Origin: Pleomorphomonas carboxyditropha
GTDB taxonomy: Bacteria; Pseudomonadota; Alphaproteobacteria; Rhizobiales; Pleomorphomonadaceae
Direction: 5' to 3'
Assembly: GCF_002770725.1 (NCBI RefSeq)
Contig: NZ_NQVN01000018.1
Coordinates: forward strand, 1-64,000
Length of the DNA: 64,000 nucleotides
Shown here: one piece after another, positions 1 through 64,000 of the stretch
Layout of the letters: each line of letters opens with the position of its first letter
How positions within the stretch are numbered: position 1 is the first letter of the stretch
The notes under the pieces: generated by a model
The model's database searches: none
Seen by the model: only the letters and a program-made list of their open reading frames with translations
Told to the model about the DNA's origin: nothing
Position numbers and translations under genes: made by a program

Positions 1-94
1 CCACCCGCCCGCCGCCGGACGCAACCCCGCCGTCCCGCTCGAACTCGTCCGCGCGCCCGTTCCGGCGCAATTCCGCTGTCATCTGGTCTGCCAT
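1..94 (-). CDS. N-terminal fragment of an unidentified gene, cut by the window edge
   Basis: An ATG on the minus strand at 94 is preceded five bases upstream by GGAGAG and opens a frame that stays open to the window edge. The 31 visible residues begin MADQMTAELRRNG and run into a Gly- and Arg-rich stretch. No domain can be recognised from so little sequence. The good ribosome binding site and the absence of any other gene in the following 670 bases are the only support. Confidence 0.45.
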   Translation of the reverse strand, partial: MADQMTAELRRNGRADEFERDGGVASGGGRV

Positions 95-770
95 GCCGGC
101 TCTCCGTGATTGGAGCCGACGCGGCGCATCGTGGGGCAAAACCGATCCTGCCGGCGAAAAGTTAATGGTGAAAGCAGACGAGAAAGCCGCCGGACTCCCC
201 GGCTTCTCCGGCCCTCAGGCAGGGGGCACGACGCCAGGGCATTAACGCCCACGGCCGCCTTTGGGGCGGGCCTCCCGCTCCCATCGGGCCGTCATCCACG
301 CCAAGGCGACGACCTCGGGCAGGAAGGGGCACGGCGCAAAATCGCGCACCACAACACCCCACACGCAAACCGTCCGCTTTACGCGTGAATATACCCCATC
401 CAGCCATTTTTTCGGAGATTCATTTCTCCGCCGCGCAATAAAATATCTCAAATTCCCCAATTCGACACCCACCCGCATATTTCCGGTACGGAACGTTCAA
501 TCCGATGACATCATACGGAAATACGATTAATCTCAATTAGATATGAAATAAACGATAGGTCTCTTTCCCTCGCTTTTGCCTCTCTCTCGCTGTGTGAGGA
601 GATGGACGGAACGAGGGGTGAAAGCGGGTGATTGGAAATAGGAATGATGCCGAAAGAGAGGTCTATGTTCGAGACCAAGGTTCTATGCCCGGATGCGGGC
701 TATAACCGCTCGACTCTCAATGACAACCGCCATCAATTCCACACCGCGCATCCCAATCAGCCCAAGAACC
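95..770. other. Gene-free stretch
   Basis: No convincing gene is visible on either strand. The short open frames here overlap one another in several frames and lack ribosome binding sites. The only recognisable structure is one decayed copy of the dispersed palindromic repeat at 291-345. The segment around 400-560 is AT-rich compared with the rest of the window. Confidence 0.5.
291..345 (+). repeat. Decayed copy of the covarying hairpin repeat
   Basis: GTCATCC, a disrupted stem, GACCTCGGGCAGG and a GGGGCAC-type tail follow each other in the family order. The stem reads CCACGCC against GGCGACG, so it no longer pairs cleanly. This is the most diverged copy found and shows that the family is old enough in this genome to have decaying members. 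Confidence 0.6.
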
Positions 771-1427
771 TTACGGCTTCAGCGCAATCATCCCTCTCAC
801 CGTCTCGACCTTGTCGAGCCACCGAGCCGCGACCTCGTCGGTCCAAGCTACAATTCCACGAATGCGGGCGTATTCCTCTCGCACGTTTCGCCGGAAAATC
901 GGCTCGTGATGCGCGATGCGATTTCTGAGGTCGCGGATCTTCTGAAGCTCGTCGAAACCCTCCTTGCGCAGTTGCTGGACGGTCTTCGCCGGGTCGGCAT
1001 TTGGGAATACGTGCCCGAACTGGGAGTTCCAGATCACCGCGTCGTGGCTTCGGGTGAACATGCGCTCCCAGAAGACGAACTTCAGCTCGGCAACGATCTT
1101 GCCGGCGGTCGGCAGCTTTCTGGCAAGTTCGGTCAGGTCACGACGAGGGCTATAGCCAGGGAAAGGATTGCGAAGACTGATCTCGAAACCCTTCTCCCAT
1201 GGCCAATTCGGACCGTAGGTATTCTCGATGGCCGCCACTATTGAATTGCGCACGCTCACTTCGCATATTTGCAAAGGAACGAAAAACGCCGCCGACACTT
1301 CCATGTTCCAGCGGTAGAGTTCCAGCGCGGCCTCTTTATCGCTCGCCTTCTCGGCGAGATAGGTGGCGAAGCGCGGAGCGGACAGTACCTTGGGCAGGCT
1401 TTGAATCTCGTCGGGCGTGAACGGCAA
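771..1427 (-). CDS. HEPN/Abi-like protein
   Basis: A 218-residue protein. Near its C-terminal third, the stretch LRDLRNRIAHHEP carries the R-N-R-I-A-H arrangement that matches the HEPN RNase motif Rx4-6H, as found in Abi-type abortive infection proteins. The N-terminal half is rich in aromatic residues and has no signal peptide or membrane segment. The frame opens with TTG, which has AGAGGG about nine bases upstream; no in-frame ATG occurs until well inside the protein. It stands alone, with no obvious antitoxin beside it. In this family the motif cleaves RNA when the protein is activated. That this copy acts against phage is inference from the family, not from context. Confidence 0.75.
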   Translation of the reverse strand: MPFTPDEIQSLPKVLSAPRFATYLAEKASDKEAALELYRWNMEVSAAFFVPLQICEVSVRNSIVAAIENTYGPNWPWEKGFEISLRNPFPGYSPRRDLTELARKLPTAGKIVAELKFVFWERMFTRSHDAVIWNSQFGHVFPNADPAKTVQQLRKEGFDELQKIRDLRNRIAHHEPIFRRNVREEYARIRGIVAWTDEVAARWLDKVETVRGMIALKP

Positions 1428-1556
1428 CGTGCTATTCCCTCTTCAAGCCTGCCGATGCGTACGTTGACAGAGAAGGCGCAAATGCCTTAAAAAGATGATC
1501 GAAAGGCGCGTGAGGTCGCGGGGTAACACCACCCTCATCGTCATACGATCCAAGGG

Positions 1557-1592
1557 AAAAGCCCGTCTCTGACGGGCTTTTCTCATTTTTGG
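1557..1592. terminator. Bidirectional intrinsic terminator
   Basis: AAAAGCCCGTC, a short loop, and GACGGGCTTTT form a perfect stem at 1557-1581, followed on the plus strand by TTTTCTCATTTTT. It lies about 130 bases past the stop codon of the minus-strand MFS pump and upstream of the HEPN gene, so it probably insulates the two. Confidence 0.75.
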
Positions 1593-1723
1593 TGGTCGTG
1601 CTGCCATCGTCATCACGAGGGCTCGCTCCTCCGAATGCGCCGCAGCTTGAAGGGCCGTCTTGCATCTTATACTGGTAGTCAAGACAATTAACAGTCGCAT
1701 CCGGATTTATCGGCACGGCCGCG

Positions 1724-2893
1724 TCACCCCCGCCCCAGCCTCCACACCATCCCCGCCGCCACCGCATACACCGCCACCACGGACAGCCACACCGCCCCCG
1801 GCCAGCTCTCCCGCACCGCGAAGTAAAAGCCCGAGAACCCCAGCGGCGCGACGATCGATGCCAGGCTCAGCGCCGAGGCGAGCACGCCCTGGAACTGGCC
1901 CTGCCGGCTGTCGTCGACCTGCCGCGTCGCCATGGCCTGCAAGGCCGGCACGCCGAGGCCGCCCAGCGCGAACACCGGCATGATGGCGAACACGATCCAA
2001 CCCTCCGTCGCAAAAGCCATGAAAGTCAGCGCCAGGCACGTGCCGGCGACGCCGGTCAGGATGGCGGCGCGCTCGCCCAGGAGCTTCACCGCCGGTCCCG
2101 GCAGGAAGGCCTGCGCCAGCGTCTGGCAGACGCCGAAGGCGCCGAGCGACAGGCCGATCCAGAGGCCGTTCCAATGGAACACGTCGCCGCCCCACAGCGC
2201 CCAGCAGGTGCCGTAGGCCTCGCCGGTGGCGCTCAGCAGGAAGAAGACCGCGATGATCGGCCAGAGGCTCCTCACCTCGAACAGCCAGCCGAGCGGCTTC
2301 AACGGGTTGAGCGCCGCCAGATTTATCGGTTGACGAGAAGGTGTGCGCGGCTCCGGCAGCATGATGAGCGCGATCAACAGGTTGCAGCCGTTCAGCACCG
2401 CCGCGGCGATGAACGGCAGGCGCAGCCAATAATCGCCCAGCGTACCTCCCAGCACCGGCCCGACGATGAAGCCGATGCCGAACATGGCGTTCAGGAGGCC
2501 GAAGCGGCGGGCGCGCTGGTCCTCGCCGGAGATGTCGGTGATGTAGGCGGTGGCCACCGACAGGTTGGCGGAGGTCAGCCCGGCGATCGCCCGGCCGATC
2601 AGCAACATCCACAAGCTGCCGGCGAAGGCGAGGAACAGGTAGTTGATGGCGGCGCCCAGCAGCGAGATCAGCAGCACCGGCCGCCGGCCGATCCGGTCGG
2701 AGAGCGAGCCGAGCACCGGCGCGAACACGAACTGCACCGCCGCGTAGAGCGCGGTCATGATGCCGATATAGGGCGCCACGTTGCCGGCGTGGGTGACGTC
2801 TTCCAGGAGCGCCGGCAGGATGGGAAAGATGAGGCCGATGCCGACGGCGTCGAGCACGATGGCCGAGAAGATGACGATCAGCGGTCTGGTCAT
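1724..2893 (-). CDS. MFS efflux pump, TetA type
   Basis: A 389-residue drug:proton antiporter of the TetA group, predicted to span the inner membrane with twelve helices. The loop after helix two reads GSLSDRIGRRPV at residues 62-73, the classic motif A. The start MTRPLIVIFS is chosen because it begins directly with the first helix; the open frame extends about 60 residues further but that part is Arg- and Pro-rich and unlike a membrane protein. Length fits the family. No regulator is adjacent, although an 18-base palindrome lies at 3055-3072 upstream. The substrate cannot be read from sequence. Confidence 0.85.
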   Translation of the reverse strand: MTRPLIVIFSAIVLDAVGIGLIFPILPALLEDVTHAGNVAPYIGIMTALYAAVQFVFAPVLGSLSDRIGRRPVLLISLLGAAINYLFLAFAGSLWMLLIGRAIAGLTSANLSVATAYITDISGEDQRARRFGLLNAMFGIGFIVGPVLGGTLGDYWLRLPFIAAAVLNGCNLLIALIMLPEPRTPSRQPINLAALNPLKPLGWLFEVRSLWPIIAVFFLLSATGEAYGTCWALWGGDVFHWNGLWIGLSLGAFGVCQTLAQAFLPGPAVKLLGERAAILTGVAGTCLALTFMAFATEGWIVFAIMPVFALGGLGVPALQAMATRQVDDSRQGQFQGVLASALSLASIVAPLGFSGFYFAVRESWPGAVWLSVVAVYAVAAGMVWRLGRG

Positions 2894-3054
2894 GGCGAAG
2901 TTCCATTGGCGCCGCCGATCGCGGTTGACGGCGATCGGCCGGCTGCCAGGCACAAGGGGCGTGAGCCGGACGCGAAAGCGCACGGCCGACGGATGGTTAG
3001 TCTGGAAAATCGCTGGTCGATCCGCGCGGCGCGGATCGCTTGCGCTTGACCGCC

Positions 3055-3072
3055 TGGACGACAATTCGTCCA
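3055..3072. promoter_or_regulatory. 18-bp palindrome upstream of the MFS pump, possible TetR-type operator
   Basis: TGGACGACAATTCGTCCA has seven-base perfect arms around CAAT. Its size and position about 160 bases upstream of the pump start resemble TetR-family operators. No TetR gene is next to it, so a distant regulator would be needed. A second short palindrome CCGCCG-AC-CGGCGG follows some ten bases away. Confidence 0.35.
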
Positions 3073-3209
3073 CCTGTTTACTCCGCCGACCGGCGGATCA
3101 AGGGAAGCGATCGCTTTTCGCGATAGCCGCCAGATACGCCAACGCGGCACATTCGGCAAGCGGGATGTGATGCAGCGCGCTCGTGTGGTTGGCGCTGTGC
3201 TCTCGGTGC

Positions 3210-3380
3210 CCGATATTTCCCCAGCGCCTCTTTCGGCCCGAGGTCCTGCGCCTTCGCGCAGGATGACAGTTAAATTATATATATGAAACAGATGGATAGC
3301 CTATCCATAGGTTGTCATCCTGCGCGAAGGCGCAGGACCTCGGGCAGGATAAGGCACCCGGCCGATATCGCGCTCCGAAA
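3210..3380. repeat. Covarying hairpin repeat, paired arms
   Basis: A reverse arm at about 3210-3298 and a forward arm at about 3299-3380 meet head to head at GGATAG/CTATCC. Both stems are TCCTGCGC/GCGCAGGA, and the AT box TATATATA sits inside the pair. The forward arm ends in GGCCGATATCGCGCTCC just past the stop codon of the ATPase gene. Confidence 0.9.
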
Positions 3381-3393
3381 GCCCGGCCGCCCC

Positions 3394-3939
3394 CTATCTC
3401 TCCCCCTCGACCCGCGCCAGCACGAAATCGGCCCGCTCCTCCACCCCGCGGAACGGCAGCTCGACGACCCGGTAGCCGAGCCGGGCATAGGTCTCGCCCA
3501 GCACCCGGCCCGTCGCCTCGGCTTCCCGCCGGTCCTGCTTGCGCTCGTCATCCTGGGTGAAGATCGCCGGCCAATAGGGCGCCAGGAACACCAGCCGGTT
3601 GTAGGGATGAAGCCGCGCCGCCGCCTCGATATGGGCGGCAACCGGCAGGCCGATCAGCGTCAGGTAGCCGACGACGTCGGGAATGCCGCGATCCATCATC
3701 ACCGGCCGTTCGAGAGCCGCGGCCTCGTGATACGACCGCAGCTCCCAGCCGAGCATCAGCTCGGCATAGAGGGCGCGGTCGCCCCACGGCACGGCCGCCC
3801 CGCCGATCCTCACCTGGTCGCGGATGATCGCCCGCCCGGCCTCCGGCATGCTGTGCAGGCCACGCCGCGCCAGTTCCTCGATCAACGTGCTCTTGCCCGT
3901 GCCCGGACCGCCGGTCACGACGAACAAATGGTCACACAT
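3394..3939 (-). CDS. P-loop ATPase/kinase-like protein (AAA_28 type)
   Basis: A 181-residue soluble protein. The Walker A sequence GGPGTGKST occupies residues 10-18 directly after the first beta strand. A strand ending in MMDRGIPD acts as the Walker B-like element, as in small nucleotide-kinase-like ATPases of the AAA_28 family. The ATG at 3939 is preferred over the longer frame because the P-loop then lies at the usual distance from the N-terminus, and the upstream extension reads through repeat DNA. Its substrate is unknown. The gene is isolated, flanked on both sides by hairpin repeats. Confidence 0.75.
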   Translation of the reverse strand: MCDHLFVVTGGPGTGKSTLIEELARRGLHSMPEAGRAIIRDQVRIGGAAVPWGDRALYAELMLGWELRSYHEAAALERPVMMDRGIPDVVGYLTLIGLPVAAHIEAAARLHPYNRLVFLAPYWPAIFTQDDERKQDRREAEATGRVLGETYARLGYRVVELPFRGVEERADFVLARVEGER

Positions 3940-4084
3940 GTGCCATCCTCGAATTTGCTTTGAAGGGGAGAGTGCGCCGGCCGCCGCCGTCAATTCACGG
4001 GGGGCGGATGGCCGACACGGATCCAAGGTAACCGCAGACGCCGATTTCGGCAATGGGCGACACCCTAGGGCAAGCGCGCCCCAT

Positions 4085-4213
4085 ACATCCCTCCCGCCCC
4101 TTTCGGCCCGAGATCCTATGGATAGGCTATCCATCTGTTTCATATATATAATTTACCTGTCATCCTGCGCGCAGGCGCAGGACCTCGGGCAGGATGGGCG
4201 ATCGGCCGATATC
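4085..4213. repeat. Covarying hairpin repeat, reverse arm lacking its stem
   Basis: The reverse arm has lost its hairpin: CGGCCCGAGATCCT joins straight to ATGGATAGGC. The forward arm is complete with stem TCCTGCGC/GCGCAGGA and tail CGGCCGATATCG. This looks like an internal deletion in one arm of a pair. Confidence 0.85.
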
Positions 4214-4216
4214 GAT

Positions 4217-4318
4217 GACCGGCAGATATCCGAGGGCGCCGAATTCCGTGCCGGCGGCGAGGGCTGGCACTCGCGCATCAGCGCGGCGCTGAAGCCCCCC
4301 CCCCGACGAGGCGGTTGA
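4217..4318 (+). pseudogene. Possible C-terminal remnant of a BrnA-like antitoxin
   Basis: Directly after the repeat tail the plus strand encodes DRQISEGAEFRAGGEGWH followed by SRISAALK. This resembles the end of BrnA antitoxins, where a residue run ending in F-x-A-x-G-x-G-W is followed by Q-T/S-R-I-N-x-A-L. The frame is cut on the left by the repeat and on the right by a run of nine C residues at 4297-4305, after which it stops. No start or toxin partner is present. The match is short and rests on family memory only. Confidence 0.35.
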
Positions 4319-4545
4319 CCATATCCCCCGGTTCGACTAGCTGTTCGGTTGCAGCGATGCAAACCGCGCTGTCGTAGGCGTTACCGTCATCCAACGCGTC
4401 CTTTGTCGAGAAGGTTCCGGCCGGAAAATCTCGATTCTGAAGGCGCGCGGTCTGCATTTTCCTCGTCACCTGGAGCCGCCTTTTGCGCGCTCCCGACGAT
4501 CACGCCGCAGCCTTTCCTGGAACCACCTTTGGAAAGGTTACACCT

Positions 4546-5301
4546 ATGAAAACGACCGGCAACACCATCCTCGTCACCGGCGGCACCAGCGGCATCGGCC
4601 GCGCGCTGGCCGAGGCGTTTCACGATCGCGGCAACCGCGTCATCGTCACCGGGCGGCGGCGGGATCTGCTCGAAGGCATTGCCGGCGAGCGCCCCGGCAT
4701 CGTCGGCATGCACCTCGATCTCAACGATCCGGATTCCCTGGCCCGCCTGACGCAGGATGTCCGCGCCCGCTTCCCCGACCTCAACGTGCTGATCGCCAAC
4801 GCCGGCATTTCCCGGTCCGAGGACATGGCGTCCGGCGATTGGGATATCGCCGCCGCCGAGGCGATCGTCGAGACCAACATCCTCGGGGTGCTGCGCGTCA
4901 CCGCCGCTTTCCTGCCGATCGTACGGCGGCAGCCCCGCGCCGCCATCATGGCCACCAGCTCGGCGCTCGCCTTCGTGCCGCGCGCCGATTTCGCCACCTA
5001 TTGCGCCAGCAAGGCCTTCCTGCATTCGTGGCTGGTGTCGCTGCGCCACCAGCTTCGCGCCCTGCCGGTGGAGGTTCTCGAACTGTCGCCGCCCTATGTC
5101 CGGACCGGGCTGACCGGCGCCGCCCAGGCGGCCGATCCGCGCGCCATGCCTCTCACCGCCTACATTTCGGAGGTGATGGCGATGCTCGACGAGGGCAATC
5201 ATCCGCGCGGCGAATTGCTGCTCGAACGCGACCGGCCGCGCCGCTGGGCCGAACGCGACGGCACCTACGACAGCCTTTTCGCCGCCCTGAATCCGGCCTA
5301 G
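4546..5301 (+). CDS. Short-chain dehydrogenase/reductase, DltE-like
   Basis: A 251-residue SDR. The cofactor motif TGGTSGIG lies at residues 11-18, NAG follows strand four, and YCASK gives the catalytic Tyr and Lys, with a Ser in ATSSALAF upstream. The pattern MKTTGNTILVTGG and the overall length match the DltE-type oxidoreductases. The ATG at 4546 has GGAAAGG upstream. These enzymes use NAD(P) to interconvert alcohol and carbonyl groups, but the substrate of this subgroup is not established. It is followed by a hairpin that may end transcription. Confidence 0.85.
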   Translation: MKTTGNTILVTGGTSGIGRALAEAFHDRGNRVIVTGRRRDLLEGIAGERPGIVGMHLDLNDPDSLARLTQDVRARFPDLNVLIANAGISRSEDMASGDWDIAAAEAIVETNILGVLRVTAAFLPIVRRQPRAAIMATSSALAFVPRADFATYCASKAFLHSWLVSLRHQLRALPVEVLELSPPYVRTGLTGAAQAADPRAMPLTAYISEVMAMLDEGNHPRGELLLERDRPRRWAERDGTYDSLFAALNPA

Positions 5302-5319
5302 CCCATCACGCGCAAAAAT

Positions 5320-5359
5320 GGAGAGCCTCCGGCGAACCGGGTTTCACCGCAGGCTCTCC
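5320..5359. terminator. Long hairpin after the SDR gene
   Basis: GGAGAGCCT at 5320-5328 pairs perfectly with AGGCTCTCC at 5351-5359, 18 bases after the stop codon. No T run follows, so it may be a Rho-assisted terminator or an mRNA end-stabilising hairpin. Confidence 0.5.
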
Positions 5360-5498
5360 CTCGCCCCCCGATCCGACGCCGCACCGACGACCGGGCGAAG
5401 TCGCCATCGCCATCGCCGCCACGGCTTTCAATCCGATCCGAAAGCAAGGATAAAGGGCGTCAACCGCTTATCGCCGCCCACCAACCGCCGGTCCGCCC

Positions 5499-7268
5499 TT
5501 GCGCACCATCGTCTCCAGCCTCACCGTCGCCGGCTTCCGCGCCCTCGTCCGGCTGCGCCGCTATCGCGAGCTCGGCCTGCTCGCCATCGCCACGCTGGTC
5601 GGCTGCCTTGCCGGCGTCGTCGTCACCTTCATGAGCTGGGTCACCAACCTCGCCCACCGTCTGCTGTTCCTGCTGCCGTCCGGCGAGCGGCTCAGCGAGC
5701 AGGCGAGCCTCGGCCATTCGGCGCTGGCGCTCGTCCCCGTGCTCGGCGGCGTCGTCCTCGCCGTCCTCGCCTACCTGACGCGCCGCCGCTTCACCCGCCC
5801 GCCGGTCGACCCCATCGAGGCCAACGCCCTGCACGGCGGCCGCATGTCGGTGCCCGAAAGCCTGCTGGTGGCGGTGCAGACGATGATTTCCTCCGGCTTC
5901 GGCGCCTCGGTCGGCCTGGAGGCCGGCTACACCCAGGCGAGCGCCGGCTTCGCCTCGCGCCTCGCCGAGGCCATCCGCCTGCGCCGCCGCGACATCCGCA
6001 CCCTGGTCGGCTGCGCCGCCGCCGGCGCCATCTCCGCCGCCTTCGACGCGCCGATCACCGGCGCCTTCTATGGCTTCGAGCTGATCATCGGCAGCTATTC
6101 GGTGGCCCTCGTCGCGCCGGTGCTGGCCGCCTCGCTGGCCGCCAGCCTGACCGCCGGCTGGCTCGGCGCCGTGCAGACCACCATCGAGGTCGGCCCGGTG
6201 CCCGTCCTCACCGCCTCCGACCTGGCGCCGTTCATGCTCCTGGGGCTGATCGGCGGCCTGCTCGCCGTCGCCATCATGCAACTGGTCACCGGCGTCGAGC
6301 GCGCCTTCCGCTGGGCGAACATCCCCGCCTGGGCTCGGCCGGTCGTCGGCGGCGCGCTGGTCGGCGGCCTGGCGCTGATGACGCCGCACGTCCTGTCCTC
6401 CGGCCACGGCGCGCTGCACGTCGACCTCGCCTCGACCGCCACCTGGCAGATGCTGCTCCTGCTGTTCGGGCTGAAGGCGCTGGCCTCGGCGCTGTCGCTC
6501 GGCTCCGGCTTTCGCGGCGGCCTGTTCTTCGCCTCGCTTTACCTCGGCGCGCTGATCGGCAAGGCCTATGCGCTGATCATCGTCGCCTGGGGCATCCTGC
6601 CCGCCCTGTCGCCGCTCCTCTCCTCGGTGGTCGGCATGGCGGCGCTGGCCGTCGGCATCGTCGGCGGCCCGATGACCATGGCCTTCCTGGCGCTCGAGAC
6701 CACCGGCGACGTCTCCATCACCGGCGCCGTGCTCGCCGCCTCCGTCGTCTCGGCCGTGGTGGTGCGCGAAACCTTCGGCTACTCCTTCTCCACCTGGCGC
6801 CTGCACCTCAGGGGCGAGACCATCCGCAGCGCCCACGACGTCGGCCGCATGCGCTCCCTCACCGTCTCCAGGATGATGCGCTCGGATGTCCGCACCGTGT
6901 CGGCGACGCTCAGCCTCGACGCCTTCCGGGCGATCTTCCCGCTCGGCTCGACGCAGCGCGCCATCGCCGTCGACGCGGACGGCGGCTATGCCGGCGTCAT
7001 GGTGGTGGCCGACGCCTACGCCGCCGGCGCCGCCGACGGCCGCGCCGACATCGCCCCGCTCCTGCGCCACCGCGACGCCATGCTCCTCCCCTCGATGAAC
7101 GTCTCGGAAGCCGCCCGACTGTTCGACGCCGCCAAGGCCGAGGAACTCGCCGTGGTCGATGGCCTGAAGACCCGCCGCGTCATCGGCCTCCTCACCGAGC
7201 AATACCTGATGCGCCGCTACGCCGAGGAACTCGACAAGTCGCGGCGGGAGCTGATGGGGGAAGGGTGA
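5499..7268 (+). CDS. ClC-type chloride channel/antiporter with C-terminal CBS-like region
   Basis: A 589-residue membrane protein with about ten to twelve hydrophobic helices over residues 1-420 and a cytoplasmic region at about 450-575 that resembles a CBS pair. The helix-N-terminus motif reads FGASVGLEAGYTQ: the gating Glu of the ClC GxEGP motif is kept, but EGP is replaced by EAG, and the usual GSGIP filter segment appears as HGGRM. The frame opens with TTG; no better start is seen nearby. ClC proteins move anions down a gradient or exchange them for protons. The altered filter means the transported ion should not be assumed to be chloride. Confidence 0.82.
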   Translation: MRTIVSSLTVAGFRALVRLRRYRELGLLAIATLVGCLAGVVVTFMSWVTNLAHRLLFLLPSGERLSEQASLGHSALALVPVLGGVVLAVLAYLTRRRFTRPPVDPIEANALHGGRMSVPESLLVAVQTMISSGFGASVGLEAGYTQASAGFASRLAEAIRLRRRDIRTLVGCAAAGAISAAFDAPITGAFYGFELIIGSYSVALVAPVLAASLAASLTAGWLGAVQTTIEVGPVPVLTASDLAPFMLLGLIGGLLAVAIMQLVTGVERAFRWANIPAWARPVVGGALVGGLALMTPHVLSSGHGALHVDLASTATWQMLLLLFGLKALASALSLGSGFRGGLFFASLYLGALIGKAYALIIVAWGILPALSPLLSSVVGMAALAVGIVGGPMTMAFLALETTGDVSITGAVLAASVVSAVVVRETFGYSFSTWRLHLRGETIRSAHDVGRMRSLTVSRMMRSDVRTVSATLSLDAFRAIFPLGSTQRAIAVDADGGYAGVMVVADAYAAGAADGRADIAPLLRHRDAMLLPSMNVSEAARLFDAAKAEELAVVDGLKTRRVIGLLTEQYLMRRYAEELDKSRRELMGEG

Positions 7269-7289
7269 GGGGCGGTCGGCGCCCTATAT

Positions 7290-7456
7290 TCTCCTCGCGC
7301 CCTTTTCGGCCCGAGGTCCTCCGCCTTCGCGGAGGAGGACAGCATGATGGCAGCGACCGCGAGTAGCTACACCATTGTTTCCCATATATAAAACTGTCAT
7401 CCCCGCGAAGGCGGGGACCTCAGGCGGAATGGAACGCGCGGCCGATATAGGGCTCC
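7290..7456. repeat. Covarying hairpin repeat, paired arms
   Basis: The reverse arm uses stem TCCTCCGC/GCGGAGGA and the forward arm TCCCCGC/GCGGGGA. The two arms of this pair therefore differ in stem sequence although each pairs internally. The pair lies just past the stop of the ClC gene. Confidence 0.9.
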
Positions 7457-7475
7457 CCACCACAGCCCGAACTCC

Positions 7476-7790
7476 TGCTCGGATCGAGAGGGCGCCAAGC
7501 ACCTGTCCAACGTGTATGCGGAGGGCGAACTGGAGGCCGAGGCAACCATTACAAAAATTGCACAAGTTCGATCGGAGGGATCACGTCGCGCTAAGCGAAG
7601 GATAGGCGGAGGGGATGGGTTGGTTGGCACAGATCGGTCAACCTTTGGATCATGACGTGTCCATCTCCCGACACATTGCAAAGATGATCGAGGACGGAGA
7701 GCTCGACGAAGAGAGCAATTTGCAAAAAGCGCAAGTTGCCGGTTCGACGAAGCCAGTCGCAACACCGGTATCTGACGGGCGAGGGATGGG
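7476..7790 (+). pseudogene. Two tandem remnants of RhuM-family N-terminal domains
   Basis: One frame from 7476 encodes GAKHLSNVYAEGELEAEATI then TKIAQVRSEGSRR, and continues to GTDRSTFGS before a stop near 7653. A second frame from about 7640 encodes VSISRHIAKMIEDGELDEES then NLQKAQVAGSTKPVA. Both match the part of RhuM virulence/Fic-associated proteins that reads S-x-I-S-R-H-I-x-N-I-x-x-x-G-E-L-x-x-x-S/A-T, followed by K-x-x-Q-V-x-x-x-G-S-R/T. The frames break between them and no complete gene survives. They probably derive from two related genes or a duplicated domain. RhuM is often grouped with toxin-antitoxin genes. Confidence 0.5.
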
Positions 7791-7970
7791 CCGAGGGAAC
7801 TGGAGTGCCCTACTTACCCATGCCCAGAGGCTTTGACCATAAGGCGCCTGGGGGAGGACATACCCAACAAATGAATTACCCCGGCCGCATGCCTAGGGCA
7901 GAGACGGTACCGGGGTATACGACATAGCCAGGGGTGGCGCATTATTCAATCCCGCCAGCCCGCCGGGATC

Positions 7971-8219
7971 TCATGGACGAGGGCTGACTGCGCCATTACC
8001 CTGCGCCGGCACCGCCTTTTTCACCGGCGCCTTCTTGGCCGCCTTCGGCTGCTTGACGACCTTCTTCCTGCTGCACTCTTTCCAGAGCTTGGTGCCGGGC
8101 CTGGCCTGATCGCAGGTCACCACCCGCTGCTTGGGGGCGGGCTGCGAGGCGGGCGGGGCGGCGTTGGCCGTGCAAACGAGCATCGCGCCGATGACGAGCG
8201 TGGCGATTGAAAGCTTCAT
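7971..8219 (-). CDS. Small secreted Lys/Pro/Ala-rich protein
   Basis: An 82-residue product starting MKLSIATLVIGAMLVCTANA, a clear signal peptide with cleavage expected after TANA or AAP. The mature part has two Cys residues that could form a disulfide in the periplasm, followed by a basic tail of KKVVKQPKAAKKAPVKK type. The ATG at 8219 is chosen because it puts the signal peptide at the N-terminus; GGAG lies upstream at a workable distance, and an earlier ATG at 8237 is possible. The family is not recognised. Confidence 0.65.
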   Translation of the reverse strand: MKLSIATLVIGAMLVCTANAAPPASQPAPKQRVVTCDQARPGTKLWKECSRKKVVKQPKAAKKAPVKKAVPAQGNGAVSPRP

Positions 8220-8419
8220 GCCCTGGGTCTCCTTCATGCTGCTCCCCAAGCAGCTATGGGGCGCAACATGAACGGCGCATGAACGCTAAGCATCTGTTTT
8301 GTTTCTGTATTTTTCTGAAGTTACAGAGGTGCCGCATCGCACCACCCTACAAGGACATCACCTCAGATTGCATTCGGAGACCAAGCCGGCTACAAGGCTG
8401 CTCAACATATCTGTTGACT

Positions 8420-8435
8420 TCCACAGATCTGTGGA
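8420..8435. promoter_or_regulatory. Perfect 16-bp palindrome upstream of hicA, probable HicB operator
   Basis: TCCACAGATCTGTGGA is a perfect palindrome that starts right after a TTGACT box and ends just before CTATATT, 16 bases upstream of the hicA start codon. HicB proteins with a DNA-binding C-terminal domain repress their own operon, so this is the natural candidate site. Confidence 0.65.
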
Positions 8436-8451
8436 GCAGTCTATATTCGTC

Positions 8452-8640
8452 ATGAACGCTCAGGAACTCAAGCGCTGGCTGGCCCGGCAGGGCTGCACCT
8501 TCGAGACGCATCGCGGCGGCAGCAGCCATGTCACGGTTCGGCTCGGCGACAGAACCTCGCAATTGCCCATGCACGGGGCGAACAAGGAGCTGGGTTCCGG
8601 TCTCGTGAGCAAGATCAAGAAGGACCTCGGCCTCAAGTAA
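8452..8640 (+). CDS. hicA: HicA toxin (mRNA interferase)
   Basis: A 62-residue protein with the double-stranded RNA-binding fold of HicA. It begins MNAQELKRWLARQGC, and GGSSHVTV holds the conserved Gly-Gly and catalytic His; the C-terminal GSGLVSKIKKDLGL is also typical. The ATG at 8452 is chosen over the longer open frame because HicA starts here in relatives and the operator palindrome lies just upstream. In this family the toxin cleaves mRNA and is neutralised by HicB, encoded 23 bases downstream. Confidence 0.93.
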   Translation: MNAQELKRWLARQGCTFETHRGGSSHVTVRLGDRTSQLPMHGANKELGSGLVSKIKKDLGLK

Positions 8641-8663
8641 GGCCGGCCGGAAGGAAGCAACCC

Positions 8664-9089
8664 ATGCTCTTCTACCCCGTGGAGCTGACGCCCGACGACA
8701 ACGACACCCTGCTGGCCACCTGCCCGCTGCTGCCCGAAGTCACCACCTTCGGCACCGACCGTAGCGACGCGCTCCGCCACGCGGCGGAAGCCATCGAGGA
8801 AGCCGTCGCCGCACGCCTGTCGCGCTGGGAGGACATTCCGGCCGCCGATCCGGCGGAGGTCGCAGAGGGCGTACGCCTGCCGCTCGCCGCCGGCATGAAG
8901 GTGCTTCTTTTCTGGGTCTGCCGCAGCCGGGGCGTCACGCGCGCCGAGCTGGCGCGCCGGCTCGGCTGGCACCGCGAGCAGGTCGACCGGCTGTTCCGCA
9001 TCGACCACAATTCGCGCATCGACCAGCTCGAAGCGGCGTTCAAGGCCGCCGGCGAACCCTTCGAGCAGGCCATCAAGCGCGCCGCCTGA
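8664..9089 (+). CDS. hicB: HicB antitoxin with helix-turn-helix
   Basis: A 141-residue antitoxin. Residues 1-50 form the partial RNase H-like HicB domain (FYPVELTPDDNDTLLATCP, then EAIEEAVAARL). The C-terminal half contains a helix-turn-helix, VTRAELARRLGWHREQVDRL. The gene follows hicA by 23 bases with a GGAAGG ribosome binding site. It binds the toxin and, by family precedent, represses the operon through the palindrome at 8420-8435. Confidence 0.93.
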   Translation: MLFYPVELTPDDNDTLLATCPLLPEVTTFGTDRSDALRHAAEAIEEAVAARLSRWEDIPAADPAEVAEGVRLPLAAGMKVLLFWVCRSRGVTRAELARRLGWHREQVDRLFRIDHNSRIDQLEAAFKAAGEPFEQAIKRAA

Positions 9090-9090
9090 T

Positions 9091-9256
9091 ATTTCCCTTA
9101 GCCCCGCCGATGCTCCGCCTTCGCGGAGGACGGCAGCTATGTATATGCTTCCTCCATATAATAGCTATCTATATGTTTCCTATATATAATTCTGTCATCC
9201 TGCGCGCAGGCGCAGGACCTCGGGCAGAATGGAGCGACCGGCCGATATAGGTCTCC
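9091..9256. repeat. Covarying hairpin repeat, decayed reverse arm plus intact forward arm
   Basis: The forward arm runs from TTTCCTATATATAATTCTG to GGCCGATATAGGTCTCC with stem TCCTGCGC/GCGCAGGA. The reverse arm keeps only the hairpin TCCGC/GCGGA and has lost the CCCGAGG flank. The pair lies between the convergent hicB and peptide deformylase genes. Confidence 0.85.
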
Positions 9257-9298
9257 CGCACCGAAGCCCACACCTTGCCGACGCGAATCCTTCAAACG

Positions 9299-9904
9299 CT
9301 AGGCCTCCGATGGCGCTCCGCCCCTGATCCTGGCCTCCATCTCGGCGATGGCCATGCGCGCTCGTCGGCGCGGCGGATCGTCGGCATCGGGGCTGTCGTC
9401 GAGGTCGATGAACAGCCGCCCGTTGAGATGATCGAATTCGTGCTGCACGATCCGCGCCGCGATCCCCTCGTAGCTCGCCGTCCGGGCGGCGCCGTCCATG
9501 TCGCGGTAGCGCACCCTCACCTTTTCGTGCCGCGGCACCTTGCCGGACCGCCAGCCGGGAATGCTGAGGCAGCCTTCCTCGCCGGCAACGTCGGCGGCGC
9601 CGAAAAACTCGACCTCCGGATTGACGAAAACCGTCGACGGCAGGTGGTCCCTCGCCGAGGCGATGAACAGGCGCCACGATATGCCGACCTGCGGCGCCGC
9701 TATGCCGACGCCGCCCGCCTCGATCATGCACATCCACATTTCCTCGACGAGACGGCGAAGCACGTCCGATCCGAACATCTCCTCGGGAACCGGCTTCGCC
9801 ACCATGCGCAGGACCGAATCCTCGATCTGCAACGTCACCCGGCTGCCCGTCACGATCGAAGCGCGCCCCGCGCCATCAGCATGGTCTTCCCCGGCCTCAG
9901 TCAT
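9299..9904 (-). CDS. def: Peptide deformylase
   Basis: A 201-residue metalloenzyme that removes the formyl group from nascent proteins. All three family motifs are intact: GVGIAAPQVG (motif 1), EEGCLSIPG (motif 2, Cys metal ligand) and QHEFDHLNG (motif 3, the HExxD/H metal site). The ATG at 9904 has AAGGAG seven bases upstream, which decides the start against a GTG one codon earlier. It stands alone, without fmt or other translation genes, so it is probably a second deformylase copy of the genome. Confidence 0.92.
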   Translation of the reverse strand: MTEAGEDHADGAGRASIVTGSRVTLQIEDSVLRMVAKPVPEEMFGSDVLRRLVEEMWMCMIEAGGVGIAAPQVGISWRLFIASARDHLPSTVFVNPEVEFFGAADVAGEEGCLSIPGWRSGKVPRHEKVRVRYRDMDGAARTASYEGIAARIVQHEFDHLNGRLFIDLDDSPDADDPPRRRARMAIAEMEARIRGGAPSEA

Positions 9905-9947
9905 CACTGGACTCCTTCAAGAGCATCGGACCGAACGGTGCCCCAGA

Positions 9948-10060
9948 TACGCGAACGTTCCGATCACACCGTCATCGCCAAGCGCATCGCCTCCCATAGA
10001 TTGTCATCCTCGCGAAGGCGAGGACCTCGGGACGAGAAGGTGACGAGGGGTGTATCAGGC
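9948..10060. repeat. Long-range repeat extending from a hairpin copy (matches 22040-22160)
   Basis: From TACGCGAACGTTCC through CCGTCATCGCC, AGCGCATCG and CCCATAGATTGTCATCC to CTCGGGACGAGAAGGTGA the segment matches 22040-22160 with scattered substitutions. This is a larger repeat that contains one forward hairpin arm and unique flanking sequence. Confidence 0.75.
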
Positions 10061-10150
10061 GCCTTGCGTTGCTGGAGCGCTATATCGGCCGATTGCTCCA
10101 TCCTGCCCGAGGTCCTCGCCTGCGCGAGGATGACAGCTTTATATATGGGA
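9998..10150. repeat. Covarying hairpin repeat, tail-to-tail arms
   Basis: Here the forward arm at 9998-10042 precedes the reverse arm at 10078-10150, the opposite of the usual head-to-head order. Both stems are TCCTCGC/GCGAGGA. The tail GCTATATCGGCCGATTGCTCC lies between them. Confidence 0.85.
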
Positions 10151-10185
10151 ACAAAAGGATAAGTCGGCGCACTGCTACCCGAGCC

Positions 10186-10242
10186 AAATTCCCGAGCCAT
10201 TCAGGCGTAATATTTCTGGTCTCGCATGTACGAGATTATGGG
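10186..10242 (+). repeat. Second dispersed repeat containing GGCGTAATATTT
   Basis: AAATTCCCG, a short spacer, then GGCGTAATATTTCTGGTCTC GCATG and CGAGATTA. The same order occurs in reverse complement at 24190-24250. The part TCTCG-N6-CGAGA can form a small hairpin. It is unrelated in sequence to the main hairpin family. Confidence 0.6.
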
Positions 10243-10274
10243 ATGGAGCGACCGGACGCAATAAGCCCCGATCG

Positions 10275-10553
10275 CTACGCCACGGCCTTGGCCACCATAT
10301 CCGGATGCAGGCCGATCACCCGCACATAGGCGACGGCGAAATCCGGCGCGGTCGCCCGCGCCTGTTCCCAGTCGCGCAGCGTGCCGACGGGCACCCGGAA
10401 GCGGCTGGCAAACTCGGCTTGCGTGAGGCCGAGCCCGGTCCGCGTCTTGCGGATCAGGCGGGCGCGCTGTCCCCGGTCCAGCGCTTCGATCGTCACGTCG
10501 AAGTCCTCGGCATCGGCAGGATCAGCAGGCAGCGTGATAGGCTCTTTCTTCAC
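10275..10553 (-). CDS. XRE-type helix-turn-helix antitoxin paired with BrnT
   Basis: A 92-residue protein. Residues 30-75 form an XRE-like helix-turn-helix (GLGLTQAEFASRFRVPVGTL then RDWEQ). The N-terminal 30 residues are acidic and probably wrap the toxin. It begins with GTG, preceded by AAGGAG eight bases upstream, inside the 3' end of the brnT-like gene; the two overlap by 32 bases, indicating translational coupling. It takes the place of the ribbon-helix-helix BrnA found in the classic BrnTA system. Confidence 0.85.
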   Translation of the reverse strand: MKKEPITLPADPADAEDFDVTIEALDRGQRARLIRKTRTGLGLTQAEFASRFRVPVGTLRDWEQARATAPDFAVAYVRVIGLHPDMVAKAVA

Positions 10554-10797
10554 CCTTGTTGCTCCTTCTCACCGAGATGAAGCGAGGCAAGTCGCCCCGC
10601 CAGACGAAGACGCCGGTGAACAGCTTCTCCCCGACCATCCCGACCACCTTGAACCGCTCCTCGCCGTCGATCTCGCGGATGGAGGGAATGATCAGGTGGT
10701 CGTCGTCCTCGAAAATCCGGTCGCCAAAGGCCAGCGACAACTGGTGCTTCTGGCGGTTGGCCGCATCCTTGGCGGGGTCGAACCTGGTCGGCGTCAT
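10522..10797 (-). CDS. brnT: BrnT-family toxin (DUF497)
   Basis: A 91-residue protein with the DUF497 signature: FDPAKDAANRQKHQLSLAFG at residues 6-25, a strand-rich centre, GDLPRFISVRRSNKGEERAY at the C-terminal end. BrnT is a RelE-fold ribonuclease. The gene is first in a two-gene operon with the helix-turn-helix gene. The promoter at 10806-10834 places the transcription start within a few bases of the ATG, so the message is probably leaderless or nearly so. Confidence 0.88.
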   Translation of the reverse strand: MTPTRFDPAKDAANRQKHQLSLAFGDRIFEDDDHLIIPSIREIDGEERFKVVGMVGEKLFTGVFVWRGDLPRFISVRRSNKGEERAYHAAC

Positions 10798-10805
10798 GAG
10801 ACGCG

Positions 10806-10834
10806 ACTATACGGGATTTCCGTATAATTGGCAA
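10806..10834 (-). promoter_or_regulatory. brnT promoter overlapped by an inverted repeat
   Basis: On the minus strand TTGCCA (10834-10829) and TATAGT (10811-10806) are separated by exactly 17 bases. The inverted repeat TATACGG-N5-CCGTATA at 10808-10826 covers the spacer and -10 element, an ideal position for repression by the antitoxin. The ATG follows the -10 element by only eight bases. Confidence 0.7.
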
Positions 10835-10978
10835 CGCCAACCATCCGCAGCGAAACGAAACCGCCGGCCGATGAAGCGATCCCGTCCGGCGTGGGGTTTT
10901 CCGCCCCCCAACAACCGCCGAACCAGGCGGCGTCCCGCGCGTTTCCTTCCGGGCTGGCCAGAAAAGGAGCAGGACGAC

Positions 10979-11881
10979 ATGAGCGAGCTCGAACTCGACA
11001 TTCCCGCGGTCCGCCGCGCCGGGATCAAATGGAAGGCATTGCTCGAACGCGAGACATTCCTGCAGCTCCCCGCCGCGCACGATGCGCTGACGGCCAGGCT
11101 GATCGAGCGGGCCGGCTTTCCCGCCTATCAGGTCGGCGGCTTCGCGCTGGTCGGCGCGCGCTACGGCCGCCCGGACGTCGATCTCGAGCATTTCGGCGAG
11201 AAGAACCGCGCGGTGCAGGACGTGATCGACGGCTGCGCCCTGCCCGTGCTGGTCGATGCCGACGACGGATATGGCGACGTCAAGAACATGACGCGGACGA
11301 TCCGCGGCTATGAAGCGCTCGGCGCCGCGGCGATTTTCTTCGAGGACCAGGCGGCACCCAAGCGCTGCGGCCATATGGCCGGCAAGAAGGTGGTGCCCGT
11401 CGAGCAGATGGTGGCCAAGGTGCGCGCGGCGGTGGCTGCCCGGCAGGACGGCGACACCTTCCTCATCGCCCGCACCGACGCCATCCAGCCCGAGGGGCTC
11501 GACAGCGCGCTGCGGCGCGGCGAGGCCTATCTGAAGGCCGGTGCCGACGGCATCTACGTCGAGGGGCCGCGCAACGAACAGGAGATCGAGCGGGTCGCTC
11601 AGGCCTTCCGGGGCGTGCCGCTGGCCACCAGCGTGCTCGAGAACGGCGGCGTGACGCCCTGGCTCGCCCCGGACGATTTCCGGGCGCTCGGCTACACGAT
11701 GATCCTTTATCCGACCACCGTGCTGTTCAGCGCCGCCAGGGCGATCGAGCGCACGCTCGCCAACCTACGCGGCGGCCGCCCCCTCGACGGCGCCACCAGC
11801 CTGGATATGGAGGCGTTCGAGAACCTAGTCGACCTGCCCGCCTGGGCCGAGATCGAGGCTCGCTTCCAGCCGGAGGAGTGA
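10979..11881 (+). CDS. Isocitrate lyase/PEP mutase superfamily enzyme
   Basis: A 300-residue TIM-barrel enzyme. VLVDADDGYGD at about residues 84-94 carries the Mg-binding Asp residues, and PKRCGHMAGK near residue 125 contains the K-R-C-G-H loop whose Cys is the general acid in lyases of the family; true PEP mutases lack this Cys. It therefore more likely cleaves a carbon-carbon bond (2-methylisocitrate, dimethylmalate or oxaloacetate type) than forms phosphonates. The ATG at 10979 has AAGGAG upstream. It is divergent from brnT and convergent with the TetR gene. Confidence 0.82.
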   Translation: MSELELDIPAVRRAGIKWKALLERETFLQLPAAHDALTARLIERAGFPAYQVGGFALVGARYGRPDVDLEHFGEKNRAVQDVIDGCALPVLVDADDGYGDVKNMTRTIRGYEALGAAAIFFEDQAAPKRCGHMAGKKVVPVEQMVAKVRAAVAARQDGDTFLIARTDAIQPEGLDSALRRGEAYLKAGADGIYVEGPRNEQEIERVAQAFRGVPLATSVLENGGVTPWLAPDDFRALGYTMILYPTTVLFSAARAIERTLANLRGGRPLDGATSLDMEAFENLVDLPAWAEIEARFQPEE

Positions 11882-11914
11882 AACGCCGATATGCGATGGC
11901 GGCATGACGTGAAT

Positions 11915-11952
11915 TGACCGGTTCATGCGGCGGACTTCGGACGATCCGGTCA
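11915..11952. terminator. Hairpin between convergent genes
   Basis: TGACCGG at 11915-11921 pairs with CCGGTCA at 11946-11952, the latter overlapping the stop codon of the TetR gene. It lies 34 bases after the lyase gene and may end transcription from both sides; there is no T run. Confidence 0.35.
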
Positions 11953-12552
11953 GATTTCAGCCTCCAGCGCATCGAACGCCTCGTTGAGCAGCTCTGGCAT
12001 GGGACGCTTGCCGCCTTGCCGGTTGAAGGCATCGGTTGCGAGGCGCATCGCCCCGATCGCCAACATGGCAACCAGCCTCAGGCCGGTTTCGCGGCTGGGG
12101 TCCGGCCACCGTTCGCGCAAAGCGGCGAACAGCGCCTTCTCCTGCTCGACGTAGCTGGCCTGCTTGCGCGCCTGCACGGCATCGCTCTCGCGCATCAGGC
12201 GGTCGATGGCGATCATGTCGTCGGCGGGAATGAGGGCGCAGACATCCACGGCCGCGTCGCGGATGGCGTCGAGAGGCCGCCTGTCCTGCGGCACCCGACC
12301 GAGGGCATCCACCAGCATGTCGCCCACATCGTTTTGCAACGACAGCAGAATCTCGTCCTTGGATTTGAAATAGTAGAAGAACGTCCGCCGGGAGATCCCC
12401 GCCGCCGCCGCGATGTCGTCGAGCGTCGTCGCCGCGTAGCCCTTCTCGATGAACAGGCAGATTCCGCGATCCCGGATGCGCTGCAAGGTTTCGCGGCGCT
12501 TGCGCTGCCGTACGCCTTCACCGGCGTCGTCCGGCCTGCCCCTCGTCGTCAT
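11950..12552 (-). CDS. TetR-family repressor
   Basis: A 200-residue regulator. The N-terminal TetR DNA-binding domain spans residues 20-66: RIRDRGICLFIEKGYAATTL, DDIAAAAGISRRTFFYYFKS. The C-terminal half is a helical ligand domain. It is transcribed away from the SDR gene at 12627, and the 75-base gap holds a clear inverted repeat (12573-12603), so it very probably controls the SDR and itself. The ligand is unknown. Confidence 0.88.
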   Translation of the reverse strand: MTTRGRPDDAGEGVRQRKRRETLQRIRDRGICLFIEKGYAATTLDDIAAAAGISRRTFFYYFKSKDEILLSLQNDVGDMLVDALGRVPQDRRPLDAIRDAAVDVCALIPADDMIAIDRLMRESDAVQARKQASYVEQEKALFAALRERWPDPSRETGLRLVAMLAIGAMRLATDAFNRQGGKRPMPELLNEAFDALEAEI

Positions 12553-12572
12553 CCCGCGACCCTTGAAAATTA

Positions 12573-12603
12573 CACTCGGTGCGATAATATTCTACACCGA
12601 GTG
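12573..12603. promoter_or_regulatory. TetR operator in the divergent TetR/SDR promoter
   Basis: CACTCGGTG at 12573-12581 and CACCGAGTG at 12595-12603 are perfect inverted copies 13 bases apart. Each half is itself CAC-N3-GTG, so two dimers could bind. TTGAAA at 12563 and TAATAT at 12585 (16-base gap) form a likely plus-strand promoter, and TTGCAA with TAGAAT a minus-strand one. Confidence 0.7.
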
Positions 12604-12626
12604 CGGAATTTTGCAAAGGTGGCGTC

Positions 12627-13538
12627 ATGGCAAAGTGGACAGCATCGGACATCCCTTCCCAATCCGGCCGCTCGGCCGTTGTCACCGGCACCGGCGGGCT
12701 GGGGCTTGAGACGGCCATCGCCCTGGCAAAGGCGGGTTGCGAGGTGATCGTCGCCGGCCGCAACCCCGGCAAGGGCGCGGCCGCCGTCGCGACAGTCCGC
12801 AACAAGGCTCCCGGTGCCGATGTCCGGTTCGAACAGCTCGATCTTGCCAGCCTCGCCTCGGTCGCCGATTTCGCGGCGCGGCTCCGAAGCCAGCGGAGCA
12901 GCCTCGATCTGCTAGTCAACAATGCCGGCGTGATGGTGCCGCCGCAGCGGCGGACAACGGCCGACGGCTTCGAGTTGCAGCTCGGCACCAACTACCTCGG
13001 GCATTTCGCCCTCACCGGTCATCTCCTGCCGCTTCTGCGAGAGAGCGGAGAGGCGCGGGTGGTCATGCTGTCGAGCATCGCCGCCCGCAACGGCGCCATC
13101 GCCTTCGACGATCTGAACGCCGAAAAGAGCTACCGGCCCATGGCGGTCTACAGCCAGTCGAAACTCGCCTGCCTGATGTTCGCTCTCGAACTGCAACGCC
13201 GCAGCGAGGCCTCCGGCTGGGGCATCGCCGGCATCGCCGCCCACCCCGGCGTATCCCGCACCGATCTCCTGCACAATGCGCCCGGCCGCTGGAGCGCCAC
13301 CGGCCTGACGCGATCCCTGCTCTGGTTCCTGTTCCAGCCGGCCGCGCAGGGCGCGCTGCCCACCCTTTTCGCCGCCACCTCGCCGGGCGCCAAGGGCGGA
13401 GCCTACTATGGTCCCGACAGGCTCGGCGAAACGCGCGGCTTTCCCGCCGAGGCCAAAATCCCGCCGCGAGCGCAGGATGCCGCCGCTGCTGCCCGCCTGT
13501 GGCATCTATCCGAGCACTACACCGGCATGGGCTTCTGA
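12627..13538 (+). CDS. Short-chain dehydrogenase/reductase, retinol-dehydrogenase-like
   Basis: A 303-residue SDR of the longer class. VVTGTGGLGLE at about residues 18-28 binds the cofactor, LVNNAGVM follows, and YSQSK gives the catalytic Tyr and Lys. An insert and C-terminal part with the helix pattern ALPTLFAATSPGAKGGAYYG match the protochlorophyllide/retinol dehydrogenase-like group. The divergent TetR repressor and shared operator suggest substrate-induced expression, perhaps detoxification of a lipophilic carbonyl compound (inference). Confidence 0.87.
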   Translation: MAKWTASDIPSQSGRSAVVTGTGGLGLETAIALAKAGCEVIVAGRNPGKGAAAVATVRNKAPGADVRFEQLDLASLASVADFAARLRSQRSSLDLLVNNAGVMVPPQRRTTADGFELQLGTNYLGHFALTGHLLPLLRESGEARVVMLSSIAARNGAIAFDDLNAEKSYRPMAVYSQSKLACLMFALELQRRSEASGWGIAGIAAHPGVSRTDLLHNAPGRWSATGLTRSLLWFLFQPAAQGALPTLFAATSPGAKGGAYYGPDRLGETRGFPAEAKIPPRAQDAAAAARLWHLSEHYTGMGF

Positions 13539-13776
13539 TCGCGTCTTCCCAACGCTTGATGAGGCGCCCCGACAGGATCGGGCTGGACATCGCCCGCGCG
13601 GCGATCGAGGCGAGCCATGACATGCAATGGGCCGCACGCCGGTAAGGGCATACGCTATTTAACGCAGGCACCAAAACAACCGTCACGTGCACGTCACACC
13701 CATAAGTGATATAGGGGATTGGGGGCGGAGCCGCGACACTCGTCCGGTGGTGCTCAGGCGGAGCGGAGGCGATGTC

Positions 13777-15507
13777 GTGCGCAACCATAACAGCCAGGGA
13801 TCTCTGAGCGTCCGCGTCATCACCGGCACGCGTGCCGTCTTTCTCGCCATCGATATCGCGCCGGCCGGCCGGGCGGGCCTCCTCGGTTTTGCCATCGGCC
13901 GGGTCGATGCCACGGGCCATTGTACCTGGCTGGAGGGCCGCAAGGTCTTCGGCTCGGTGGTGCCCGACCCGGCGCCCGAGGACAGCTTTCCGAGCAATGT
14001 TCACCCGATCCAGAGTCTGATCTGGTCCGATCTCACGGCGCGTCCGGGCACCACCGCGGCCTACAGGGTCCAGCCGATGTACGGGTCGCCGGCCGCGCCC
14101 GAGCTTGGCGCCGGCGTCGATGTGGCCGCCACCACCGAGGACCCGGCGACGGGAACCCATGGCGTCTATTTCAATCGCGGCGCCATCGCCTCGCAGGCTT
14201 TCGCGGACCATTTCCACAACCAGCCGCCCGAGGACGAGAACGACCCCTCGGACGGAGAGGTGGTCTGGCTGGCGCGCGGCGCGCTCGACGCGGCGCTCGA
14301 CTATATCGCCCGCGCGAGCAGCGGCGATGCGCTGCGCGTCGCCGCCTACGAATTCACCTACGACGTCATCCTCAAGGCGCTCAAGGCGGCGGCCGCCCGT
14401 GGCGTCGACGTGCGGATCGTCTACGAGGCGGGCACCGAGCAGGACAAGAAAACCAAGAAGCAGGTGCTCACCTCGGCGACCAAATCGGCGGCGGCCAAGA
14501 TCAAGGCGCTGGGACTCGACACCGAGGCCAACCTGATGCTGATCAGGCGCACCCGGCGCCGCAAGATCCCGCACAACAAGTTCATTGTCTGGATCAGCGG
14601 CGGCGAGGCGAAGGAAGTGCTGGCCGGTTCGGCCAACTTCACCCCGTCGGGTTTTCTCGGCCAGACCAACGTCGTCCACATCGTCCGCGATGGTGGCGTC
14701 GCCCAGAACTATCTCGACTATTGGGAGCAGCTGGCGGCCGATCCGACCACGCCCAAGCTCTCGACCTGGACCCAGAGGAAGACCCCACTGGCCGCGCTCG
14801 ACACGCTGACCGCCGGCCCGGGCATCACCACCTTCTTCTCGCCGCGCAAGAATGCCGACATGCTCAAGTGGTATGCGGCCAGGATCGCCGGCGCATCCGA
14901 CACGGTGATGTTCACCGCCGCCTTCGGCGTCAACCAGACGCTGGCCGACGAGTTCGGCAAGCCCAAGCCCTTCGTGCGGTTCGTATTGCTCGAGGATGAG
15001 CCCGACGCCAATCTCGAGGAGGCGATGGCCGCCGACCCCAATGTCTCGGCGGCCTACGGCTCTATCCTTGCCAAACATGCCAAAAGCAAAAAGCCGTTCC
15101 CCCTCAACGATCTCGACCGCTGGTTCCTGAAGGAAGACCTCTACCGCGATGACGGCTTCGTCTTCTTCATCCACACCAAGTTCCTGATGATCGACCCGCT
15201 CGGCCCGACCCCCCTACTGTGCACCGGCTCGGCCAACTTCTCCTCGTCATCGCTCACCGGCAACGACGAGAACATGCTGCTGATCCGTGGCGACACCCGG
15301 GTCGCCGACATCTATCTGACCGAATTCGACCGGATCTTCCGCCACTTCCAGGCCCGCCAGCAGATCAATCGGATCGCCGGGGAAGGCGGCCCGCTGGTGG
15401 ACGCCAAGTTCCTGCGCGAGGACGACAGCTGGCTGAAGGGCTACGTCACGCCCGGCCGGCTCAAGACCAACCGCCAGCGCCTGTTCTTCCCCGACTGGCC
15501 TCATTGA
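13777..15507 (+). CDS. Phospholipase D-like protein with two HKD sites
   Basis: A 576-residue protein. HNKFIVW near residue 266 with GSANFTPSGF after it, and HTKFLMID near residue 466 with GSANFSSSS after it, are the two HxK...GSxN sites of the PLD superfamily, which work together as one active centre. The first 150 residues form a strand-rich domain not recognised. No signal peptide is seen. The GTG at 13777 is chosen because GGAGG lies seven bases upstream; the frame is open for 30 more codons. A DUF2278 gene follows after 13 bases. Such enzymes hydrolyse phosphodiesters in lipids or nucleic acid; which applies here is open. Confidence 0.85.
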   Translation: MRNHNSQGSLSVRVITGTRAVFLAIDIAPAGRAGLLGFAIGRVDATGHCTWLEGRKVFGSVVPDPAPEDSFPSNVHPIQSLIWSDLTARPGTTAAYRVQPMYGSPAAPELGAGVDVAATTEDPATGTHGVYFNRGAIASQAFADHFHNQPPEDENDPSDGEVVWLARGALDAALDYIARASSGDALRVAAYEFTYDVILKALKAAAARGVDVRIVYEAGTEQDKKTKKQVLTSATKSAAAKIKALGLDTEANLMLIRRTRRRKIPHNKFIVWISGGEAKEVLAGSANFTPSGFLGQTNVVHIVRDGGVAQNYLDYWEQLAADPTTPKLSTWTQRKTPLAALDTLTAGPGITTFFSPRKNADMLKWYAARIAGASDTVMFTAAFGVNQTLADEFGKPKPFVRFVLLEDEPDANLEEAMAADPNVSAAYGSILAKHAKSKKPFPLNDLDRWFLKEDLYRDDGFVFFIHTKFLMIDPLGPTPLLCTGSANFSSSSLTGNDENMLLIRGDTRVADIYLTEFDRIFRHFQARQQINRIAGEGGPLVDAKFLREDDSWLKGYVTPGRLKTNRQRLFFPDWPH

Positions 15508-15520
15508 GCGGAGAAAAGCC

Positions 15521-16588
15521 ATGCCCCTTCATCGCTATTCGGTGCTCAAGGGCCGTCCGATCCACAACCGCCTCGGCACGACTTCCTCGCCGCACTATCA
15601 GGTGCAAGTCTCGACCGGCGACGAAACCTATCGTGTCGCCGTCAACGTCCGTTCCGACGACGGCTCCGAGGTCGAGTTCCTGGTCCGCTCGAAGTTCGAG
15701 CACCCCGTCACCGCCGGCCTCGCCGCGCTCGATGAAGGCTGCCACGGGCTGGAATCCTCGCCCGGCGGGCTGGCGCTCGACTTCATCCGCTCCAACGTCG
15801 CCCAGCCCTGGGAATTCGTCCCGCTGCCGATGAGCGCCTCCGGCCCCGACAACGACCTGAACGAAAAGATCGACAGCTACGTCCAGCGGGCCATGGCCGA
15901 CGAGCACGCCATGCTCTACGCCTATGGCGACGTCTGGGGCCCCGAGCCCAAGGCCGATCCCTATTTCGGCTTCAAGCCCGGCCAGGGCATCCACGACATC
16001 CATTTCAACCAGGGCAATCCCCCCGGCAAACACGATCAGGACAACGGGACCTTCCAGGACGGCGCCTTGCTGTTCGAGTTCCCGGCGGACGGCGGACCGA
16101 GCCTCTGGGTCGGCGTTTTCCTCAAGTTCAAGAGCCAGGCGTGGCACTCGAGCGACGATGCGGGGGCGCCGATCATCGCCGCCGATCCCGCCGCGCCCGG
16201 CCGGCCGCACGCGCCGATCGAGCGCGACGTCATTCCGGCGCTGACCGTCCCCGACGGCCTCGTCAGGATCATCGGCGCGCTGGTCAACGACGTCCATTCG
16301 CCCGAACGGGAGACGGTCACCTTGCTCAACACCTCCGACAACGACGTCGATCTCACGGGCTGGGCCATTGTCGACAGGCTCAAGCATCGGCAGTTGCTCG
16401 AGGGCGGCATAGCGGCCGGCGAGACACGCAAGATCGCGCTCGACGGCGGCGCTGCCGATGCCGTCCGGCTGTCGAACAAGGGCGGGCTCATCACGCTCGT
16501 CAATCAGGACGGCGTCAAGGTCCATGGCGTCTCCTACACCGCCGACGAGGCCCGCCAGCCCGGACGAACCATCCCGTTCCAGCGTTGA
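15521..16588 (+). CDS. DUF2278 (YukJ-like) protein with lamin-tail-like C-terminus
   Basis: A 355-residue protein. Residues 1-225 match DUF2278: YSVLKGRPIHNRLGT at the start, then GIHDIHFNQGN and DGALLFEF followed by WVGVFLKFKSQAWHSSDD. Residues 246-355 form a strand-rich domain, VTLLNTSDNDVDLTGWAI, that looks like a lamin-tail domain. It is 13 bases downstream of the PLD-like gene and clearly in the same operon. The biochemical role of DUF2278 is not known; the conserved HDIHxNQGN motif suggests a ligand or metal site. Confidence 0.82.
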   Translation: MPLHRYSVLKGRPIHNRLGTTSSPHYQVQVSTGDETYRVAVNVRSDDGSEVEFLVRSKFEHPVTAGLAALDEGCHGLESSPGGLALDFIRSNVAQPWEFVPLPMSASGPDNDLNEKIDSYVQRAMADEHAMLYAYGDVWGPEPKADPYFGFKPGQGIHDIHFNQGNPPGKHDQDNGTFQDGALLFEFPADGGPSLWVGVFLKFKSQAWHSSDDAGAPIIAADPAAPGRPHAPIERDVIPALTVPDGLVRIIGALVNDVHSPERETVTLLNTSDNDVDLTGWAIVDRLKHRQLLEGGIAAGETRKIALDGGAADAVRLSNKGGLITLVNQDGVKVHGVSYTADEARQPGRTIPFQR

Positions 16589-16608
16589 CCGGCAGCCGCT
16601 GGGCCGCC

Positions 16609-17514
16609 TCACGCCCGCCTGACGATCGCGCCGATGGCGTTGATGACGAGCCGCGCCGCGGTCAGCGCCGTGAGGCCGCCGGCGTCGGCTTCCGGGTACA
16701 GCTCCACCAAATCGAAGCCGGCGATCGTCGCCCGCCGGCCGGCGCCGGCGATCAGGTCGATGGCCTCTGTGTAGCTGAGCCCGCCGGGCGTCGGCGCCGC
16801 CACGCCGGGCATCACGCCGGGGTCGAGGCCGTCGCAGTCGAGCGTGATCACCAGCCGCGCGCCCTCGGGAATGTGCCGGAGCGCCGCCTCCACCCCCTGC
16901 GCGTGCACCTCGCGCGCCGTCACCAGATGGCTGCCGTAGCGCCGCGCCGCCGCGATCTCCTCGGCCCGCGCGCTGCCGACGCCGCGCATGCCGACCTGCA
17001 CGATACCCGCCACATGCGCCATCTCGCTCGCCCGGCGCATCGGGCTCGAATAGCCGTGGCGCTCGCCATGCAGCTCGTCGCGCCAGTCGATATGGGCGTC
17101 GATCTGCAACACCCACACCGGCCCGTGCCCGGCAAAGCCGGCGAGGAAGGGGATCACCACCGAATCGTCGCCACCCAGCAGGATCGGTGCTGCCCCGGCC
17201 CCCAGCACCTCGGCCGTCCTGGCCGCGATGCGCGCCCGGTTGCCGGCGCCGTCGCCGGCGGCGGTCTCGACATCGCCGATATCGACGCAGCAAACCGGCC
17301 CGTCGCCGAACAGCGGCCCGCCGAGGTCGAAATCCCAGTGCCCGATCAGCGGCGCGTCCACTTGGCTCGCCGCGCGGATGGCCGCAGCAGCCGCGGCCGA
17401 GAGGCTGTCGCGGCCGGGATAGGCGCTGCCGTGGCCGGCCCCGAAGATTACCGCGCGCGGGCGCCCCTCGGCGAGATGGTCCGGCAGGCCGAGAAAGGAA
17501 ATCGCCTGGCTCAT
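16609..17514 (-). CDS. Agmatinase/arginase-family ureohydrolase
   Basis: A 301-residue protein. The binuclear manganese site motifs are LGGDDSVV (residues 113-120), DAHIDW (139-144) and TLDCDGLDP (224-232). The first motif has Asp where most family members have His (GGDHS), so one metal ligand is changed. Its ATG overlaps the TGA of the DUF1089 gene as ATGA, showing translational coupling. The family cleaves guanidino groups to release urea; the exact substrate of this variant is uncertain. It is convergent with the DUF2278 gene, 20 bases away. Confidence 0.85.
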   Translation of the reverse strand: MSQAISFLGLPDHLAEGRPRAVIFGAGHGSAYPGRDSLSAAAAAAIRAASQVDAPLIGHWDFDLGGPLFGDGPVCCVDIGDVETAAGDGAGNRARIAARTAEVLGAGAAPILLGGDDSVVIPFLAGFAGHGPVWVLQIDAHIDWRDELHGERHGYSSPMRRASEMAHVAGIVQVGMRGVGSARAEEIAAARRYGSHLVTAREVHAQGVEAALRHIPEGARLVITLDCDGLDPGVMPGVAAPTPGGLSYTEAIDLIAGAGRRATIAGFDLVELYPEADAGGLTALTAARLVINAIGAIVRRA

Positions 17515-18086
17515 TTGCCGCTGGTCCTCACCCGCCGGAACACGCCGGGATAATCCAGCACCAGGCCGGCCGCGTCCACCTCCAGCTCGGCGGTGAAGCC
17601 GGTGGCAAGGCCCTCGTAGCGGTAGCGGCTGTCCGGCGTCAGATGCGTGTAGCGCTGCTCGACGCGCCGCGGCAGGAAGTCGCCGGCCATCTGGCCGGGC
17701 AGCGGCACATAGGCGACGGCGATATCCGAGATCTCCTCCGCCTTCAGCTTCAGCCGCCTGATCGGCAGGGTGTTGGTGGCCGGCGTCATCCGGATGTCGA
17801 CGTCGAGGCAGCCGTTGAGCTCCGGCAGGGCGCGGTCGCCGATCAGGTCGCGCCAGTGGCCCTCGCCATCGGCCGCGACATAGAGCGACGGTCCGCCGAC
17901 ATGGTCGACGCGCACCTCGCGCGTCCGGAAGGCGGCATCGGTGCGCACCCGGTAATGGCCGCCGTGCAGCCCGTCCTGCGTCGTCACCACCACGCCCTCC
18001 AGCGTCAGCCCGTCGTTGTCCTCGAGGCAGACGCAATGCTCGAGCCCCTTGCCCTCCCAGTCGCACCAGCGCACGACGTTTTTCAT
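17511..18086 (-). CDS. Putative glycolipid-binding protein (DUF1089)
   Basis: A 191-residue beta-rich protein beginning VRWCDWEGKGLEHC, the typical start of the DUF1089 family. Internal motifs HYRVRTDAAFRTREV and LNGCLDVDIRMTPATNTLPI are also characteristic. It is annotated as glycolipid-binding by family name only; the real ligand is not established. It heads an operon with the agmatinase-like gene, overlapping it by four bases. The pairing with a ureohydrolase is not something the family name predicts. Confidence 0.8.
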   Translation of the reverse strand: MKNVVRWCDWEGKGLEHCVCLEDNDGLTLEGVVVTTQDGLHGGHYRVRTDAAFRTREVRVDHVGGPSLYVAADGEGHWRDLIGDRALPELNGCLDVDIRMTPATNTLPIRRLKLKAEEISDIAVAYVPLPGQMAGDFLPRRVEQRYTHLTPDSRYRYEGLATGFTAELEVDAAGLVLDYPGVFRRVRTSGK

Positions 18087-18169
18087 CGATACCTCCCTTG
18101 GCGACCAACAGGAAGAAACCCTACGGAAAGGCGCGAGGGCCGTAAAGGCTCCAAGCGGACCGCCTCGCC

Positions 18170-18610
18170 GGCGCCCTATATCCGCCCCTCGCCCTTTCCG
18201 GCCCGAGGTCCTGCGCCTGCGCGCAGGATGACAGAATTATATATAGGAAACAGATACATAACTTATATGGAGGGTGTCATACCCTATTTATAGCTGGAGG
18301 ATGTCATACCCTATTTATAGATTGTCATCCTGCGCGCAGGCGCAGGACCTCGGGCAGAATAGAGCACCCAGCCGATATAGGTCTCCGAGGAGGGAAGGCG
18401 CCCTATATCCACCCCTCGCCCTTCTCGTCCCGATATCCTGCGTTCCACGTAGGACGCTAACGCCATATACTTGTTTCCTATATATAATCCTGTCATCCCC
18501 GCGAAGGCGGGGACCTCGGGCAGAATAAAGCACCCAGCCGATATCGGCCTCCGGAAACGGAAGGCCCCCATATACTCTCATCGCCCTTTTCGGCGTGAGG
18601 AGAACAGCGC
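18170..18610. repeat. Cluster of five covarying hairpin arms with a 27-bp tandem duplication
   Basis: Arms in order: reverse (TCCTGCGC stem, 18170-18262), forward (TCCTGCGC, 18320-18387), decayed reverse (18395-18462), forward (TCCCCGC, 18474-18550), reverse fragment (18566-18600). Between the first two, TGGAGGGTGTCATACCC plus TATTTATAG is duplicated with a 27-base period at 18268-18320. The cluster fills the whole space between the divergent DUF1089 and DadA-like genes, so their promoters must lie in or beside it. Confidence 0.88.
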
Positions 18611-18659
18611 TATATATTTGTTTTATCTGCAACGACGCCCGCCCCTGGGAGGACCCCGC

Positions 18660-19889
18660 ATGCCGGATCGCCACGCCGCCACGCGCACCGACGACCTCAG
18701 GACGGGAACACCCCTCTGGACCCGGACGCCGCATTCCACCGTCGCGGCCGAGCGGACGCTGCCCCGCGAGCGCTTCGACGTGATCGTCGTCGGCGCCGGC
18801 ATCAGCGGCGCGCTGGTCGCCGAGGCGCTGACCCGGGCCGGCAAGTCGGTGCTGATCGTCGATCGCCGCCCGCCGGTGCGCGGCTCCACCCCCGCCTCCA
18901 CCGCCATGATCCTGCACGAGATCGACGTGCCGCTGACCCGGCTCGGCCGCCAGATCGGCGAGGCGCGCGCCAACGCGGCCTGGCGACGCTCCGCCCGCTC
19001 CGTCGGCGCCCTGATCGACCTCGCCCGCCGCCTGAAGATCGACTGCGACATTGAGCGCAAGCCGGCGCTCTATCTGGCCGGCGACGAAATGGGCGCCCGG
19101 GCTCTGAAGCGCGAGGCGGAGGCGCGCACGGCGATCGGCCTCGATGCCGACTACCTCGCCCATCAGGCGCTCAGGGACCGCTTCGGCCTCGACCGGCCGG
19201 CCGCCATCCTCTCCTCCACCTCCGCCTCGGCCAATCCGGCGCAACTGGCCGCCGGCCTCCTGAAAGCGGCGCTCGCCCGCAAGGCGCGGCTCGTCTCGCC
19301 GGTGGAGATCTCCGACATGGCCGAACTGCCGGGCGGGGTGGCGCTCGCCACGCGCAGCGGCGCCGTGCTGGCCGCCGAACACGTGGTGTTCTCGACCGGC
19401 TACGAGCATCTGCCTCAGATGGACACCGCCGCCCATCGCGTCGTCTCCACCTGGGCGCTGGCGTCGCGGCCGCTCAAGCGCCTGCCCGGCTGGCTGAAGG
19501 AGACGATCGTCTGGGAAGCCTCCGATCCCTACCTCTATTTCCGCACCGACGCGGCGGGGCGGGTCATCGTCGGCGGCGAGGACGAGGAATCGTCGGAGAG
19601 CAACAGCGATCCGGACAAGATCGCCAGGAAGGCCAGGGCGATCGCCGGCAAGTTCGCGGCGCTGACCGGCATCGAGCTCGGCCGGCCGGCCTACGCCTGG
19701 GGCGCGCCGTTCGGCGTCACCCGCGACGGCCTGCCGATCATCGACCGCGTGCCGGGCCACGAGCGGATTTTCGCCATCATGGGCTTCGGCGGCAACGGCA
19801 TCACCTATTCGATGATCGCCGCCGAAATCGTCGCGGCGGCCATCGCCGGCCGAGCGGATCCGGACGCCAACCTGTTCCGCTACCGCTGA
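18660..19889 (+). CDS. FAD-dependent oxidoreductase, DadA/DAO type
   Basis: A 409-residue flavoprotein. The dinucleotide-binding motif VVGAGISG occurs at residues 43-50, later than usual because of a 40-residue N-terminal extension with TPLWTRTPHST, a feature of the glycine/D-amino-acid oxidase-like group. The C-terminal PAYAWGAPFGVTRDGLPIID and MGFGGNGIT form the rest of the FAD site. The ATG at 18660 has GGGAGG upstream. It oxidises an amine or hydroxy substrate not identifiable here. No neighbour suggests the pathway. Confidence 0.85.
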   Translation: MPDRHAATRTDDLRTGTPLWTRTPHSTVAAERTLPRERFDVIVVGAGISGALVAEALTRAGKSVLIVDRRPPVRGSTPASTAMILHEIDVPLTRLGRQIGEARANAAWRRSARSVGALIDLARRLKIDCDIERKPALYLAGDEMGARALKREAEARTAIGLDADYLAHQALRDRFGLDRPAAILSSTSASANPAQLAAGLLKAALARKARLVSPVEISDMAELPGGVALATRSGAVLAAEHVVFSTGYEHLPQMDTAAHRVVSTWALASRPLKRLPGWLKETIVWEASDPYLYFRTDAAGRVIVGGEDEESSESNSDPDKIARKARAIAGKFAALTGIELGRPAYAWGAPFGVTRDGLPIIDRVPGHERIFAIMGFGGNGITYSMIAAEIVAAAIAGRADPDANLFRYR

Positions 19890-19894
19890 GGGGG

Positions 19895-20062
19895 AAGGCG
19901 CCCTATATCCCCCTCCCACCCCTTCCTGCCCGAGGTCCCCGCCTGCGCGGGGATGACACCTGATGGATAGGTTATGCACCTGTTTCCTATATATAATTCT
20001 GTCATCCCCGCGCAGGCGGGGACCTCGGGCAGAAAGAGGTGAGCGGCCGATATCAGGCTCTC
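19895..20062. repeat. Covarying hairpin repeat, paired arms (well preserved)
   Basis: Reverse arm 19897-19978 and forward arm 19981-20062, both with stem TCCCCGC/GCGGGGA and loop GCAG. AT box, CTGTCAT, CCTCGGGCAG and GGCCGATATCAGGC tail are all present. It follows the DadA-like gene directly and is a good reference copy of the whole unit. Confidence 0.92.
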
Positions 20063-20228
20063 GATACTGAGCGGCCGAAAGCTATCGCCAGCATCTAGAA
20101 CCGCCGAATCTCTTGAATATATGAACGATATCAATCATCTATCATAGTTCATTGCTTTGCCGGCAAATCATCTCGTATTGTAATCGTCGATCATCATCGG
20201 GAGGGAGAGGCGAAGGAGGCACCGCGGA

Positions 20229-21899
20229 ATGGCTTTTGCGATCTCGCTCGTCGACCTTGCCGGCTATATCGCCCTGCTGCTCTGGGGCACGCACATGGTG
20301 CAGACGGGGGTGCAGCGCGCCTTCGGCGCCGGCCTGCGCGCCGTGCTCGGCAAGGCGCTGCAGGATCGCGGCCGCGCCTTCCTCGCCGGCCTCGGCGTCA
20401 CCGCCGTGTTGCAAAGCAGCACGGCCACCGGGCTGATGATGTCCGGCTTCGTCGCCGACGGCCTGGTCGCGCTGATCCCGGCGCTGGCCGTCATGCTCGG
20501 CGCCAACGTCGGCACCACCTTGATCGTCCAGGTGCTGTCGTTCGACGTCAGCGCCGTGGCGCCCGGCCTCATCCTTCTGGGCGTCATAATGTTCCGCCGC
20601 AACTCGTCGACGCGCGTCCACGATCTCGGGCGAGTGTTCATCGGCCTCGGCCTGATGCTCTTGGCGCTGCACCAGCTCCTGCACCTCCTCGAAAGCTTCG
20701 AGGACGCCCCCGGCTTCCGGCTGCTGCTCGGCAGCGTGTCGACCGTGCCCTTCGCCAACGTGCTGATCGGTGCCGTCGCCGCCTGGGCGACCCATTCCTC
20801 CGTCGCCGTGGTGCTGCTCACCATGTCGCTCGCCGCCAACGGCGCGGTGCCGCCGGCCGCCGCCTTCGCCCTGGTGCTCGGCGCCAACCTCGGCTCGGCG
20901 GTGACGCCGGTCGTCGAGGGGCCGGGCGGCGGCGATCCGGCGCATCGCCGGCTGTCGATCGGCAACCTCGTCACCCGCCTCGCCGGCGTCGCCGCCGCGC
21001 TGGCCCTCCTGGAGCCGGCCGAGGGCCTGATGGCCGCCGTCGAGCCGGACGCCACCCGCGCCGTCGCCAACTTCCACACCCTGTTCAACCTGGTGGTCGC
21101 CGCGGTCTTCCTGCCGCTGCTGTCGCCCTACGCCCGCCTGCTCGAACGCCTGTTGCCCGACCGGGCCGACCCCGCCGACCCCACGCGGCCGCGCTACCTC
21201 GACCCGGCGGCCCGCGAGGTGCCGATCGTGGCGCTCGGCGCCGCGGCGCGCGAGGCCCTGCGCCTCGCCGACGTGCTGGCCGGCATGCTCGACGGCGCCC
21301 GCGAGGCCTTGCGGAGCGGCGACCGCCGCCTGATGGCCGAGACGCGGGGGCGCGACGACATCCTCGACAGCCTCAACACCGCCATCAAGGCCTACCTGAC
21401 GCGGCTCGACCCGGACGACCTCTCCGGTGACGACGAGCGGCGCCTCAACGAGATCCTGCAATTCACCATGAACCTCGAGCAGGCCGGCGACGTCGTCGAC
21501 CTCAACCTGTTGCCGCACGCCGCCAAGCGGCTGGAGCGCGGCCTGGTGTTCGAGGACAGGGACCGCGCCGAGCTGATCGCCCTGATCGACCGCCTGTCGG
21601 CCAACGTGCGCACCGCCGCCTCGCTGTTCATGACCGAGGACGTCCGCGCCGCCCGCCTGCTGGCCGAGGAAAAGGTCGCCCTGCGCGAGGCGGAAACCCG
21701 CGCCACCGCCGTCCACTTCGACCGCCTGCGCAGCGGCCGGCCCGACGTGGCGCAGGCCAGCGCCCTGCATCTCGACCTGTTGCGCGACCTGAAGCTCGTC
21801 AACAGCTACATCGTCGCCGCCGCCGCCTACCCGGTCCTCCAGCGCACCGGCGAACTGCTGCCAAGCCGCCTCGCCGACGACGCCCATCACGGCGAATGA
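20229..21899 (+). CDS. Na/Pi cotransporter family protein with PhoU-like tail
   Basis: A 556-residue membrane protein. The NptA-type repeat motifs QSSTATGLM (from residue 62) and HSSVAVVLL (near 192) each lie in a repeated membrane unit, giving eight to nine helices up to about residue 315. The remaining residues form a helical cytoplasmic domain like PhoU (LNEILQFTMNLEQAGDVVDL). GGAGG lies upstream of the ATG. The family imports phosphate with sodium or exports it; the PhoU-like tail suggests control by phosphate status. Confidence 0.9.
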   Translation: MAFAISLVDLAGYIALLLWGTHMVQTGVQRAFGAGLRAVLGKALQDRGRAFLAGLGVTAVLQSSTATGLMMSGFVADGLVALIPALAVMLGANVGTTLIVQVLSFDVSAVAPGLILLGVIMFRRNSSTRVHDLGRVFIGLGLMLLALHQLLHLLESFEDAPGFRLLLGSVSTVPFANVLIGAVAAWATHSSVAVVLLTMSLAANGAVPPAAAFALVLGANLGSAVTPVVEGPGGGDPAHRRLSIGNLVTRLAGVAAALALLEPAEGLMAAVEPDATRAVANFHTLFNLVVAAVFLPLLSPYARLLERLLPDRADPADPTRPRYLDPAAREVPIVALGAAAREALRLADVLAGMLDGAREALRSGDRRLMAETRGRDDILDSLNTAIKAYLTRLDPDDLSGDDERRLNEILQFTMNLEQAGDVVDLNLLPHAAKRLERGLVFEDRDRAELIALIDRLSANVRTAASLFMTEDVRAARLLAEEKVALREAETRATAVHFDRLRSGRPDVAQASALHLDLLRDLKLVNSYIVAAAAYPVLQRTGELLPSRLADDAHHGE

Positions 21900-22087
21900 G
21901 ACACCAAGCCCGCCGCGCTCGGTTCACTCCTCTCCTCCCACAAGGGGGAGTTGGAGAGAGGGGTGCGATGCCGGAGCTATGTACCCCCGGGAAATTCCCC
22001 GGCACGCTGTTTCTCAAGCTGGCCTGGGAATTTGCCCGGGTACGCGAACGTTCCTGTCACGCCGTCGTCGCCGAGCGCATCGTCTTC

Positions 22088-22420
22088 CATGGATTGTCAT
22101 CCTCGCGCAGGCGAGGACCTCGGGACGAGAAGGTGATGAGGGGGGTGTCAGCGCCCGACCCGAAACTCGCTGGCATCAGGCAGATAGCGAGAGGCACGAG
22201 AACCGGAGCGGAGCGAACTTGAGGATCAGCCTCTCAGGCTCCTTGCGTTGCTGGAGCGCTATATTGGCATTGAGCTTTGTTCTGCCTGAGGTCCTCGCCT
22301 GCGCGAGGATGACAGAATTATATATAGGAAACAAATACATAACCTATTCATAGATTGTCATCCTGCGCGAAGGCGCAGGACCTCGGGCCGGAAAGGGCAC
22401 CCGGCCGATATCGCGCGCCA
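22088..22420. repeat. Three covarying hairpin arms within a larger repeat
   Basis: Forward arm at 22091-22135 (TCCTCGC stem), reverse arm at 22260-22345 (TCCTCGC), forward arm at 22350-22418 (TCCTGCGC). CCTTGCGTTGCTGGAGCGCT before the reverse arm also precedes the reverse arm at 10062-10082. GACCCGAAACTCGCTG at 22157 recurs at the very end of the window. Confidence 0.85.
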
Positions 22421-22496
22421 CTATCCCCCATGCCTCGGTATTGCCCGAATGCCGGGAAACAACAGGCGCCCCACCATGGACCAACGAGGCTCTGCC

Positions 22497-23075
22497 ATGA
22501 CGAACGACAGCGAAACCCGGATTTCCCCCAACAAGGCCGGCCGGAGGGCCATCTACGCCGCCGCCTCGCTGGCGCTGGCCGCCTTCTGGCTGGCCGCGCC
22601 GGCCGAGGCCAAGGTGCCGTCCTTCAGCGCCGCCTGTCCGGGACGCGTCGATGTCCGGGCCGACAACGGCGGACGGGTGTTCATCAACGGCCAGCCGGCC
22701 AGGCTGAAGAGCTTCAACGACCGCTCCTACGAGGCCCGGGCCGGCAACGTCACCGTTTCCGTCGCCGTCGGCCCCGGCGGCCGGCTCACCGTGTCCTCCG
22801 CCGCGAGGGGCCCCGGCAACGGCATCTGCCAGGTGAAGGACATCCGCGCCGACGCGCCGCGCCGCCCCGGCAACACGCCCCCGGGCCAGTTGGCCGCCGT
22901 CTGCCGCGACCAGGCGGCGCAGCGCTTCCGCCTGCGGCCGTCGGACATCACCACCGACAACATCGTCCGCCGGGGCGCCGGCTACTCGGTGGAAGGCAAG
23001 TTCCGCGATCGCGGCCGCACCGCCTTCTTCCGCTGCTCGTTCGACGGCAACGGCCGGTTCGTCTCGGTGAGGTGA
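22497..23075 (+). CDS. Secreted protein of unknown function
   Basis: A 192-residue product. After a basic start it has a hydrophobic stretch IYAAASLALAAFWLAAPAEA, a signal peptide with an AEA cleavage site near residue 38. The mature part has Cys residues in FSAACPGRVD, GICQVKD, AVCRDQ and FRCSFDG, which may form two disulfides, and a strand-rich second half ending GNGRFVSVR. The ATG at 22497 has CGAGG eight to nine bases upstream; another ATG 21 bases earlier lacks one. Family not recognised. Confidence 0.6.
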   Translation: MTNDSETRISPNKAGRRAIYAAASLALAAFWLAAPAEAKVPSFSAACPGRVDVRADNGGRVFINGQPARLKSFNDRSYEARAGNVTVSVAVGPGGRLTVSSAARGPGNGICQVKDIRADAPRRPGNTPPGQLAAVCRDQAAQRFRLRPSDITTDNIVRRGAGYSVEGKFRDRGRTAFFRCSFDGNGRFVSVR

Positions 23076-23111
23076 GGCGGCAGCCCGCCCGGCATATGAC
23101 ACGCACGGCGG

Positions 23112-23275
23112 GGCGGAGCCCGATATCCGCCCCGCGCCCCTTCCGGCCCGAGGTCCTCGCGCCTCTCGCGCAGGATGACACCCTATCCATATGTTTCTTC
23201 TATATAAATCTGTCATCCTACGCGAAGGCGTAGGACCTCGGGCAGGATGAAGCACCCGGCCGATATAGCGCTCCA
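23112..23275. repeat. Covarying hairpin repeat, paired arms
   Basis: The reverse arm has an irregular stem (TCCTCGCGCC/TCTCGCGCAGGA) and the forward arm the stem TCCTACGC/GCGTAGGA. It lies between two same-strand genes. Confidence 0.85.
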
Positions 23276-23419
23276 AAAACGAACCCGCCGCCGACATTGC
23301 CCTCCCGCATCCCGTCCCACCGGGAACATTTGCCAAATACGATTGTTACCCTCCGGTCGGCGTCGCGACGAACGGCCTGGAAGGGCGCGCGGCCCGATTG
23401 CGAAACAAAGGAGGCCGCC

Positions 23420-23854
23420 ATGCAAGTGAGCGAAGCGATGACGCGCGATGTGCGCGTCGCCAATGTCGAACAAACCATCGAACAGGCCGCCCAGCTGATG
23501 GCCGGGCTCGACGCCGGCGCGCTGCCGGTGAGCGACGACAGCCGCCTCGTCGGCATGATCACCGACCGGGATATCGCGATCCGCGCCGTGGCCCGCGGCA
23601 AGGGCCCCGAAACGCGGGTGCGCGACGTCATGACCGACGACGTCAAATATTGCTTCGTGGACCAGGAGATCGAGGAGGTGACCCGCAACATGGGCGACGT
23701 CCAGGTGCGGCGCCTGCCGGTCGTCGACCGCGACAAGCAACTGGTCGGCATTCTCTCGCTCGGCGACGTCGCGGTGACCACCGGCGACGGCGTGGCGGGC
23801 GAAGCGCTGATGGGCATCTCCCGCCCGGGCGGAGCGCACAGCCAGACCGGATAA
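23420..23854 (+). CDS. CBS-domain protein
   Basis: A 144-residue soluble protein made almost entirely of a CBS pair: residues 6-60 (VSEAMTRDVRVANVEQTIEQ ... LVGMITDRDIAIRAV) and 67-122 (VRDVMTDDVKYCFVDQEIEE ... LVGILSLGDVAV). AAAGGAGG lies upstream of the ATG, decisive for the start. Stand-alone CBS proteins sense adenosyl ligands such as AMP, ATP or SAM and regulate partner proteins. No partner is adjacent. Confidence 0.9.
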   Translation: MQVSEAMTRDVRVANVEQTIEQAAQLMAGLDAGALPVSDDSRLVGMITDRDIAIRAVARGKGPETRVRDVMTDDVKYCFVDQEIEEVTRNMGDVQVRRLPVVDRDKQLVGILSLGDVAVTTGDGVAGEALMGISRPGGAHSQTG

Positions 23855-23993
23855 CCGGACCGCCATAGCCGTCCGCCGATGCCCCCGGCCGTCCATTGTC
23901 GAGGCCGGCAAGTCGGCACGGACAGGGCCGGCCATTGGGACGGAGGCCGATGGCATATCTCCCTCCGCCGCCGCAAGGCCGGCCCACGCTTGC

Positions 23994-24110
23994 GGGGGGG
24001 GGGGTGGAGGGTGAGGGTGCCCTATATTTGCCCCTGCACCCCTTCCGGCCCGAGGTCCTACGCCTACGCGTAGGATGACAATTTATATTTAGGAAACATA
24101 CGGATAGGTC
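23994..24110 (-). repeat. Covarying hairpin repeat, single reverse arm after a G11 tract
   Basis: A run of eleven G residues at 23994-24004 is followed by a reverse arm with stem TCCTACGC/GCGTAGGA and the box TATATTTAGGAAACA. The G tract is in non-coding DNA. Confidence 0.8.
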
Positions 24111-24189
24111 GTCACGTACCCGGGGCAAGTTCCCGGGCCAGCGTGAGAAACGCCTCCTGGAAAGCGGCGGCAACGTTCGTCAAGCAATT

Positions 24190-24250
24190 GAAATGACCTA
24201 ATCTCGCCCATGCGAGACCAAAAATATTACGCCAGCGTACCCGGGAATTT
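24190..24250 (-). repeat. Second dispersed repeat (reverse copy of 10186-10242)
   Basis: Read on the minus strand: AAATTCCCGGG, GGCGTAATATTTTTGG, TCTCGCATG and CGAGATTA in the same order and spacing as at 10186-10242. It is bordered by CCGGGGCAA/TTCCCGGG-type sequences also seen near 21990-22040. Confidence 0.6.
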
Positions 24251-24296
24251 GCCCCGGGGGCGCCAGTGGGCCGACTACCAGTGTGCCAACCTATCC

Positions 24297-24595
24297 CCTT
24301 GTTCCCCATATATAAACCTGTCATCCTCTATATAAAGCTGTCATCCTCGCGAAGGCGAGGACCTCAGGCAGGATGGAGCGAGCGGCCGATATAGCGCTCC
24401 GAAAACACGAGCACCCCATCCCGCCCCTCCTGCGTCCCATGATCCGACGCTTTCGCCTAGAACGCCAACACTATCCCGCTGATACCTCTATATAATTCTG
24501 TCATCCTACGCGAAGGCGTAGGACCTCGGGCAGGAAGGGGCGACCGGCCGATATCGATCTCCAGGCACGAACACCAGCCGATATCGCCCCACCAC
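24297..24595. repeat. Two forward covarying hairpin arms
   Basis: Forward arm 24297-24398 (TCCTCGC stem) with a short internal duplication of TATATAAA-CTGTCATCCTC, and forward arm 24484-24572 (TCCTACGC stem). A duplicated tail GCCGATATCG occurs at 24549 and again at 24582, just before the SDR stop codon. Confidence 0.85.
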
Positions 24596-24596
24596 C

Positions 24597-25364
24597 TCAC
24601 GCCAACCCCGATCCCCTCGCCGCCGCCATAGCCGCCACCGCATCCACGCCGGCCGGCAGGCGCATCGGGCAGGCCGGATCGGTGGCCGCCCGCCACACCG
24701 CCTCGGCGACGTCGGCCGCGTGCGTCACCTCGTCGGCCGACTGCCCGGCCCAGGCGGCGAACACGCCCTCGGCGATCTCGCCGTAAGCCTCGGGAATCCC
24801 CTGCTTCATCAGCGCCCCGGCGTTCTCCGCGAAGGCGGTGTCCGGCGCCCGGCCCGGCAGCACGATGCGCACCCGGACGCCGAATGGCTTAAGCTCCAGC
24901 GCCACGCTCTCCGAGAAGGCGTTCACCGCCGCCTTGCTGGCCGTGTAGACCGAAAGGAGGTGCAGCGGCCGCGCCGTCACCGTCGACGACACGTTGACGA
25001 TGACGCCCGCCTTGCGCGCTCGGAATTGCGGCAGCACCGCCCGCACCATGGCGATGGTGCCGAAGGTGTTGGTCTCGAACAGCCTGCGCACCGTCTCCGG
25101 CGGCGTGCCTTCCAGCGCGTTGAGGAAGCCGACGCCGGCATTGTTGACCAGCACGTCGACCGGCCCGGCCGCCGCGACGCAGGCGGCGATGCTCTCCTCG
25201 TCCGTCACGTCGAGCGGCAAGATCCTGAGCCGCTCGGAGGCCGGCAACACTCCCTCGCGCGGCCGGCGCATGGTGGCAACGACCGACCAGTCGCGCTCCA
25301 GAAAAGTGCGGGCCGTCTCCAGGCCAAAGCCGGACGAGCAGCCGGTGATCAAGACCGTCTTCAT
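24597..25364 (-). CDS. Short-chain dehydrogenase/reductase
   Basis: A 255-residue classical SDR. TGCSSGFG at residues 7-14 binds the cofactor, LVNNAGVGF follows, VSSTVTARPL holds the catalytic Ser and VYTASKAAV the Tyr and Lys. The Cys-Ser-Ser-Gly-Phe version of the glycine motif is common in SDRs related to ketoreductases acting on lipophilic substrates. It is divergent from the AraC-type regulator at 25462, with less than 100 bases between, so that regulator is the likely activator. Confidence 0.88.
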   Translation of the reverse strand: MKTVLITGCSSGFGLETARTFLERDWSVVATMRRPREGVLPASERLRILPLDVTDEESIAACVAAAGPVDVLVNNAGVGFLNALEGTPPETVRRLFETNTFGTIAMVRAVLPQFRARKAGVIVNVSSTVTARPLHLLSVYTASKAAVNAFSESVALELKPFGVRVRIVLPGRAPDTAFAENAGALMKQGIPEAYGEIAEGVFAAWAGQSADEVTHAADVAEAVWRAATDPACPMRLPAGVDAVAAMAAARGSGLA

Positions 25365-25461
25365 GACATATCCTCTCGTTTTGCCGATGAGCCGATCATA
25401 GATCGCCTCTCCGGGACGTGCTACGATGCATAGTCCAGAATCCTTTTACGGAAGTCCGGAA

Positions 25462-26358
25462 ATGACCGATCCGCTCGCCGAGGTCGTCACGCTGCTGCAG
25501 CCCAGCGCCTCCTTCTCCAAGCTGATCGAGGCGGCGGGCGCCTGGCGCGTGCGGCGGGTCGAGGCCGGCCGGCCCTTCTACGCCGCCGTGCTCAAGGGCG
25601 CCTGCCGCCTGACGGTCGACGACCACCCGCCGATGATCGTCGAAAAGGGCGACTTCGTGCTCCTCCCCTCGCTCGACGATTTCGCCACCTCCAGCCTCGA
25701 TCCGCCACCCGAAAACGTCGTGACGCCGCCGGTGGAGATCGGCCCGCGCCGGTTCCGCCTCGGCCGGCGGGACGGCCCGGCCGAGGTGCGCCTGGTGGTC
25801 GGCTACTGCGCCTTCGGCTCGGCCGACACCGCGCTCCTGCTGTCGCTGCTGCCGCGCCTCGTCCAGGTGCGCGGCGAACCGCGGCTTGCCACCCTGGTCG
25901 AGCTGGTCGACGAGGAGGCCCGCGCCGCCCGCCCGGCCCGCGACGTCGTGCTGGCGCATCTCCTGGAAGTGCTGCTGATCGAGGCCTTCCGCGCCACGGG
26001 CCGGACGAGCGCCTCGCCCGGCCTGATCCACGGCCTTGCCGACGAGCGTCTCGCCACGGCGCTCCGCCGCCTGCACGAGAACCCGACGCGCGCCTGGACG
26101 GTGCCCGAGCTGGCCCGCGAAGCCGGCCTCTCCCGCTCGGTGTTCTTCGACCGCTTCCGCCGCGTCGTCGGCCTCACGCCGATGGACTACCTGCTCGCCT
26201 GGCGCATGGCGCTCGCCAAGGACATGCTGCGGCGAAAGGACGGCAGCATCGCCGCCATCGCCGAACGCACCGGCTACCGCTCCCCCAGCACCTTCACCAT
26301 CGCCTTCTCCCGGCATGTCGGGATGCCGCCGGGGAGGTATGCGAGGGGGGAGGCGTAA
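25462..26358 (+). CDS. AraC-family regulator with cupin sensor domain
   Basis: A 298-residue regulator. Residues 1-190 form the AraC_6-type cupin ligand domain (MTDPLAEVVTLLQPSASFSK is its usual start). Two helix-turn-helix units follow: WTVPELAREAGLSRSVFFDR and IAAIAERTGYRSPSTFTIAF. The ATG at 25462 is chosen because the domain begins there; an in-frame ATG at 25426 is also possible. Divergent from the SDR gene, which is the probable target. Confidence 0.88.
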   Translation: MTDPLAEVVTLLQPSASFSKLIEAAGAWRVRRVEAGRPFYAAVLKGACRLTVDDHPPMIVEKGDFVLLPSLDDFATSSLDPPPENVVTPPVEIGPRRFRLGRRDGPAEVRLVVGYCAFGSADTALLLSLLPRLVQVRGEPRLATLVELVDEEARAARPARDVVLAHLLEVLLIEAFRATGRTSASPGLIHGLADERLATALRRLHENPTRAWTVPELAREAGLSRSVFFDRFRRVVGLTPMDYLLAWRMALAKDMLRRKDGSIAAIAERTGYRSPSTFTIAFSRHVGMPPGRYARGEA

Positions 26359-26370
26359 AACCGGCGCCCA

Positions 26371-26684
26371 TCAGTACTGGACCACGCGGATATAGACGAT
26401 CGGCCGCCCATCGCGGACGAGGGCGATACCTTCATGGCCTGAAGCGGCCCGATCTCACGGCTCCGGCATAGCCACAAACGATCGCCGTCGCGCATCTCGT
26501 CGTAAAGTGGAGAAAGCCCCTTTTTGAGCTTTGCCAAGTCTCGAACGTATTGCATGAGATGGTCTGGCAGTCCTTCAGAATGATAGACCAACCAGTCTGA
26601 AATCTGTTGCAGCGTGATCTCTTTGACGAGCGCAATATCAGCTGGATCTCGGCTCACTTGGCTTGGCGAAAACATCCCAACCAT
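26371..26684 (-). pseudogene. Frameshifted hypothetical gene
   Basis: From 26684 the minus strand encodes MVGMFSPSQVSRDPADIALV, then QQISDWLVYHSEGLPDHLMQ and DEMRDGDRLWLCRSREIGPL. At about 26440 the reading shifts by one base, after which a different frame continues HEGIALVRDGRPIVYIRVVQ to a stop at 26371. The continuation looks clearly protein-like, so a single missing base in CAGGCCATG (expected CAGGGCCATG) explains the break. The intact product would be about 105 residues. The family is not recognised. A sequencing error cannot be excluded. Confidence 0.55.
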
Positions 26685-26794
26685 CGAACGGTGCCCTGCT
26701 GATATCCGTGTCGACAACACCTGGAGCCGATTCAGCTTCAAGGCAATCAACCACCTGCCGCGAGCCTGATCAGAGCAGCTTTCGTTTTGGCGAC

Positions 26795-27370
26795 AACCTC
26801 GGGCAGGATGAAATGCCCCGCCCACATAGCGCTTCCCGCTCCAGGGATGCCTTATAGTTCCCCCTCGCCCCTTTCGGCCCGAGGTCCTATGCCTTCGCAT
26901 AGGATGACAGATTTATATATAGGAAACAGATGGATAGTGCATCGCCCTCCACCCTGCCCCCTTCCCATAGGTTGTCATCCTACGCGCAGGCGTAGGACCT
27001 CGGGCAGGCTCGAGCGCAATGCCGACATAGCGCTCCCGATCTCATGGGTGCCCCCTGTTTACCTCGCGCCCTTCCGTCCCGAGATAGCCCGCCCTCGCGA
27101 GCCATTCGGCGCTATGCATCTGTTCCCTATATATAAATCTGTCATCCTCGCGCAGGCGAGGACCTCGGGCAGGATGGGGCGCAACGCCGATATAGCGCTC
27201 CCGATCTCATGGGTGCCCCCATGTTTACCTCGCGCCCTTCCGGCCCGAGATGGCCCGCCCTCGCGAGCCATTTGGAGCTATCCATCTGTTCCCTATATAT
27301 AAATCTGTCATCCTACGCGCAGGCGTAGGACCTCGGGCAGGATGGAGCGAGCGGCCGATATAGCTGGCCC
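26795..27370. repeat. Cluster of covarying hairpin arms with a 165-bp tandem duplication
   Basis: About seven arms alternate in orientation. The forward stems are TCCTACGC, TCCTCGC and TCCTACGC; the reverse arm at 26862-26940 is TCCTATGC. The segment from GCCGACATAGCGCTCCCGAT at 27021 recurs from 27186, giving a 165-base period. The duplicated units differ in the hairpin stem while their loops and flanks match. Confidence 0.88.
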
Positions 27371-27412
27371 GCAGAACGCGCACCCATAAAAGCCGTCCTC
27401 CCGCCCCACCCC

Positions 27413-28213
27413 CTACATCCGATGCGGCACGGTCGCCGTGTCGATCCGCCGGTGGATCAGCGAGATGAGGCCCAGGAGGTCTTCGGCGTCCTGCTTGGTC
27501 ATGTGCCAGTGCGCCGCCGCCTCGTTGGCGGCCGGGTCGCGGAACATGCCGAGCACGCCGCGGATGAGGCTGGCGAAGCCCTTCTGCTCGCTCGCCTGGC
27601 TCTCGTTGGCGAGGCCGTTGACCGCCAGCAGCGGCGGGTTGCCGCCGAAGGCGCGCTCGACGAGGTCGGGCTCCCCGTCCGTCAGGCCGGCGCGGTGGCG
27701 GATCTTGTCGGCGATGCCTTTCGCCGCCTCCAGCACCACGGGAAAGTAATTGTCGGCCAGCAGCTCCTGCTGGCAGAACCGCATCACCTCGGGATGGCCG
27801 CCGCGATAGGTCAGGTCGGCGCGCAGTTCCCGCGCCCGCTTGCTGGCTTCGCTGAGCTTGGTCGCCGCCCTCATCGCCTCCAGCTTGCCCTCCTCGCTGA
27901 CCATCAGCCCGGCCAGCGCCAGCGCCCGGTTGACGCTGAGCCGCATCAGCTCGAAGCGCTCCGGCTCCTGGGCGAAGCGCTCGGGCTTCATCACCGTGCA
28001 GATGAACGCCAGGATGTGCGTCCGGTCGTTGCGCGTCGTCTGGACGTCGGCGAAGGCGTTGATGAGGCGCTGCCGCATCGCCAGGCCGGCGTCGGGCGCC
28101 GCGAGGCTCGCCCCTTCGAGCAGCGACGAAATCTCGTCGTCGGTCAGGCCGCCCGGCGTATCGCCGAGCGCGCCGGCGATGGCCTCCAATTGGAGTTGGG
28201 TAAAAGTCGTCAT
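27413..28213 (-). CDS. Ymh-type protein (TIGR02391)
   Basis: A 266-residue protein. The C-terminal 120 residues match the TIGR02391/Ymh family: LVERAFGGNPPLLAVN, then EQKGFASLIRGVLGMF and KQDAEDLLGLISLIHRRID. This family is HEPN-like and frequent near restriction and defence genes. The place where relatives usually have R-N-x-x-A-H reads R-D-P-A-A-N here, so the putative catalytic His seems lost. The N-terminal half is helical and unidentified. It stands alone. A rhizobial palindrome starts 24 bases upstream of the ATG. Confidence 0.7.
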   Translation of the reverse strand: MTTFTQLQLEAIAGALGDTPGGLTDDEISSLLEGASLAAPDAGLAMRQRLINAFADVQTTRNDRTHILAFICTVMKPERFAQEPERFELMRLSVNRALALAGLMVSEEGKLEAMRAATKLSEASKRARELRADLTYRGGHPEVMRFCQQELLADNYFPVVLEAAKGIADKIRHRAGLTDGEPDLVERAFGGNPPLLAVNGLANESQASEQKGFASLIRGVLGMFRDPAANEAAAHWHMTKQDAEDLLGLISLIHRRIDTATVPHRM

Positions 28214-28236
28214 GGGTTTTCCCGCTTCGGTTGGAA

Positions 28237-28335
28237 CAATTCCGGCAAAAGCGGATCGCGGCTTTGCGTCCGGAATTGCGTTTTATCAGAGAGATAGAGC
28301 TTTTCCGATGATCTGGCCTTCACTGGAAAAGCTCT
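28237..28335. repeat. Rhizobial-type palindromic element, two nested hairpins
   Basis: CAATTCCGG-CAAAAG...TTTGCGT-CCGGAATTG at 28237-28280 forms the first hairpin, and AGAGCTTTTCC...GGAAAAGCTCT at 28296-28335 the second with 11-base perfect arms. The first hairpin recurs almost unchanged at 46392-46435. Elements of this composition are widespread between genes in Rhizobiales. It sits in the presumed promoter region of the Ymh-type gene. Confidence 0.75.
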
Positions 28336-28625
28336 AAAACAGTCCGCGACGGAATACATTCTGTTCGGACAATAATTTTACGAATTTTAATATGTTCTCT
28401 TTTTCGACGAACTGAAGGGTGCCAATAGTATATCAAACCAAATACGAATGCCGTTTTCGCATGCGGGTTGGCTTTTTCTGCAAGGGAGCGAGACGTAACC
28501 TGCAATGGCGGCGCCCGAAACGCCCGCGTCCATGCCGTTGTCCGGTCGCCACTCAAAAGGCGCGACGAGCCGGCCCGACTTCGGCTATGACTGCCTGCCG
28601 TTCAAACAGGATCCGGAGAACGCCG
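28336..28625. other. AT-richer intergenic stretch
   Basis: Between the palindromic element and the nucleosidase start no gene is supported. The segment 28350-28450 is markedly AT-rich (runs such as AATAATTTTACGAATTTTAA) and may hold promoters for either flanking gene, but no clean -35/-10 pair was assigned. Confidence 0.35.
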
Positions 28626-29240
28626 ATGAGCCGATCGTCCACGCTGTTCGCCATGGCCGCCGATGCCGAATACGGCCCCGGCCTCAAGGCGCGCATCACG
28701 CCGGTGATGATCGGCGTCGGCCCGGTCGAGGCCGCCGTCAACCTCACCGCCGAGCTGGCCGCCCGCGCCCAGCGGGGCGAATTGCCCAGGCTGGTGGTCA
28801 GCCTCGGCTCGGCCGGCTCGCGCAAGCTCAGGCATTGCGAGATCTATCAGGTGACGTCGATCGCCTATCGCGACATCGACGCCTCCCCCCTCGGCTTTGC
28901 CAGGGGCACCACGCCGCTCACCGACCTGCCGGCCGTCGTGCCGCTGCCGCTGCGCATCCCCGGCGTGCCGGAGGCCAGCCTGTCGACGGGCGGCAACGTC
29001 GTCTCCGGCGCCGCCTACGACCTGATCGATGCCGACATGGTGGACATGGAAACCTTCGCCGTCTGGCGCGCCTGCCGGAAATTCGCCGTGCCGATGCTCG
29101 GCCTGCGCGGCATCTCCGACGGCAAGGCCGAGCTCAGCCACATCGGCGACTGGACCGAATACCTCCACGTCATCGACGAAAAGCTGGCCGCCATTGTCGA
29201 CAGGATCCTGGCGGGGGATGTCCGGGGGCTGAATCCCTGA
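28626..29240 (+). CDS. 5'-methylthioadenosine/S-adenosylhomocysteine nucleosidase family
   Basis: A 204-residue purine nucleoside phosphorylase-fold protein. The sequence MIGVGPVEAAVN, VSLGSAGSRKL and DADMVDMETFAVWRAC contain the conserved Gly loop, the second Gly motif and the D-M-E-T binding segment for the nucleoside; LGLRGISDG ends the core with the catalytic Asp. The ATG at 28626 follows GGAG. The enzyme cleaves adenine from MTA or SAH, feeding methionine salvage and removing a methylation inhibitor. No other salvage gene is adjacent. Confidence 0.85.
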   Translation: MSRSSTLFAMAADAEYGPGLKARITPVMIGVGPVEAAVNLTAELAARAQRGELPRLVVSLGSAGSRKLRHCEIYQVTSIAYRDIDASPLGFARGTTPLTDLPAVVPLPLRIPGVPEASLSTGGNVVSGAAYDLIDADMVDMETFAVWRACRKFAVPMLGLRGISDGKAELSHIGDWTEYLHVIDEKLAAIVDRILAGDVRGLNP

Positions 29241-29259
29241 GTGAAGCGAGCCGCCGGTC

Positions 29260-29907
29260 TCAATGCCGCGAGGCGGTGCCCGTCACCATCAGGCGCAGGC
29301 CGAGGGCGACCATCACGCAGCCGGTGAAGCGCTCCTGCCAGACGAGCAGCGCCGGCCAGCGGGTCAGCCAGTGCCCGACCGTGCCGGACGCCACGGCCAC
29401 CGACCCCAGCGACAGCACGCCGGACAGCTTCTGGATCGCCCCGAGGATCAGCAGCTGGCTCCACACCGGGCCGGCGGCGGGATCGATGAACTGCGGCAGG
29501 AAAGCGAACATGAACAGCAGCGACTTGGGATTGGTCAGGTTGTTGAGGCAGCCCTCGCGCACGGCCGCCCAGTCCGACACGCGGCGGCGCACGCCCTGCC
29601 GCCTCTCCGCCGGCCGGCGGCTCGACCACAGCATCCGGCTTCCGAGGTAGATGAGGTAGAGCGCGCCCGCCCATTGCAGCACGGCGAGACTGGCCGGATA
29701 GGCCTGCATCAGCGACGCGAGGCCGAGCACCAGAAGCCCCACCTGGATGGCGCCGGCCACGAAGATCATGCCGGCGACCGTCAGCAGCGCCACGCGCCGC
29801 CCCTGGCCGACACCGCGCGCCAGCACCAGCATCATGTCCGGCCCCGGCGTGATCTCCAAGAGGAACAGCGCGGCGAGGAAGGTCAAAAGCGTCGGCAAGG
29901 TCGGCAT
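29260..29907 (-). CDS. LysE/RhtB-family amino acid exporter
   Basis: A 215-residue inner membrane protein with six predicted helices. The first helix region LLEITPGPDMMLVLARGVGQ carries the TPGPDxxLV signature of the family, and GCLNNLTNPKSLLFMFAFLP is the conserved N-P-K segment. The ATG at 29907 is chosen because GGGGGA lies about nine bases upstream. Members export amino acids such as lysine, homoserine or threonine. Confidence 0.9.
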   Translation of the reverse strand: MPTLPTLLTFLAALFLLEITPGPDMMLVLARGVGQGRRVALLTVAGMIFVAGAIQVGLLVLGLASLMQAYPASLAVLQWAGALYLIYLGSRMLWSSRRPAERRQGVRRRVSDWAAVREGCLNNLTNPKSLLFMFAFLPQFIDPAAGPVWSQLLILGAIQKLSGVLSLGSVAVASGTVGHWLTRWPALLVWQERFTGCVMVALGLRLMVTGTASRH

Positions 29908-30044
29908 CGGCGGCATTCCCCCGGACAATCCGCCGCTAGCTGAACCCGCCACGCACGCCTGTCAAGGCAATGCCGGCCCGCAACGGCAGGGAAATGATCC
30001 ATTCCGAAATTTATGGAATAAAATCAGTGATATAAGGCTGGCAC

Positions 30045-30617
30045 CCTCTGCTTAGGCGGAGGATGAAATCTGATAGATAGCTATGTATATGTTTCCTATA
30101 TATAATTCTGTCATCCTACGCGCAGGCGCAGGACCTCGGGCAGGATGAAACGAGCGGCTGATATCGCGCTCCAAGAACGAAGGGCGCCCTATAGAACCCT
30201 CATAGCCCTTTTCGGCCTGAGGTCCTACGCCTGCGCGTAGGATGACAAATTTATATATAAGAAACAAATGGATAGGGGAAATAGCCGGATAGGGGAAACA
30301 GCCGGATAGCGCATTGCCCTCCATCCTGCCTCCCCTCCCCATAGGGTGTCATCCTACGCGCAGGCGTAGGACCTCGGGCAGGATGAAGCGATCGGCCGAT
30401 ATAGCGCTCCACGAACCAGGGGCGCCCTATAGATCCCTCATCACCCCTTTCGGCCCGAGGTCCTATGCCTTCGCATAGGAGGACAGTTTTATATATAGAA
30501 AACAGATGGATAGCGCATCGCACTCCATCCTGCCTCCCTTTCCCATAAATCTGTCATCCTGCGCGCAGGCGCAGGACCTCGGGCAGGATGAAACGAGCGG
30601 CCGGTATAAATCTCCAG
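30045..30617. repeat. Cluster of six covarying hairpin arms
   Basis: Alternating arms: a decayed reverse arm, forward at 30090-30173, reverse 30186-30275, forward 30338-30412, reverse 30425-30515, forward 30546-30615. Stems include TCCTACGC/GCGTAGGA, TCCTATGC/GCATAGGA and TCCTGCGC/GCGCAGGA. The arm at 30114-30133 pairs TCCTACGC with GCGCAGGA and so has one A-C mismatch. Confidence 0.9.
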
Positions 30618-30741
30618 GCACATCCCGCCCTCGTTGCGCCTCCCCCTCGCCCTCTGTATCTTTCCTCATCCATAGCGAAGACGGCCTTCCCCTTCATCGG
30701 GCCATCTCGGGACGACCCGGCTCTCCGGAGGGTTTATTTTC

Positions 30742-31170
30742 ATGCGTTCCCTTCCCGACCGTATCCGCCACGTCATCCTGTTCGAGATCATCGGGCTGGC
30801 GCTGGTCACGCCGCTCGGCGCCCTGGCCTTCGGCCAGCCGATGCTGGACATCGGCGTGCTCAGCGCCATCATCGCCGTGGTCGCCACGCTGTGGAACCTC
30901 GCCTACAACTACCTGTTCGACCTGATGCTGAAATATGCCCGCGGCCACACCGCCCGGGACACGGCGATGCGCGTCTTCCACGCCGTCCTGTTCGAGGTCG
31001 GCCTGCTCGCCGTGCTGATGCCGCTCATCGCCGCCTATCTCGGCATATCGCTGTGGCAGGCGCTGATGATGGATATATCCTTCGCGCTTTTCTACATGGC
31101 CTATGCCTTCGTCTTCAACTGGGGCTACGACCGATTGTTTCCGCTGCCGGAGTGGCAGATACAATCATAA
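30742..31170 (+). CDS. PACE-family efflux transporter
   Basis: A 142-residue protein with four predicted helices in two tandem pairs. RHVILFEIIGLALVTPLGA holds the conserved Glu in helix one, and TLWNLAYNYLFD the W-N motif; the second pair repeats with VFHAVLFEVGLL and YMAYAFVFNWGYD. This two-fold repeat is the bacterial transmembrane pair domain of AceI-type proton-driven exporters of biocides and short diamines. No regulator is adjacent. Confidence 0.9.
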   Translation: MRSLPDRIRHVILFEIIGLALVTPLGALAFGQPMLDIGVLSAIIAVVATLWNLAYNYLFDLMLKYARGHTARDTAMRVFHAVLFEVGLLAVLMPLIAAYLGISLWQALMMDISFALFYMAYAFVFNWGYDRLFPLPEWQIQS

Positions 31171-31237
31171 GTCAGGTTTGCGCAACCTGTGCGGTATATT
31201 GTCCAGCACCTGAAGACAATATCAGGGAGATCTTCGG

Positions 31238-31903
31238 ATGACCCAGCACGTTCTTCTCGCCGGCGGCAGCGGGCTGATCGGCGGCCTCGTGCGCAGCCGG
31301 CTCGACACGCGGCGCGACGTCGACCTCGTCGGCCTGACGCGGCGCGGCTCGCCCGCGGCCGGACACCAGGTGGATTTCGAGCAGCTCTGCGCCACGCCCG
31401 GCGCCCTGCTGAGCCCGCTCGCCCCCGACGGCCTCGACGTCGGCGTCTCCTGCCTCGGCACCACCATCCGCGCCGCCGGCTCCGAGGCGGCGATGTTCCG
31501 CGTCGACCACGACTATGTGCTCGCCGTGGCGCAGGGCGCGCGGGCGCTCGGCGCCCGCCAGTTCATCCTGGTCAGCTCGGTCGGCGCCGGCGGCCCCGGC
31601 TTCTACCTGAAGACCAAGGGCGCCATCGAGCAGTCCGTCGTCGACCTTGGCTTCGAACGGGTGGACCTGATCCGCCCCGGCTTCCTCACCGGCCACCGCG
31701 CCGAGCCGCGGCCGCTCGAAGCCATCGGCCAGCGCGTGTTTGCCGTCCTCACCCCGGTGATGAGCGGGCCGCTGGCGCGCTATTCGGCCATCGCTGCCGA
31801 AACCGTGGCCGACGCCATCGTCGCGCTGATCGGCCGCGAGGGCGGCGGCCGCCACGTGCACGAGAACGAGGAACTGAAGGCGTTGGGCGCCACCCGGCAG
31901 TAG
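31238..31903 (+). CDS. NAD(P)-binding protein, atypical SDR (HTATIP2/YwnB-like)
   Basis: A 221-residue Rossmann protein. The cofactor loop is LLAGGSGLIGG at residues 6-16; SCLGTTIRAAGS follows strand four; VSSVGAGGPGFYLKTKGAIE holds the Ser and the Y-x-x-x-K. It lacks the C-terminal substrate domain of true epimerases. Such proteins act as quinone or flavin reductases or redox sensors. It follows the PACE gene by 67 bases and may be co-transcribed. Confidence 0.8.
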   Translation: MTQHVLLAGGSGLIGGLVRSRLDTRRDVDLVGLTRRGSPAAGHQVDFEQLCATPGALLSPLAPDGLDVGVSCLGTTIRAAGSEAAMFRVDHDYVLAVAQGARALGARQFILVSSVGAGGPGFYLKTKGAIEQSVVDLGFERVDLIRPGFLTGHRAEPRPLEAIGQRVFAVLTPVMSGPLARYSAIAAETVADAIVALIGREGGGRHVHENEELKALGATRQ

Positions 31904-31907
31904 CCGG

Positions 31908-32303
31908 TCACTCGCCGGTGAGGCGGGTCCAGCCCATGTTCCGGCAGACGACGCCGGCCAGCACGCAGCCGTGCGTCGTCATCGACCGGTCGCGGACGGT
32001 GACGGTCAGCCGATAGGTGCGGTTGCGCCGGATGTCGAAGGCGGTGCCCGACCAGCGGCCGGCATCGACCGCCTTGACGTTCATCACCAGCCTGTCGCCA
32101 GCCCGTTCGCCGCGGGTCCCGGCGCGCACCCAGGTGTTGACGGCGCAGATCTGCGCCCCGCATCGCTCGACGCGCACCCTGGTCTTGCCATCGCCGCGCG
32201 CCCACAACCCGAACGGCGACGGACCGGCGGCGGCGGCAAGATCGGCGGCCGCCAAAAGCGACGCGAGCACGGCGGCGACGAGCGCGCCACGGGACAAGGT
32301 CAT
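31908..32303 (-). CDS. Secreted DUF2147 protein
   Basis: A 131-residue protein with a signal peptide (MTLSRGALVAAVLASLLAAA, cleavage near AAAAG). The mature part matches DUF2147: FGLWARGDGKTRVRVERCGA, then CAVNTW and the C-terminal CVLAGVVCRNMGW. Four Cys residues probably form two periplasmic disulfides. The family has a lipocalin-like barrel and unknown function. Convergent with the NAD-binding gene, four bases apart. Confidence 0.85.
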   Translation of the reverse strand: MTLSRGALVAAVLASLLAAADLAAAAGPSPFGLWARGDGKTRVRVERCGAQICAVNTWVRAGTRGERAGDRLVMNVKAVDAGRWSGTAFDIRRNRTYRLTVTVRDRSMTTHGCVLAGVVCRNMGWTRLTGE

Positions 32304-32544
32304 GGTCGTTCTCCTCTCGCGCGGGGCTGCGGCGGACGGGACGGCCCGGCCAACTCATGGGAAGACGCGCGAGAGGGGTGAAGGTTTCAAATGAGGGCGG
32401 ATAGGGGCGGTTTTTGTCGGGGAAGGTGGAGGCTCCAGAAGGCAAGCGAACCGGGGGGAGGGCCATATGCGCTCCGACGGCGACCGGTCCCGCCCGGCTC
32501 GTTCGCCAACACGAGCAGGCGACGGGCCTGACTCAATTGCAGCT

Positions 32545-33873
32545 TCAGGCCGCGATAGAGCGGTCGATATCGGATTCATCTCGCTCGATTTTACCGTGGT
32601 TCTTCAACAGGGAATTGATTACCCAGGTAGAAACATCGAAATATTCGGCTGCATCCTGCTGTCTATCTTCGGAATAATCACCGCGCATGAAGTCCTCGAC
32701 CGCATCAAACGGTGCAAGCAGCTCTGCGGCAAAGGATCGCTGCGCCTTTTGGCGGTAGGTATAGACAGGAGTCACCGGATGTAGAGCGCCGGAGCAGTTG
32801 ATAAGCTGATCACCGACAATTCGAGCCAGCGCGAAGCGGCGGCCAACCTTATAGCGTTGAGACAGCACAATACTCGAATTTATCCCGTTCGGATCATCCA
32901 GCGCAAAGGAGAGTTCAGACATTCCTTGCGGTTCGGTGGAAAGAAGGCTTGCCTTCGCTCCCGCCATATCCACGAGCTTGTGATCGGAGAGCTTTCCGTC
33001 TTTGAGGCACTCCTGTTCCCGGACAAGGGCAGCGGCAACCACGCCAAGCTTCCACGCCGGAACTTCGGTCGGTCTAGGCAACTGCTCTCTCGACTGCAAT
33101 GTCAGGGCGCTCCGTGGCGCAGCATTGAAACCGATGGATGCCGCCGCCGCTTCGAAGTCCTCGGCCTTTCGCATCTTGCTGCCGAGGCGAGCCATGGCAG
33201 CCGCCACCTCATCAACGGCATCCTTGCCCAGCCGCTCGCGTCCCGCCAGCAAGTCGTCAATGGCGTTGTCGTCAATGGCGTCCGGGTCCCGCCCCATCAA
33301 CGCCTCAAGCCGCCTCCTGATCGCGAGGTCGGGATCCTTGCGCTCTTCGAGAATGTCTTTCCAGAGACGGTCGAGATTGGTTTCGGCAATCTTGCCTTCA
33401 CGCAGCCTGCCGGTCACACGTGGCATGAATTCGTCGACCGCCCGCTCGAACAGGGTCGAGGGAACAATGACCGGTGTGGCTCCGACATAACGAAATGGCC
33501 TGGCATCCGGCTTGGACGAGGCGCGTGATAACAGAAAAGTTCGCTGTCCATCCGACCAAATTTCGATGTTCGGCCAGACGTAGCCTTCACCGATCGTATT
33601 CATCTGATGGACCATATTCCAGTCAGACGCGCCGGGACGCGGCTCCCATCTCAGGCGCCACCAATTCCAGGCCAGCCATTCGGCGAAATAATAAGTGGAA
33701 ACGAGCGGTCCGGTTCTGAAACCATCGAGATAATAGTCGAACCCCTCGGTGAGCGACTGGCCATTTGCCTTGATCGAAAGCATGCCGAAGGCCGCCCGCT
33801 CTTCCGGCGTCCCCTCGTCAAGGACCTCAGGCGTGAGACTGAATTCTAGCCCCGCGGTCATCGCTTTTTCCAT
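32545..33873 (-). CDS. Large protein with a degenerate ImmA/IrrE-like C-terminal domain
   Basis: A 442-residue soluble protein. The C-terminal part follows the ImmA/IrrE layout: GRRFALARIVGDQLIN stands where peptidases have R-R-F-T-L-A-H-E-L-G-H, and RSFAAELLAP keeps the later Glu-containing segment. The zinc-binding HExxH is replaced by RIVGD, so it should be inactive as a peptidase. The N-terminal 230 residues contain a Trp-rich stretch (LAWNWWRLRWEP) and a charged helical region, with no recognised family. It overlaps the preceding small gene by 16 bases, forming a two-gene operon. Role unknown; toxin-antitoxin or defence is a guess from the ImmA link. Confidence 0.65.
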   Translation of the reverse strand: MEKAMTAGLEFSLTPEVLDEGTPEERAAFGMLSIKANGQSLTEGFDYYLDGFRTGPLVSTYYFAEWLAWNWWRLRWEPRPGASDWNMVHQMNTIGEGYVWPNIEIWSDGQRTFLLSRASSKPDARPFRYVGATPVIVPSTLFERAVDEFMPRVTGRLREGKIAETNLDRLWKDILEERKDPDLAIRRRLEALMGRDPDAIDDNAIDDLLAGRERLGKDAVDEVAAAMARLGSKMRKAEDFEAAAASIGFNAAPRSALTLQSREQLPRPTEVPAWKLGVVAAALVREQECLKDGKLSDHKLVDMAGAKASLLSTEPQGMSELSFALDDPNGINSSIVLSQRYKVGRRFALARIVGDQLINCSGALHPVTPVYTYRQKAQRSFAAELLAPFDAVEDFMRGDYSEDRQQDAAEYFDVSTWVINSLLKNHGKIERDESDIDRSIAA

Positions 33874-34292
33874 TCCGCCAAAACATACTGCCGAACAGCC
33901 ATCTCGTCTTCACCGATGCGATATCCGTGATAGTCGGACTCCTGGTCGGGCTTGGCTTTTGCCTCGTAGACTTCACCGTCACCGTCGACGGCCCAGACAT
34001 ACTTGGGCAAGCCGCCAGGCTCAAAGCGACTTACCATACCACGCAGAATCCCATCGCGGAAAAGCTGCGACGCTTCCGTGATCAGGATGGAGCGAAGCGC
34101 ATCGCACGCTGATTTCGTCGGCCTTGGATTGTGGCTTGGAGTGAAGCCGTAGTCGCCGGGGTGGAGCTTATGGTTCGCGGAGCCTACATAGCGGACCTTT
34201 TCCAACAGCGCCCGGCGCTGCTGAAGGCTGGTCGCAGCTGCCTCCCAGACGCGCCTGTCCGGGCGATTGCCCTCGCGCTTTCTGCCAGCCAT
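33858..34292 (-). CDS. Hypothetical protein, partner of the pseudo-ImmA gene
   Basis: A 144-residue soluble basic protein starting MAGRKREGNRPDRRVWEAAA. A conserved-looking central part reads KVRYVGSANHKLHPGDYGF, then PTKSACDALRSILITEASQL, and the end VWAVDGDGEVYEAKAKPDQE followed by YHGYRIGEDE suggests a compact alpha/beta fold. No family is recognised. GAGGAG lies upstream of the ATG. The 3' end overlaps the start of the 442-residue gene, so both are made together. The His, Arg, Asp and Glu residues in HKLHPGDYGF and GYRIGEDE would be worth examining as an active site. Confidence 0.6.
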   Translation of the reverse strand: MAGRKREGNRPDRRVWEAAATSLQQRRALLEKVRYVGSANHKLHPGDYGFTPSHNPRPTKSACDALRSILITEASQLFRDGILRGMVSRFEPGGLPKYVWAVDGDGEVYEAKAKPDQESDYHGYRIGEDEMAVRQYVLAEWKKR

Positions 34293-34572
34293 TGGCTATG
34301 CTCCTCAAGGCCCCAGTATCTGCCAAGCTCCTGACCATTCTTCCTCAATTCGGTCAGAACCGCTTGCTACCGATCCGTAGCATGGCGAAACGCGGAAACA
34401 TAGAGCGTGCCTCGGTCCCAGCCTGCCGACAGCGATCATGGAATGGCCGGTCGGCAATCGCGGGCCATGGCGGTGAGCAGCCGCACGCCACCTAAACCGG
34501 TTACGCCATTGCCTGTTGCGCGCCCCTTCCGCACTATTCCTTTCCGACCTCTCCACCCCGGAGCCACTCTCC

Positions 34573-35067
34573 ATGCCCAACCGCCCCTCTGCCATTGCCC
34601 ACTGGAGCGACATCGAGCAGCCCGAGTGGCACTATGACGGGGACGAGGAGATGATGGGTCTCGACGCGCCGTTCAGCGAGCTCTTCGGCCTTTCAAGGCT
34701 CGGCATCCACCATGTGCGGCTGGCGCCCGGCCGGCGCAGTTCGTTTCCGCATGCCGAGAGCGCCGACGAGGAGTTCGTCTACGTGATCGAGGGCGAGCCC
34801 GATGTCTGGCTCGATGGCCATCTCTACCGGCTGAGGCCGGGCGACGCGGTGGGCTTTCCGGCCGGCACCGGCCTTGCCCACACCTTCCTCAACAACACCG
34901 GCGCCGAGGTGCGCCTCCTGGTGGTCGGCGAGCGCACCAAGCCGGAGAACCGCGTGGTCTATCCCAGGCATCCCGAAAGGCGGCCGCTGCACCCCGACTG
35001 GTGGGACGGCGCGCCCGAACGCCCGCTCGGCCCGCATGACGGCAAGCCGGATGCCAAGGGCGACTGA
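34573..35067 (+). CDS. Cupin-domain protein
   Basis: A 164-residue protein with a single cupin barrel at residues 45-120. LAPGRRSSFPHAESADEEFV is cupin motif 1 (one His and Glu ligands) and LRPGDAVGFPAGTGLAHTFL is motif 2 with the last His. The C-terminal part RVVYPRHPERRPLHPDW is typical of a group of metal-binding cupins annotated as sugar isomerase- or transcription-factor-like. The ATG at 34573 is the likely start; catalytic activity is not predictable. Confidence 0.82.
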   Translation: MPNRPSAIAHWSDIEQPEWHYDGDEEMMGLDAPFSELFGLSRLGIHHVRLAPGRRSSFPHAESADEEFVYVIEGEPDVWLDGHLYRLRPGDAVGFPAGTGLAHTFLNNTGAEVRLLVVGERTKPENRVVYPRHPERRPLHPDWWDGAPERPLGPHDGKPDAKGD

Positions 35068-35077
35068 GGCACTTCGG

Positions 35078-35232
35078 AGCCCCATATCCACCGCCCGTTC
35101 AATCCTGCCTGAGGTCCCCGCCTTCGCGGGGATGACAGAATTATATAATGGGAACAAATATATAGATTGTCATCCCCGCGAAGGCGGGGACCTCGGGCCG
35201 AAAGGAGCTGGCGGCCGATATCGATCTTTGGA
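35078..35232. repeat. Covarying hairpin repeat, paired arms
   Basis: Both arms have the stem TCCCCGC/GCGGGGA with loop GAAG. The box is TATATAATGGGAACA and the tail GGCGGCCGATATCGATC. It follows the cupin gene by about ten bases. Confidence 0.9.
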
Positions 35233-35365
35233 GAATACGGCGCATACCGGATCGCCCAAGCATGGAGCGCGGCGCCGGCCGGCCGGATGCGCAGGGCAAG
35301 GGTAAGCCCCGGCGCTTGAGGCCCATCGCCGCCAGCGGCGCCCCCGCCTATCGGCGTACTTGCCG

Positions 35366-36445
35366 TTACGCCCTCTTCTCGCTCTTCAGGGCGGCCATGC
35401 GCATGCGATGGAAGTAGAGGGCGCGGTCGGCCGAGGCGCGGTCGATTTCGGCGTAGTTGCCGGCCCAGGCCTCGGCGGCCGAGGGCGCCTGTCCGAGATG
35501 CTCCGCCCGCAGCCGCGACAGCTTCAGGTAAGCCTCGTCGCCGATGTTCAGGCTGCGGCAGACCACGGCGAGGCCGAAGTCGTTGTCGTGGTTGAGGACA
35601 TTGGCGATGTGCGCCTCCTCGAGCCCGCTCACCTGGGTGAGGAGTTCGGCCACCGCCTCCATCCGGCCCTCCTGGGCAAAGCCGGCGATGGCCTCGTCGA
35701 GCGTGACGAGCCGCTGCCGGATCCGCCGCAGCAGGCAGGAGATCTCCTGCTCGAGCTCCTGCTTGCGCTGGCGCGCCACGTCGGCCGCCTCGGTCACCAA
35801 GAGTGCCGCGAAGTCCGGCGACAGGGCGGCGAGGTTTTCCAGCTTGGCGCGCGCCTCGGCGTCGAACGAGGCGACGGCCCGCACCAGCCGGTCGGGCGGC
35901 ATGTCGGCCCGCCGCGACAGGGCGATCAGCACCTTGGGATAATCGAGGCCGCGCGTCGCCAGCCGCTCGAGGCCGACGTCGGAAAAGCGCGCCGTGGCGT
36001 TGTTGGTCACCCCTTCCAGAACCTCGCCGTCGCCGCGGTCGGCCAGCACCTCGGTCACCGTTTCGCCGAGGCCCTTGCGCCGGGTGATCGCCAGAAGATG
36101 CCCCTGGCTCAGCGAGCCGGCCAAGTCGCGCAGATCGCCGTCGGTCAGCGCTTCGGATTGCTCCAGCATCACGCCGGAGACGACGAGCGCCTCGTCCGAG
36201 GCAAGCCGCAGCGCCAGCGCGCGCGGCGTATAGCCGAGCGGCGCCATCTCGGCGGAAACCCGCGCCCGCACGTCGACCGACACCTGATCGACCAGCCGGC
36301 AGAGGATATCGCCGAACAGCTTGGTTTCCGCGTCGGTGTGGTTTTCCGCGCCGTCGGTGAACAGCTCGGAGATCAACACCAGCAGGTCGCGGCGGCTGTC
36401 GCTGGATTTTTCCTGGCTGAGAGCAATCAATCTGTCGAACATCAT
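35366..36445 (-). CDS. DUF2336 protein
   Basis: A 359-residue soluble helical protein matching DUF2336, a family found mainly in alphaproteobacteria. Repeated helix pairs such as RDLAGSLSQGHLLAITRRKG and LEGVTNNATARFSDVGLERL give a HEAT-like pattern over residues 80-280. The start at MMFDRLIALSQ is where the family begins; the longer frame adds a Cys- and Gly-rich stretch. No enzymatic motif is seen. Function unknown. Confidence 0.8.
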   Translation of the reverse strand: MMFDRLIALSQEKSSDSRRDLLVLISELFTDGAENHTDAETKLFGDILCRLVDQVSVDVRARVSAEMAPLGYTPRALALRLASDEALVVSGVMLEQSEALTDGDLRDLAGSLSQGHLLAITRRKGLGETVTEVLADRGDGEVLEGVTNNATARFSDVGLERLATRGLDYPKVLIALSRRADMPPDRLVRAVASFDAEARAKLENLAALSPDFAALLVTEAADVARQRKQELEQEISCLLRRIRQRLVTLDEAIAGFAQEGRMEAVAELLTQVSGLEEAHIANVLNHDNDFGLAVVCRSLNIGDEAYLKLSRLRAEHLGQAPSAAEAWAGNYAEIDRASADRALYFHRMRMAALKSEKRA

Positions 36446-36756
36446 GGTCTCACCGCTCTTTCGGGAGCACGCGCCGGCCACATCCGATCTGGCCGACAGG
36501 TGACTGCTCCGACGTCCTCCTGGCACCGCCGTCCCAACTTCAAAGATGGAAGCTTTTCCGGCGAACCATACGCAATCTACGTAATTACCAATACGAGAAA
36601 CTTCAAAGACAACCCTTAACGCAGGGCCGAAAGCCACAAATGCATGAGTTTAGCGTTACGAATGTCTTGCAAGAAACGTTCGAAACCGACGCATTAACCG
36701 GCTGGGGATCGAAGCGGCCGGCGGCATGGGGATCCAGCGCGGTGCAAACTCTGTCG

Positions 36757-37115
36757 ATCTATATCCGCCGCTCGCCTTTTCCTGCCCGAGGTCCCCGCCT
36801 TCGCGGGGATGACAACTTGATAGATGCCCGTACGAGCCACTACCACTCTGTTTCCTATATATAATTCTGTCATCCTGCGCGCAGGCGCAGGACCTCGGGC
36901 AGGATGGGATGATCGGCCCATATCGATCGCACTTCTCTTTCGGACCGCCCTATATCCGCCGCTCGCCTTTTCCTGCCCGAGGTCCCCGCCTGCGCGGGGA
37001 TGACAACTTGACGGATGCCCGCGCGAGCGGCTATGGCTCTGTTTCCTATATATAATTCTGTCATCCCCGCGCAGGCGGGGACCTCGGGCAGAATGGAACA
37101 AGCGGCCCATATAGG
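36757..37115. repeat. Two paired units of the covarying hairpin repeat
   Basis: Unit one: reverse TCCCCGC stem (36770-36835) and forward TCCTGCGC (36850-36925). Unit two: reverse TCCCCGC (36955-37020) and forward TCCCCGC (37040-37115). The reverse arms of both units share CTATATCCGCCGCTCGCCTT and GATGCCCG, so one unit is probably a copy of the other. Confidence 0.9.
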
Positions 37116-37122
37116 GCTGCAA

Positions 37123-38529
37123 TCATTCCCCCGGCGCCGCCACGTCGTTCAGCCGCCGCGGCAACCTCGCCGCGACGACGAACGTGCCCAAATGCAGCGC
37201 CGCCAGCAGGAAAAACGCCGCCGCATAGGCCACCGGAACCGCCACGCCGCCGGCGCCCGCCGCCAATCGCCAGGCCAGGAAGGTGGCGGCGAGCGTCGTC
37301 ATGGTCGGGCCGCCGAGCCGCTGCACGATGTTGATCGACGTCGTCGCCATCGGCAGCCGCCGGCGCTCCACCGAGGCGTAGGCGGCGGTCATCGACGGCA
37401 GGCCCACCGCGCTCATGCCCATGCCGCGCAGGAACAGCGCCGGCACGAGCACGCCAAGGGAGAACCCCTCCCTCGCGAGATAGGGAAAGGCCAGCGTCGC
37501 CAGGAACGCCAGGAGCGCGCCGCCCGCCGATGTCAGGCGGATGCCGAAGCTTTTCGTCAGCCGGCCCATCAGCGGGTAGACCACCATCATGCCGATGCCC
37601 TGCGGCGCCAGCATCCAGCCCATTTCGCCGGGCGTGCGGCCGCAGGCGGCGATCAGGAAGGCCGGGATCAGCATCTGCCCGGCGAACATGCCGCCGTTCG
37701 ACAGGAACTGCGTCACGGCGGCGGTGGAAAACACCTTGCCCCGGAAGAGCCGCAGGTCGACCAGCGCCTCGCCGCCCTTCCGGCGCGCCGTCCATAGGAA
37801 CGCCGCCATCATGGCAACGCCGAGCGCCAGGCACACCCGCCCCACGGTCTCGCCGATCTTGTCGGAGCCGTAGAGGAACAGCGCCAGGCCGGGCGACAGC
37901 AGCATCAGCCCGACCCAGTCGAGCTTGCGCCGCGCCGCCTCGTCGCGGTCGGCCGGCAGCAGCAGCGCCGCCAGCACCAGCGCCAGCCCGCCGACCGGCA
38001 GGTTGACCAGGAACAGCCAGCGCCAGGAGGCGTATTGCAGGATGGCGCCGGCGATGATCGGCCCGAGCACCGGCGCCAGCAGCACCGGCAGCGCCATGAT
38101 CCCGACGACGCGCGCCATCTGCCGGCCGGCCGCCCGGGCGATCATCATCTGGGCCATCGGCGCCAGCAGGCCGCCGCTCAGCCCCTGCAACAGGCGAAAG
38201 GCGATCAGCGACTCCGCCGACCAGGCGAAGCCGCACAGCGCCGACGACAGGGTAAAGGCGGAAAAGCACCAGAGATAGAGCGCCTTGGCGCCGATCCGGT
38301 CGACCAGCCAGCCGCTCAGCGGCAGCACCAGGGTGAGCGCCAGCAGGTAGCCGCTGGTCACCCACTGGATGACCGTAAGCGTGCTCCGGAGATCGGCGGC
38401 GAGGCTGGTCAGCGACACGTTGACGATGGTGGCGTCGAGCTGCGACAGCAGCGAGCCGAACAGCGCCACGCCGGAAATCTTCCACACCTCGGGGCTCAGC
38501 CTGTCCGGCGCGGCCATCGGCTCAGCCAT
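37123..38529 (-). CDS. DHA2-type multidrug MFS transporter (EmrB/QacA)
   Basis: A 468-residue transporter with about 14 predicted helices. Signature elements are LDATIVNVSLTSLA in helix one, WVTSGYLLALTLVLPLSGWL, and DRIGAKALYLW after helix two; WRWLFLVNLPVGG is the conserved motif C-side segment of the DHA2 group. It overlaps the preceding small membrane gene by eight bases and is third in an operon headed by a MarR regulator. It pumps hydrophobic drugs or dyes against protons; the operon suggests induction by its substrate. Confidence 0.92.
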   Translation of the reverse strand: MAEPMAAPDRLSPEVWKISGVALFGSLLSQLDATIVNVSLTSLAADLRSTLTVIQWVTSGYLLALTLVLPLSGWLVDRIGAKALYLWCFSAFTLSSALCGFAWSAESLIAFRLLQGLSGGLLAPMAQMMIARAAGRQMARVVGIMALPVLLAPVLGPIIAGAILQYASWRWLFLVNLPVGGLALVLAALLLPADRDEAARRKLDWVGLMLLSPGLALFLYGSDKIGETVGRVCLALGVAMMAAFLWTARRKGGEALVDLRLFRGKVFSTAAVTQFLSNGGMFAGQMLIPAFLIAACGRTPGEMGWMLAPQGIGMMVVYPLMGRLTKSFGIRLTSAGGALLAFLATLAFPYLAREGFSLGVLVPALFLRGMGMSAVGLPSMTAAYASVERRRLPMATTSINIVQRLGGPTMTTLAATFLAWRLAAGAGGVAVPVAYAAAFFLLAALHLGTFVVAARLPRRLNDVAAPGE

Positions 38530-38851
38530 CGGTCGGGGCGTTGCCGCCGTGGAAGCGGCCGAACAGCCGCGCCGTCAAAAGCCCCATGGCGAGCAGGCCG
38601 AGGCCGGCGGCGCCCGCCTGATCGCTGGCGCGGATGTCGAAGCTGCCGACCCGGGCGATCAGCAGATAGCCGACGACGAAATTGAGAAAGCCCCAGGCCA
38701 CGTTGACCGTCGACGACGACAGCCCCTCGCCCGGCGGCCTGGCGAACGGGCTCTGGAACGGCCGGCCCATCACGCCTGAGACGAAATGCGGCACGCCGTT
38801 GGCGAGCGCGGCACCGCCGACAAGATAGGAGAGATCGTGAAGCCAGACCAT
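38522..38851 (-). CDS. Small membrane protein in the MarR-MFS operon
   Basis: A 109-residue protein with three to four predicted helices: LSYLVGGAALANGVPHFVSG, VNVAWGFLNFVVGYLLIARV, and GLGLLAMGLLTARLF. GGAGGG lies upstream of the ATG at 38851. It starts 29 bases after the MarR gene and overlaps the MFS gene by eight bases, so it is translated together with the pump. Family not recognised; it may be an accessory subunit or an independent transporter. Confidence 0.75.
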   Translation of the reverse strand: MVWLHDLSYLVGGAALANGVPHFVSGVMGRPFQSPFARPPGEGLSSSTVNVAWGFLNFVVGYLLIARVGSFDIRASDQAGAAGLGLLAMGLLTARLFGRFHGGNAPTDG

Positions 38852-38880
38852 GTCGGGCCCTCCGCATTGCGGCCAACGGC

Positions 38881-39321
38881 TCACTCGGCCTCGCTCAGCC
38901 GCTTGATCAGGGGGATGGCGGCCACCAGCAGCCGCCGCTCGTCGGCGTCGAGCCCGGCCATGGCGGCCATCAGCCACTTCTGCTTGGCGGCGCTGCGCTG
39001 GCGCCGCGCCGCGAGACCGGCCTCGGTCGGCGCGAACAGCACCTGCCGGCCGTCGGTCGGATGCGGCTGGCGCACCACCAGCCCCTCGCGCTCCAGCTCG
39101 GCCAGCGTGGCGCCCATCGATTGCGGCTTCACCGCCTCGGCCCGCGCCAGATCGGCCGTGGTCATCGGTCCGCCGCGCGTCAGCCGCGCCAGCGCCGCGG
39201 TCTGCGACCAGGAAAGACCATCGGCATTGGTCTCGCTGCGCAGACGCCGCAACAACTGGCCGACCGCCAGCGTCAGCTCGGTAACGGCCGCCTCGAGCGG
39301 CATATCTGAAGACATGCTCAT
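38881..39321 (-). CDS. MarR-family regulator
   Basis: A winged helix-turn-helix protein of about 146 residues. WSQTAALARLTRGGPMTTAD, LARAEAVKPQSMGATLAELE and LVVRQPHPTDGRQVLFAPTE form the recognition helix and wing. The start is taken at 39321 (MSMSSD...); later ATGs at 39315 and 39303 are possible. It heads the operon with the membrane protein and MFS pump and probably represses it. A palindrome ACTTGCAAGT lies 28 bases upstream. Confidence 0.88.
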   Translation of the reverse strand: MSMSSDMPLEAAVTELTLAVGQLLRRLRSETNADGLSWSQTAALARLTRGGPMTTADLARAEAVKPQSMGATLAELEREGLVVRQPHPTDGRQVLFAPTEAGLAARRQRSAAKQKWLMAAMAGLDADERRLLVAAIPLIKRLSEAE

Positions 39322-39348
39322 GGCCGAGACATACATCTCGACAGGAAA

Positions 39349-39358
39349 ACTTGCAAGT
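39349..39358. promoter_or_regulatory. Possible MarR operator
   Basis: ACTTGCAAGT is a perfect 10-base palindrome a short distance upstream of the marR-like start, resembling many MarR half-site pairs. Confidence 0.4.
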
Positions 39359-39397
39359 CCGGCTGTTGATTTATGTGCAGCGCTCCCCGCCTGAAGC

Positions 39398-39575
39398 CCT
39401 ATATGCGCCTCCCGTCCCATCCTGCCCGAGGTCCTGCGCCTCACACGTAGGATGACAACCGATGGATAGGCTATCCGTCTGTTTTATATACATAAAACTG
39501 CAATATAAAACTGTCATCCCGCGCGAAGGCGCAGGACCTCGGGCCGAAAGGGGCGAGGGGTTCATATAGGGCACC
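39398..39575. repeat. Covarying hairpin repeat, paired arms with imperfect stems
   Basis: The reverse arm stem reads TCCTGCGC against ACGTAGGA, and the forward arm pairs TCCCGCGC with GCGCAGGA (C-A mismatch). Both arms of this pair have single uncompensated changes. The AT box is duplicated as TATATACATAAAACTG and AATATAAAACTG. Confidence 0.85.
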
Positions 39576-39626
39576 GAGCTTGATGGAGCGTCGGCGGTTC
39601 GGTCGGCTATCGACAAGCCTATGATA

Positions 39627-39734
39627 TATAAAAACATATCGCGTTGCCCCTATGATATGTTTTTATAGATCGATCTTGAGCTAATGCGTTCAACGCGATA
39701 TATTTATCTATATCACCACCAACAACGGATATAG
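39627..39734. promoter_or_regulatory. Twin operators upstream of hipBA
   Basis: Operator one has 14-base perfect arms, TATAAAAACATATC at 39627-39640 and GATATGTTTTTATA at 39654-39667. Operator two has CTATATC at 39708-39714 and GATATAG at 39728-39734. Both share the core ATATC-N13-GATAT, and their centres are 74 bases apart, about seven helical turns. This fits cooperative binding of HipB dimers or a HipAB complex. Confidence 0.7.
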
Positions 39735-39750
39735 AAAAGCAGATCACGCC

Positions 39751-40065
39751 TTGCCCTACGAAACCGAGCATATCGCCAGCCGGCTGAAAGAGGCACGGCA
39801 AGACAAGGGCCTGAGCCAAAGGGAGCTGGCGGCGCGATCCGGCGTGCCCCAGTCGCACATCTCGAAGATCGAGGCCAATGCCGTCGATTTGCGGCTGTCC
39901 AGTCTCGCCGCCCTTGCTCACGCCCTCGACCTGGAGCTTCTCCTCATCCCGCGCAAGGCGGCGCCGGCCGTGCATTCGATCGTGCGCGGCCTGACCGCGC
40001 AGGCGGCCGGAAAAGGCAGCGGGCCGGCCTACAACCTCGATGACGAGGAGGACGGCGATGGCTGA
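39751..40065 (+). CDS. hipB: HipB-type antitoxin
   Basis: A 104-residue XRE protein. The helix-turn-helix is at residues 18-55: KGLSQRELAARSGVPQSHIS, then KIEANAVDLRLSSLAALAHA. The tail is acidic (NLDDEEDGDG). No ATG or GTG is available between the upstream stop and the domain, so TTG at 39751 is taken as the start. It overlaps hipA by eight bases. HipB neutralises HipA and represses the operon, probably through the two operators directly upstream. Confidence 0.88.
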   Translation: MPYETEHIASRLKEARQDKGLSQRELAARSGVPQSHISKIEANAVDLRLSSLAALAHALDLELLLIPRKAAPAVHSIVRGLTAQAAGKGSGPAYNLDDEEDGDG

Positions 40066-41293
40066 CGTCTCCGTCCTGAACGTCGACCTGCATGGCAAAA
40101 CCATCGGCACGCTGACCCGGTTTGCCGGCGACCGCAGCCTCTTTGCCTTCAACGAGGACTATATCGGCGATCCCGGACGTCCGACCCTGGGATTGTTCTT
40201 CAAGGATGCCTTCGGCGCCCTGCGCACCGACTTCCCACCCGTCCAGACGAAAATCCTGCCGTTCTTTTCCAACCTGCTGCCGGAAGGGCATTTGCGCCGC
40301 TATCTCGCCGAACAGGCGGGCGTCCATCCGGAGCGCGAATTCTTCCTGCTGTGGGCCCTCGGGCGAGACCTGCCCGGCGCCGTCACCGTCGGCCCCGCCG
40401 ACGGCGAGGCATGGCCGCCCGACGCCATCGGCCGGCGCGGCGACGACAAGGCCGCCGCCGGGGACGACATGCTGCGCTTCTCGCTGGCCGGCGTGCAGCT
40501 CAAATTCTCCGCCGTTCAAGGCGCCCGCGGCGGCCTGACCGTCCCGGCCTCCGGCGTCGGCGGCGACTGGATCGTCAAGCTGCCCTCGCCCGAACACGCG
40601 GGCATTCCCGAGAACGAATACTCGATGATGCGCCTCGCCGGCCTGCTCGGCATGGACGTGCCGAAGATCGATCTCGTCGACATCGACGGCATTTCCGGCT
40701 TGCCGGACGGCACGCGGCGCCTGGGCGGCAAGGCCTTCGTCATCGAGCGCTTCGATCGTTCGCCGGGTGGCGGGCGGGTTCACATCGAGGATTTCGCGCA
40801 AGTGTTCGGCGTCCACGGTGATGATAAATACAAGAAAGCCAGCATGCGCTCCGTCGCCAGGGTCGTCGCGGCGGAAGGAACGGACGAGGATACAAGGGAG
40901 TTCATCCGCCGCCTGACGTTCAACACCCTGATCGGCAACGGCGACATGCACCTCAAGAACTGGTCGCTGATCTATCGCGACGGCCGCACCGCGTCCCTGG
41001 CGCCGGCCTATGATTTCGTGTCCACCATCGCCTATGTCCCGGGCGACCGGTTCGCGCTCAACTACAGCCGGACGAAGGACTTCTCGGGCTACGACGAGGA
41101 CGAGCTCGCCCATCTCGCCGCCAGGGCCGCGCTGCCGCAGAAAAGGCTGATCGACACCGCCCGCGAAACGGCCGCCGACTTCGGGGCGATCTGGAACAGG
41201 GAGAAAAACCACCTCCCCCTGTTCGACAACGTGCGCGAGGCGATCGACGCCCTGCTGCCGACCCTGCCCTTTGCCAGGGCGGCCGGCAAATGA
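40058..41293 (+). CDS. hipA: HipA-family serine/threonine kinase toxin
   Basis: A 411-residue kinase. The N-terminal HipA domain (residues 1-100) includes PFFSNLLPEGHLRRYLAEQA. FSLAGVQLKFSA near residue 145 is the Gly-rich ATP-binding loop, GGDWIVKLPS near 165 carries the ATP-binding Lys, NTLIGNGDMHLKNWSLI near 290 is the catalytic loop (Asp and Asn), and LAPAYDFVS the metal-binding Asp. All key residues are present, so it should be active. In E. coli HipA phosphorylates glutamyl-tRNA synthetase and causes persistence; the target here is not known. GAGGAGG precedes the ATG at 40058. Confidence 0.93.
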   Translation: MADVSVLNVDLHGKTIGTLTRFAGDRSLFAFNEDYIGDPGRPTLGLFFKDAFGALRTDFPPVQTKILPFFSNLLPEGHLRRYLAEQAGVHPEREFFLLWALGRDLPGAVTVGPADGEAWPPDAIGRRGDDKAAAGDDMLRFSLAGVQLKFSAVQGARGGLTVPASGVGGDWIVKLPSPEHAGIPENEYSMMRLAGLLGMDVPKIDLVDIDGISGLPDGTRRLGGKAFVIERFDRSPGGGRVHIEDFAQVFGVHGDDKYKKASMRSVARVVAAEGTDEDTREFIRRLTFNTLIGNGDMHLKNWSLIYRDGRTASLAPAYDFVSTIAYVPGDRFALNYSRTKDFSGYDEDELAHLAARAALPQKRLIDTARETAADFGAIWNREKNHLPLFDNVREAIDALLPTLPFARAAGK

Positions 41294-41496
41294 GCCCTGC
41301 CCGGCGCCGCTATCCCGCCGGCCCGCCGCTTGCCGCGAATCGCGCCGCCCGCTAGCCTCCGCCCACAGGCGTGGCCCGCGCCTCCTCCCTCCTTTTGGGG
41401 AAGCATCGGACATGCAGGGTGATCCAGCATCGTCGAGCCGTCTGTTCGGGCATCGCATGAGGAGGGGTTGCGTTTCGGCCCGCTACGGAGGTCGCG

Positions 41497-42213
41497 ATGA
41501 AGCTGTCTGCCCCCATATTTCAACTGAAACGCCGCGCCAGACTGATGGCCCGCGCCGGCGATCTGCCGCTCCACGAAGCGCTCGACCGGATCGCCCGCCA
41601 GGAGGGCTTAGCCCGCTGGAGCCTCCTGTCCTCCCGCGTCGCCGCCGGGTCGCCGTCCGAAACGGTGCTGTCCCGGCTCGAGGAGGGCGACCTGCTGTTG
41701 ATGGCCGGCCGTCCCGGCCATGGCAAGACGGCGTTCGGGCTCCAACTGCTGCTCGAGGCGGCGCGCGCCGGCCGCCGGGCCGTGTTCTTCACGCTGGAGT
41801 TCACCGAGGAGCAGACGAAAGCCCACCTGACGGCTCTGGAAATGCCGCCGCTCGGTCTGGCCGGCAAGGTGGAAATCGTCACCTCCGAGGCCCTCGGCGC
41901 CGACTACATCATGCGATATCTCACGGGTGCCGCGCCGGGATCGCTGGCGGTGATCGACTACCTGCAGATCCTCGACCAGCAGCGCAGCAAGCCGGCGCTG
42001 TCCGAGCAGATCCGGGCCCTCGGCGCCTGCGCGAAACAGACCGGCCTCATCCTCGGCTTCATCTCGCAGATCGACCGATCCTTCGATCCGTCCACCAAGC
42101 GCCTGCCCGACATCGGCGACATCCGTCTGCCCAACCCCGTCGACCTCGGCCTGTTCACCAAGGCCCTGTTCCTGCATGACGGCGAAGCGCGGTTCCAGGA
42201 CAGGAGGACGTAA
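41497..42213 (+). CDS. DnaB-like RecA-fold ATPase
   Basis: A 238-residue protein. MAGRPGHGKTAFGLQLL at residues 69-85 is Walker A, FFTLEFTEEQTKAHL the DnaB-like switch segment, and LAVIDYLQIL Walker B; FISQIDRSFD holds the sensor Gln. It corresponds to the C-terminal motor of DnaB without the N-terminal primase-binding domain. The first 60 residues are a short helical region. GGAGG precedes the ATG. It may unwind or bind DNA as a hexamer; context gives no process. Eleven such small ATPase features are shared with KaiC/RadA, but the switch segment favours DnaB. Confidence 0.8.
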   Translation: MKLSAPIFQLKRRARLMARAGDLPLHEALDRIARQEGLARWSLLSSRVAAGSPSETVLSRLEEGDLLLMAGRPGHGKTAFGLQLLLEAARAGRRAVFFTLEFTEEQTKAHLTALEMPPLGLAGKVEIVTSEALGADYIMRYLTGAAPGSLAVIDYLQILDQQRSKPALSEQIRALGACAKQTGLILGFISQIDRSFDPSTKRLPDIGDIRLPNPVDLGLFTKALFLHDGEARFQDRRT

Positions 42214-42236
42214 CCGCCAACGGCCACCGCCGCCCC

Positions 42237-43205
42237 TCACCCTCCCCGCGTCGACGCGTCCGAAAACCGCGCCTCCAGCGGCCCGAGATTCCCCTCCCGC
42301 CGCTCGGTCAGGAGGCCGTAGAGCTCGGGCCGGCGGCCGCGCAGCCAGCGCTGGCCGGTGCATCTGTCGAGCAGCGAAAGGTCGAGGTCGGCGCTGACCA
42401 GGGCGTCGGCGGCCGCCGAGGTTTCGGCGACGATCCGGCCGTAGGGGTCGAGGATCATGGCGTTGCCGGTGCGCACTTCGTCCTCGTCCTGGCCGATGCC
42501 GTTGCTGAAGACGAGGAACATTCCGTTGTCGTGGGCGCGGGCCGGCAGCCAGCGCATCAGCCATTCCCGGCCGTTGGAGCCGAGGATTTCCGCTTCAATG
42601 GCGGTGGGGTCGTCGTGCCGGCGCGTCCATTTTTCGACCGGAATGGGCTTCATGCCGTGCGGGCTGACCGAGTTGCAGCCGCCCGTCTGGTGCGGCGCGA
42701 TCAGCAGCTCGGCGCCCAAGAGCGCCGTCGCCCGGGCGTTTTCGACGAGGTTGTTGTCCCAGCAGATCAGGATGCCGGCCCGGATGCCCCAGGGCGTGTC
42801 GAACACCGTGTAGCGGTCGCCGCTGGCGATCAGCCCGTGCTCGAAGGCGTGCAGCTTGCGATGGCGGTGCACCGCCCCATCCGGCAGGCACACCGCATAG
42901 GCGTTGTAGAGCGCGCCGTCGGCGCCGCGCTCCAGGAAACCGGCGCCGATGGCGATGCCGAGCTGCCGGGCGAGCGCCGCGACGGCGGTGATGGATGGCC
43001 CCGAAAGCGGCTCGGCCAGCGCCTGAAGGCCCGCCGCGTCGAGCTTCGGCACGTGCCAGTAGCCGGTGATGCACATTTCCGGAAAGACGACGAGCTGGCT
43101 GCCTTCCCGCAGCGCCTGCCGCGTGAACTCGGCGATGCGCTGGAGATTATAGGCCTTGTCGCCAGCGCGATGCTGGAACTGCACGGTGGAAACCTTGAGC
43201 GTCAT
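42237..43205 (-). CDS. Nitrilase-superfamily carbon-nitrogen hydrolase
   Basis: A 322-residue enzyme. The Glu-Lys-Cys triad is seen in VVFPEMCITGY (Glu near residue 42), HRHRKLHAFE (Lys) and GILICWDNNL (Cys near 145). GGGAGG-type spacing places the start at 43205. Residue pattern and length suit an amidase or N-carbamoyl hydrolase more than a true nitrilase. It is divergent from a LysR-type regulator 90 bases away, the likely controller. Confidence 0.87.
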   Translation of the reverse strand: MTLKVSTVQFQHRAGDKAYNLQRIAEFTRQALREGSQLVVFPEMCITGYWHVPKLDAAGLQALAEPLSGPSITAVAALARQLGIAIGAGFLERGADGALYNAYAVCLPDGAVHRHRKLHAFEHGLIASGDRYTVFDTPWGIRAGILICWDNNLVENARATALLGAELLIAPHQTGGCNSVSPHGMKPIPVEKWTRRHDDPTAIEAEILGSNGREWLMRWLPARAHDNGMFLVFSNGIGQDEDEVRTGNAMILDPYGRIVAETSAAADALVSADLDLSLLDRCTGQRWLRGRRPELYGLLTERREGNLGPLEARFSDASTRGG

Positions 43206-43295
43206 GGCCGTCCCTCCTGTTGCTGGACACGAGCTTGCTCCCCTTGCCTTCCATCTGTAAAATGACAAATTATCCTGCAATTATTCGGTCATGGA

Positions 43296-44180
43296 ATGGA
43301 CCTGAAGCTTCTCCGCTCTTTCGTCGAGCTCGTCGAAGCCGGCCACTACGGCAAGGCGGCGGCAAGGCTCTGCGTCACCCAGTCGACGCTGACCAAGCAG
43401 ATCCAGGCGCTGGAAGCCGCCGTCGGCGGTGTGCTCGTCGAGCGCGGCCGGCATGGCGCCCGGCCGACGGCGCTCGGCGAACTGCTGCTGGCCGAGGCGC
43501 GGCCGCTCATCAAATCGAGCGAGGAGGCCGACGCCCGGCTGAGGCGCGCCAGCGCCGGCCTGACCGGCCGGCTCGACATCGGCTTCGGCATCTCGACGCT
43601 GATCGCCGCGCCGGCGCTGATCGCCGGCTTCCGCCAGCGGGTGCCCGATTGCCGCATCACGCTCGACGACATGGCCTCGCGCCGGCAGCACGAGCGCCTG
43701 TCGGCCGGCCGGCTCGACGTCGGCTTCTGCCGGGCGCCGGAAGCCGACGGCGAATTGTCCTTCGCGCCCATCCTCACCGAGCACCTGGCGCTGATCACGC
43801 CGCACGGCGTCGCGCTGCCGGCGCCCGACCGCCTCGGCGATCTCAACGATCTCGGCTTCGTGGCGCTGTCGCCCCGCCGCGGTCCCGGGCTCGACGCCCA
43901 GATCGGGACATGGTGCGAGGCAGCCGGCTTCCGGCCGCGCGTCGTCCAGCAGGCCGACGACATCCTCACCGTGCACGCCGTGGTCGCGGCGGGGCTCGGC
44001 GCGGCGCTGCTGCCCTGGCACGGCGTCGAGGCGCTGGGCGGCCGCACGCAGCACACGCGGCTTTCCGGCAAGGGCGCCAGCTGGCCGATCGGGCTTTGCT
44101 GGCGCACAACCGACACCAACCCGCTGCTGCTGCGGTTCATCGATCATGTGAGGGGGACAGGAGGAATGCAGGCGCTTTAG
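43296..44180 (+). CDS. LysR-type regulator
   Basis: A 294-residue regulator. The winged helix-turn-helix is at residues 3-60 (MDLKLLRSFVELVEAGHYGK, LCVTQSTLTKQIQALE), and the remainder is a periplasmic-binding-like sensor domain (RLDIGFGISTLIAAPALIAG). It is divergent from the nitrilase gene, the usual arrangement for a LysR activator and its target. Confidence 0.9.
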   Translation: MDLKLLRSFVELVEAGHYGKAAARLCVTQSTLTKQIQALEAAVGGVLVERGRHGARPTALGELLLAEARPLIKSSEEADARLRRASAGLTGRLDIGFGISTLIAAPALIAGFRQRVPDCRITLDDMASRRQHERLSAGRLDVGFCRAPEADGELSFAPILTEHLALITPHGVALPAPDRLGDLNDLGFVALSPRRGPGLDAQIGTWCEAAGFRPRVVQQADDILTVHAVVAAGLGAALLPWHGVEALGGRTQHTRLSGKGASWPIGLCWRTTDTNPLLLRFIDHVRGTGGMQAL

Positions 44181-44211
44181 ATCATTCGTCCCCCTCGCTT
44201 TCGGACGCAAA

Positions 44212-44520
44212 GCCCTATATGCGCGCGCCGCCCTTTCCGGCCCGAGGCCCTGCGCCTCACGCGCAGGATGACAGATTTATGTATAAAAAACAAATACATA
44301 GGTTGTAGCCCAAGGTGGAAACGCGCATCCTGCGGCAGACCGCCGCTGTGGTGAACCGTGATCCATCCCTATATCGGCAGCATGCCCTTTCCGGCCCGAA
44401 GACTTCCGCCCTCGCGGAGATCAACAATCTATCCGGCTGATTCCTATATATAATTCTGTCATCCTACGCGAAGGCGTAGGACCTCGGGCAGGAAGGGGCA
44501 AGGGGCCGATATAGGGCGCC
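44212..44520. repeat. Covarying hairpin arms with a decayed middle copy
   Basis: Reverse arm 44216-44300 (TCCTGCGC with GCGTGAGGCGCAGG form), decayed reverse arm 44360-44425, and forward arm 44445-44520 with stem TCCTACGC/GCGTAGGA. The forward tail GGGGCCGATATAGGGCGCC follows the family pattern. Confidence 0.82.
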
Positions 44521-44557
44521 CCCACCTCTGCCCACACCATATCAGGCAGCACCCCGC

Positions 44558-44752
44558 TTGCCGGATCGCCGGCGCATGACCATCAGCCCCGCCACGGTCA
44601 GGGCCGCCTCCATCCGGCTGCACGGCAAGCTCGGCTTTGCCGAGGTCGGCCTGCTGCCCGAGGTCGGCATGAAGTTCGGCAAATGGCTCGACCTCGCCTT
44701 CCTGCAACTGAAGCTGGACGACCGCGCCACGCCCGACGCGCCGCCCGCATGA
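44558..44752 (+). pseudogene. C-terminal fragment of a GNAT acetyltransferase
   Basis: The frame encodes ASIRLHGKLGFAEVGLLPEV then GMKFGKWLDLAFLQLKLD and a stop. This is the last part of phosphinothricin-type N-acetyltransferases (S-I-x-L-H-x-K-L-G-F ... G-x-K-F-G-x-W-L-D). The acetyl-CoA binding loop and all preceding domain are missing, and the DNA to the left is repeat. It is the relic of a gene cut by rearrangement beside a hairpin copy. Confidence 0.7.
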
Positions 44753-44794
44753 CGGCCATCGCCCCGCCGATCGCAGCCGGCGGCGCGCTTCCCC

Positions 44795-44970
44795 ATCTAT
44801 ATCGGCCGCTCGCCCATCCTGCCCGAGGTCCCCGCCTGCGCGGGGATGACAGGTAAATTATATATATAAAACAATATGATATGTTGGAACCCCTTTCCAT
44901 CAAACTGTCATCCCCGCGAAGGCGGGGACCTCGGGCCGAAAGGGGCGCGACGTTCATATCGCGCTCCCCC
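44795..44970. repeat. Covarying hairpin repeat, paired arms
   Basis: Both arms have stem TCCCCGC/GCGGGGA. Between them the AT box TATATATAAAACAATATGAT is longer than usual. The forward tail is GGCGCGACGTTCATATCGCG, a variant of the family tail. Confidence 0.87.
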
Positions 44971-45033
44971 CAAACGCAAAAGCGGGGCGATCCCTCGCCC
45001 CGCCCTGCTTTTCCAAAGACGCAAATTACTAAA

Positions 45034-45600
45034 TTACTGCCCGAGGCCGATCTGCTTCATGAAGTCCTGGTTGTCCCAGAACAGGTATTCCTCGTCCATC
45101 ACGCCGTCCCCGGTCCAATGGCCGATCGTCGCCATGGAGAGCTTGAAGGGCTTGCCCGTCGGCGGAATGGTCTTGCCGCCGCCGATCGGCATCGGCTTGG
45201 TGAACGTGCCCTCCAGGAGGCCGATCACCCCGGTCCACTCGCCCTTGCCGAACTTCACCGGATGCTGCTCGATGCGCGTATCCGGCGCGAACACGAACAT
45301 CGGCTTCAGCGCCTCGATGTGGTCGTGCAGCCCCTTCGTCGTCGTGCCGTCCGGGTAGTGCACCAGGATGTCCCTGGCGTGGCTCTCGCCGAGGCGATCC
45401 CACTTCTGGTGGGTGTAGACGTCGAAATCCAGCGTGTCGAAGGTGTCGAGGTTCCTGGCGACGGTGGCCTCGTCCTGCTGATACCTGGACAGCTCCTCGA
45501 GGAGCGCCGGCACCGGCTTGCCCGCATCGGCGGCGGCGGCGGCCGAGGCGCCGGCAACGATCGACAGGGCGGAAACGGCGGCGGCAAACAGCTTGGTCAT
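45034..45600 (-). CDS. Secreted SnoaL-like/ester cyclase-family protein
   Basis: A 188-residue protein with a signal peptide (MTKLFAAAVSALSIVAGASA, cleavage near AAA-DAG). The mature part has the SnoaL/NTF2-like pattern: LHDHIEALKPMFVFAPDTRI, WTGVIGLLEGTFTKPM, and the final GDGVMDEEYLFWDNQDFMKQ. This fold is shared by polyketide cyclases and by scaffold proteins. It follows the dinucleotide-binding gene by about 30 bases in one operon. Confidence 0.82.
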   Translation of the reverse strand: MTKLFAAAVSALSIVAGASAAAAADAGKPVPALLEELSRYQQDEATVARNLDTFDTLDFDVYTHQKWDRLGESHARDILVHYPDGTTTKGLHDHIEALKPMFVFAPDTRIEQHPVKFGKGEWTGVIGLLEGTFTKPMPIGGGKTIPPTGKPFKLSMATIGHWTGDGVMDEEYLFWDNQDFMKQIGLGQ

Positions 45601-45631
45601 GATGAAACGTCCTGAACGGGAAAGAGAAAAA

Positions 45632-46261
45632 TCAAGCGGCGAGCGGCAGCCAGACCGGCGTGATCGCCGTACCCAAGCCGGCGCCATAGCCGAGGTAGAT
45701 GTTGAGGCCGGCCAGCGCCTCCAGATAGCGGGCGTTCCCGAGCCCGCCGGCATCGACCACCGCGAAGCCCATCGAGCGCGCCAGATCGGCCGCCACCGCC
45801 TTGGCGTCGGCGCTGTCGGAGGCGAGGAAGGCCGGCACGTCTCGGCCGCCCTCGGCCTTCCGGCCGCTGGCCAGCACCTCGGCGAACACCGTGTTGAAGC
45901 CCTTCACCAGCAAGGCGCCCGGCACCGCCCCGGCGATCTCCTCGGCGGCCGAGGTGGTGTGGCCGATGGTCAGGCCCATGTAGTCGGCCGTCAGCGGGTT
46001 GGTGATGTCGATCACCGGCACGCCGTCGAGATCGCCCAGCGCCTTCAGCGCGGCAACGGCGTTGTCGTAGGGCACGGCCAGGACGATCGCGTCGGCCTTG
46101 CCCGCGTCCCTGGCGCCGACGGCCGCCGCGCCGACCGCCTTCGCCACCTCGGCCGCCTTGGCGGCGTCGCGCCCCATGAGGCCGACGCTGTGGCCGGCCT
46201 TGACCAGACGGGCGGCGAAACCCCGGCCCATGCTGCCGGTGCCGATGACGGATACTTTCAT
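45632..46261 (-). CDS. NADP-dependent F420 reductase-like dinucleotide-binding protein
   Basis: A 209-residue protein with the F420_oxidored-type Rossmann fold: VIGTGSMGRGFA at residues 5-16, VLAVPYDNAVAAL, DITNPLT, and KGFNTVFAEVL are all hallmarks. AAGGAG lies upstream of the ATG. It heads an operon with the SnoaL-like gene. Members transfer hydride with NADP; whether F420 is used is doubtful in this organism group. Divergent from a LysR regulator. Confidence 0.85.
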   Translation of the reverse strand: MKVSVIGTGSMGRGFAARLVKAGHSVGLMGRDAAKAAEVAKAVGAAAVGARDAGKADAIVLAVPYDNAVAALKALGDLDGVPVIDITNPLTADYMGLTIGHTTSAAEEIAGAVPGALLVKGFNTVFAEVLASGRKAEGGRDVPAFLASDSADAKAVAADLARSMGFAVVDAGGLGNARYLEALAGLNIYLGYGAGLGTAITPVWLPLAA

Positions 46262-46391
46262 GATGATCTCCTTTGGGGTGTGTGTCTGAACTCATCGCCG
46301 CGAACGGCTTGGATTGATACGTACCCCACGGGTTCATCTTGAAAAACCAGCCATCCTGAAAGATATTGTTGCGGATTTCGCAATAATGGGG

Positions 46392-46450
46392 CAATTCCGG
46401 CAAAAGTGCCTCGCGATTTTGCGTCCGGAATTGCGCCCTCGAAAAGCTCT
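46392..46450. repeat. Second copy of the rhizobial-type palindrome
   Basis: The 44 bases from CAATTCCGG to CCGGAATTGCG match 28237-28280 at nearly all positions, with changes in the loop. The downstream GAAAAGCTCT is the right half of the second hairpin seen at 28325-28335; its left half is missing here. It lies 10-68 bases upstream of the LysR start. Confidence 0.75.
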
Positions 46451-46459
46451 GGAGCGGCC

Positions 46460-47356
46460 ATGGACATCGTCAGGAGCATGGAGGCCTTCGTGGCCCTCGC
46501 CGCCGCCGGCAGCTTCGTGGCGGTGGCCGACAAGCAGGGCACCTCCACGGCGGCGGTGTCGCGGCAGATCGCCGCGCTGGAAGCCCACCTCGGCGTCCGC
46601 CTGCTGCACCGCACCACGCGCCGCCTGTCGCTCACCGAGGCCGGCGGTCAGTTCCTGGAGCGCGCCGAGCAGATCCTCGCCGACCTCCGCGAGGCCGAGG
46701 CGGTGGTCGGCCGCCAGGCGGCCAATCCGGTCGGCCTGTTGCGCGTCAGCGCGCCGCTGTCCTTCGGCATCACCGTGCTCGGCGCGCTGCTGCCGGAATT
46801 CCGCCGCCGCTTTCCCGGCCTCCGGCTCGACATCGACCTCAGCGACCGCGTCGCCGACCTCGCCCACGACGGCGTCGACGTGGCGATCCGCATCGCCCGG
46901 GCGCCGAGCCCCAACCTGATCGCCCGGCGCATCGCGCCGATCCCCATCCTCACCTGCGCCTCGCCCGGCTACCTCAAGGCGCGCGGCCACCCCGCCCACC
47001 CGAGCGATCTCTCGGCCCACGAAACGCTGAGCTATTCCTACCTTTCGAGCGGCGACACCTGGACCTTCCGCAACGCCGCCGGCGACACCGCCGCCGTCCG
47101 CATCCGCCCCAACGTCCACGCCACCAACGGCGACCTCCTCCGCCGCATGGCCGTGGAAGACGCCGGCATCATCGTCCAGCCCGACTTCATCGTCTCGGAC
47201 GACCTCGCCACCGGCCGCCTCGTCCAAATCCTCCCCGACTGGACGCTCGGCACCTTCGGCCTCTACGCGGTCTACCTCAGCAGGCGGCAGCTATCGGCGA
47301 AGGTAAGGGTGTTCATCGATTATCTGGTGGAGGTGTTGGGGAGGGACTGCGGGTGA
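46460..47356 (+). CDS. LysR-type regulator
   Basis: A 298-residue regulator. The DNA-binding domain is residues 1-60 (VRSMEAFVALAAAGSFVAVA, DKQGTSTAAVSRQIAALE), followed by the effector domain (VGLLRVSAPLSFGITVLGAL). The TSTAAVSRQI helix and the C-terminal LVQILPDW are typical of the group that includes regulators of oxidoreductases. It is divergent from the dinucleotide-binding gene. GGAG precedes the ATG. Confidence 0.9.
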   Translation: MDIVRSMEAFVALAAAGSFVAVADKQGTSTAAVSRQIAALEAHLGVRLLHRTTRRLSLTEAGGQFLERAEQILADLREAEAVVGRQAANPVGLLRVSAPLSFGITVLGALLPEFRRRFPGLRLDIDLSDRVADLAHDGVDVAIRIARAPSPNLIARRIAPIPILTCASPGYLKARGHPAHPSDLSAHETLSYSYLSSGDTWTFRNAAGDTAAVRIRPNVHATNGDLLRRMAVEDAGIIVQPDFIVSDDLATGRLVQILPDWTLGTFGLYAVYLSRRQLSAKVRVFIDYLVEVLGRDCG

Positions 47357-47455
47357 GTGGGAACTGGAACGGCAGCTTTGCGCCTTCATTTCGGTCGTTT
47401 GCTCATTCATTATCGACTCTCGGAAGCCGGCAGTCGGCGCTGGCGGTGGGGGAAA

Positions 47456-48871
47456 TTACCGGCCTGCTTCTTCGGGCACCACGCTGGAGCGCGCTGGCGA
47501 CCCTTCCGGTATCGCGACGCCGAGGTCCAGACCGAACTTGCCGGACCGCACGCCCTTCGGGAGAGAGGGGATCGGTTTGGCGAAGCCGAACCTGTGCGGC
47601 AGCACCTTGTATCTGGCTGCCGGCGCGAAAGCCGCCACCTTGCTGGGATCAATGCTTACGAGACCAGCGGGCGCGAGCTGCATGGCGGCGCGCCATTCTT
47701 CCGGATCGAAGCCCGGCGGCGCCAATGGCTGGCTCACGGGCGCATCTTCGAAGTCCATCGAGGTTACCAATAGTCTGGCGACCGAGTAAGTCGCCGCCAT
47801 CCGGTCCGGCGCCCGGCCTATCGTCGCGGCGATCCTGTCCCCGATCGACTTTGCCTGCTGCGGGGCAATGTCGTGGAACAGCGGCACGCAGACGTCCCGA
47901 TCATCGCCATCCGCCAGTGACAGCTTGTCCACCGATATGCCGACAGCTCCGCTGCGCGCCCGTTTGGGACCGCTCAGGACGACCCTTTCAACTCGACCGG
48001 TCGCGCCGGTGAGGCGCCAGATCATCGGCTCGATGGCGGTGAGGATGATGTAGAGCGGCTCGCGGCCGGCCTTGATGTTGATCTCGGCCGTGGTTGTCTG
48101 CTTCTCGGGCGAGCCAATGTAGACGTCCGAGATGGCGGCGCCTTCATACACGCCGAGGAGAACGATGTCCGCCTCTGACGAGGGACGAGGCAGCGAACAA
48201 TCCAGACTGCCGGGCGGCAGCGTCATGTCGGAGGTGTCCCGCAAAAGGTTGACAAGCAGTCTGGTCACGGTGTCGCGCGTCAGCGACGGCTCGTTGGCGT
48301 TCGTTTCGACGTCGCCGAAGGCCGATTGATATTCCGAAGCGGAAATCTCAAGGTCGTCGTCGGTGTCGACCTCCCTGAAGACGCGGATGGCGCGATCCAG
48401 AAGGTCCGGGAGGCGCACCTCGTCGCCATCGTCGACCTCAAGGAGAGTGCGCGCGGCCACAACGAGCGGTTCGGAGACGGTGTTGAGCTCGTGCCGGCTC
48501 ACGGCCGCGTCGTCACTCTTGCCGAACAGGCGGAACAGTTCGTCGATCTTTTGGGCTTGCACGCCGGCCCGGCTGAGTTCGGATCTGTCCAATCGGTCAT
48601 TGCCATCGGTATCCGCGCGCATGGCCGCGTTGACGGCCCTGACCCACCGGCGCTCCGACGAGCGATGATATTGGGCAATTTCCGATATAACGAAGGCTTT
48701 GCTCTCCGTGGGCAGATTGCGGATGAAATAGCGCATTGGTGACAATACACGTCCGACATAGGCTTCGAACCTTGCCGGCGGACGCATGGCATAGGCGAAG
48801 ACGCTGTTGTCCGCTGCGGCGAGAGGCGCGGACGCTGAGACCGCAAGGATCAAGGCGAGTAGGAGACGCAT
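47456..48871 (-). CDS. Secreted EF-hand protein of unknown function
   Basis: A 471-residue protein with a signal peptide (MRLLLALILAVSASAPLAAA). Two calcium-binding loops are visible: DTDGNDRLDRSEL near residues 87-99 and DTDDDLEISASEY near 173-185; a looser pair lies at GKSDDAAVSRHEL. The C-terminal 250 residues are strand-rich (DIVLLGVYEGAAISDVYIGS, PLYIILTAIEPMIWRLTGAT) and not recognised. Bacterial secreted EF-hand proteins may sense or buffer calcium at the surface. A micro-ORF ends 19 bases upstream on the same strand and is probably co-transcribed. Confidence 0.75.
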   Translation of the reverse strand: MRLLLALILAVSASAPLAAADNSVFAYAMRPPARFEAYVGRVLSPMRYFIRNLPTESKAFVISEIAQYHRSSERRWVRAVNAAMRADTDGNDRLDRSELSRAGVQAQKIDELFRLFGKSDDAAVSRHELNTVSEPLVVAARTLLEVDDGDEVRLPDLLDRAIRVFREVDTDDDLEISASEYQSAFGDVETNANEPSLTRDTVTRLLVNLLRDTSDMTLPPGSLDCSLPRPSSEADIVLLGVYEGAAISDVYIGSPEKQTTTAEINIKAGREPLYIILTAIEPMIWRLTGATGRVERVVLSGPKRARSGAVGISVDKLSLADGDDRDVCVPLFHDIAPQQAKSIGDRIAATIGRAPDRMAATYSVARLLVTSMDFEDAPVSQPLAPPGFDPEEWRAAMQLAPAGLVSIDPSKVAAFAPAARYKVLPHRFGFAKPIPSLPKGVRSGKFGLDLGVAIPEGSPARSSVVPEEAGR

Positions 48872-48890
48872 GGCGATCAGGCCAACTCCT

Positions 48891-49028
48891 CTAGGATTTA
48901 TAGAAGCCGAGCAGTCGCCCGCCCAGAGGTTGCAGGATAACGCGATCCCCCTCCGCCGTCACCACCTCCGCCTTGGAGCCGCCGCTGGCGCTCATGAATG
49001 TCGGCGGCCGCCTGCGGGCCTCGTCCAT
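48891..49028 (-). CDS. Micro-ORF upstream of the EF-hand gene
   Basis: A 45-residue frame opens with ATG at 49028 and a second in-frame ATG at 48995 (34 residues), ending at 48891. It encodes MSASGGSKAEVVTAEGDRVI then LQPLGGRLLGFYKS. The alternation of polar and hydrophobic residues with G-D-R-V-I and G-G-R-L-L-G-F-Y suggests short beta hairpins, reminiscent of four-fold beta-flower proteins. Too short for ordinary gene calling. Same strand as, and 19 bases from, the EF-hand gene. No strong ribosome binding site was seen. Confidence 0.5.
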   Translation of the reverse strand: MDEARRRPPTFMSASGGSKAEVVTAEGDRVILQPLGGRLLGFYKS

Positions 49029-49165
49029 AGGCGCGCAAACGGCGGCTTTCTCATTCGCTGCGCTTGAACGGGACCGGCGGCAATCGGCCCATGTCGGACT
49101 TCAGATCTCAACAGCCCAATATCCCTGGGAGCTGCCCCGCTCGTACGAGGCGCCGCTCCCTCCCC

Positions 49166-49834
49166 CTACTTCCGCGCCACCCAGATCATATGCCGCGCGC
49201 CCCGCTTCTTCCCGTTCGCCCGCGTCGGCACCTCCGTCACCGTGAAGCCGGCCTTTTTCAGTCGCCGCGTGAAGGCCGGGTCGGGCGTTGACGACCAGAC
49301 CGTGAAGACGCCGCCGGGGCGGAGCGCCTGCCACGTCGCGCCGAGGCCGGCGGCGGAGTAGAGGGCGTCGTTGCCCTGGCGCGTCAGCCCTTCCGGGCCG
49401 TTGTCGACGTCGAGCAGGATGGCGTCCCAGCTTCTGGCGGCGGCGCGGATCACCATGCCGACATCCTCCTGGCGCACCGTGACGCGCGGATCATCGAGGC
49501 AGCCGCCGAACACCTCGGCCATCGGCCCGCGCGCCCATTCCACCACCGCCGGCATCAGCTCGGCGACGGTGACGCGCGCGCCGTCGTCGAGCGCCTTCAG
49601 CGCCGCCCTCAGCGTGAAGCCCATGCCGAGGCCGCCGATCAGCATCTTCACCTGCGGCCGCCCCGCAAGCGCCGCTGTGGCGAGCGTCGCCAGCGCCTCC
49701 TCCGAGCCGGAAAGGCGGCTGTTCATCAGCTCGTTGGCGCCGAGCATGATGGAAAACTCGGTTCCGCGCCGCATCAGCCTGAGCTCGACGCCATCTTCGG
49801 TTTCAACGGCGCCCAGCCGGACCCAGGGAAGCAT
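49166..49834 (-). CDS. Spermidine synthase-like methyltransferase-fold protein
   Basis: A 222-residue protein. KMLIGGLGMGFTLRAALKAL near residue 65 is the nucleotide-binding loop of spermidine synthase-like proteins, VTVAELMPAVVEWAR the acidic loop that binds the ribose, and DAILLDVDNGPEG the later Asp motif. It lacks the N-terminal strand domain of true spermidine synthases, so aminopropyl transfer is uncertain. It stands alone on the minus strand. Confidence 0.82.
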   Translation of the reverse strand: MLPWVRLGAVETEDGVELRLMRRGTEFSIMLGANELMNSRLSGSEEALATLATAALAGRPQVKMLIGGLGMGFTLRAALKALDDGARVTVAELMPAVVEWARGPMAEVFGGCLDDPRVTVRQEDVGMVIRAAARSWDAILLDVDNGPEGLTRQGNDALYSAAGLGATWQALRPGGVFTVWSSTPDPAFTRRLKKAGFTVTEVPTRANGKKRGARHMIWVARK

Positions 49835-49964
49835 TCAGAATACCCGACAGTGGAAATCGGCGGCCACCCTACACGAGCGCGCCCCCGCAGCACAGGGAGA
49901 GAAGGTCTGAGATGGCCGCTGGACAGGAAGCAATGCGCGATACCAACCCCTTGCTCTACCTTCT

Positions 49965-50085
49965 CGAGGTCCCCGCCTTCGCGGGGATGACAATCTATGC
50001 GATTGTTTTGTTTATATAATTCTGTCATCCCCGCGAAGGCGGGGACCTCGGGCAGAATGAAGTGCAACGCCGATATCGGGCTCCC
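49965..50085. repeat. Covarying hairpin repeat, short pair
   Basis: Both stems are TCCCCGC/GCGGGGA. The left arm lacks the CGGCCCG flank and starts at CTCGAGGTCC; the right arm is complete to GCCGATATCGGGCTCCCC. The AT box reads TTTTGTTTATATAATTCTG. Confidence 0.88.
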
Positions 50086-50152
50086 CCAAAAGAAAACATC
50101 CCCGGCGACACGCGGTCACCGGGGATGCTCGATTTCTATCGAAGCGACCGGA

Positions 50153-51754
50153 TCAGCTGATGGCGTCCACCGCCGCTTTCTGGATCGCCAATCCCGCCTC
50201 ATACTGCTTCAGCCAGGCGCCATAGCCGGCGACATCGGCCGGATCGGGCTTGGCCACGTCGAGCTTGGCCGCCGCGAACACCCGCTCGTTGAGATAATCG
50301 CCCAGCCCCTGGCCCTTGCCGCTCCTCAGGTATTCGGCCAGCACGGCGATGCCCCAGGCGCCGCCCTCGCTGGCCGTGTCGCCCACCGTCACCGGCGCGC
50401 CGATGGCCGCCGCCAGGAGGCGCTGGGCGACGCCGGCCGTCTTGAACATGCCGCCGTGGGCGAACATCGAATCGAGCTTCACGCCCTCACCGTGCAGCAC
50501 GTTCATGCCGAGGCTGAGCGTGCCGAAGGCGGCGTAGAGCTGGGTGCGCATGAAGTTGGCGAGCGTCAGGCGGCTGCCGGGGGTGCGCACCACCAGCGGC
50601 CGGCCCTCGGTGAGGCCGGTGATCGGCTCGCCGGCCAGATAGTTGTAGGCGAGAAGCCCGCCGCCGTCCGCCTCGCCCTCCAGCGCCGCCGAGAACAGCG
50701 CGCCGAACACCGCGTTGGCGTCCGACTTGCCGCCGATCGCCTTGGCGAATTCGGTGAACACGCCGGCCCAGGTGCCGAGCTCGCTGGCGCCGTTGTTGCA
50801 GTGCACCATGGCCACGAGGTCGCCGCCCGGCGTGGTGACGATGTCGAGCTCCTCATGCACCGTGGTCAGCGGCTTTTCCAGCACCACCATGGCGAAGATC
50901 GACGTGCCGGCGCTGATGTTGCCGGTGCGCGGCGCCACGGCGTTGGTCGCCACCATGCCGGTGCCGGCGTCGCCCTCCGGCGGGCAAACCGGCGCGCCGG
51001 CCTGAAGCTTGCCGGTGGGGTCGAGCAGCTTGGCGCCCTCGGCGGTCAGCGATCCGGCGTCCTCGCCGGCCACCAACACCCTAGGGAACAGCGAGGGCGC
51101 GTCGAGCCCCGGCTTGTGGGCGGCCACCATCTCGCCGAAGCGCTTCAGCATCGGCGCGTCGTAGTCGTGGGTGGCGGCGTCGATCGGGAACATGCCCGAG
51201 GCATCGCCGACGCCGATCACCTTCTTGCCGGTCAGGCGCCAGTGCACGAAGCCCGAGAGCGTGGTGATGAAGGCGACGTCGGCGACGTGCGGCTCGCCGT
51301 CGATCACCGCCTGGTAGAGATGGCTGGCCGACCAGCGGAGCGGGAAGTTGAAGCCCAGCGTCCCGGTCAGCTCGGCGGCGGCGCGCTCGGTGTTGGTGTT
51401 GCGCCAGGTGCGGAACGGCACCAGGAGCTTGCCGGCCGCGTCGAACGCCAGATAGCCGTGCATCATCGCCGAGAAGCCCAGCGCGCCGACCTTGGTCAGC
51501 GCCACGCCGTGCCGCTTCTCGACATCGGCCCGGAGCGCCGCGAAGGCCGCCTGCAACCCGGCCCAGATCGCCTCTTCCGAATAGGTCCACAGGCGATCGA
51601 CGAACTGGTTCTCCCAGCCGTGCGTGCCGGTGGCCAGCACCTGATGGTCCGCCCCGATCAGGCAGGCCTTGATGTTGGTGGACCCGAGTTCGATCCCCAG
51701 CGACGTGCGCCCCCCGGCGATCTCCCCGGCAATGCTGCTGCCCTGCTCACTCAT
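50153..51754 (-). CDS. FGGY-family carbohydrate kinase
   Basis: A 533-residue sugar kinase of the FGGY family. LGIELGSTNIKACLIG at residues 19-34 is the first phosphate-binding loop, VGALGFSAMMHGYL and FRTWRNTNTERAA line the sugar site, and NISAGTSIFAMVV plus FAHGGMFKTAGVAQRLLAAA form the second ATPase half. The MHGY/RTW pattern suggests a pentulose such as xylulose or ribulose. The fucose-isomerase-like gene at 57040 and the LacI regulator at 58619 likely belong to the same sugar pathway, separated by poxB and the AbiTii island. Confidence 0.87.
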   Translation of the reverse strand: MSEQGSSIAGEIAGGRTSLGIELGSTNIKACLIGADHQVLATGTHGWENQFVDRLWTYSEEAIWAGLQAAFAALRADVEKRHGVALTKVGALGFSAMMHGYLAFDAAGKLLVPFRTWRNTNTERAAAELTGTLGFNFPLRWSASHLYQAVIDGEPHVADVAFITTLSGFVHWRLTGKKVIGVGDASGMFPIDAATHDYDAPMLKRFGEMVAAHKPGLDAPSLFPRVLVAGEDAGSLTAEGAKLLDPTGKLQAGAPVCPPEGDAGTGMVATNAVAPRTGNISAGTSIFAMVVLEKPLTTVHEELDIVTTPGGDLVAMVHCNNGASELGTWAGVFTEFAKAIGGKSDANAVFGALFSAALEGEADGGGLLAYNYLAGEPITGLTEGRPLVVRTPGSRLTLANFMRTQLYAAFGTLSLGMNVLHGEGVKLDSMFAHGGMFKTAGVAQRLLAAAIGAPVTVGDTASEGGAWGIAVLAEYLRSGKGQGLGDYLNERVFAAAKLDVAKPDPADVAGYGAWLKQYEAGLAIQKAAVDAIS

Positions 51755-51956
51755 CGGCTTTCAACTCCCTTGTCCGGCGTCCGCGCAGCGGGCCGCCGGG
51801 TATGATTGTTGACCTCACCATAGCGCAGGACGCCTGTCGATGAGTAGTGACAGGTAGAGGGGAGGATATGGAGGATGCTGCCGGTTTGGCAGCACGGGAG
51901 TTCGCGGGGGCGGACAACGCCACCTCCCGCGAGATCATCGGCCAATTTCCGGCCAC

Positions 51957-53678
51957 CTACCGCCAGTTCGTCTTGGCCAGCTCGATCAGCTCGTCGCCGC
52001 GGCCGCTCAGGATCGCCCGCATCATGTAGAGCGAGAAGCCCTTGGCCTGTTCGAGGGTGATCTGCGGCGGCATGGCCAGTTCCTGCTTGGCGGTCATCAC
52101 GTCGACCAGCACCGGCCCGGGCGTGGCGAAGGCCTCGTCCAGCGCCGCCGGCAGCGCCTTGGCGTCGTCGACGCGGATGCCCTTGATGCCGATCGCCTCG
52201 GCCACCTTGACGAAATCGGGGCTGTTGAGGTCGGTGTCGTCGGAGATGTAGCCGCCGGCCTTCATTTCCATGGCGACGAAGCCGAGCGAGCGATTGTGGA
52301 AGATGATGATCTTGAGCGGCAGGTCGAGCTGGCGGACCGAGAGGATGTCGCCCATCAGCATGGCAAAGCCGCCGTCGCCGCACAGCGCCACCACCTGGCG
52401 GTTCCGGTCGATGCCCTGCGCCCCGATACCCTGCGACAGGGCGTTGGCCATCGAGCCGTGGTTGAACGAGCCGACCAGCCGCCGCTTGCCGTTCATCGTC
52501 ACATAGCGCGCCGCCCAGACGGTGGGCGTGCCGACGTCGCAGGTGAAGATCGCATCGTCGGCCGCCTTCTCGCTGACGAGGCGGGCGAGATACTGCGGAT
52601 GGATCTGCCCCTTCTCGCCGTCCGGCGTGGCAAGGTCATCGAGCCCCTTGCGCGCCTTGGCATAATGCTCCAGCGCCGTCTTGAGGAAGCCGTCGTCGCT
52701 CTTCTCCGGCAGCTTTTTCAGCAGCGCGCTCACCGTCGCCTTGACGTCGCCGACGATCCCCAGATCGATCTGCGTGTGGGCGCCGAGGCTTTCCGGCCGG
52801 CTGTCCACCTGGGCGATCCTGGCGCCGGTGGGGTAGAAGGCGCGATAAGGGAAGGATGAGCCGAGGATCAGCAGCGTGTCGGCGGCGCCCATGGCGTGAT
52901 AGCCGGAGGAAAAGCCGATCAGGCCGGTCATGCCGACGTCGTAGGGGTTGTCGTATTCCACGAATTCCTTGCCGCGCAGGGCATGGACGATCGGCGCCTT
53001 CAGTCGCTCGGCCAGCGCCACCACCTCGTCATGCGCCTCGGCGCAGCCGGCGCCGCAGAGCAGCGTCACCTTCGAGCTGCCGCTCAGCATGTCGGCGAGG
53101 GCATCCACCTGCCCATCGGACGGAACAAGCCGGCCGAGCTCCGGCTCGCGCCAACGGATGTCGACATCATCGGGCATCGGCTTCAGCGCCACGTCGCCCG
53201 GCAGCACGATGACGGCGACGCCGCGCTTGGCGATGGCCGTGCGCACGGCGATTTCAAGGACGCGCGGCATCTGGTCGGGGTTGGTCACCAGCTCGCAATA
53301 GACCGAGCACTCCCGGAACAGCTCCTGCGGATGCGTCTCCTGGAAATAGCCGGAGCCGATCTCCGACGACGGAATATGGGCGGCGATCGCCAGCACCGGC
53401 ACATGGCTGCGCTGGCAGTCGAACAACCCGTTGATCAGGTGCAGGTTGCCCGGCCCGCACGACCCGGCGCACACCGCCAGCTCGCCGGTGATATGCGCCT
53501 CGGCGCCGGCCGCGAACGCCGCCGCCTCCTCATGCCGCGTTCCCATCCAGCGGATCTCGCCCAGCCGGTGCAGGCTGTCGCTGAGCCCGTTGAGGCTGTC
53601 GCCCGTCACGCCCCAGATGCGTTTCACCCCGGCCTCGCCGAGGAACCGGGCGATGTAATGGGCGATGGATTCGGTCAT
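51957..53678 (-). CDS. poxB: Pyruvate dehydrogenase (quinone), PoxB-type
   Basis: A 573-residue ThDP enzyme, the same length as E. coli Pox[15 protein letters not shown] near residue 50 contains the catalytic Glu, [20 protein letters not shown] is the PYR-domain loop, and [13 protein letters not shown] with a later Asn (HNRS) forms the ThDP/Mg motif. The C-terminal [15 protein letters not shown] fits the membrane-binding tail of PoxB. AGGAAAG precedes the ATG at 53678. It oxidises pyruvate to acetate and CO2 and passes electrons to ubiquinone. Confidence 0.92.
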
Positions 53679-53995
53679 GAGAGAATCTTTCCTGCGAAAC
53701 CTGCCAGCGGCGGCGGAGACCCGATGAAACCACCGATCCGCCGCACATTCACCCCGGCCTAAAGCCACAAAACACGCGAAATGCGGCAAGAGAGAAACGT
53801 GGTAGGGCTAAGAACCGAATTCAATCGACAAACCAATGCACTGACGGAAGGACAGCCATGCTGACGCATTTTACCCGCTGTCGTGGGAGCTGGGAAGGTA
53901 GCAGGGGTTAGGGGCGGAAGATTGTACAGAACGTGCGGGAGGTTTTGGACATCTCAGATGATGCAATCTGGAAGAAGGGTTTCCAGAGATCTCGA
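53679..53995. other. Gene-free stretch between poxB and the AbiTii gene
   Basis: No gene is supported. From about 53800 the base composition turns AT-richer and stays so to about 54900, in line with a horizontally acquired segment. No terminal repeats or integrase are visible. Confidence 0.45.
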
Positions 53996-54883
53996 TCAGC
54001 TACCCAAAATATTTCCGATTAAGGCCAAAGCGCCACTTGCCATAAGATTCCCGGCGGCCCCAGCTAAGGCTGAACGGACGTCAACGAGGAGCCCTCGAAG
54101 CCTTCCGTTATCCGGCTCAGGTTTCTCAGCCTCAATAAGCAAACTTTCAACGGCGGAAGAAAGCACCTTCCCGTCAGCGCCAGCGGCAACCAAAGTGTCA
54201 TGACCCGAGCGAAGCTGCTGAGCCAAGTCTTTGACCCGTATAATGCTTATACTACCACCAACAATATCGCGGACATGATTGTGGCTTCCCAGGACACCCA
54301 CAAAACTTCCGACAGAACCAATCGTAATGGCAGGATTGTTTTGTGCTGCAATCTTCTCTTCCGCTTTAAAAGACATCCCCTCGCCTTTCACTCCGGATCT
54401 CTCAAGCTCGATTGCCCAATCAAGGACCATATTCCGCACCTTATTGACAATACCAACAAGAACCCCACGGTCGATAAAATTGACCATTTCCGCAAATTCA
54501 ACTCCGCTATTTTTGTTCAGGGCGTCAATCAATTGTGCCGACAAGCGCTGCTGAAAAAATCCACCACTATCTTCTTTAAGAAGATCCTCAATCGCAGCGA
54601 TGGGCTGCCCATTACTAGCTTTTGATATTGATTCTATTAACTTTGGCGTCCCCATAATTGGGATCCAGCCATTGAAGGGATTGAATGCTTTAGGCACACC
54701 TTTGATTTGTCGATATGGGGGAACGGGGTTAGTGGAATAGCCATTTAGTTCGTTATCCACCCATTCCTCGACCACAGGCAATTGAAGCTTGACAGCGGCC
54801 AGCTTCACTTTTCGCAACAGGGTTGAAACCGGCGTTTGAGCATCAAGAGCTTCGCGCTGTATTTCTTCAACTAGCCCGACCAT
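53996..54883 (-). CDS. AbiTii-domain protein
   Basis: A 295-residue protein. The N-terminal 70 residues match AbiTii: LVEEIQREALDAQTPVSTLL, RKVKLAAVKLQLPVVEEWVD, then NELNGY and PYRQIKGVP, the hallmark W-x-x-x-E-L-N-G-Y ... Y-R segment. The rest is helical, with a Gly/Val-rich stretch AITIGSVGSFVGVLGSHNHV that may approach a membrane. AbiTii belongs to abortive infection systems. AAGGAG precedes the ATG. The gene is AT-rich for this genome, and the DUF1963 gene lies 61 bases upstream on the same strand. Confidence 0.8.
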   Translation of the reverse strand: MVGLVEEIQREALDAQTPVSTLLRKVKLAAVKLQLPVVEEWVDNELNGYSTNPVPPYRQIKGVPKAFNPFNGWIPIMGTPKLIESISKASNGQPIAAIEDLLKEDSGGFFQQRLSAQLIDALNKNSGVEFAEMVNFIDRGVLVGIVNKVRNMVLDWAIELERSGVKGEGMSFKAEEKIAAQNNPAITIGSVGSFVGVLGSHNHVRDIVGGSISIIRVKDLAQQLRSGHDTLVAAGADGKVLSSAVESLLIEAEKPEPDNGRLRGLLVDVRSALAGAAGNLMASGALALIGNILGS

Positions 54884-54944
54884 CGCTCATACTCCTTGAC
54901 CGACAATTGGCGCCACAATTCGAAACGAGATCATCGAAGCCTCC

Positions 54945-56438
54945 TCAATACCCTTCGAGCCACCCGCGCACTCGGTCGAAACGGTCCTGCCGCAAATCAT
55001 CAGGCGAAACAGACACATAAAGCGCGCCTGCATCGCCCCATGACCAGCCCATAGCGTCGTCGGAACCCATCTGGAACAACAGCGCTCCATGCGGCACCGG
55101 GCCACTATCAGGCTGAATCCGACCGGGCTGGCCGCCCATGCGGTGCGGGCGATTTTCGTAGATCGACCTTAGCCGCGCTTCCACGTCGGGAAGCAACGCC
55201 TTTGGAACAGCAGGACCGGTGCCGCTGGCTCGCACGTAGGCGTCGATCAGATCCTCCCGAACCGCCATTTTCAAATGCGGCTTAATAAAAATGCGAGGCG
55301 CTCCTGCCTCGGTGATTTTGGCTCGACAGGTTGCCTCAATCGCCTGCCAATCGGCATCTATCAGCGGTGCGTCGAGATCCTGCGCGAGAATGCGCTTCAT
55401 AGTCTCCTCCGCAAAATTCCACTTCGGGGAGCCCTGCCGATCGAGGTCGCGTAGCATGCTCTCGATAAAATGCCGGACTTCGCGCCACGTCAAATGCTGG
55501 TCGGTGTGGGGCCGTTTTTCCTCTGGCGAGTCTACGTGAAAGGTATGCTCGAACCAGTTCTGGTCGCTATCCCCCAGCGGCGCATCAAGATCGTGCTTCG
55601 GGATGGTGTATGTCCTCCATTCTTCGGCATTGTGCCGTTGCACGAAGTTTTCGCGCTTGTAGTCCCGAATAATGCCTTCGACGAAATAGAGCGCTCCGCG
55701 CCACGTGAGCGGATGCTTGCCGTCGGGTTCGTAGGAACCCATGCCCCACTTGGACACCGGCACCTCGTAAAGCTCCTCTCCCGACACTGGTGGAGGCCCT
55801 TCTTCCTCGTCGGAGGGCGTGTATTCCTGCGCCACCAGATCAACCGGCCACCTGCGCCACATCTTTGGCACGCCGGGCCGGAACTCGGCCTTATAACCGA
55901 TCAAGTCCGACATCGAATGACGTACCGTGGACATGTCCTCCGGTGGCTGCCGCTCCGCACCGAGCTGATCGATATGCAGAACCTGGACAGCGCCATCTGC
56001 CGACAGGTCTTCGAGTTGCAGCACCTCGACGAACAACAGCAGCCACCCGTTGTGCGGACCGAGCCCGTTCCAGAGGTTGATGGGAAGGTCGGCGCAGTCG
56101 ATCTGCGCAATGAAATGCAGCGGCGCTCCGTCGCCTGCGCGAGGCCATGCGACGCTCTCAGGCATCATCGGCAACCCGCCTAGCCAAGATCGCGGCGCCT
56201 CGCCGAAGCGAATAGGTACCTGCCGCTTCAGGATGACCGTGGTTTGCTTGTCCGCCTGAGCGTCGTGCCCAGATGCCATCGCCAGCGCCATGCCCGGCTC
56301 CCCCATATCAGTTGTCTTTAGTCTTGCAAAATCATGGTGGCCATGCTCGGCCGCGAGGGCCTGCGTCGCAGGGGCCGCCAAATAAGCCAAGCAAGCGGCG
56401 CAGAAGAACAGGACTTTTCCGAAAACGGTGCAGACCAT
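54945..56438 (-). CDS. Secreted or anchored DUF1963 protein
   Basis: A 497-residue protein. MVCTVFGKVLFFCAACLAYL begins a signal peptide or anchor, and the Cys near LFFCAAC could be a lipobox (unclear). The body matches DUF1963 (YwqG): SWLGGLPMMPESVAWPR, LHFIAQIDCADLP, WLLLFVEV and the final GALLFQMGSDDAMGWSWGDA. The middle contains a long charged insert unusual for the family. Its ATG overlaps the upstream Cys-rich gene's stop as TGATG, so both are made together. Function unknown. Confidence 0.75.
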   Translation of the reverse strand: MVCTVFGKVLFFCAACLAYLAAPATQALAAEHGHHDFARLKTTDMGEPGMALAMASGHDAQADKQTTVILKRQVPIRFGEAPRSWLGGLPMMPESVAWPRAGDGAPLHFIAQIDCADLPINLWNGLGPHNGWLLLFVEVLQLEDLSADGAVQVLHIDQLGAERQPPEDMSTVRHSMSDLIGYKAEFRPGVPKMWRRWPVDLVAQEYTPSDEEEGPPPVSGEELYEVPVSKWGMGSYEPDGKHPLTWRGALYFVEGIIRDYKRENFVQRHNAEEWRTYTIPKHDLDAPLGDSDQNWFEHTFHVDSPEEKRPHTDQHLTWREVRHFIESMLRDLDRQGSPKWNFAEETMKRILAQDLDAPLIDADWQAIEATCRAKITEAGAPRIFIKPHLKMAVREDLIDAYVRASGTGPAVPKALLPDVEARLRSIYENRPHRMGGQPGRIQPDSGPVPHGALLFQMGSDDAMGWSWGDAGALYVSVSPDDLRQDRFDRVRGWLEGY

Positions 56439-56743
56439 CAGCAGAACGAGCCCCCGCGCGCGTAGCAATTGAAGCGTTCGACCGCCTCGTTGTATTCCCG
56501 AATGGTGGCCGTCTTCTCGTCGTTCAGACAATCGAAATATCGTTCGATGCTGTCTTGGTAGGATTCCATCTCGGACTTGCAGGAGCTGAACTCCCAATCG
56601 CTGTCGAACTTGCCCATCATGGGGCACGACGGCGCCGTCGGCCGGGTGCAAAACAGCCCCATGGCCGATACCGGCTGATGCAAACCGACGAGAAGCAGCG
56701 CCGCCGCAGCCGCACCCTTCGATAAGCCATTCAGGAAAAACAC
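56438..56743 (-). CDS. Small secreted Cys-rich protein, partner of DUF1963
   Basis: A 101-residue protein with a signal peptide (LNGLSKGAAAAALLLVGLHQ, then PVSAMG). The mature part has six Cys residues (LFCTRP, PSCPMM, SSCKSEM, FDCLND, NCYARG, SFC), likely three disulfides, and a helical hairpin MESYQDSIERYFDCLNDEKT. It starts with GTG at 56743. Stop and DUF1963 start share TGATG. Family not recognised; secretion of both products suggests they act together at the envelope. Confidence 0.7.
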   Translation of the reverse strand: MFFLNGLSKGAAAAALLLVGLHQPVSAMGLFCTRPTAPSCPMMGKFDSDWEFSSCKSEMESYQDSIERYFDCLNDEKTATIREYNEAVERFNCYARGGSFC

Positions 56744-57039
56744 AACGCGCCCCCGCCCCAGCAGCGCCCTTCCCCGATAGAACGCCCGCTATGGCGGACT
56801 ATGGCGTGCCCAAAAGCGGCCGGCAATCGGAAGCTATTGCTTATCAACCGAAGCGCGTATGCGGGAATCCGTCACGTCGTGCCACTCCCCCACCCTTGCC
56901 TCTCCCCCTCTCCTGATGTACGCTCCTCAAACCTCGCTTGATCCCCCCAAATCTCCCGCAATTCTCTACCGAAAAACTCCCCTTATCCCTTTCCGGTAGC
57001 GTACCTCAGAAATTCAAGCGACAGCGGAGGAGCGAACTG
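56744..57039. other. Divergent intergenic region
   Basis: The 296 bases between the Cys-rich gene and the fucose-isomerase-like gene hold no gene. A pair of C/A-rich stretches (CCACTCCCCCACCC and similar) is present, but no operator or promoter could be assigned with confidence. Confidence 0.4.
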
Positions 57040-58452
57040 ATGCCCAAGCAGATGACATTCGGTGTGATCGTCGGAAACCGTGGATTCTTCCCGAGCCATC
57101 TCGCCGCCAGCGGCCGGCTGGAGATGATCGCCGCCCTGGAGAAGCAGGGCTACAAGGCGATCGTCGTCACGCCCGAGGAGACGGCCCACGGCGCGGTGGA
57201 AACCTACAGGGAAGCGGAGATCTGCGCCGCCCTGTTCAAGGCGCACGCCGGGGAGATCGACGGCATCATCGTCACGCTGCCCAATTTCGGCGAGGAGCGC
57301 GGCCTGGCCGACGCCTTGCGCCTTGCCAACCTCGACGTGCCCGTCCTCATCCAGGCGACGCCCGACGAGCCCGGCAAGATGGCCATCACCCACCGCCGCG
57401 ACAGCTTCTGCGGCAAGATGTCGATCTGCAACAACCTCCAGCAATATGGCATCAAGTATTCGCTGACCACGCTGCACACCGAGGCGCCGGATTCGCCCGA
57501 GTTCGAGGCCGACCTCCGGTGGTTCGCCGCCGTCTGCCGCGTGGTGCGCGGCTTCAAGAACCTGCGCATCGGCGCCGTCGGCGCCCGCCCGGCCGCCTTC
57601 AACACCGTGCGCTACTCGGAAAAGCTGCTGGAGCGCTCGGGCATCACCGTCGATACGCTCGACCTTTCCGAGGTGCTGGGCCGCATCGGCCGCCTGAAGG
57701 ACACCGATCCGGCCGTCGAGAAGAAGATCGCCGAGATCCGCGCCTACGTGCCCACCGGCCATACGCCGCAGGACGCGCTGATCAAGATGGCCAAGCTCGG
57801 CGCCGTGCTCGACAACTGGGTGGAGACCAACCGCCTCACCATCACCAGCCTCCAGTGCTGGACCAGCCTCGAGGAATTCTTCGGCATCGTGCCCTGCACC
57901 GTCATGAGCATGATGAGCCAGAAGCTGCTGCCGTCGGCCTGCGAGGTCGATACGCTCGGTTCGCTGTCCATGTATGCCCTGGCGCTGGCCAGCGAGACGC
58001 CGTCGGCCCTCTTGGACTGGAACAACAACTACGGCGGCGACCCGGACAAGGCCGTCTGCTTCCACTGCTCCAACCTGCCCAAGCACTTCTTCAACGAAGG
58101 GGTGAAGATGGACTACCAGCAGATCATCGCCGGCACGGTGGGCGCCGAGAACACCTACGGCACGCTGGACGGCAAGGTGAAGGCCGGCGCCATGACCTTC
58201 CTGCGCCTCTCCACCGACGATCTCACCGGCAAGATCAAGGGCTACACCGGCGAGGGCTCGTTCACCGACGACCCGCTCAACACCTTCGGCGGCGCCGGCG
58301 TGGTGGAGATTCCCAACCTGCAGAAGCTCTTGCGCTACATCTGCGAGAACGGCTTCGAGCACCACGTGGCGGCGAATTTCTCCAACTCCGGCCGGGCCGT
58401 GCAGGAGGCCGCTGCGAAATATCTCGGCTGGGACATGCACTGGCACGAGTGA
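57040..58452 (+). CDS. L-fucose/L-arabinose isomerase-family protein
   Basis: A 470-residue protein starting MPKQMTFGVIVGNRGFFPSH, the usual beginning of fucose-isomerase-family proteins. Metal-site candidates are Glu and Asp in NRLTITSLQCWTSLEEFFGI and SACEVDTLGSLSMYALALAS. The C-terminal FGGAGVVEIPNLQKLLRYIC is also family-typical. GGAGG nine bases before the ATG at 57040 decides the start. It probably converts an aldose to the ketose phosphorylated by the FGGY kinase. Confidence 0.85.
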   Translation: MPKQMTFGVIVGNRGFFPSHLAASGRLEMIAALEKQGYKAIVVTPEETAHGAVETYREAEICAALFKAHAGEIDGIIVTLPNFGEERGLADALRLANLDVPVLIQATPDEPGKMAITHRRDSFCGKMSICNNLQQYGIKYSLTTLHTEAPDSPEFEADLRWFAAVCRVVRGFKNLRIGAVGARPAAFNTVRYSEKLLERSGITVDTLDLSEVLGRIGRLKDTDPAVEKKIAEIRAYVPTGHTPQDALIKMAKLGAVLDNWVETNRLTITSLQCWTSLEEFFGIVPCTVMSMMSQKLLPSACEVDTLGSLSMYALALASETPSALLDWNNNYGGDPDKAVCFHCSNLPKHFFNEGVKMDYQQIIAGTVGAENTYGTLDGKVKAGAMTFLRLSTDDLTGKIKGYTGEGSFTDDPLNTFGGAGVVEIPNLQKLLRYICENGFEHHVAANFSNSGRAVQEAAAKYLGWDMHWHE

Positions 58453-58479
58453 GCCTCGCTCAGCGTCTCAACCGACATC

Positions 58480-58513
58480 GGCGTTTCCGGTGGTGCATGT
58501 CATCGGAAACGCC
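58480..58513. terminator. Perfect hairpin after the isomerase gene
   Basis: GGCGTTTCCG at 58480-58489 pairs with CGGAAACGCC at 58504-58513, 28 bases past the stop codon. No T run follows. It may stop transcription before the LacI gene or act as a LacI-type operator, since such operators are also palindromic. Confidence 0.45.
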
Positions 58514-58618
58514 ATCCCCTTGGTTTGGTTGATATGTTCTCGCCCGGAGTTGACAGCGGCCGGGTATAATGCGGAATGTGATTCTCCAGTTTATGCACTT
58601 GCCCACCGAGAGGACTTG

Positions 58619-59644
58619 ATGCGTCCCACCGTCCACGATGTCGCGCGCGCCGCCGGCGTCGGCCTGGCCACCGTCGATCGCGTCCTCAACGACCGGCCGG
58701 GCGTGCGCCAGGCGACGGCCGAGCGGGTGAAGGCCGCCGTCGACCGGCTGGGCTTCGTGCGCGACGCGTCGGCGGCGGCGCTGGCGAGGAAACGCGTCGA
58801 CACGCTGGCGTTCCTGATCCCCAACGGCCCCAGCGATTTCATGCATCGCCTGGAGGCGGAGGTGCGCGCGGCGGGCCAGCGGCTGGCCGGCCGGCGCGTC
58901 AACATCGACATCCGCAGCGTGCCGCCGTTCGACGGCGAGGCGCTGGCCGCGGCGCTGCGCCGGCTCGATACCGGGAAGGTGGCCGGCGTCGCGCTGGTCG
59001 CCACCGAGGCGGCGGCGGTGCGGGCCGAGCTCTGCCGCCTCAACGCCGCCGGCGTGCCCGTCGTCACCCTGGTGTCGGACGCGCCGCGCTTTCCCCGCCA
59101 TCGCTATGTCGGCATCGACAACGTCGCCGCCGGCCGCACCGCCGCCAGCCTGATCGGCCAGTTCCTCGGCGGCCGGGCGGGCAGGATCGTCGTCGTCGCC
59201 GGCTCGATGCTGGTGCGCGACCACGTCGAGCGCCGCATGGGCTTCGATCAGGTGATCAGCGGTCAGTACCCGCGCCTTCAGGCGTCGGTCACGCTGGAGG
59301 GCCGCGACGAGCGCGCGGCGACGCGGCAGGCGCTGCGGGAGTGCCTGGAACGCGAGGGCGACATCGTCGGCCTCTACAACATCGGCGCCGGCCTCGAGGG
59401 CATCCTCGACGTGCTCTCCGCCCTGCCGGCCGAGGCCCGCCCGGTGGTGGTGGCGCACGAGCTCAACGACGTCACCCGCGCCGCGCTGGAAAGCGGCCTG
59501 ATCCACGCCGTCATCAACCAGGACATCGGCCACGAAATCCGCAGCGCCATCCGCGTGCTGCGCGCCCAGATCGACGGCACGCCCCTGGTGGCCGGACAGG
59601 AAACCATCCGCATCGAGATCTACCTGAGGGACAATCTGCCGTGA
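58619..59644 (+). CDS. LacI-family regulator
   Basis: A 341-residue regulator. The helix-turn-helix is at residues 4-26: TVHDVARAAGVGLATVDRVL, and NDRPGVRQATAERV is the hinge approach. The effector domain (VGIDNVAAGRTAASLIGQFL, GLYNIGAGLEGILDVLSALP) has the periplasmic sugar-binding fold. The ATG at 58619 is preferred; the longer frame begins in unlikely sequence. It follows the isomerase gene and likely controls the FGGY kinase and isomerase in response to sugar. Confidence 0.88.
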   Translation: MRPTVHDVARAAGVGLATVDRVLNDRPGVRQATAERVKAAVDRLGFVRDASAAALARKRVDTLAFLIPNGPSDFMHRLEAEVRAAGQRLAGRRVNIDIRSVPPFDGEALAAALRRLDTGKVAGVALVATEAAAVRAELCRLNAAGVPVVTLVSDAPRFPRHRYVGIDNVAAGRTAASLIGQFLGGRAGRIVVVAGSMLVRDHVERRMGFDQVISGQYPRLQASVTLEGRDERAATRQALRECLEREGDIVGLYNIGAGLEGILDVLSALPAEARPVVVAHELNDVTRAALESGLIHAVINQDIGHEIRSAIRVLRAQIDGTPLVAGQETIRIEIYLRDNLP

Positions 59645-59669
59645 GGCCGGAGCATTATCCGACCTATCC

Positions 59670-60445
59670 CTTTGTTCCCCATATATAAAACTGTCATCCT
59701 CGCGCAGGCGAGGACCTCAGGCAGAACGAGACGATCGGCCGATATAGCGCTCCAAGGATAAGGGCCGCCCTATACACCCCCCGGCGCCTTCTCGTCCTGA
59801 GGTCCTCGCCTGCCGAGGATGACAGAATTATAGCGGCCCTGCCCCTGATGGGCGGCTGAACCAACCTATCCCTCTGTTCCCCCTATATAAAGCTGTCATC
59901 CTATGCGAAGGCATAGGACCTCGGGCAGAACGAGGCGATCGGCCGATATAGCGCTCCAAGGACAAGGGCCGCCCGATACACCCCCCGGGCGCCTTCTCGT
60001 CCTGAGGTCCTCGCCTGCGCGAGGATGACAGAATTATAGCGGCCCTGCCCCTTGATGGGCGGCTGAATCAACCTATCCCTCTGTTCCTCCTATATAAATC
60101 TGTCATCCTATGCGAAGGCATAGGACCTCAGGCAGAACGAGGCGATCGGCCGATATAGCGCTCCAAGGATAAGGGCCGCCCGATACACCCCTCGGCGCCT
60201 TCTCGTCCTGAGGTCCTCGCCTGCGCGAGGATGACAGAATTATAGCGGCCCGCCCCCTTGATGGGCGGCTGAACCAATCTATCCCTCTGTTCCCCCTATA
60301 TAAATCTGTCATCCTATGCGAAGGCATAGGACCTCGGGCAGGATGAAACGATCGGCCGATATAGCGCTCCAGAAACCCGGGGAGCCGGATATTTCCCCCT
60401 CGCCCCTTTCGGCCCGAGATCCTCCGCTTGCGCGGAGGATGACAA
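59670..60445. repeat. Tandem array of the covarying hairpin unit, period about 207 bp
   Basis: Four forward arms begin at 59692, 59894, 60101 and 60307, with intervals of 202, 207 and 206 bases, alternating with reverse arms (TCCTCGC stem). The first forward arm has stem TCCTCGC/GCGAGGA, the other three TCCTATGC/GCATAGGA. Between arms, GAATTATAGCGGCC and GATGGGCGGCTGAA recur in each unit. The array ends with a reverse arm at about 60400-60445 (TCCTCCGC stem). Confidence 0.92.
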
Positions 60446-60523
60446 GTTATGGGTGGCCCGGCGAACCTGTTTTCGCCGGAAATGCTCCGGATGCCCGCCC
60501 CAGGATAGTTTCGGATAAGGCCC

Positions 60524-60754
60524 TTACTCCGGCTTATACCCCGGCTTCTTGTAGAGCCTGTCGATCGCCGGCTCGATCTCCGGCCGGTAGACGGCGCTGG
60601 TCCAGTCGGCGGCCGGCACGTCGTCGATGGCGATGGAGACGGAGCTTTCCTTGCAGCCGGCGCCCTCCATGATCGCCCGGGTGACCAGCTCGGCGATCCG
60701 CTGCTTCTGCGCTTCGCCCCGTCCCTCGATCATCTTGATGACGACATGCGGCAT
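60524..60754 (-). CDS. 4-Oxalocrotonate tautomerase-family protein
   Basis: A 76-residue protein. After removal of Met the N-terminal Pro of MPHVVIKMIEGR is the catalytic base of the family. IAELVTRAIMEGAGCKESSV is the long helix and SIAIDDVPAADW the following strand. The ATG at 60754 is chosen because the frame upstream is non-family and GGGAG lies close. Tautomerases isomerise enol and keto forms or dehalogenate; the substrate is unknown. Confidence 0.85.
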   Translation of the reverse strand: MPHVVIKMIEGRGEAQKQRIAELVTRAIMEGAGCKESSVSIAIDDVPAADWTSAVYRPEIEPAIDRLYKKPGYKPE

Positions 60755-61292
60755 GGTGTTCTCCCTGGATTGCGGCCCGGCCTCGCCCCGGACATCCTGC
60801 CCCGCAAGCACGGTACCGGTCCAGACGAGATCTAAGCCCAAACAAAATGCGCCGACACACCAAAAAATTTCATTCGCCTCGCACAGGCGCTTCACTCGCA
60901 ACAACTCTTGCGGGCGTATCGGTTATGCTTTGATCCGAAAGCGCGAGCGGCGATGCAGGCAGTGGCGAAGCGCCGGCAACCTCCGGCAGTAAAACCGAGA
61001 CCAAAGGCCGCCGCCGCGAATATCGGAGCTCCGGACCATCGCCCCGATCCAGGATTTCCGGCCATCGATCGACGACAGCCCAGCAACAACCACCGGCTAG
61101 TCCGATCCGTGTGCAACACGCGGATACCTACAACCGTTTGTAGCGCGAACGCAGCGTTACGCCGCGAAATTATACGCCGAAAATACTTTGCCCCACCCGC
61201 GAATACATGAGCGCGGCGCGCCACGCCTTCATCCGTACCCGCCCGCCAACGGCAAGAGAAATTCAAAATCCGATCCTGAATACGGAGGCGAC
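60755..61292. other. Mostly empty upstream region
   Basis: No gene is supported between the tautomerase and the small frame at 61293. Open frames in this stretch lack ribosome binding sites and resemble no family. Composition becomes AT-richer after 61200. Confidence 0.4.
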
Positions 61293-61460
61293 ATGCAAGT
61301 CATTACTACCGCGCTCATCTGCAAACATCGATCGATGAAAACTTTTTCCGAGCCGACAAAGCTTAGCGAAAATTCGGAAGGAAACCATCAACAATTCACC
61401 AAAGCCACGAACCGAGATAAACTTGCCTCATTCAAAGTAATACTACACAGTCGATCTTGA
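61293..61460 (+). CDS. Possible small protein with a strong ribosome binding site
   Basis: A 55-residue frame beginning [20 protein letters not shown] has GGAGG at four to five bases before its ATG. The product is basic, polar and Asn/Lys-rich, with no signal peptide or domain. The DNA is AT-richer than its surroundings. Evidence is the ribosome binding site only; it may equally be chance. Confidence 0.3.
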
Positions 61461-61599
61461 GTCTAGTTCGCAACAAGGCAATAACGCGCTCAGAACCTAT
61501 GTCGAAAACCGATTTAGATTTCGAGATAGACAGATCGTTAACCCGGAATGCCGCATCGTCTATTGCAATGATGGACGGGTTACTGGCGGGGTGATGACG

Positions 61600-63264
61600 A
61601 TGGGTCGCTTGAAGATTTCCTCCCGGCTTTATGCGGGCTTCGGATTTGCCGTAACGATGCTAATCGCCGTTGGCGTGGTTGGATATATGTATCTCACCGC
61701 ATCATCGACCTATACCAGGGAATCCACCCGCATCTATTCCCAGAACGTCGCCCTGGAAAGTTCCCTCAAGTACATCTCCACCGGCCGGGCGTTCTTCTAC
61801 GAGGCGCTGACCCAGTCCGACAGGCAGGCGGCGCTGTTCGACCAGATGTCCGCCGTTTTCTCCGAGGCCGAGACCACGCTCGACGCCCTCGCCGCCTCCA
61901 CCCTCGACGGCGGGCGAAAGACCAAGGTGACCGGCCTGGCCTCGGCGCTGAAAGCCTACCACGCCGGCGTCAAGTCGCTGGCCGGCCAGCTATTGAAGGG
62001 CGAGGCGATCGACGCCAACCTGCGCAGCCAGCTCGCCGCCTCCTTCGCCACCATCGAGTCGCTCGGCGCCGAGCTGTCGGACAACTACGGCGCCGCCGCC
62101 GCGCAGATGGGCCGGGACAGCGCCGCCGGCGCCGAACGCGGCGTCGCCATCGAGATCGTCGTCGGCATCGTCGCCGCCGTGCTGGGCATCGCCATCGCCG
62201 TCGTCAGCTCGCTGTCGGTGACGCGGCCGCTCGGCAGCGCCATCGGCTCGGTGCAGGCGCTCGGCCGGGGCGAAAAGGCGACGGCGGTGGCCACCGCCAC
62301 GCGGCGCGACGAGTTCGGCCTGCTCGGCGGCGCGCTGGAGCAGTGGCGGCAGAGCCTGATCAAGGAGGAGCAGGCCCGCGCCGACCAGGAGGCCCGCGAG
62401 CGGGCCGAGCGCGAGCAACTCGGCCGCCGTCAGACGCTGGCCGACGCCTTCATCGCCGAGATGCGCGACCTCGCCGCCAATTTCGCCCAGTCGTCCGGCG
62501 AGATCGCCGACAGCGCGCGCGGCCTCGCCGCCACCGCCGAGGAAACGGCCCGCCAGGCCCAGGCGGTCGCCGCGGCGGCCGAGCAGGCGGCCAGCAACGT
62601 GCAGACGGTGGCCGCCTCGTCGGAGGAGATGGCCGCCTCGGTGCACGAGATCGGCGCCCAGGTCGCCCACTCGGCCGAGGTCGCCGAGCTGGCCTTCGGC
62701 GAGGCCCAGACCTCCAACAGCCGCATATCGAGCCTCGCCGCGTCGGCGGCGGCCATCGGCGACGTCGTCAACATCATCCGCGGCATCGCCGACCAGACCA
62801 ACCTGCTGGCCCTCAACGCCACCATCGAGGCGGCGCGGGCCGGCGAGGCCGGCAAGGGCTTCGCCGTGGTGGCCGCCGAGGTCAAGCAGCTCGCCGACCA
62901 GACGTCGCGCGCCACCGGCGACATCGAGGCCAAGGTCGGCGAGATCCAGGCGTCGACCGGCAACACGGTCCATTCCATGACGGCGATCGTCAAGACCATC
63001 ACCAGCATCAAGGAGGTCGCCTCGGCCATCGCCAGCGCCGTGGAGGAGCAAGGCGCCGCGACCACGGAAATCGCCGGCAACTGCCAGCAGGCGGCGATCG
63101 GCACCCACCAGGTCACCGAGAACATCGCCGGCGTCGGCCAGGCCGCCGAAATGACCGGCTCGGCCTCGACGCAGTTGATGAACCTCTCCGGCGGCCTGTC
63201 GGCCAAGGCCCAGAACCTGAAATCGGTGGTGGAGACCTTCGTCGAGAAGTTCGCGGCGGCGTGA
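61600..63264 (+). CDS. Methyl-accepting chemotaxis protein
   Basis: A 554-residue chemoreceptor. Helix one ([20 protein letters not shown]) and helix two ([20 protein letters not shown], near residue 190) frame a 150-residue periplasmic sensor domain of four-helix type. A HAMP domain follows, then the signalling tip [20 protein letters not shown] and [20 protein letters not shown] around residues 390-430. The ATG at 61600 is chosen because GGGG lies eight bases upstream; GTG at 61591 and ATG at 61594 are alternatives. It signals to CheA. No che genes are adjacent. Confidence 0.93.
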
Positions 63265-63285
63265 GATGGCAGATCATGGAAATCG

Positions 63286-63312
63286 AAAGCCGGCGGCGCC
63301 CCCGCCGGTTTT
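63286..63312 (+). terminator. Intrinsic terminator of the chemoreceptor gene
   Basis: CCGGCGG and CCGCCGG pair across CGCCC at 63290-63308, preceded by AAAG and followed by TTTTCGCGTTTT. It lies about 25 bases past the stop codon. Confidence 0.7.
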
Positions 63313-63344
63313 CGCGTTTTGAGGCTTCCGTCTGCTCGTCAGGG

Positions 63345-63960
63345 CACGGAACATCTATATCGACCGCTCGCCCCATCCTGCCCGAGGTCCTATGCCTTCG
63401 CATAGGATGACAGATTTATATATAGGAAACAGCTACACAGCTTAGCACACCCCGCGGAGGCGGGCTATCCGGGGCAGGGAAAGGTCGCCTGATGGCTGCG
63501 TAGCGTTCCATCCTGCCCGAGGTCCTGCGCCTGCGCGCAGGATGACAAAATTATATATACAAAACAAATACGTAGCCGCTCACGGCGGCTCCCGCGGCGG
63601 CTCCCATGGATTGTCATCCTGCGCGAAGGCGCAGGACCTCAGGCAGAAAAGGGCAAGGGGCCAATATAGGGCGCGCACAAGAGCGAGCCATAGCGCGCAA
63701 CAGAGCACGGAGGGTACAACCTATGTATCTGTTCCCTCTATATAATCCTGTCACCTACGCGAAGGCGAGCCATCCCCAACAGGAAGAGCGCCTGATCCCG
63801 GCGTATCGCATTCTCGTCCCGAGGTCCCCGCCTTCGCGGGGATGACAGAATTATATATAGGAAACAAATACGTAGCCGCTCGCAACGGCTCCCATAGATT
63901 GTCATCCCCGCGAAGGCGGGGACCTCGGGCCGAAAGGAGCGAGGGGCCGATATAGGGCGC
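63345..63960. repeat. Cluster of covarying hairpin arms at the window end
   Basis: Arms in order: reverse TCCTATGC (63380-63440), reverse TCCTGCGC (63505-63570), forward TCCTGCGC (63608-63675), decayed forward (63735-63770), reverse TCCCCGC (63810-63880), forward TCCCCGC (63895-63960). GACCCGAAACTCGCTG at 63985-64000 matches 22157-22172, so the larger repeat described there continues past the window. Confidence 0.88.
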
Positions 63961-64000
63961 GCTTACAAGCTCGCTCCAGAGCTCGACCCGAAACTCGCTG

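What the first reader, a model, noticed from the sequence alone, without database searches (positions are those of the whole stretch)
3210..63960. Intergenic repeat family with covarying hairpin stems
Some 60-70 arms share CTGTCAT, a hairpin with GNAG (or CTTC/CTGC) loop, ACCTCGGGCAG and a GGCCGATATAGCGCTCC-like tail. The stem exists in at least six versions: TCCTGCGC/GCGCAGGA, TCCCCGC/GCGGGGA, TCCTACGC/GCGTAGGA, TCCTCGC/GCGAGGA, TCCTATGC/GCATAGGA and TCCTCCGC/GCGGAGGA. Flanks stay fixed while both stem sides change together. Selection or the copying mechanism therefore acts on pairing, not on sequence. This covariation suggests a functional RNA or a DNA hairpin recognised by a protein. Base changes and stems are read directly from the sequence; the functional meaning is inference.
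Basis: seen in the sequence. Interest (0 to 1): 0.8.

Follow-up and report, generated by a model that had tools for sequence, protein, structure and literature searches.

The report
Hairpin repeats crowding a phage-gene zone
An unnamed bacterium carries hundreds of short DNA hairpins whose two sides change together, and in a closed genome of a relative nearly all of the detected copies sit in one stretch of chromosome that also holds long-kept virus-particle genes, which hints that the two are linked.

Summary
The window has 59 profile-detected arms; all six stem versions are there, and 99.3% of stem cells pair. In five genomes of the genus plus six contigs, 532 of 684 parsed arms pair perfectly, in 14 versions, three seen once. 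The "CTTC/CTGC" loops are GNAG loops read on the other strand.

The arms are REP-like DNA repeats with a TGTC tag, mostly head-to-head pairs (median unit 177 nt, sharp ends, no target duplication seen). They resemble published CGTC-REPs but differ in stem base, tail and distribution. No Y1 (RAYT) transposase was found in the genome. Stem versions partly follow descent (100 changes on a flank tree, shuffled mean 140).

Unexpectedly, in a closed congener 144 of 150 scored arms lie in 414 kb (7.6%); 18 samples elsewhere gave two weak matches. Colinear dense stretches exist in three other genomes, wider in this one. The zone holds a split podovirus-type particle gene set under purifying selection. 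All 10 genomes with its capsid gene carry at least 85 arms; the four without carry 74, 19, 0 and 0. My reading: non-autonomous hairpin elements multiplying in a plasticity zone around a domesticated phage, comparable to Bartonella's. The link is correlative.

The parts
291..351 (+). degenerate arm
   Evidence: imperfect stem; profile hit starts at 291
3206..3375 (.). head-to-head pair: arms 3206-3268 (-) and 3313-3375 (+), both TCCTGCGC/GCGCAGGA
   Evidence: folds as one long hairpin, z -13.4
4078..4220 (.). arm 4158-4220 (+) with a left-arm remnant at 4078-4120
7279..7455 (.). head-to-head pair, stems TCCTCCGC (-) and TCCCCGC (+); a pair at the matching place in G012 has other stems
9193..9255 (+). 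single arm
10002..10135 (.). tail-to-tail pair, both TCCTCGC
18171..18385 (.). head-to-head pair
18400..18551 (.). arm 18491-18551 (+) with left-arm remnant 18400-18442
19898..20060 (.). head-to-head pair, both TCCCCGC
22095..22418 (.). arm 22095 (+) and head-to-head pair 22254-22418
23116..23273 (.). head-to-head pair
24018..24561 (.). arms 24018 (-), 24339 (+), 24499 (+)
26847..27368 (.). head-to-head pair 26847-27035 and arms 27140 (+), 27306 (+)
30109..30614 (.). array of five alternating arms (+ - + - +)
35077..35228 (.). head-to-head pair, both TCCCCGC
36754..37119 (.). four alternating arms (- + - +)
   Evidence: no arm in the matching gap of G012
39394..39574 (.). head-to-head pair, stems imperfect
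44210..44519 (.). arms 44210-44273 (-) and 44457-44519 (+)
44791..44966 (.). head-to-head pair, both TCCCCGC
49932..50083 (.). head-to-head pair, both TCCCCGC
59692..60444 (.). tandem array, about 206-bp period, eight alternating arms; + arms switch from TCCTCGC to TCCTATGC between near-identical flanks
63350..63674 (.). arms 63350 (-), 63485 (-), 63612 (+)
63787..63960 (.). head-to-head pair, both TCCCCGC

Best explanation
The arms are REP/BIME-like non-autonomous DNA elements close to the CGTC-tagged kind, in a new genus-specific form. Shown: the common unit is two inverted arms facing head to head, each with a TGTC tag, a 7-8 bp hairpin with a GNAG loop and a tail with a sharp end. The family is large, found in one genus among those searched, and in a closed congener nearly confined to one zone of about 414 kb. 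That zone also has a podovirus-type particle gene set under purifying selection. Inferred: copies multiply as DNA through a single-stranded hairpin intermediate handled by an unidentified enzyme supplied in trans. The hairpin is kept because copying or recognition needs pairing, and whole hairpin modules are also swapped between copies by short-tract recombination. Also inferred: the zone limits the spread because it is where DNA is over-replicated or most often recombined through the phage-derived system.
For: Tag, hairpin, loop and head-to-head dimers as in CGTC REPs. 196 strict copies in the genome, 0 of the reversed control. Strict motif in 10 of 13 congeners, 0 of 6 other-genus family members and 0 of 130 genomes of other families. 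R1 gives 74-150 matches (150 is the cap) in 11 of 14 genomes of the genus. 14 fully paired versions, 532 of 684 perfect. Descent plus switching. Dimer partners share the version in 54 of 122 against 17.0 expected. Sharp ends, no target duplication in 79 units. Confinement in closed G012: 144 of 150 scored arms in 1.643-2.057 Mb; two weak matches in 360 kb of outside samples, none by profile, against 66 in 200 kb inside and 150 profile arms in the zone. Dense stretches in matching order in G005, G013 and G000. Particle genes; dN/dS; co-occurrence. The densest fetched G000 contig (C39, 15.6 arms per 10 kb) holds terminase, portal and capsid genes.
Against: No enzyme was identified and no live insertion was caught; intergenic DNA between species is too diverged to read an empty site. 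The particle gene link is a correlation across related genomes with no tree. Arm density near the particle genes is only slightly above the rest of the zone: 3.95 against 2.89, 7.77 against 5.49 and 8.27 against 7.31 per 10 kb. The zone's limits are not the same everywhere: in G000, 24 arms lie on C9 beyond 64 kb, a part that mostly matches G012 at 1.56-1.62 Mb, where G012 is nearly empty, and C13 (27 arms in 80 kb) partly matches 1.36 Mb. G000 also has scattered copies on large contigs, some inside larger repeats. Probes were built from this genome's arms and only 150 candidates per genome are scored, so diverged families elsewhere could be missed. G011 has 74 arms and no capsid match (86% complete, about 300 contigs). 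Apart from the capsid gene, the particle genes are no more constrained than their neighbours (dN/dS 0.14-0.33 against 0.13-0.39). The first stem pair and the tail differ from the published CGTC families.
Confidence: 0.6

Rival explanations
1. The joint stem changes are not selected. Hairpins are rewritten as a block by recombination between copies, and imperfect palindromes are corrected by template switching, so both sides change together.
For: Tandem neighbours 59692/59894 swap the whole stem with 5 flank differences; at least 100 version changes on the flank tree. Mixed dimers are common: 68 of 122 head-to-head pairs differ. Two of five covariation measures do not exceed shuffles.
Against: Tag, loop ends and outer pairs hardly vary while inner pairs do. 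The versions include single-pair steps with rarer mismatched intermediates: 122 single mismatches against 532 perfect.
Confidence: 0.3
2. The arms work as RNA hairpins, for example at 3' ends or processing sites of messages.
For: Single mismatches on the tag strand are G-T in 89 copies (17 stem types) against A-C in 18 (9 types). Convergent gaps hold arms more often (6 of 10) than divergent ones (4 of 12) in the window. Strong RNA folding.
Against: 57 of the 89 G-T copies are one sub-family; in G000 the counts are 13 and 12. Window arms lie between convergent, divergent and same-direction genes. No Rfam family at gathering thresholds; no terminator excess in the 13 kb scanned, 4 found against 6.8 expected.
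Confidence: 0.12
3. The zone is simply one large acquired island that arrived with its repeats. The phage genes are an old prophage and the link has no mechanism.
For: 304 of 422 called genes of the G012 stretch have no match at 60% in the fetched (partial) stretches of five other genomes. In a 20-kb window stretch, G006 and three other-genus genomes match only one or two genes each, mostly at 66-77%; G007 matches several (80-87% at best). No tRNA gene in 23 stretches, 460 kb, though only 3 were found in 360 kb outside.
Against: G003 has three zone genes on one contig but no arms in the 100 kb of that contig that I scanned. No repC match in G012. Particle genes are under purifying selection at host-like dS, and the arms form sub-families that differ between species.
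Confidence: 0.3
4. The arms are recognition or packaging sites used by the phage-derived particle system.
For: Confinement and co-occurrence; all five viral-collection contigs with the motif carry these particle genes, partly because that collection selects virus genes.
Against: Only slight enrichment next to the particle genes; terminases usually need one or few sites (general knowledge, recalled).
Confidence: 0.08

Closest known systems
CGTC-tagged REPs (Di Nocera et al. 2013, PMC3733652; I read the opening up to the start of the GTAG part, the sections on CGTC families, dimers, distribution and transposases, and passages)
   Same: C/TGTC tag, short GC-rich stem, 4-5 nt loop, mostly head-to-head dimers, stem variants and mixed dimers known, no dedicated transposase.
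   Different: Here the base after the tag is unpaired (A facing C, or C facing T), the tail starts CCTC/TCTC not CCA, each arm has about 35 further conserved bases, tail-to-tail spacing is rigid and head-to-head spacing varies (the paper's rule of thumb is the reverse), and copies are confined; the paper says most families are spread through the genome.
GTAG REPs, REPINs and RAYT transposases (PMC3116915, PMC2817692; search listing and abstract starts only)
   Same: Paired inverted hairpin units that multiply without coding for anything.
   Different: Tag is TGTC, and no Y1 transposase was found in the genome.
E. coli REPs as mapped by RepRanger (PMC12306157; passages)
   Same: Intergenic palindromic repeats in large numbers.
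   Different: Those are reported to be spread over the whole genome without clustering; these are concentrated.
Bartonella gene transfer agent and its 461-kb amplified high-plasticity zone (PMC2697382, PMC9662315, PMC6899734; passages)
   Same: A dynamic chromosomal zone of about 0.4-0.5 Mb holding dispersed, kept phage genes.
   Different: Particle genes here are of the GP7-capsid, tubular-tail podovirus type; no amplification, packaging or transfer has been shown; the zone is full of REP-like arms.

Membership tests
CGTC REP superfamily | CGTC or TGTC tag at the 5' end | tested here: met
   TGTCA 497, TGTCC 86, CGTCA 58, TGTCT 30 of 684 parsed arms; parsing itself required a near-TGTCA tag
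CGTC REP superfamily | stem of 8-9 bp beginning with complementary A and T | tested here: not met
   stems of 7-8 bp; the A after the tag faces C, only the following T-A pair forms
CGTC REP superfamily | loop of 4-5 nt | tested here: met
   GNAG between closed pairs in most rows of A1; GAAG 338 and GCAG 228 of 684, though the parser allows only 4-5 nt
CGTC REP superfamily | short tail CCA (most families) | tested here: not met
   CCTC or TCTC, then about 35 further conserved bases
CGTC REP superfamily | mainly head-to-head dimers | tested here: met
   122 head-to-head, 40 tail-to-tail, 9 same-direction neighbours within 300 bp in G000
CGTC REP superfamily | spread through the genome (usual, not defining) | tested here: not met
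   G012; looser in G000
GTAG REP / REPIN with RAYT | GTAG tag | tested here: not met
   TGTC tag
GTAG REP / REPIN with RAYT | Y1 transposase gene in the genome | tested here: not met
   PF01797: 0 matches in the own genome (80 contigs); the control rings in 5 of 14 genomes
MITE of a classical IS | target-site duplication | tested here: not met
   79 units: no duplication of 4 or more bases above 3.8% at any offset; 2-base matches reach 20% only at an offset that includes element bases
Gene transfer agent (for the particle genes, not the arms) | virion genes kept under purifying selection with the host | tested here: met
   dN/dS 0.02-0.08 for capsid, 0.14-0.33 for six others, dS like neighbours; vertical descent itself was not tested with a tree
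Gene transfer agent (for the particle genes, not the arms) | particles that carry host DNA | not testable with these tools
   needs particle isolation

The most novel reading that the evidence does not exclude
A podovirus was domesticated in this genus into a gene-transfer-agent-like system that amplifies and exchanges a chromosomal zone of several hundred kb. The REP-like hairpins are bred inside that zone by the same amplified or single-stranded DNA, so that their map traces the zone. This would give CGTC-type REPs the driver that they have lacked. (Lowered from 0.25 in my draft, because on recheck the limits of the dense stretch in this genome do not coincide with those in G012.)
Probability: 0.22. 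Interest if true: 0.88.

Novelty: new variant of a known kind. Interest (0 to 1): 0.62.

Why it matters
The 2013 survey states that CGTC repeats have no dedicated transposase; a later search for papers with CGTC, REP, palindromic, transposase and alphaproteobacteria (33 papers, 12 listed) showed no title naming one, and the only uses of 'CGTC' in the two papers I checked are that reference. A family concentrated in one zone, and abundant where a kept set of phage particle genes is present, turns the open question of what multiplies these repeats into a testable one. It also points to a possible podovirus-derived gene transfer system with a Bartonella-like plasticity zone. Papers holding both 'repetitive extragenic palindromic' and 'gene transfer agent': two; in one I saw passages, where the second phrase is only a route of transfer, the other only in the listing.

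Tried and rejected
Replication terminus as the reason for confinement: rejected. GC skew of 28 samples of G012 puts the origin between about 0.29 and 0.55 Mb and the terminus between about 3.3 and 3.6 Mb, so the zone is mid-replichore.

Integrated repABC replicon: no RP-C match in G012. Lack of room elsewhere: genes per kb are the same inside and outside (0.89 and 0.875); gaps of 100 bp or more make up 25% against 17%. Target-site duplication: none seen. Empty sites against G009 and G012: intergenic DNA too diverged. Attachment repeats at the zone edges: only short or repeat-derived matches. Plasmid and phage collections with the element: no match. That the host is an alphaproteobacterium is my inference (repC-type matches in the genus; DUF2336 matches only in Bradyrhizobium plasmids). 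ALDH dN/dS against G000 failed through a frame slip and is ignored.

Rows dropped: 2 of 59 regex arms before A1. 78 of 762 profile arms could not be parsed, 23 of 428 in the earlier set used. Of 292 parsed G000 arms, 238 entered the tree (perfect stems of the six versions, full flanks). Head-to-head units with tail-to-tail neighbours, or without recognisable ends, were left out of the duplication test.
Full report
CHECK. The arms are real. ACCTCGGGCAG occurs 31 times against 0.06 expected. A loose scan finds 59 arms (2 on the reversed sequence), 57 after dropping two degenerate ones, and a profile scan 59. On the 57-arm alignment 99.3% of stem cells pair; changes on both sides occur in 37 cells (shuffled mean 10.3), in three of eight pairs (shuffled mean 2.2, so this count alone is not remarkable), and every slid register fails. 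A whole base pair is also gained or lost in step (7 against 8 bp stems). Own genome: 196 strict matches, 0 for the reversed control.

WIDER COVARIATION. From stretches of G000, G003, G005, G009, G012 and G013, one metagenome-assembled contig and five viral-collection contigs, 762 arms were found (none from the G003 stretches) and 684 parsed; 532 pair perfectly, in 14 versions, of which three occur once. Versions outside the window include TCCTCTGC, TCCTGGC, TCCTTCGC and TTCTGCGC. Species favour different versions: TCCTCTGC makes up 85 of 126 parsed arms in G012, TCCTGGC 40 of 135 in G005.

DESCENT OR SWITCHING. On a FastTree of flanks with the hairpin left out (238 G000 arms, about 70 columns) the version changes at least 100 times; 200 shuffles gave 128-150, mean 140.4. 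So versions are partly inherited and often switched. Pairs with at most 4 flank differences never differ in version (0 of 14); with at most 8, 8 of 72 do. In the tandem array, copies 59692 and 59894 have 5 flank differences and different stems. Dimer partners agree in 54 of 122 (17.0 expected) in G000 and 15 of 23 (11.2 expected) in G012. I read this as paired hairpins that are copied, occasionally compensated, and often exchanged as modules. Single mismatches are G-T in 89 and A-C in 18 copies on the tag strand, but 57 of the G-T copies are one sub-family, and in G000 the counts are 13 and 12. This is weak evidence for an RNA or a single-strand-specific role.

ANATOMY. In G000, neighbours within 300 bp are head-to-head 122, tail-to-tail 40, same direction 9. 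Tail-to-tail distance is rigid (33 of 40 at 130-139), head-to-head variable. Conservation stops about 39 nt after the hairpin. Of 79 complete head-to-head units, lengths run from 154 to 385 nt, median 177, 63 of them 154-195; none of the tested offsets shows a target duplication. One unit folds as a single long hairpin (z -13.4), a tail-to-tail unit likewise (z -5.7).

DISTRIBUTION. Strict motif: 10 of 13 congeners; 0 of 6 other-genus family members; 0 of 130 genomes of other families. With model R1, 11 of 14 genomes of the genus have 74-150 matches (150 is the cap), G003 has 19, G006 and G007 none; of six other genomes of the family one has a single weak match. G003's 19 score 34-65 bits and lie on ten contigs.

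CONFINEMENT. In closed G012 (5,476,363 bp), 144 of the 150 scored arms lie between 1.643 and 2.057 Mb (only 150 candidates are scored). Direct scans: 18 evenly spaced 20-kb samples elsewhere gave only two weak matches (21 and 18 bits) and none with the profile, against 150 profile arms in the zone; ten stretches inside gave 66 with the model. The 40 kb just outside each edge is empty. Matching stretches in the same order are dense in G005 C23 (155 of 160 arms beyond 220 kb, where it begins to match the zone), G013 C23 and G000 C9, C39, C21. The window matches, mostly in order, about 290 kb of G012, so genes come and go here. It is not the terminus, G012 has no repC match, and gene number per kb is ordinary. 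In G000 the rule is looser: 24 arms lie on C9 beyond 64 kb, in a part that mostly matches G012 just outside its zone; C13 partly matches 1.36 Mb; and copies occur at lower density on large contigs, some within larger repeats with shared flanks.

PARTICLE GENES. Inside the G012 zone lie terminase (1936668), portal (1940111), Bbp19-like (1942294), GP7-type major capsid (1943346) and Bbp16-like (1944453) genes. About 95 kb further come tail tubular (2041396), nozzle (2042010) and internal virion (2044563) genes. In G005 the two groups are about 60 kb apart, in G000 on two contigs. dN/dS is 0.02-0.08 for capsid and 0.14-0.33 for six others, neighbours 0.13-0.39; dS runs from 0.10 to 0.57, neighbours 0.15-0.42. 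So they look kept rather than freshly acquired; only the capsid gene is more constrained than its neighbours. The capsid gene is in 10 of 14 genomes of the genus (in two pieces in G010, two copies in G009) and in 3 of the other 136 genomes. All ten have at least 85 arms; the four without have 74 (G011, 86% complete), 19, 0 and 0. All five viral-collection contigs holding the motif carry some of these genes, though that collection is chosen for virus genes. The 91 phage records matched by the capsid protein are all below 60% identity. The densest fetched G000 contig, C39, is the one with the head genes (15.6 arms per 10 kb; stretches were chosen where arms had been found); within zones the excess near particle genes is small.

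MEANING. The arms stand close to the CGTC-type REPs in tag, loop and dimer habit, but fail two of that family's stated features and are not spread through the genome, so I do not file them in any of its four families. E. coli REPs, by contrast, are reported to be evenly spread. No Y1 transposase in the genome agrees with the published lack of a dedicated enzyme. The combination of a plastic zone of about 0.4 Mb with dispersed, kept phage genes recalls the 461-kb amplified zone of Bartonella grahamii and the 29 BaGTA genes over about 79 kb. What is shown is co-location and co-occurrence. That the phage-derived system drives or bounds the repeats is inference.

Noticed in passing
G012 C1 1936668-1944875 and 2040311-2045150 (L263, L264, L269); G000 C39 and C21: Split podovirus-type particle gene set under purifying selection, two groups about 95 kb apart in G012; its capsid gene is in 10 of 14 genomes of the genus: a possible gene transfer agent.
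   Followed up: partly
G000 C32, C3, C10, C25, C9: A second interspersed repeat (core CCCCTCGCCCCTTGTGGGAGAGGGACCAGGGAGAGGGG) lies just upstream of most of eight elements that share a left flank, making larger mosaics.
   Followed up: partly
G000 C33, C44, C74, C11: Several copies on large contigs share longer flanks, so they seem to have spread as part of a bigger repeat.
   Followed up: partly
window 50153-51754 (-): Ribulokinase-like FGGY kinase: best match 92% in a metagenome-assembled contig that also carries arms (L071), then mostly Actinobacteria at up to 81%: likely horizontal gain. A fucose isomerase-like and a LacI-type gene lie nearby.
   Followed up: no
G012 C1 2086130-2095195 (L271): Outside the zone's edge lies a run of genes with AAA, PDDEXK (DUF3799) and PIF1/UvrD-like helicase domains, perhaps a phage early module.
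   Followed up: no
G009 C16 and C23; G010 C82: Capsid gene is present twice in G009 and in two pieces in G010.
   Followed up: no
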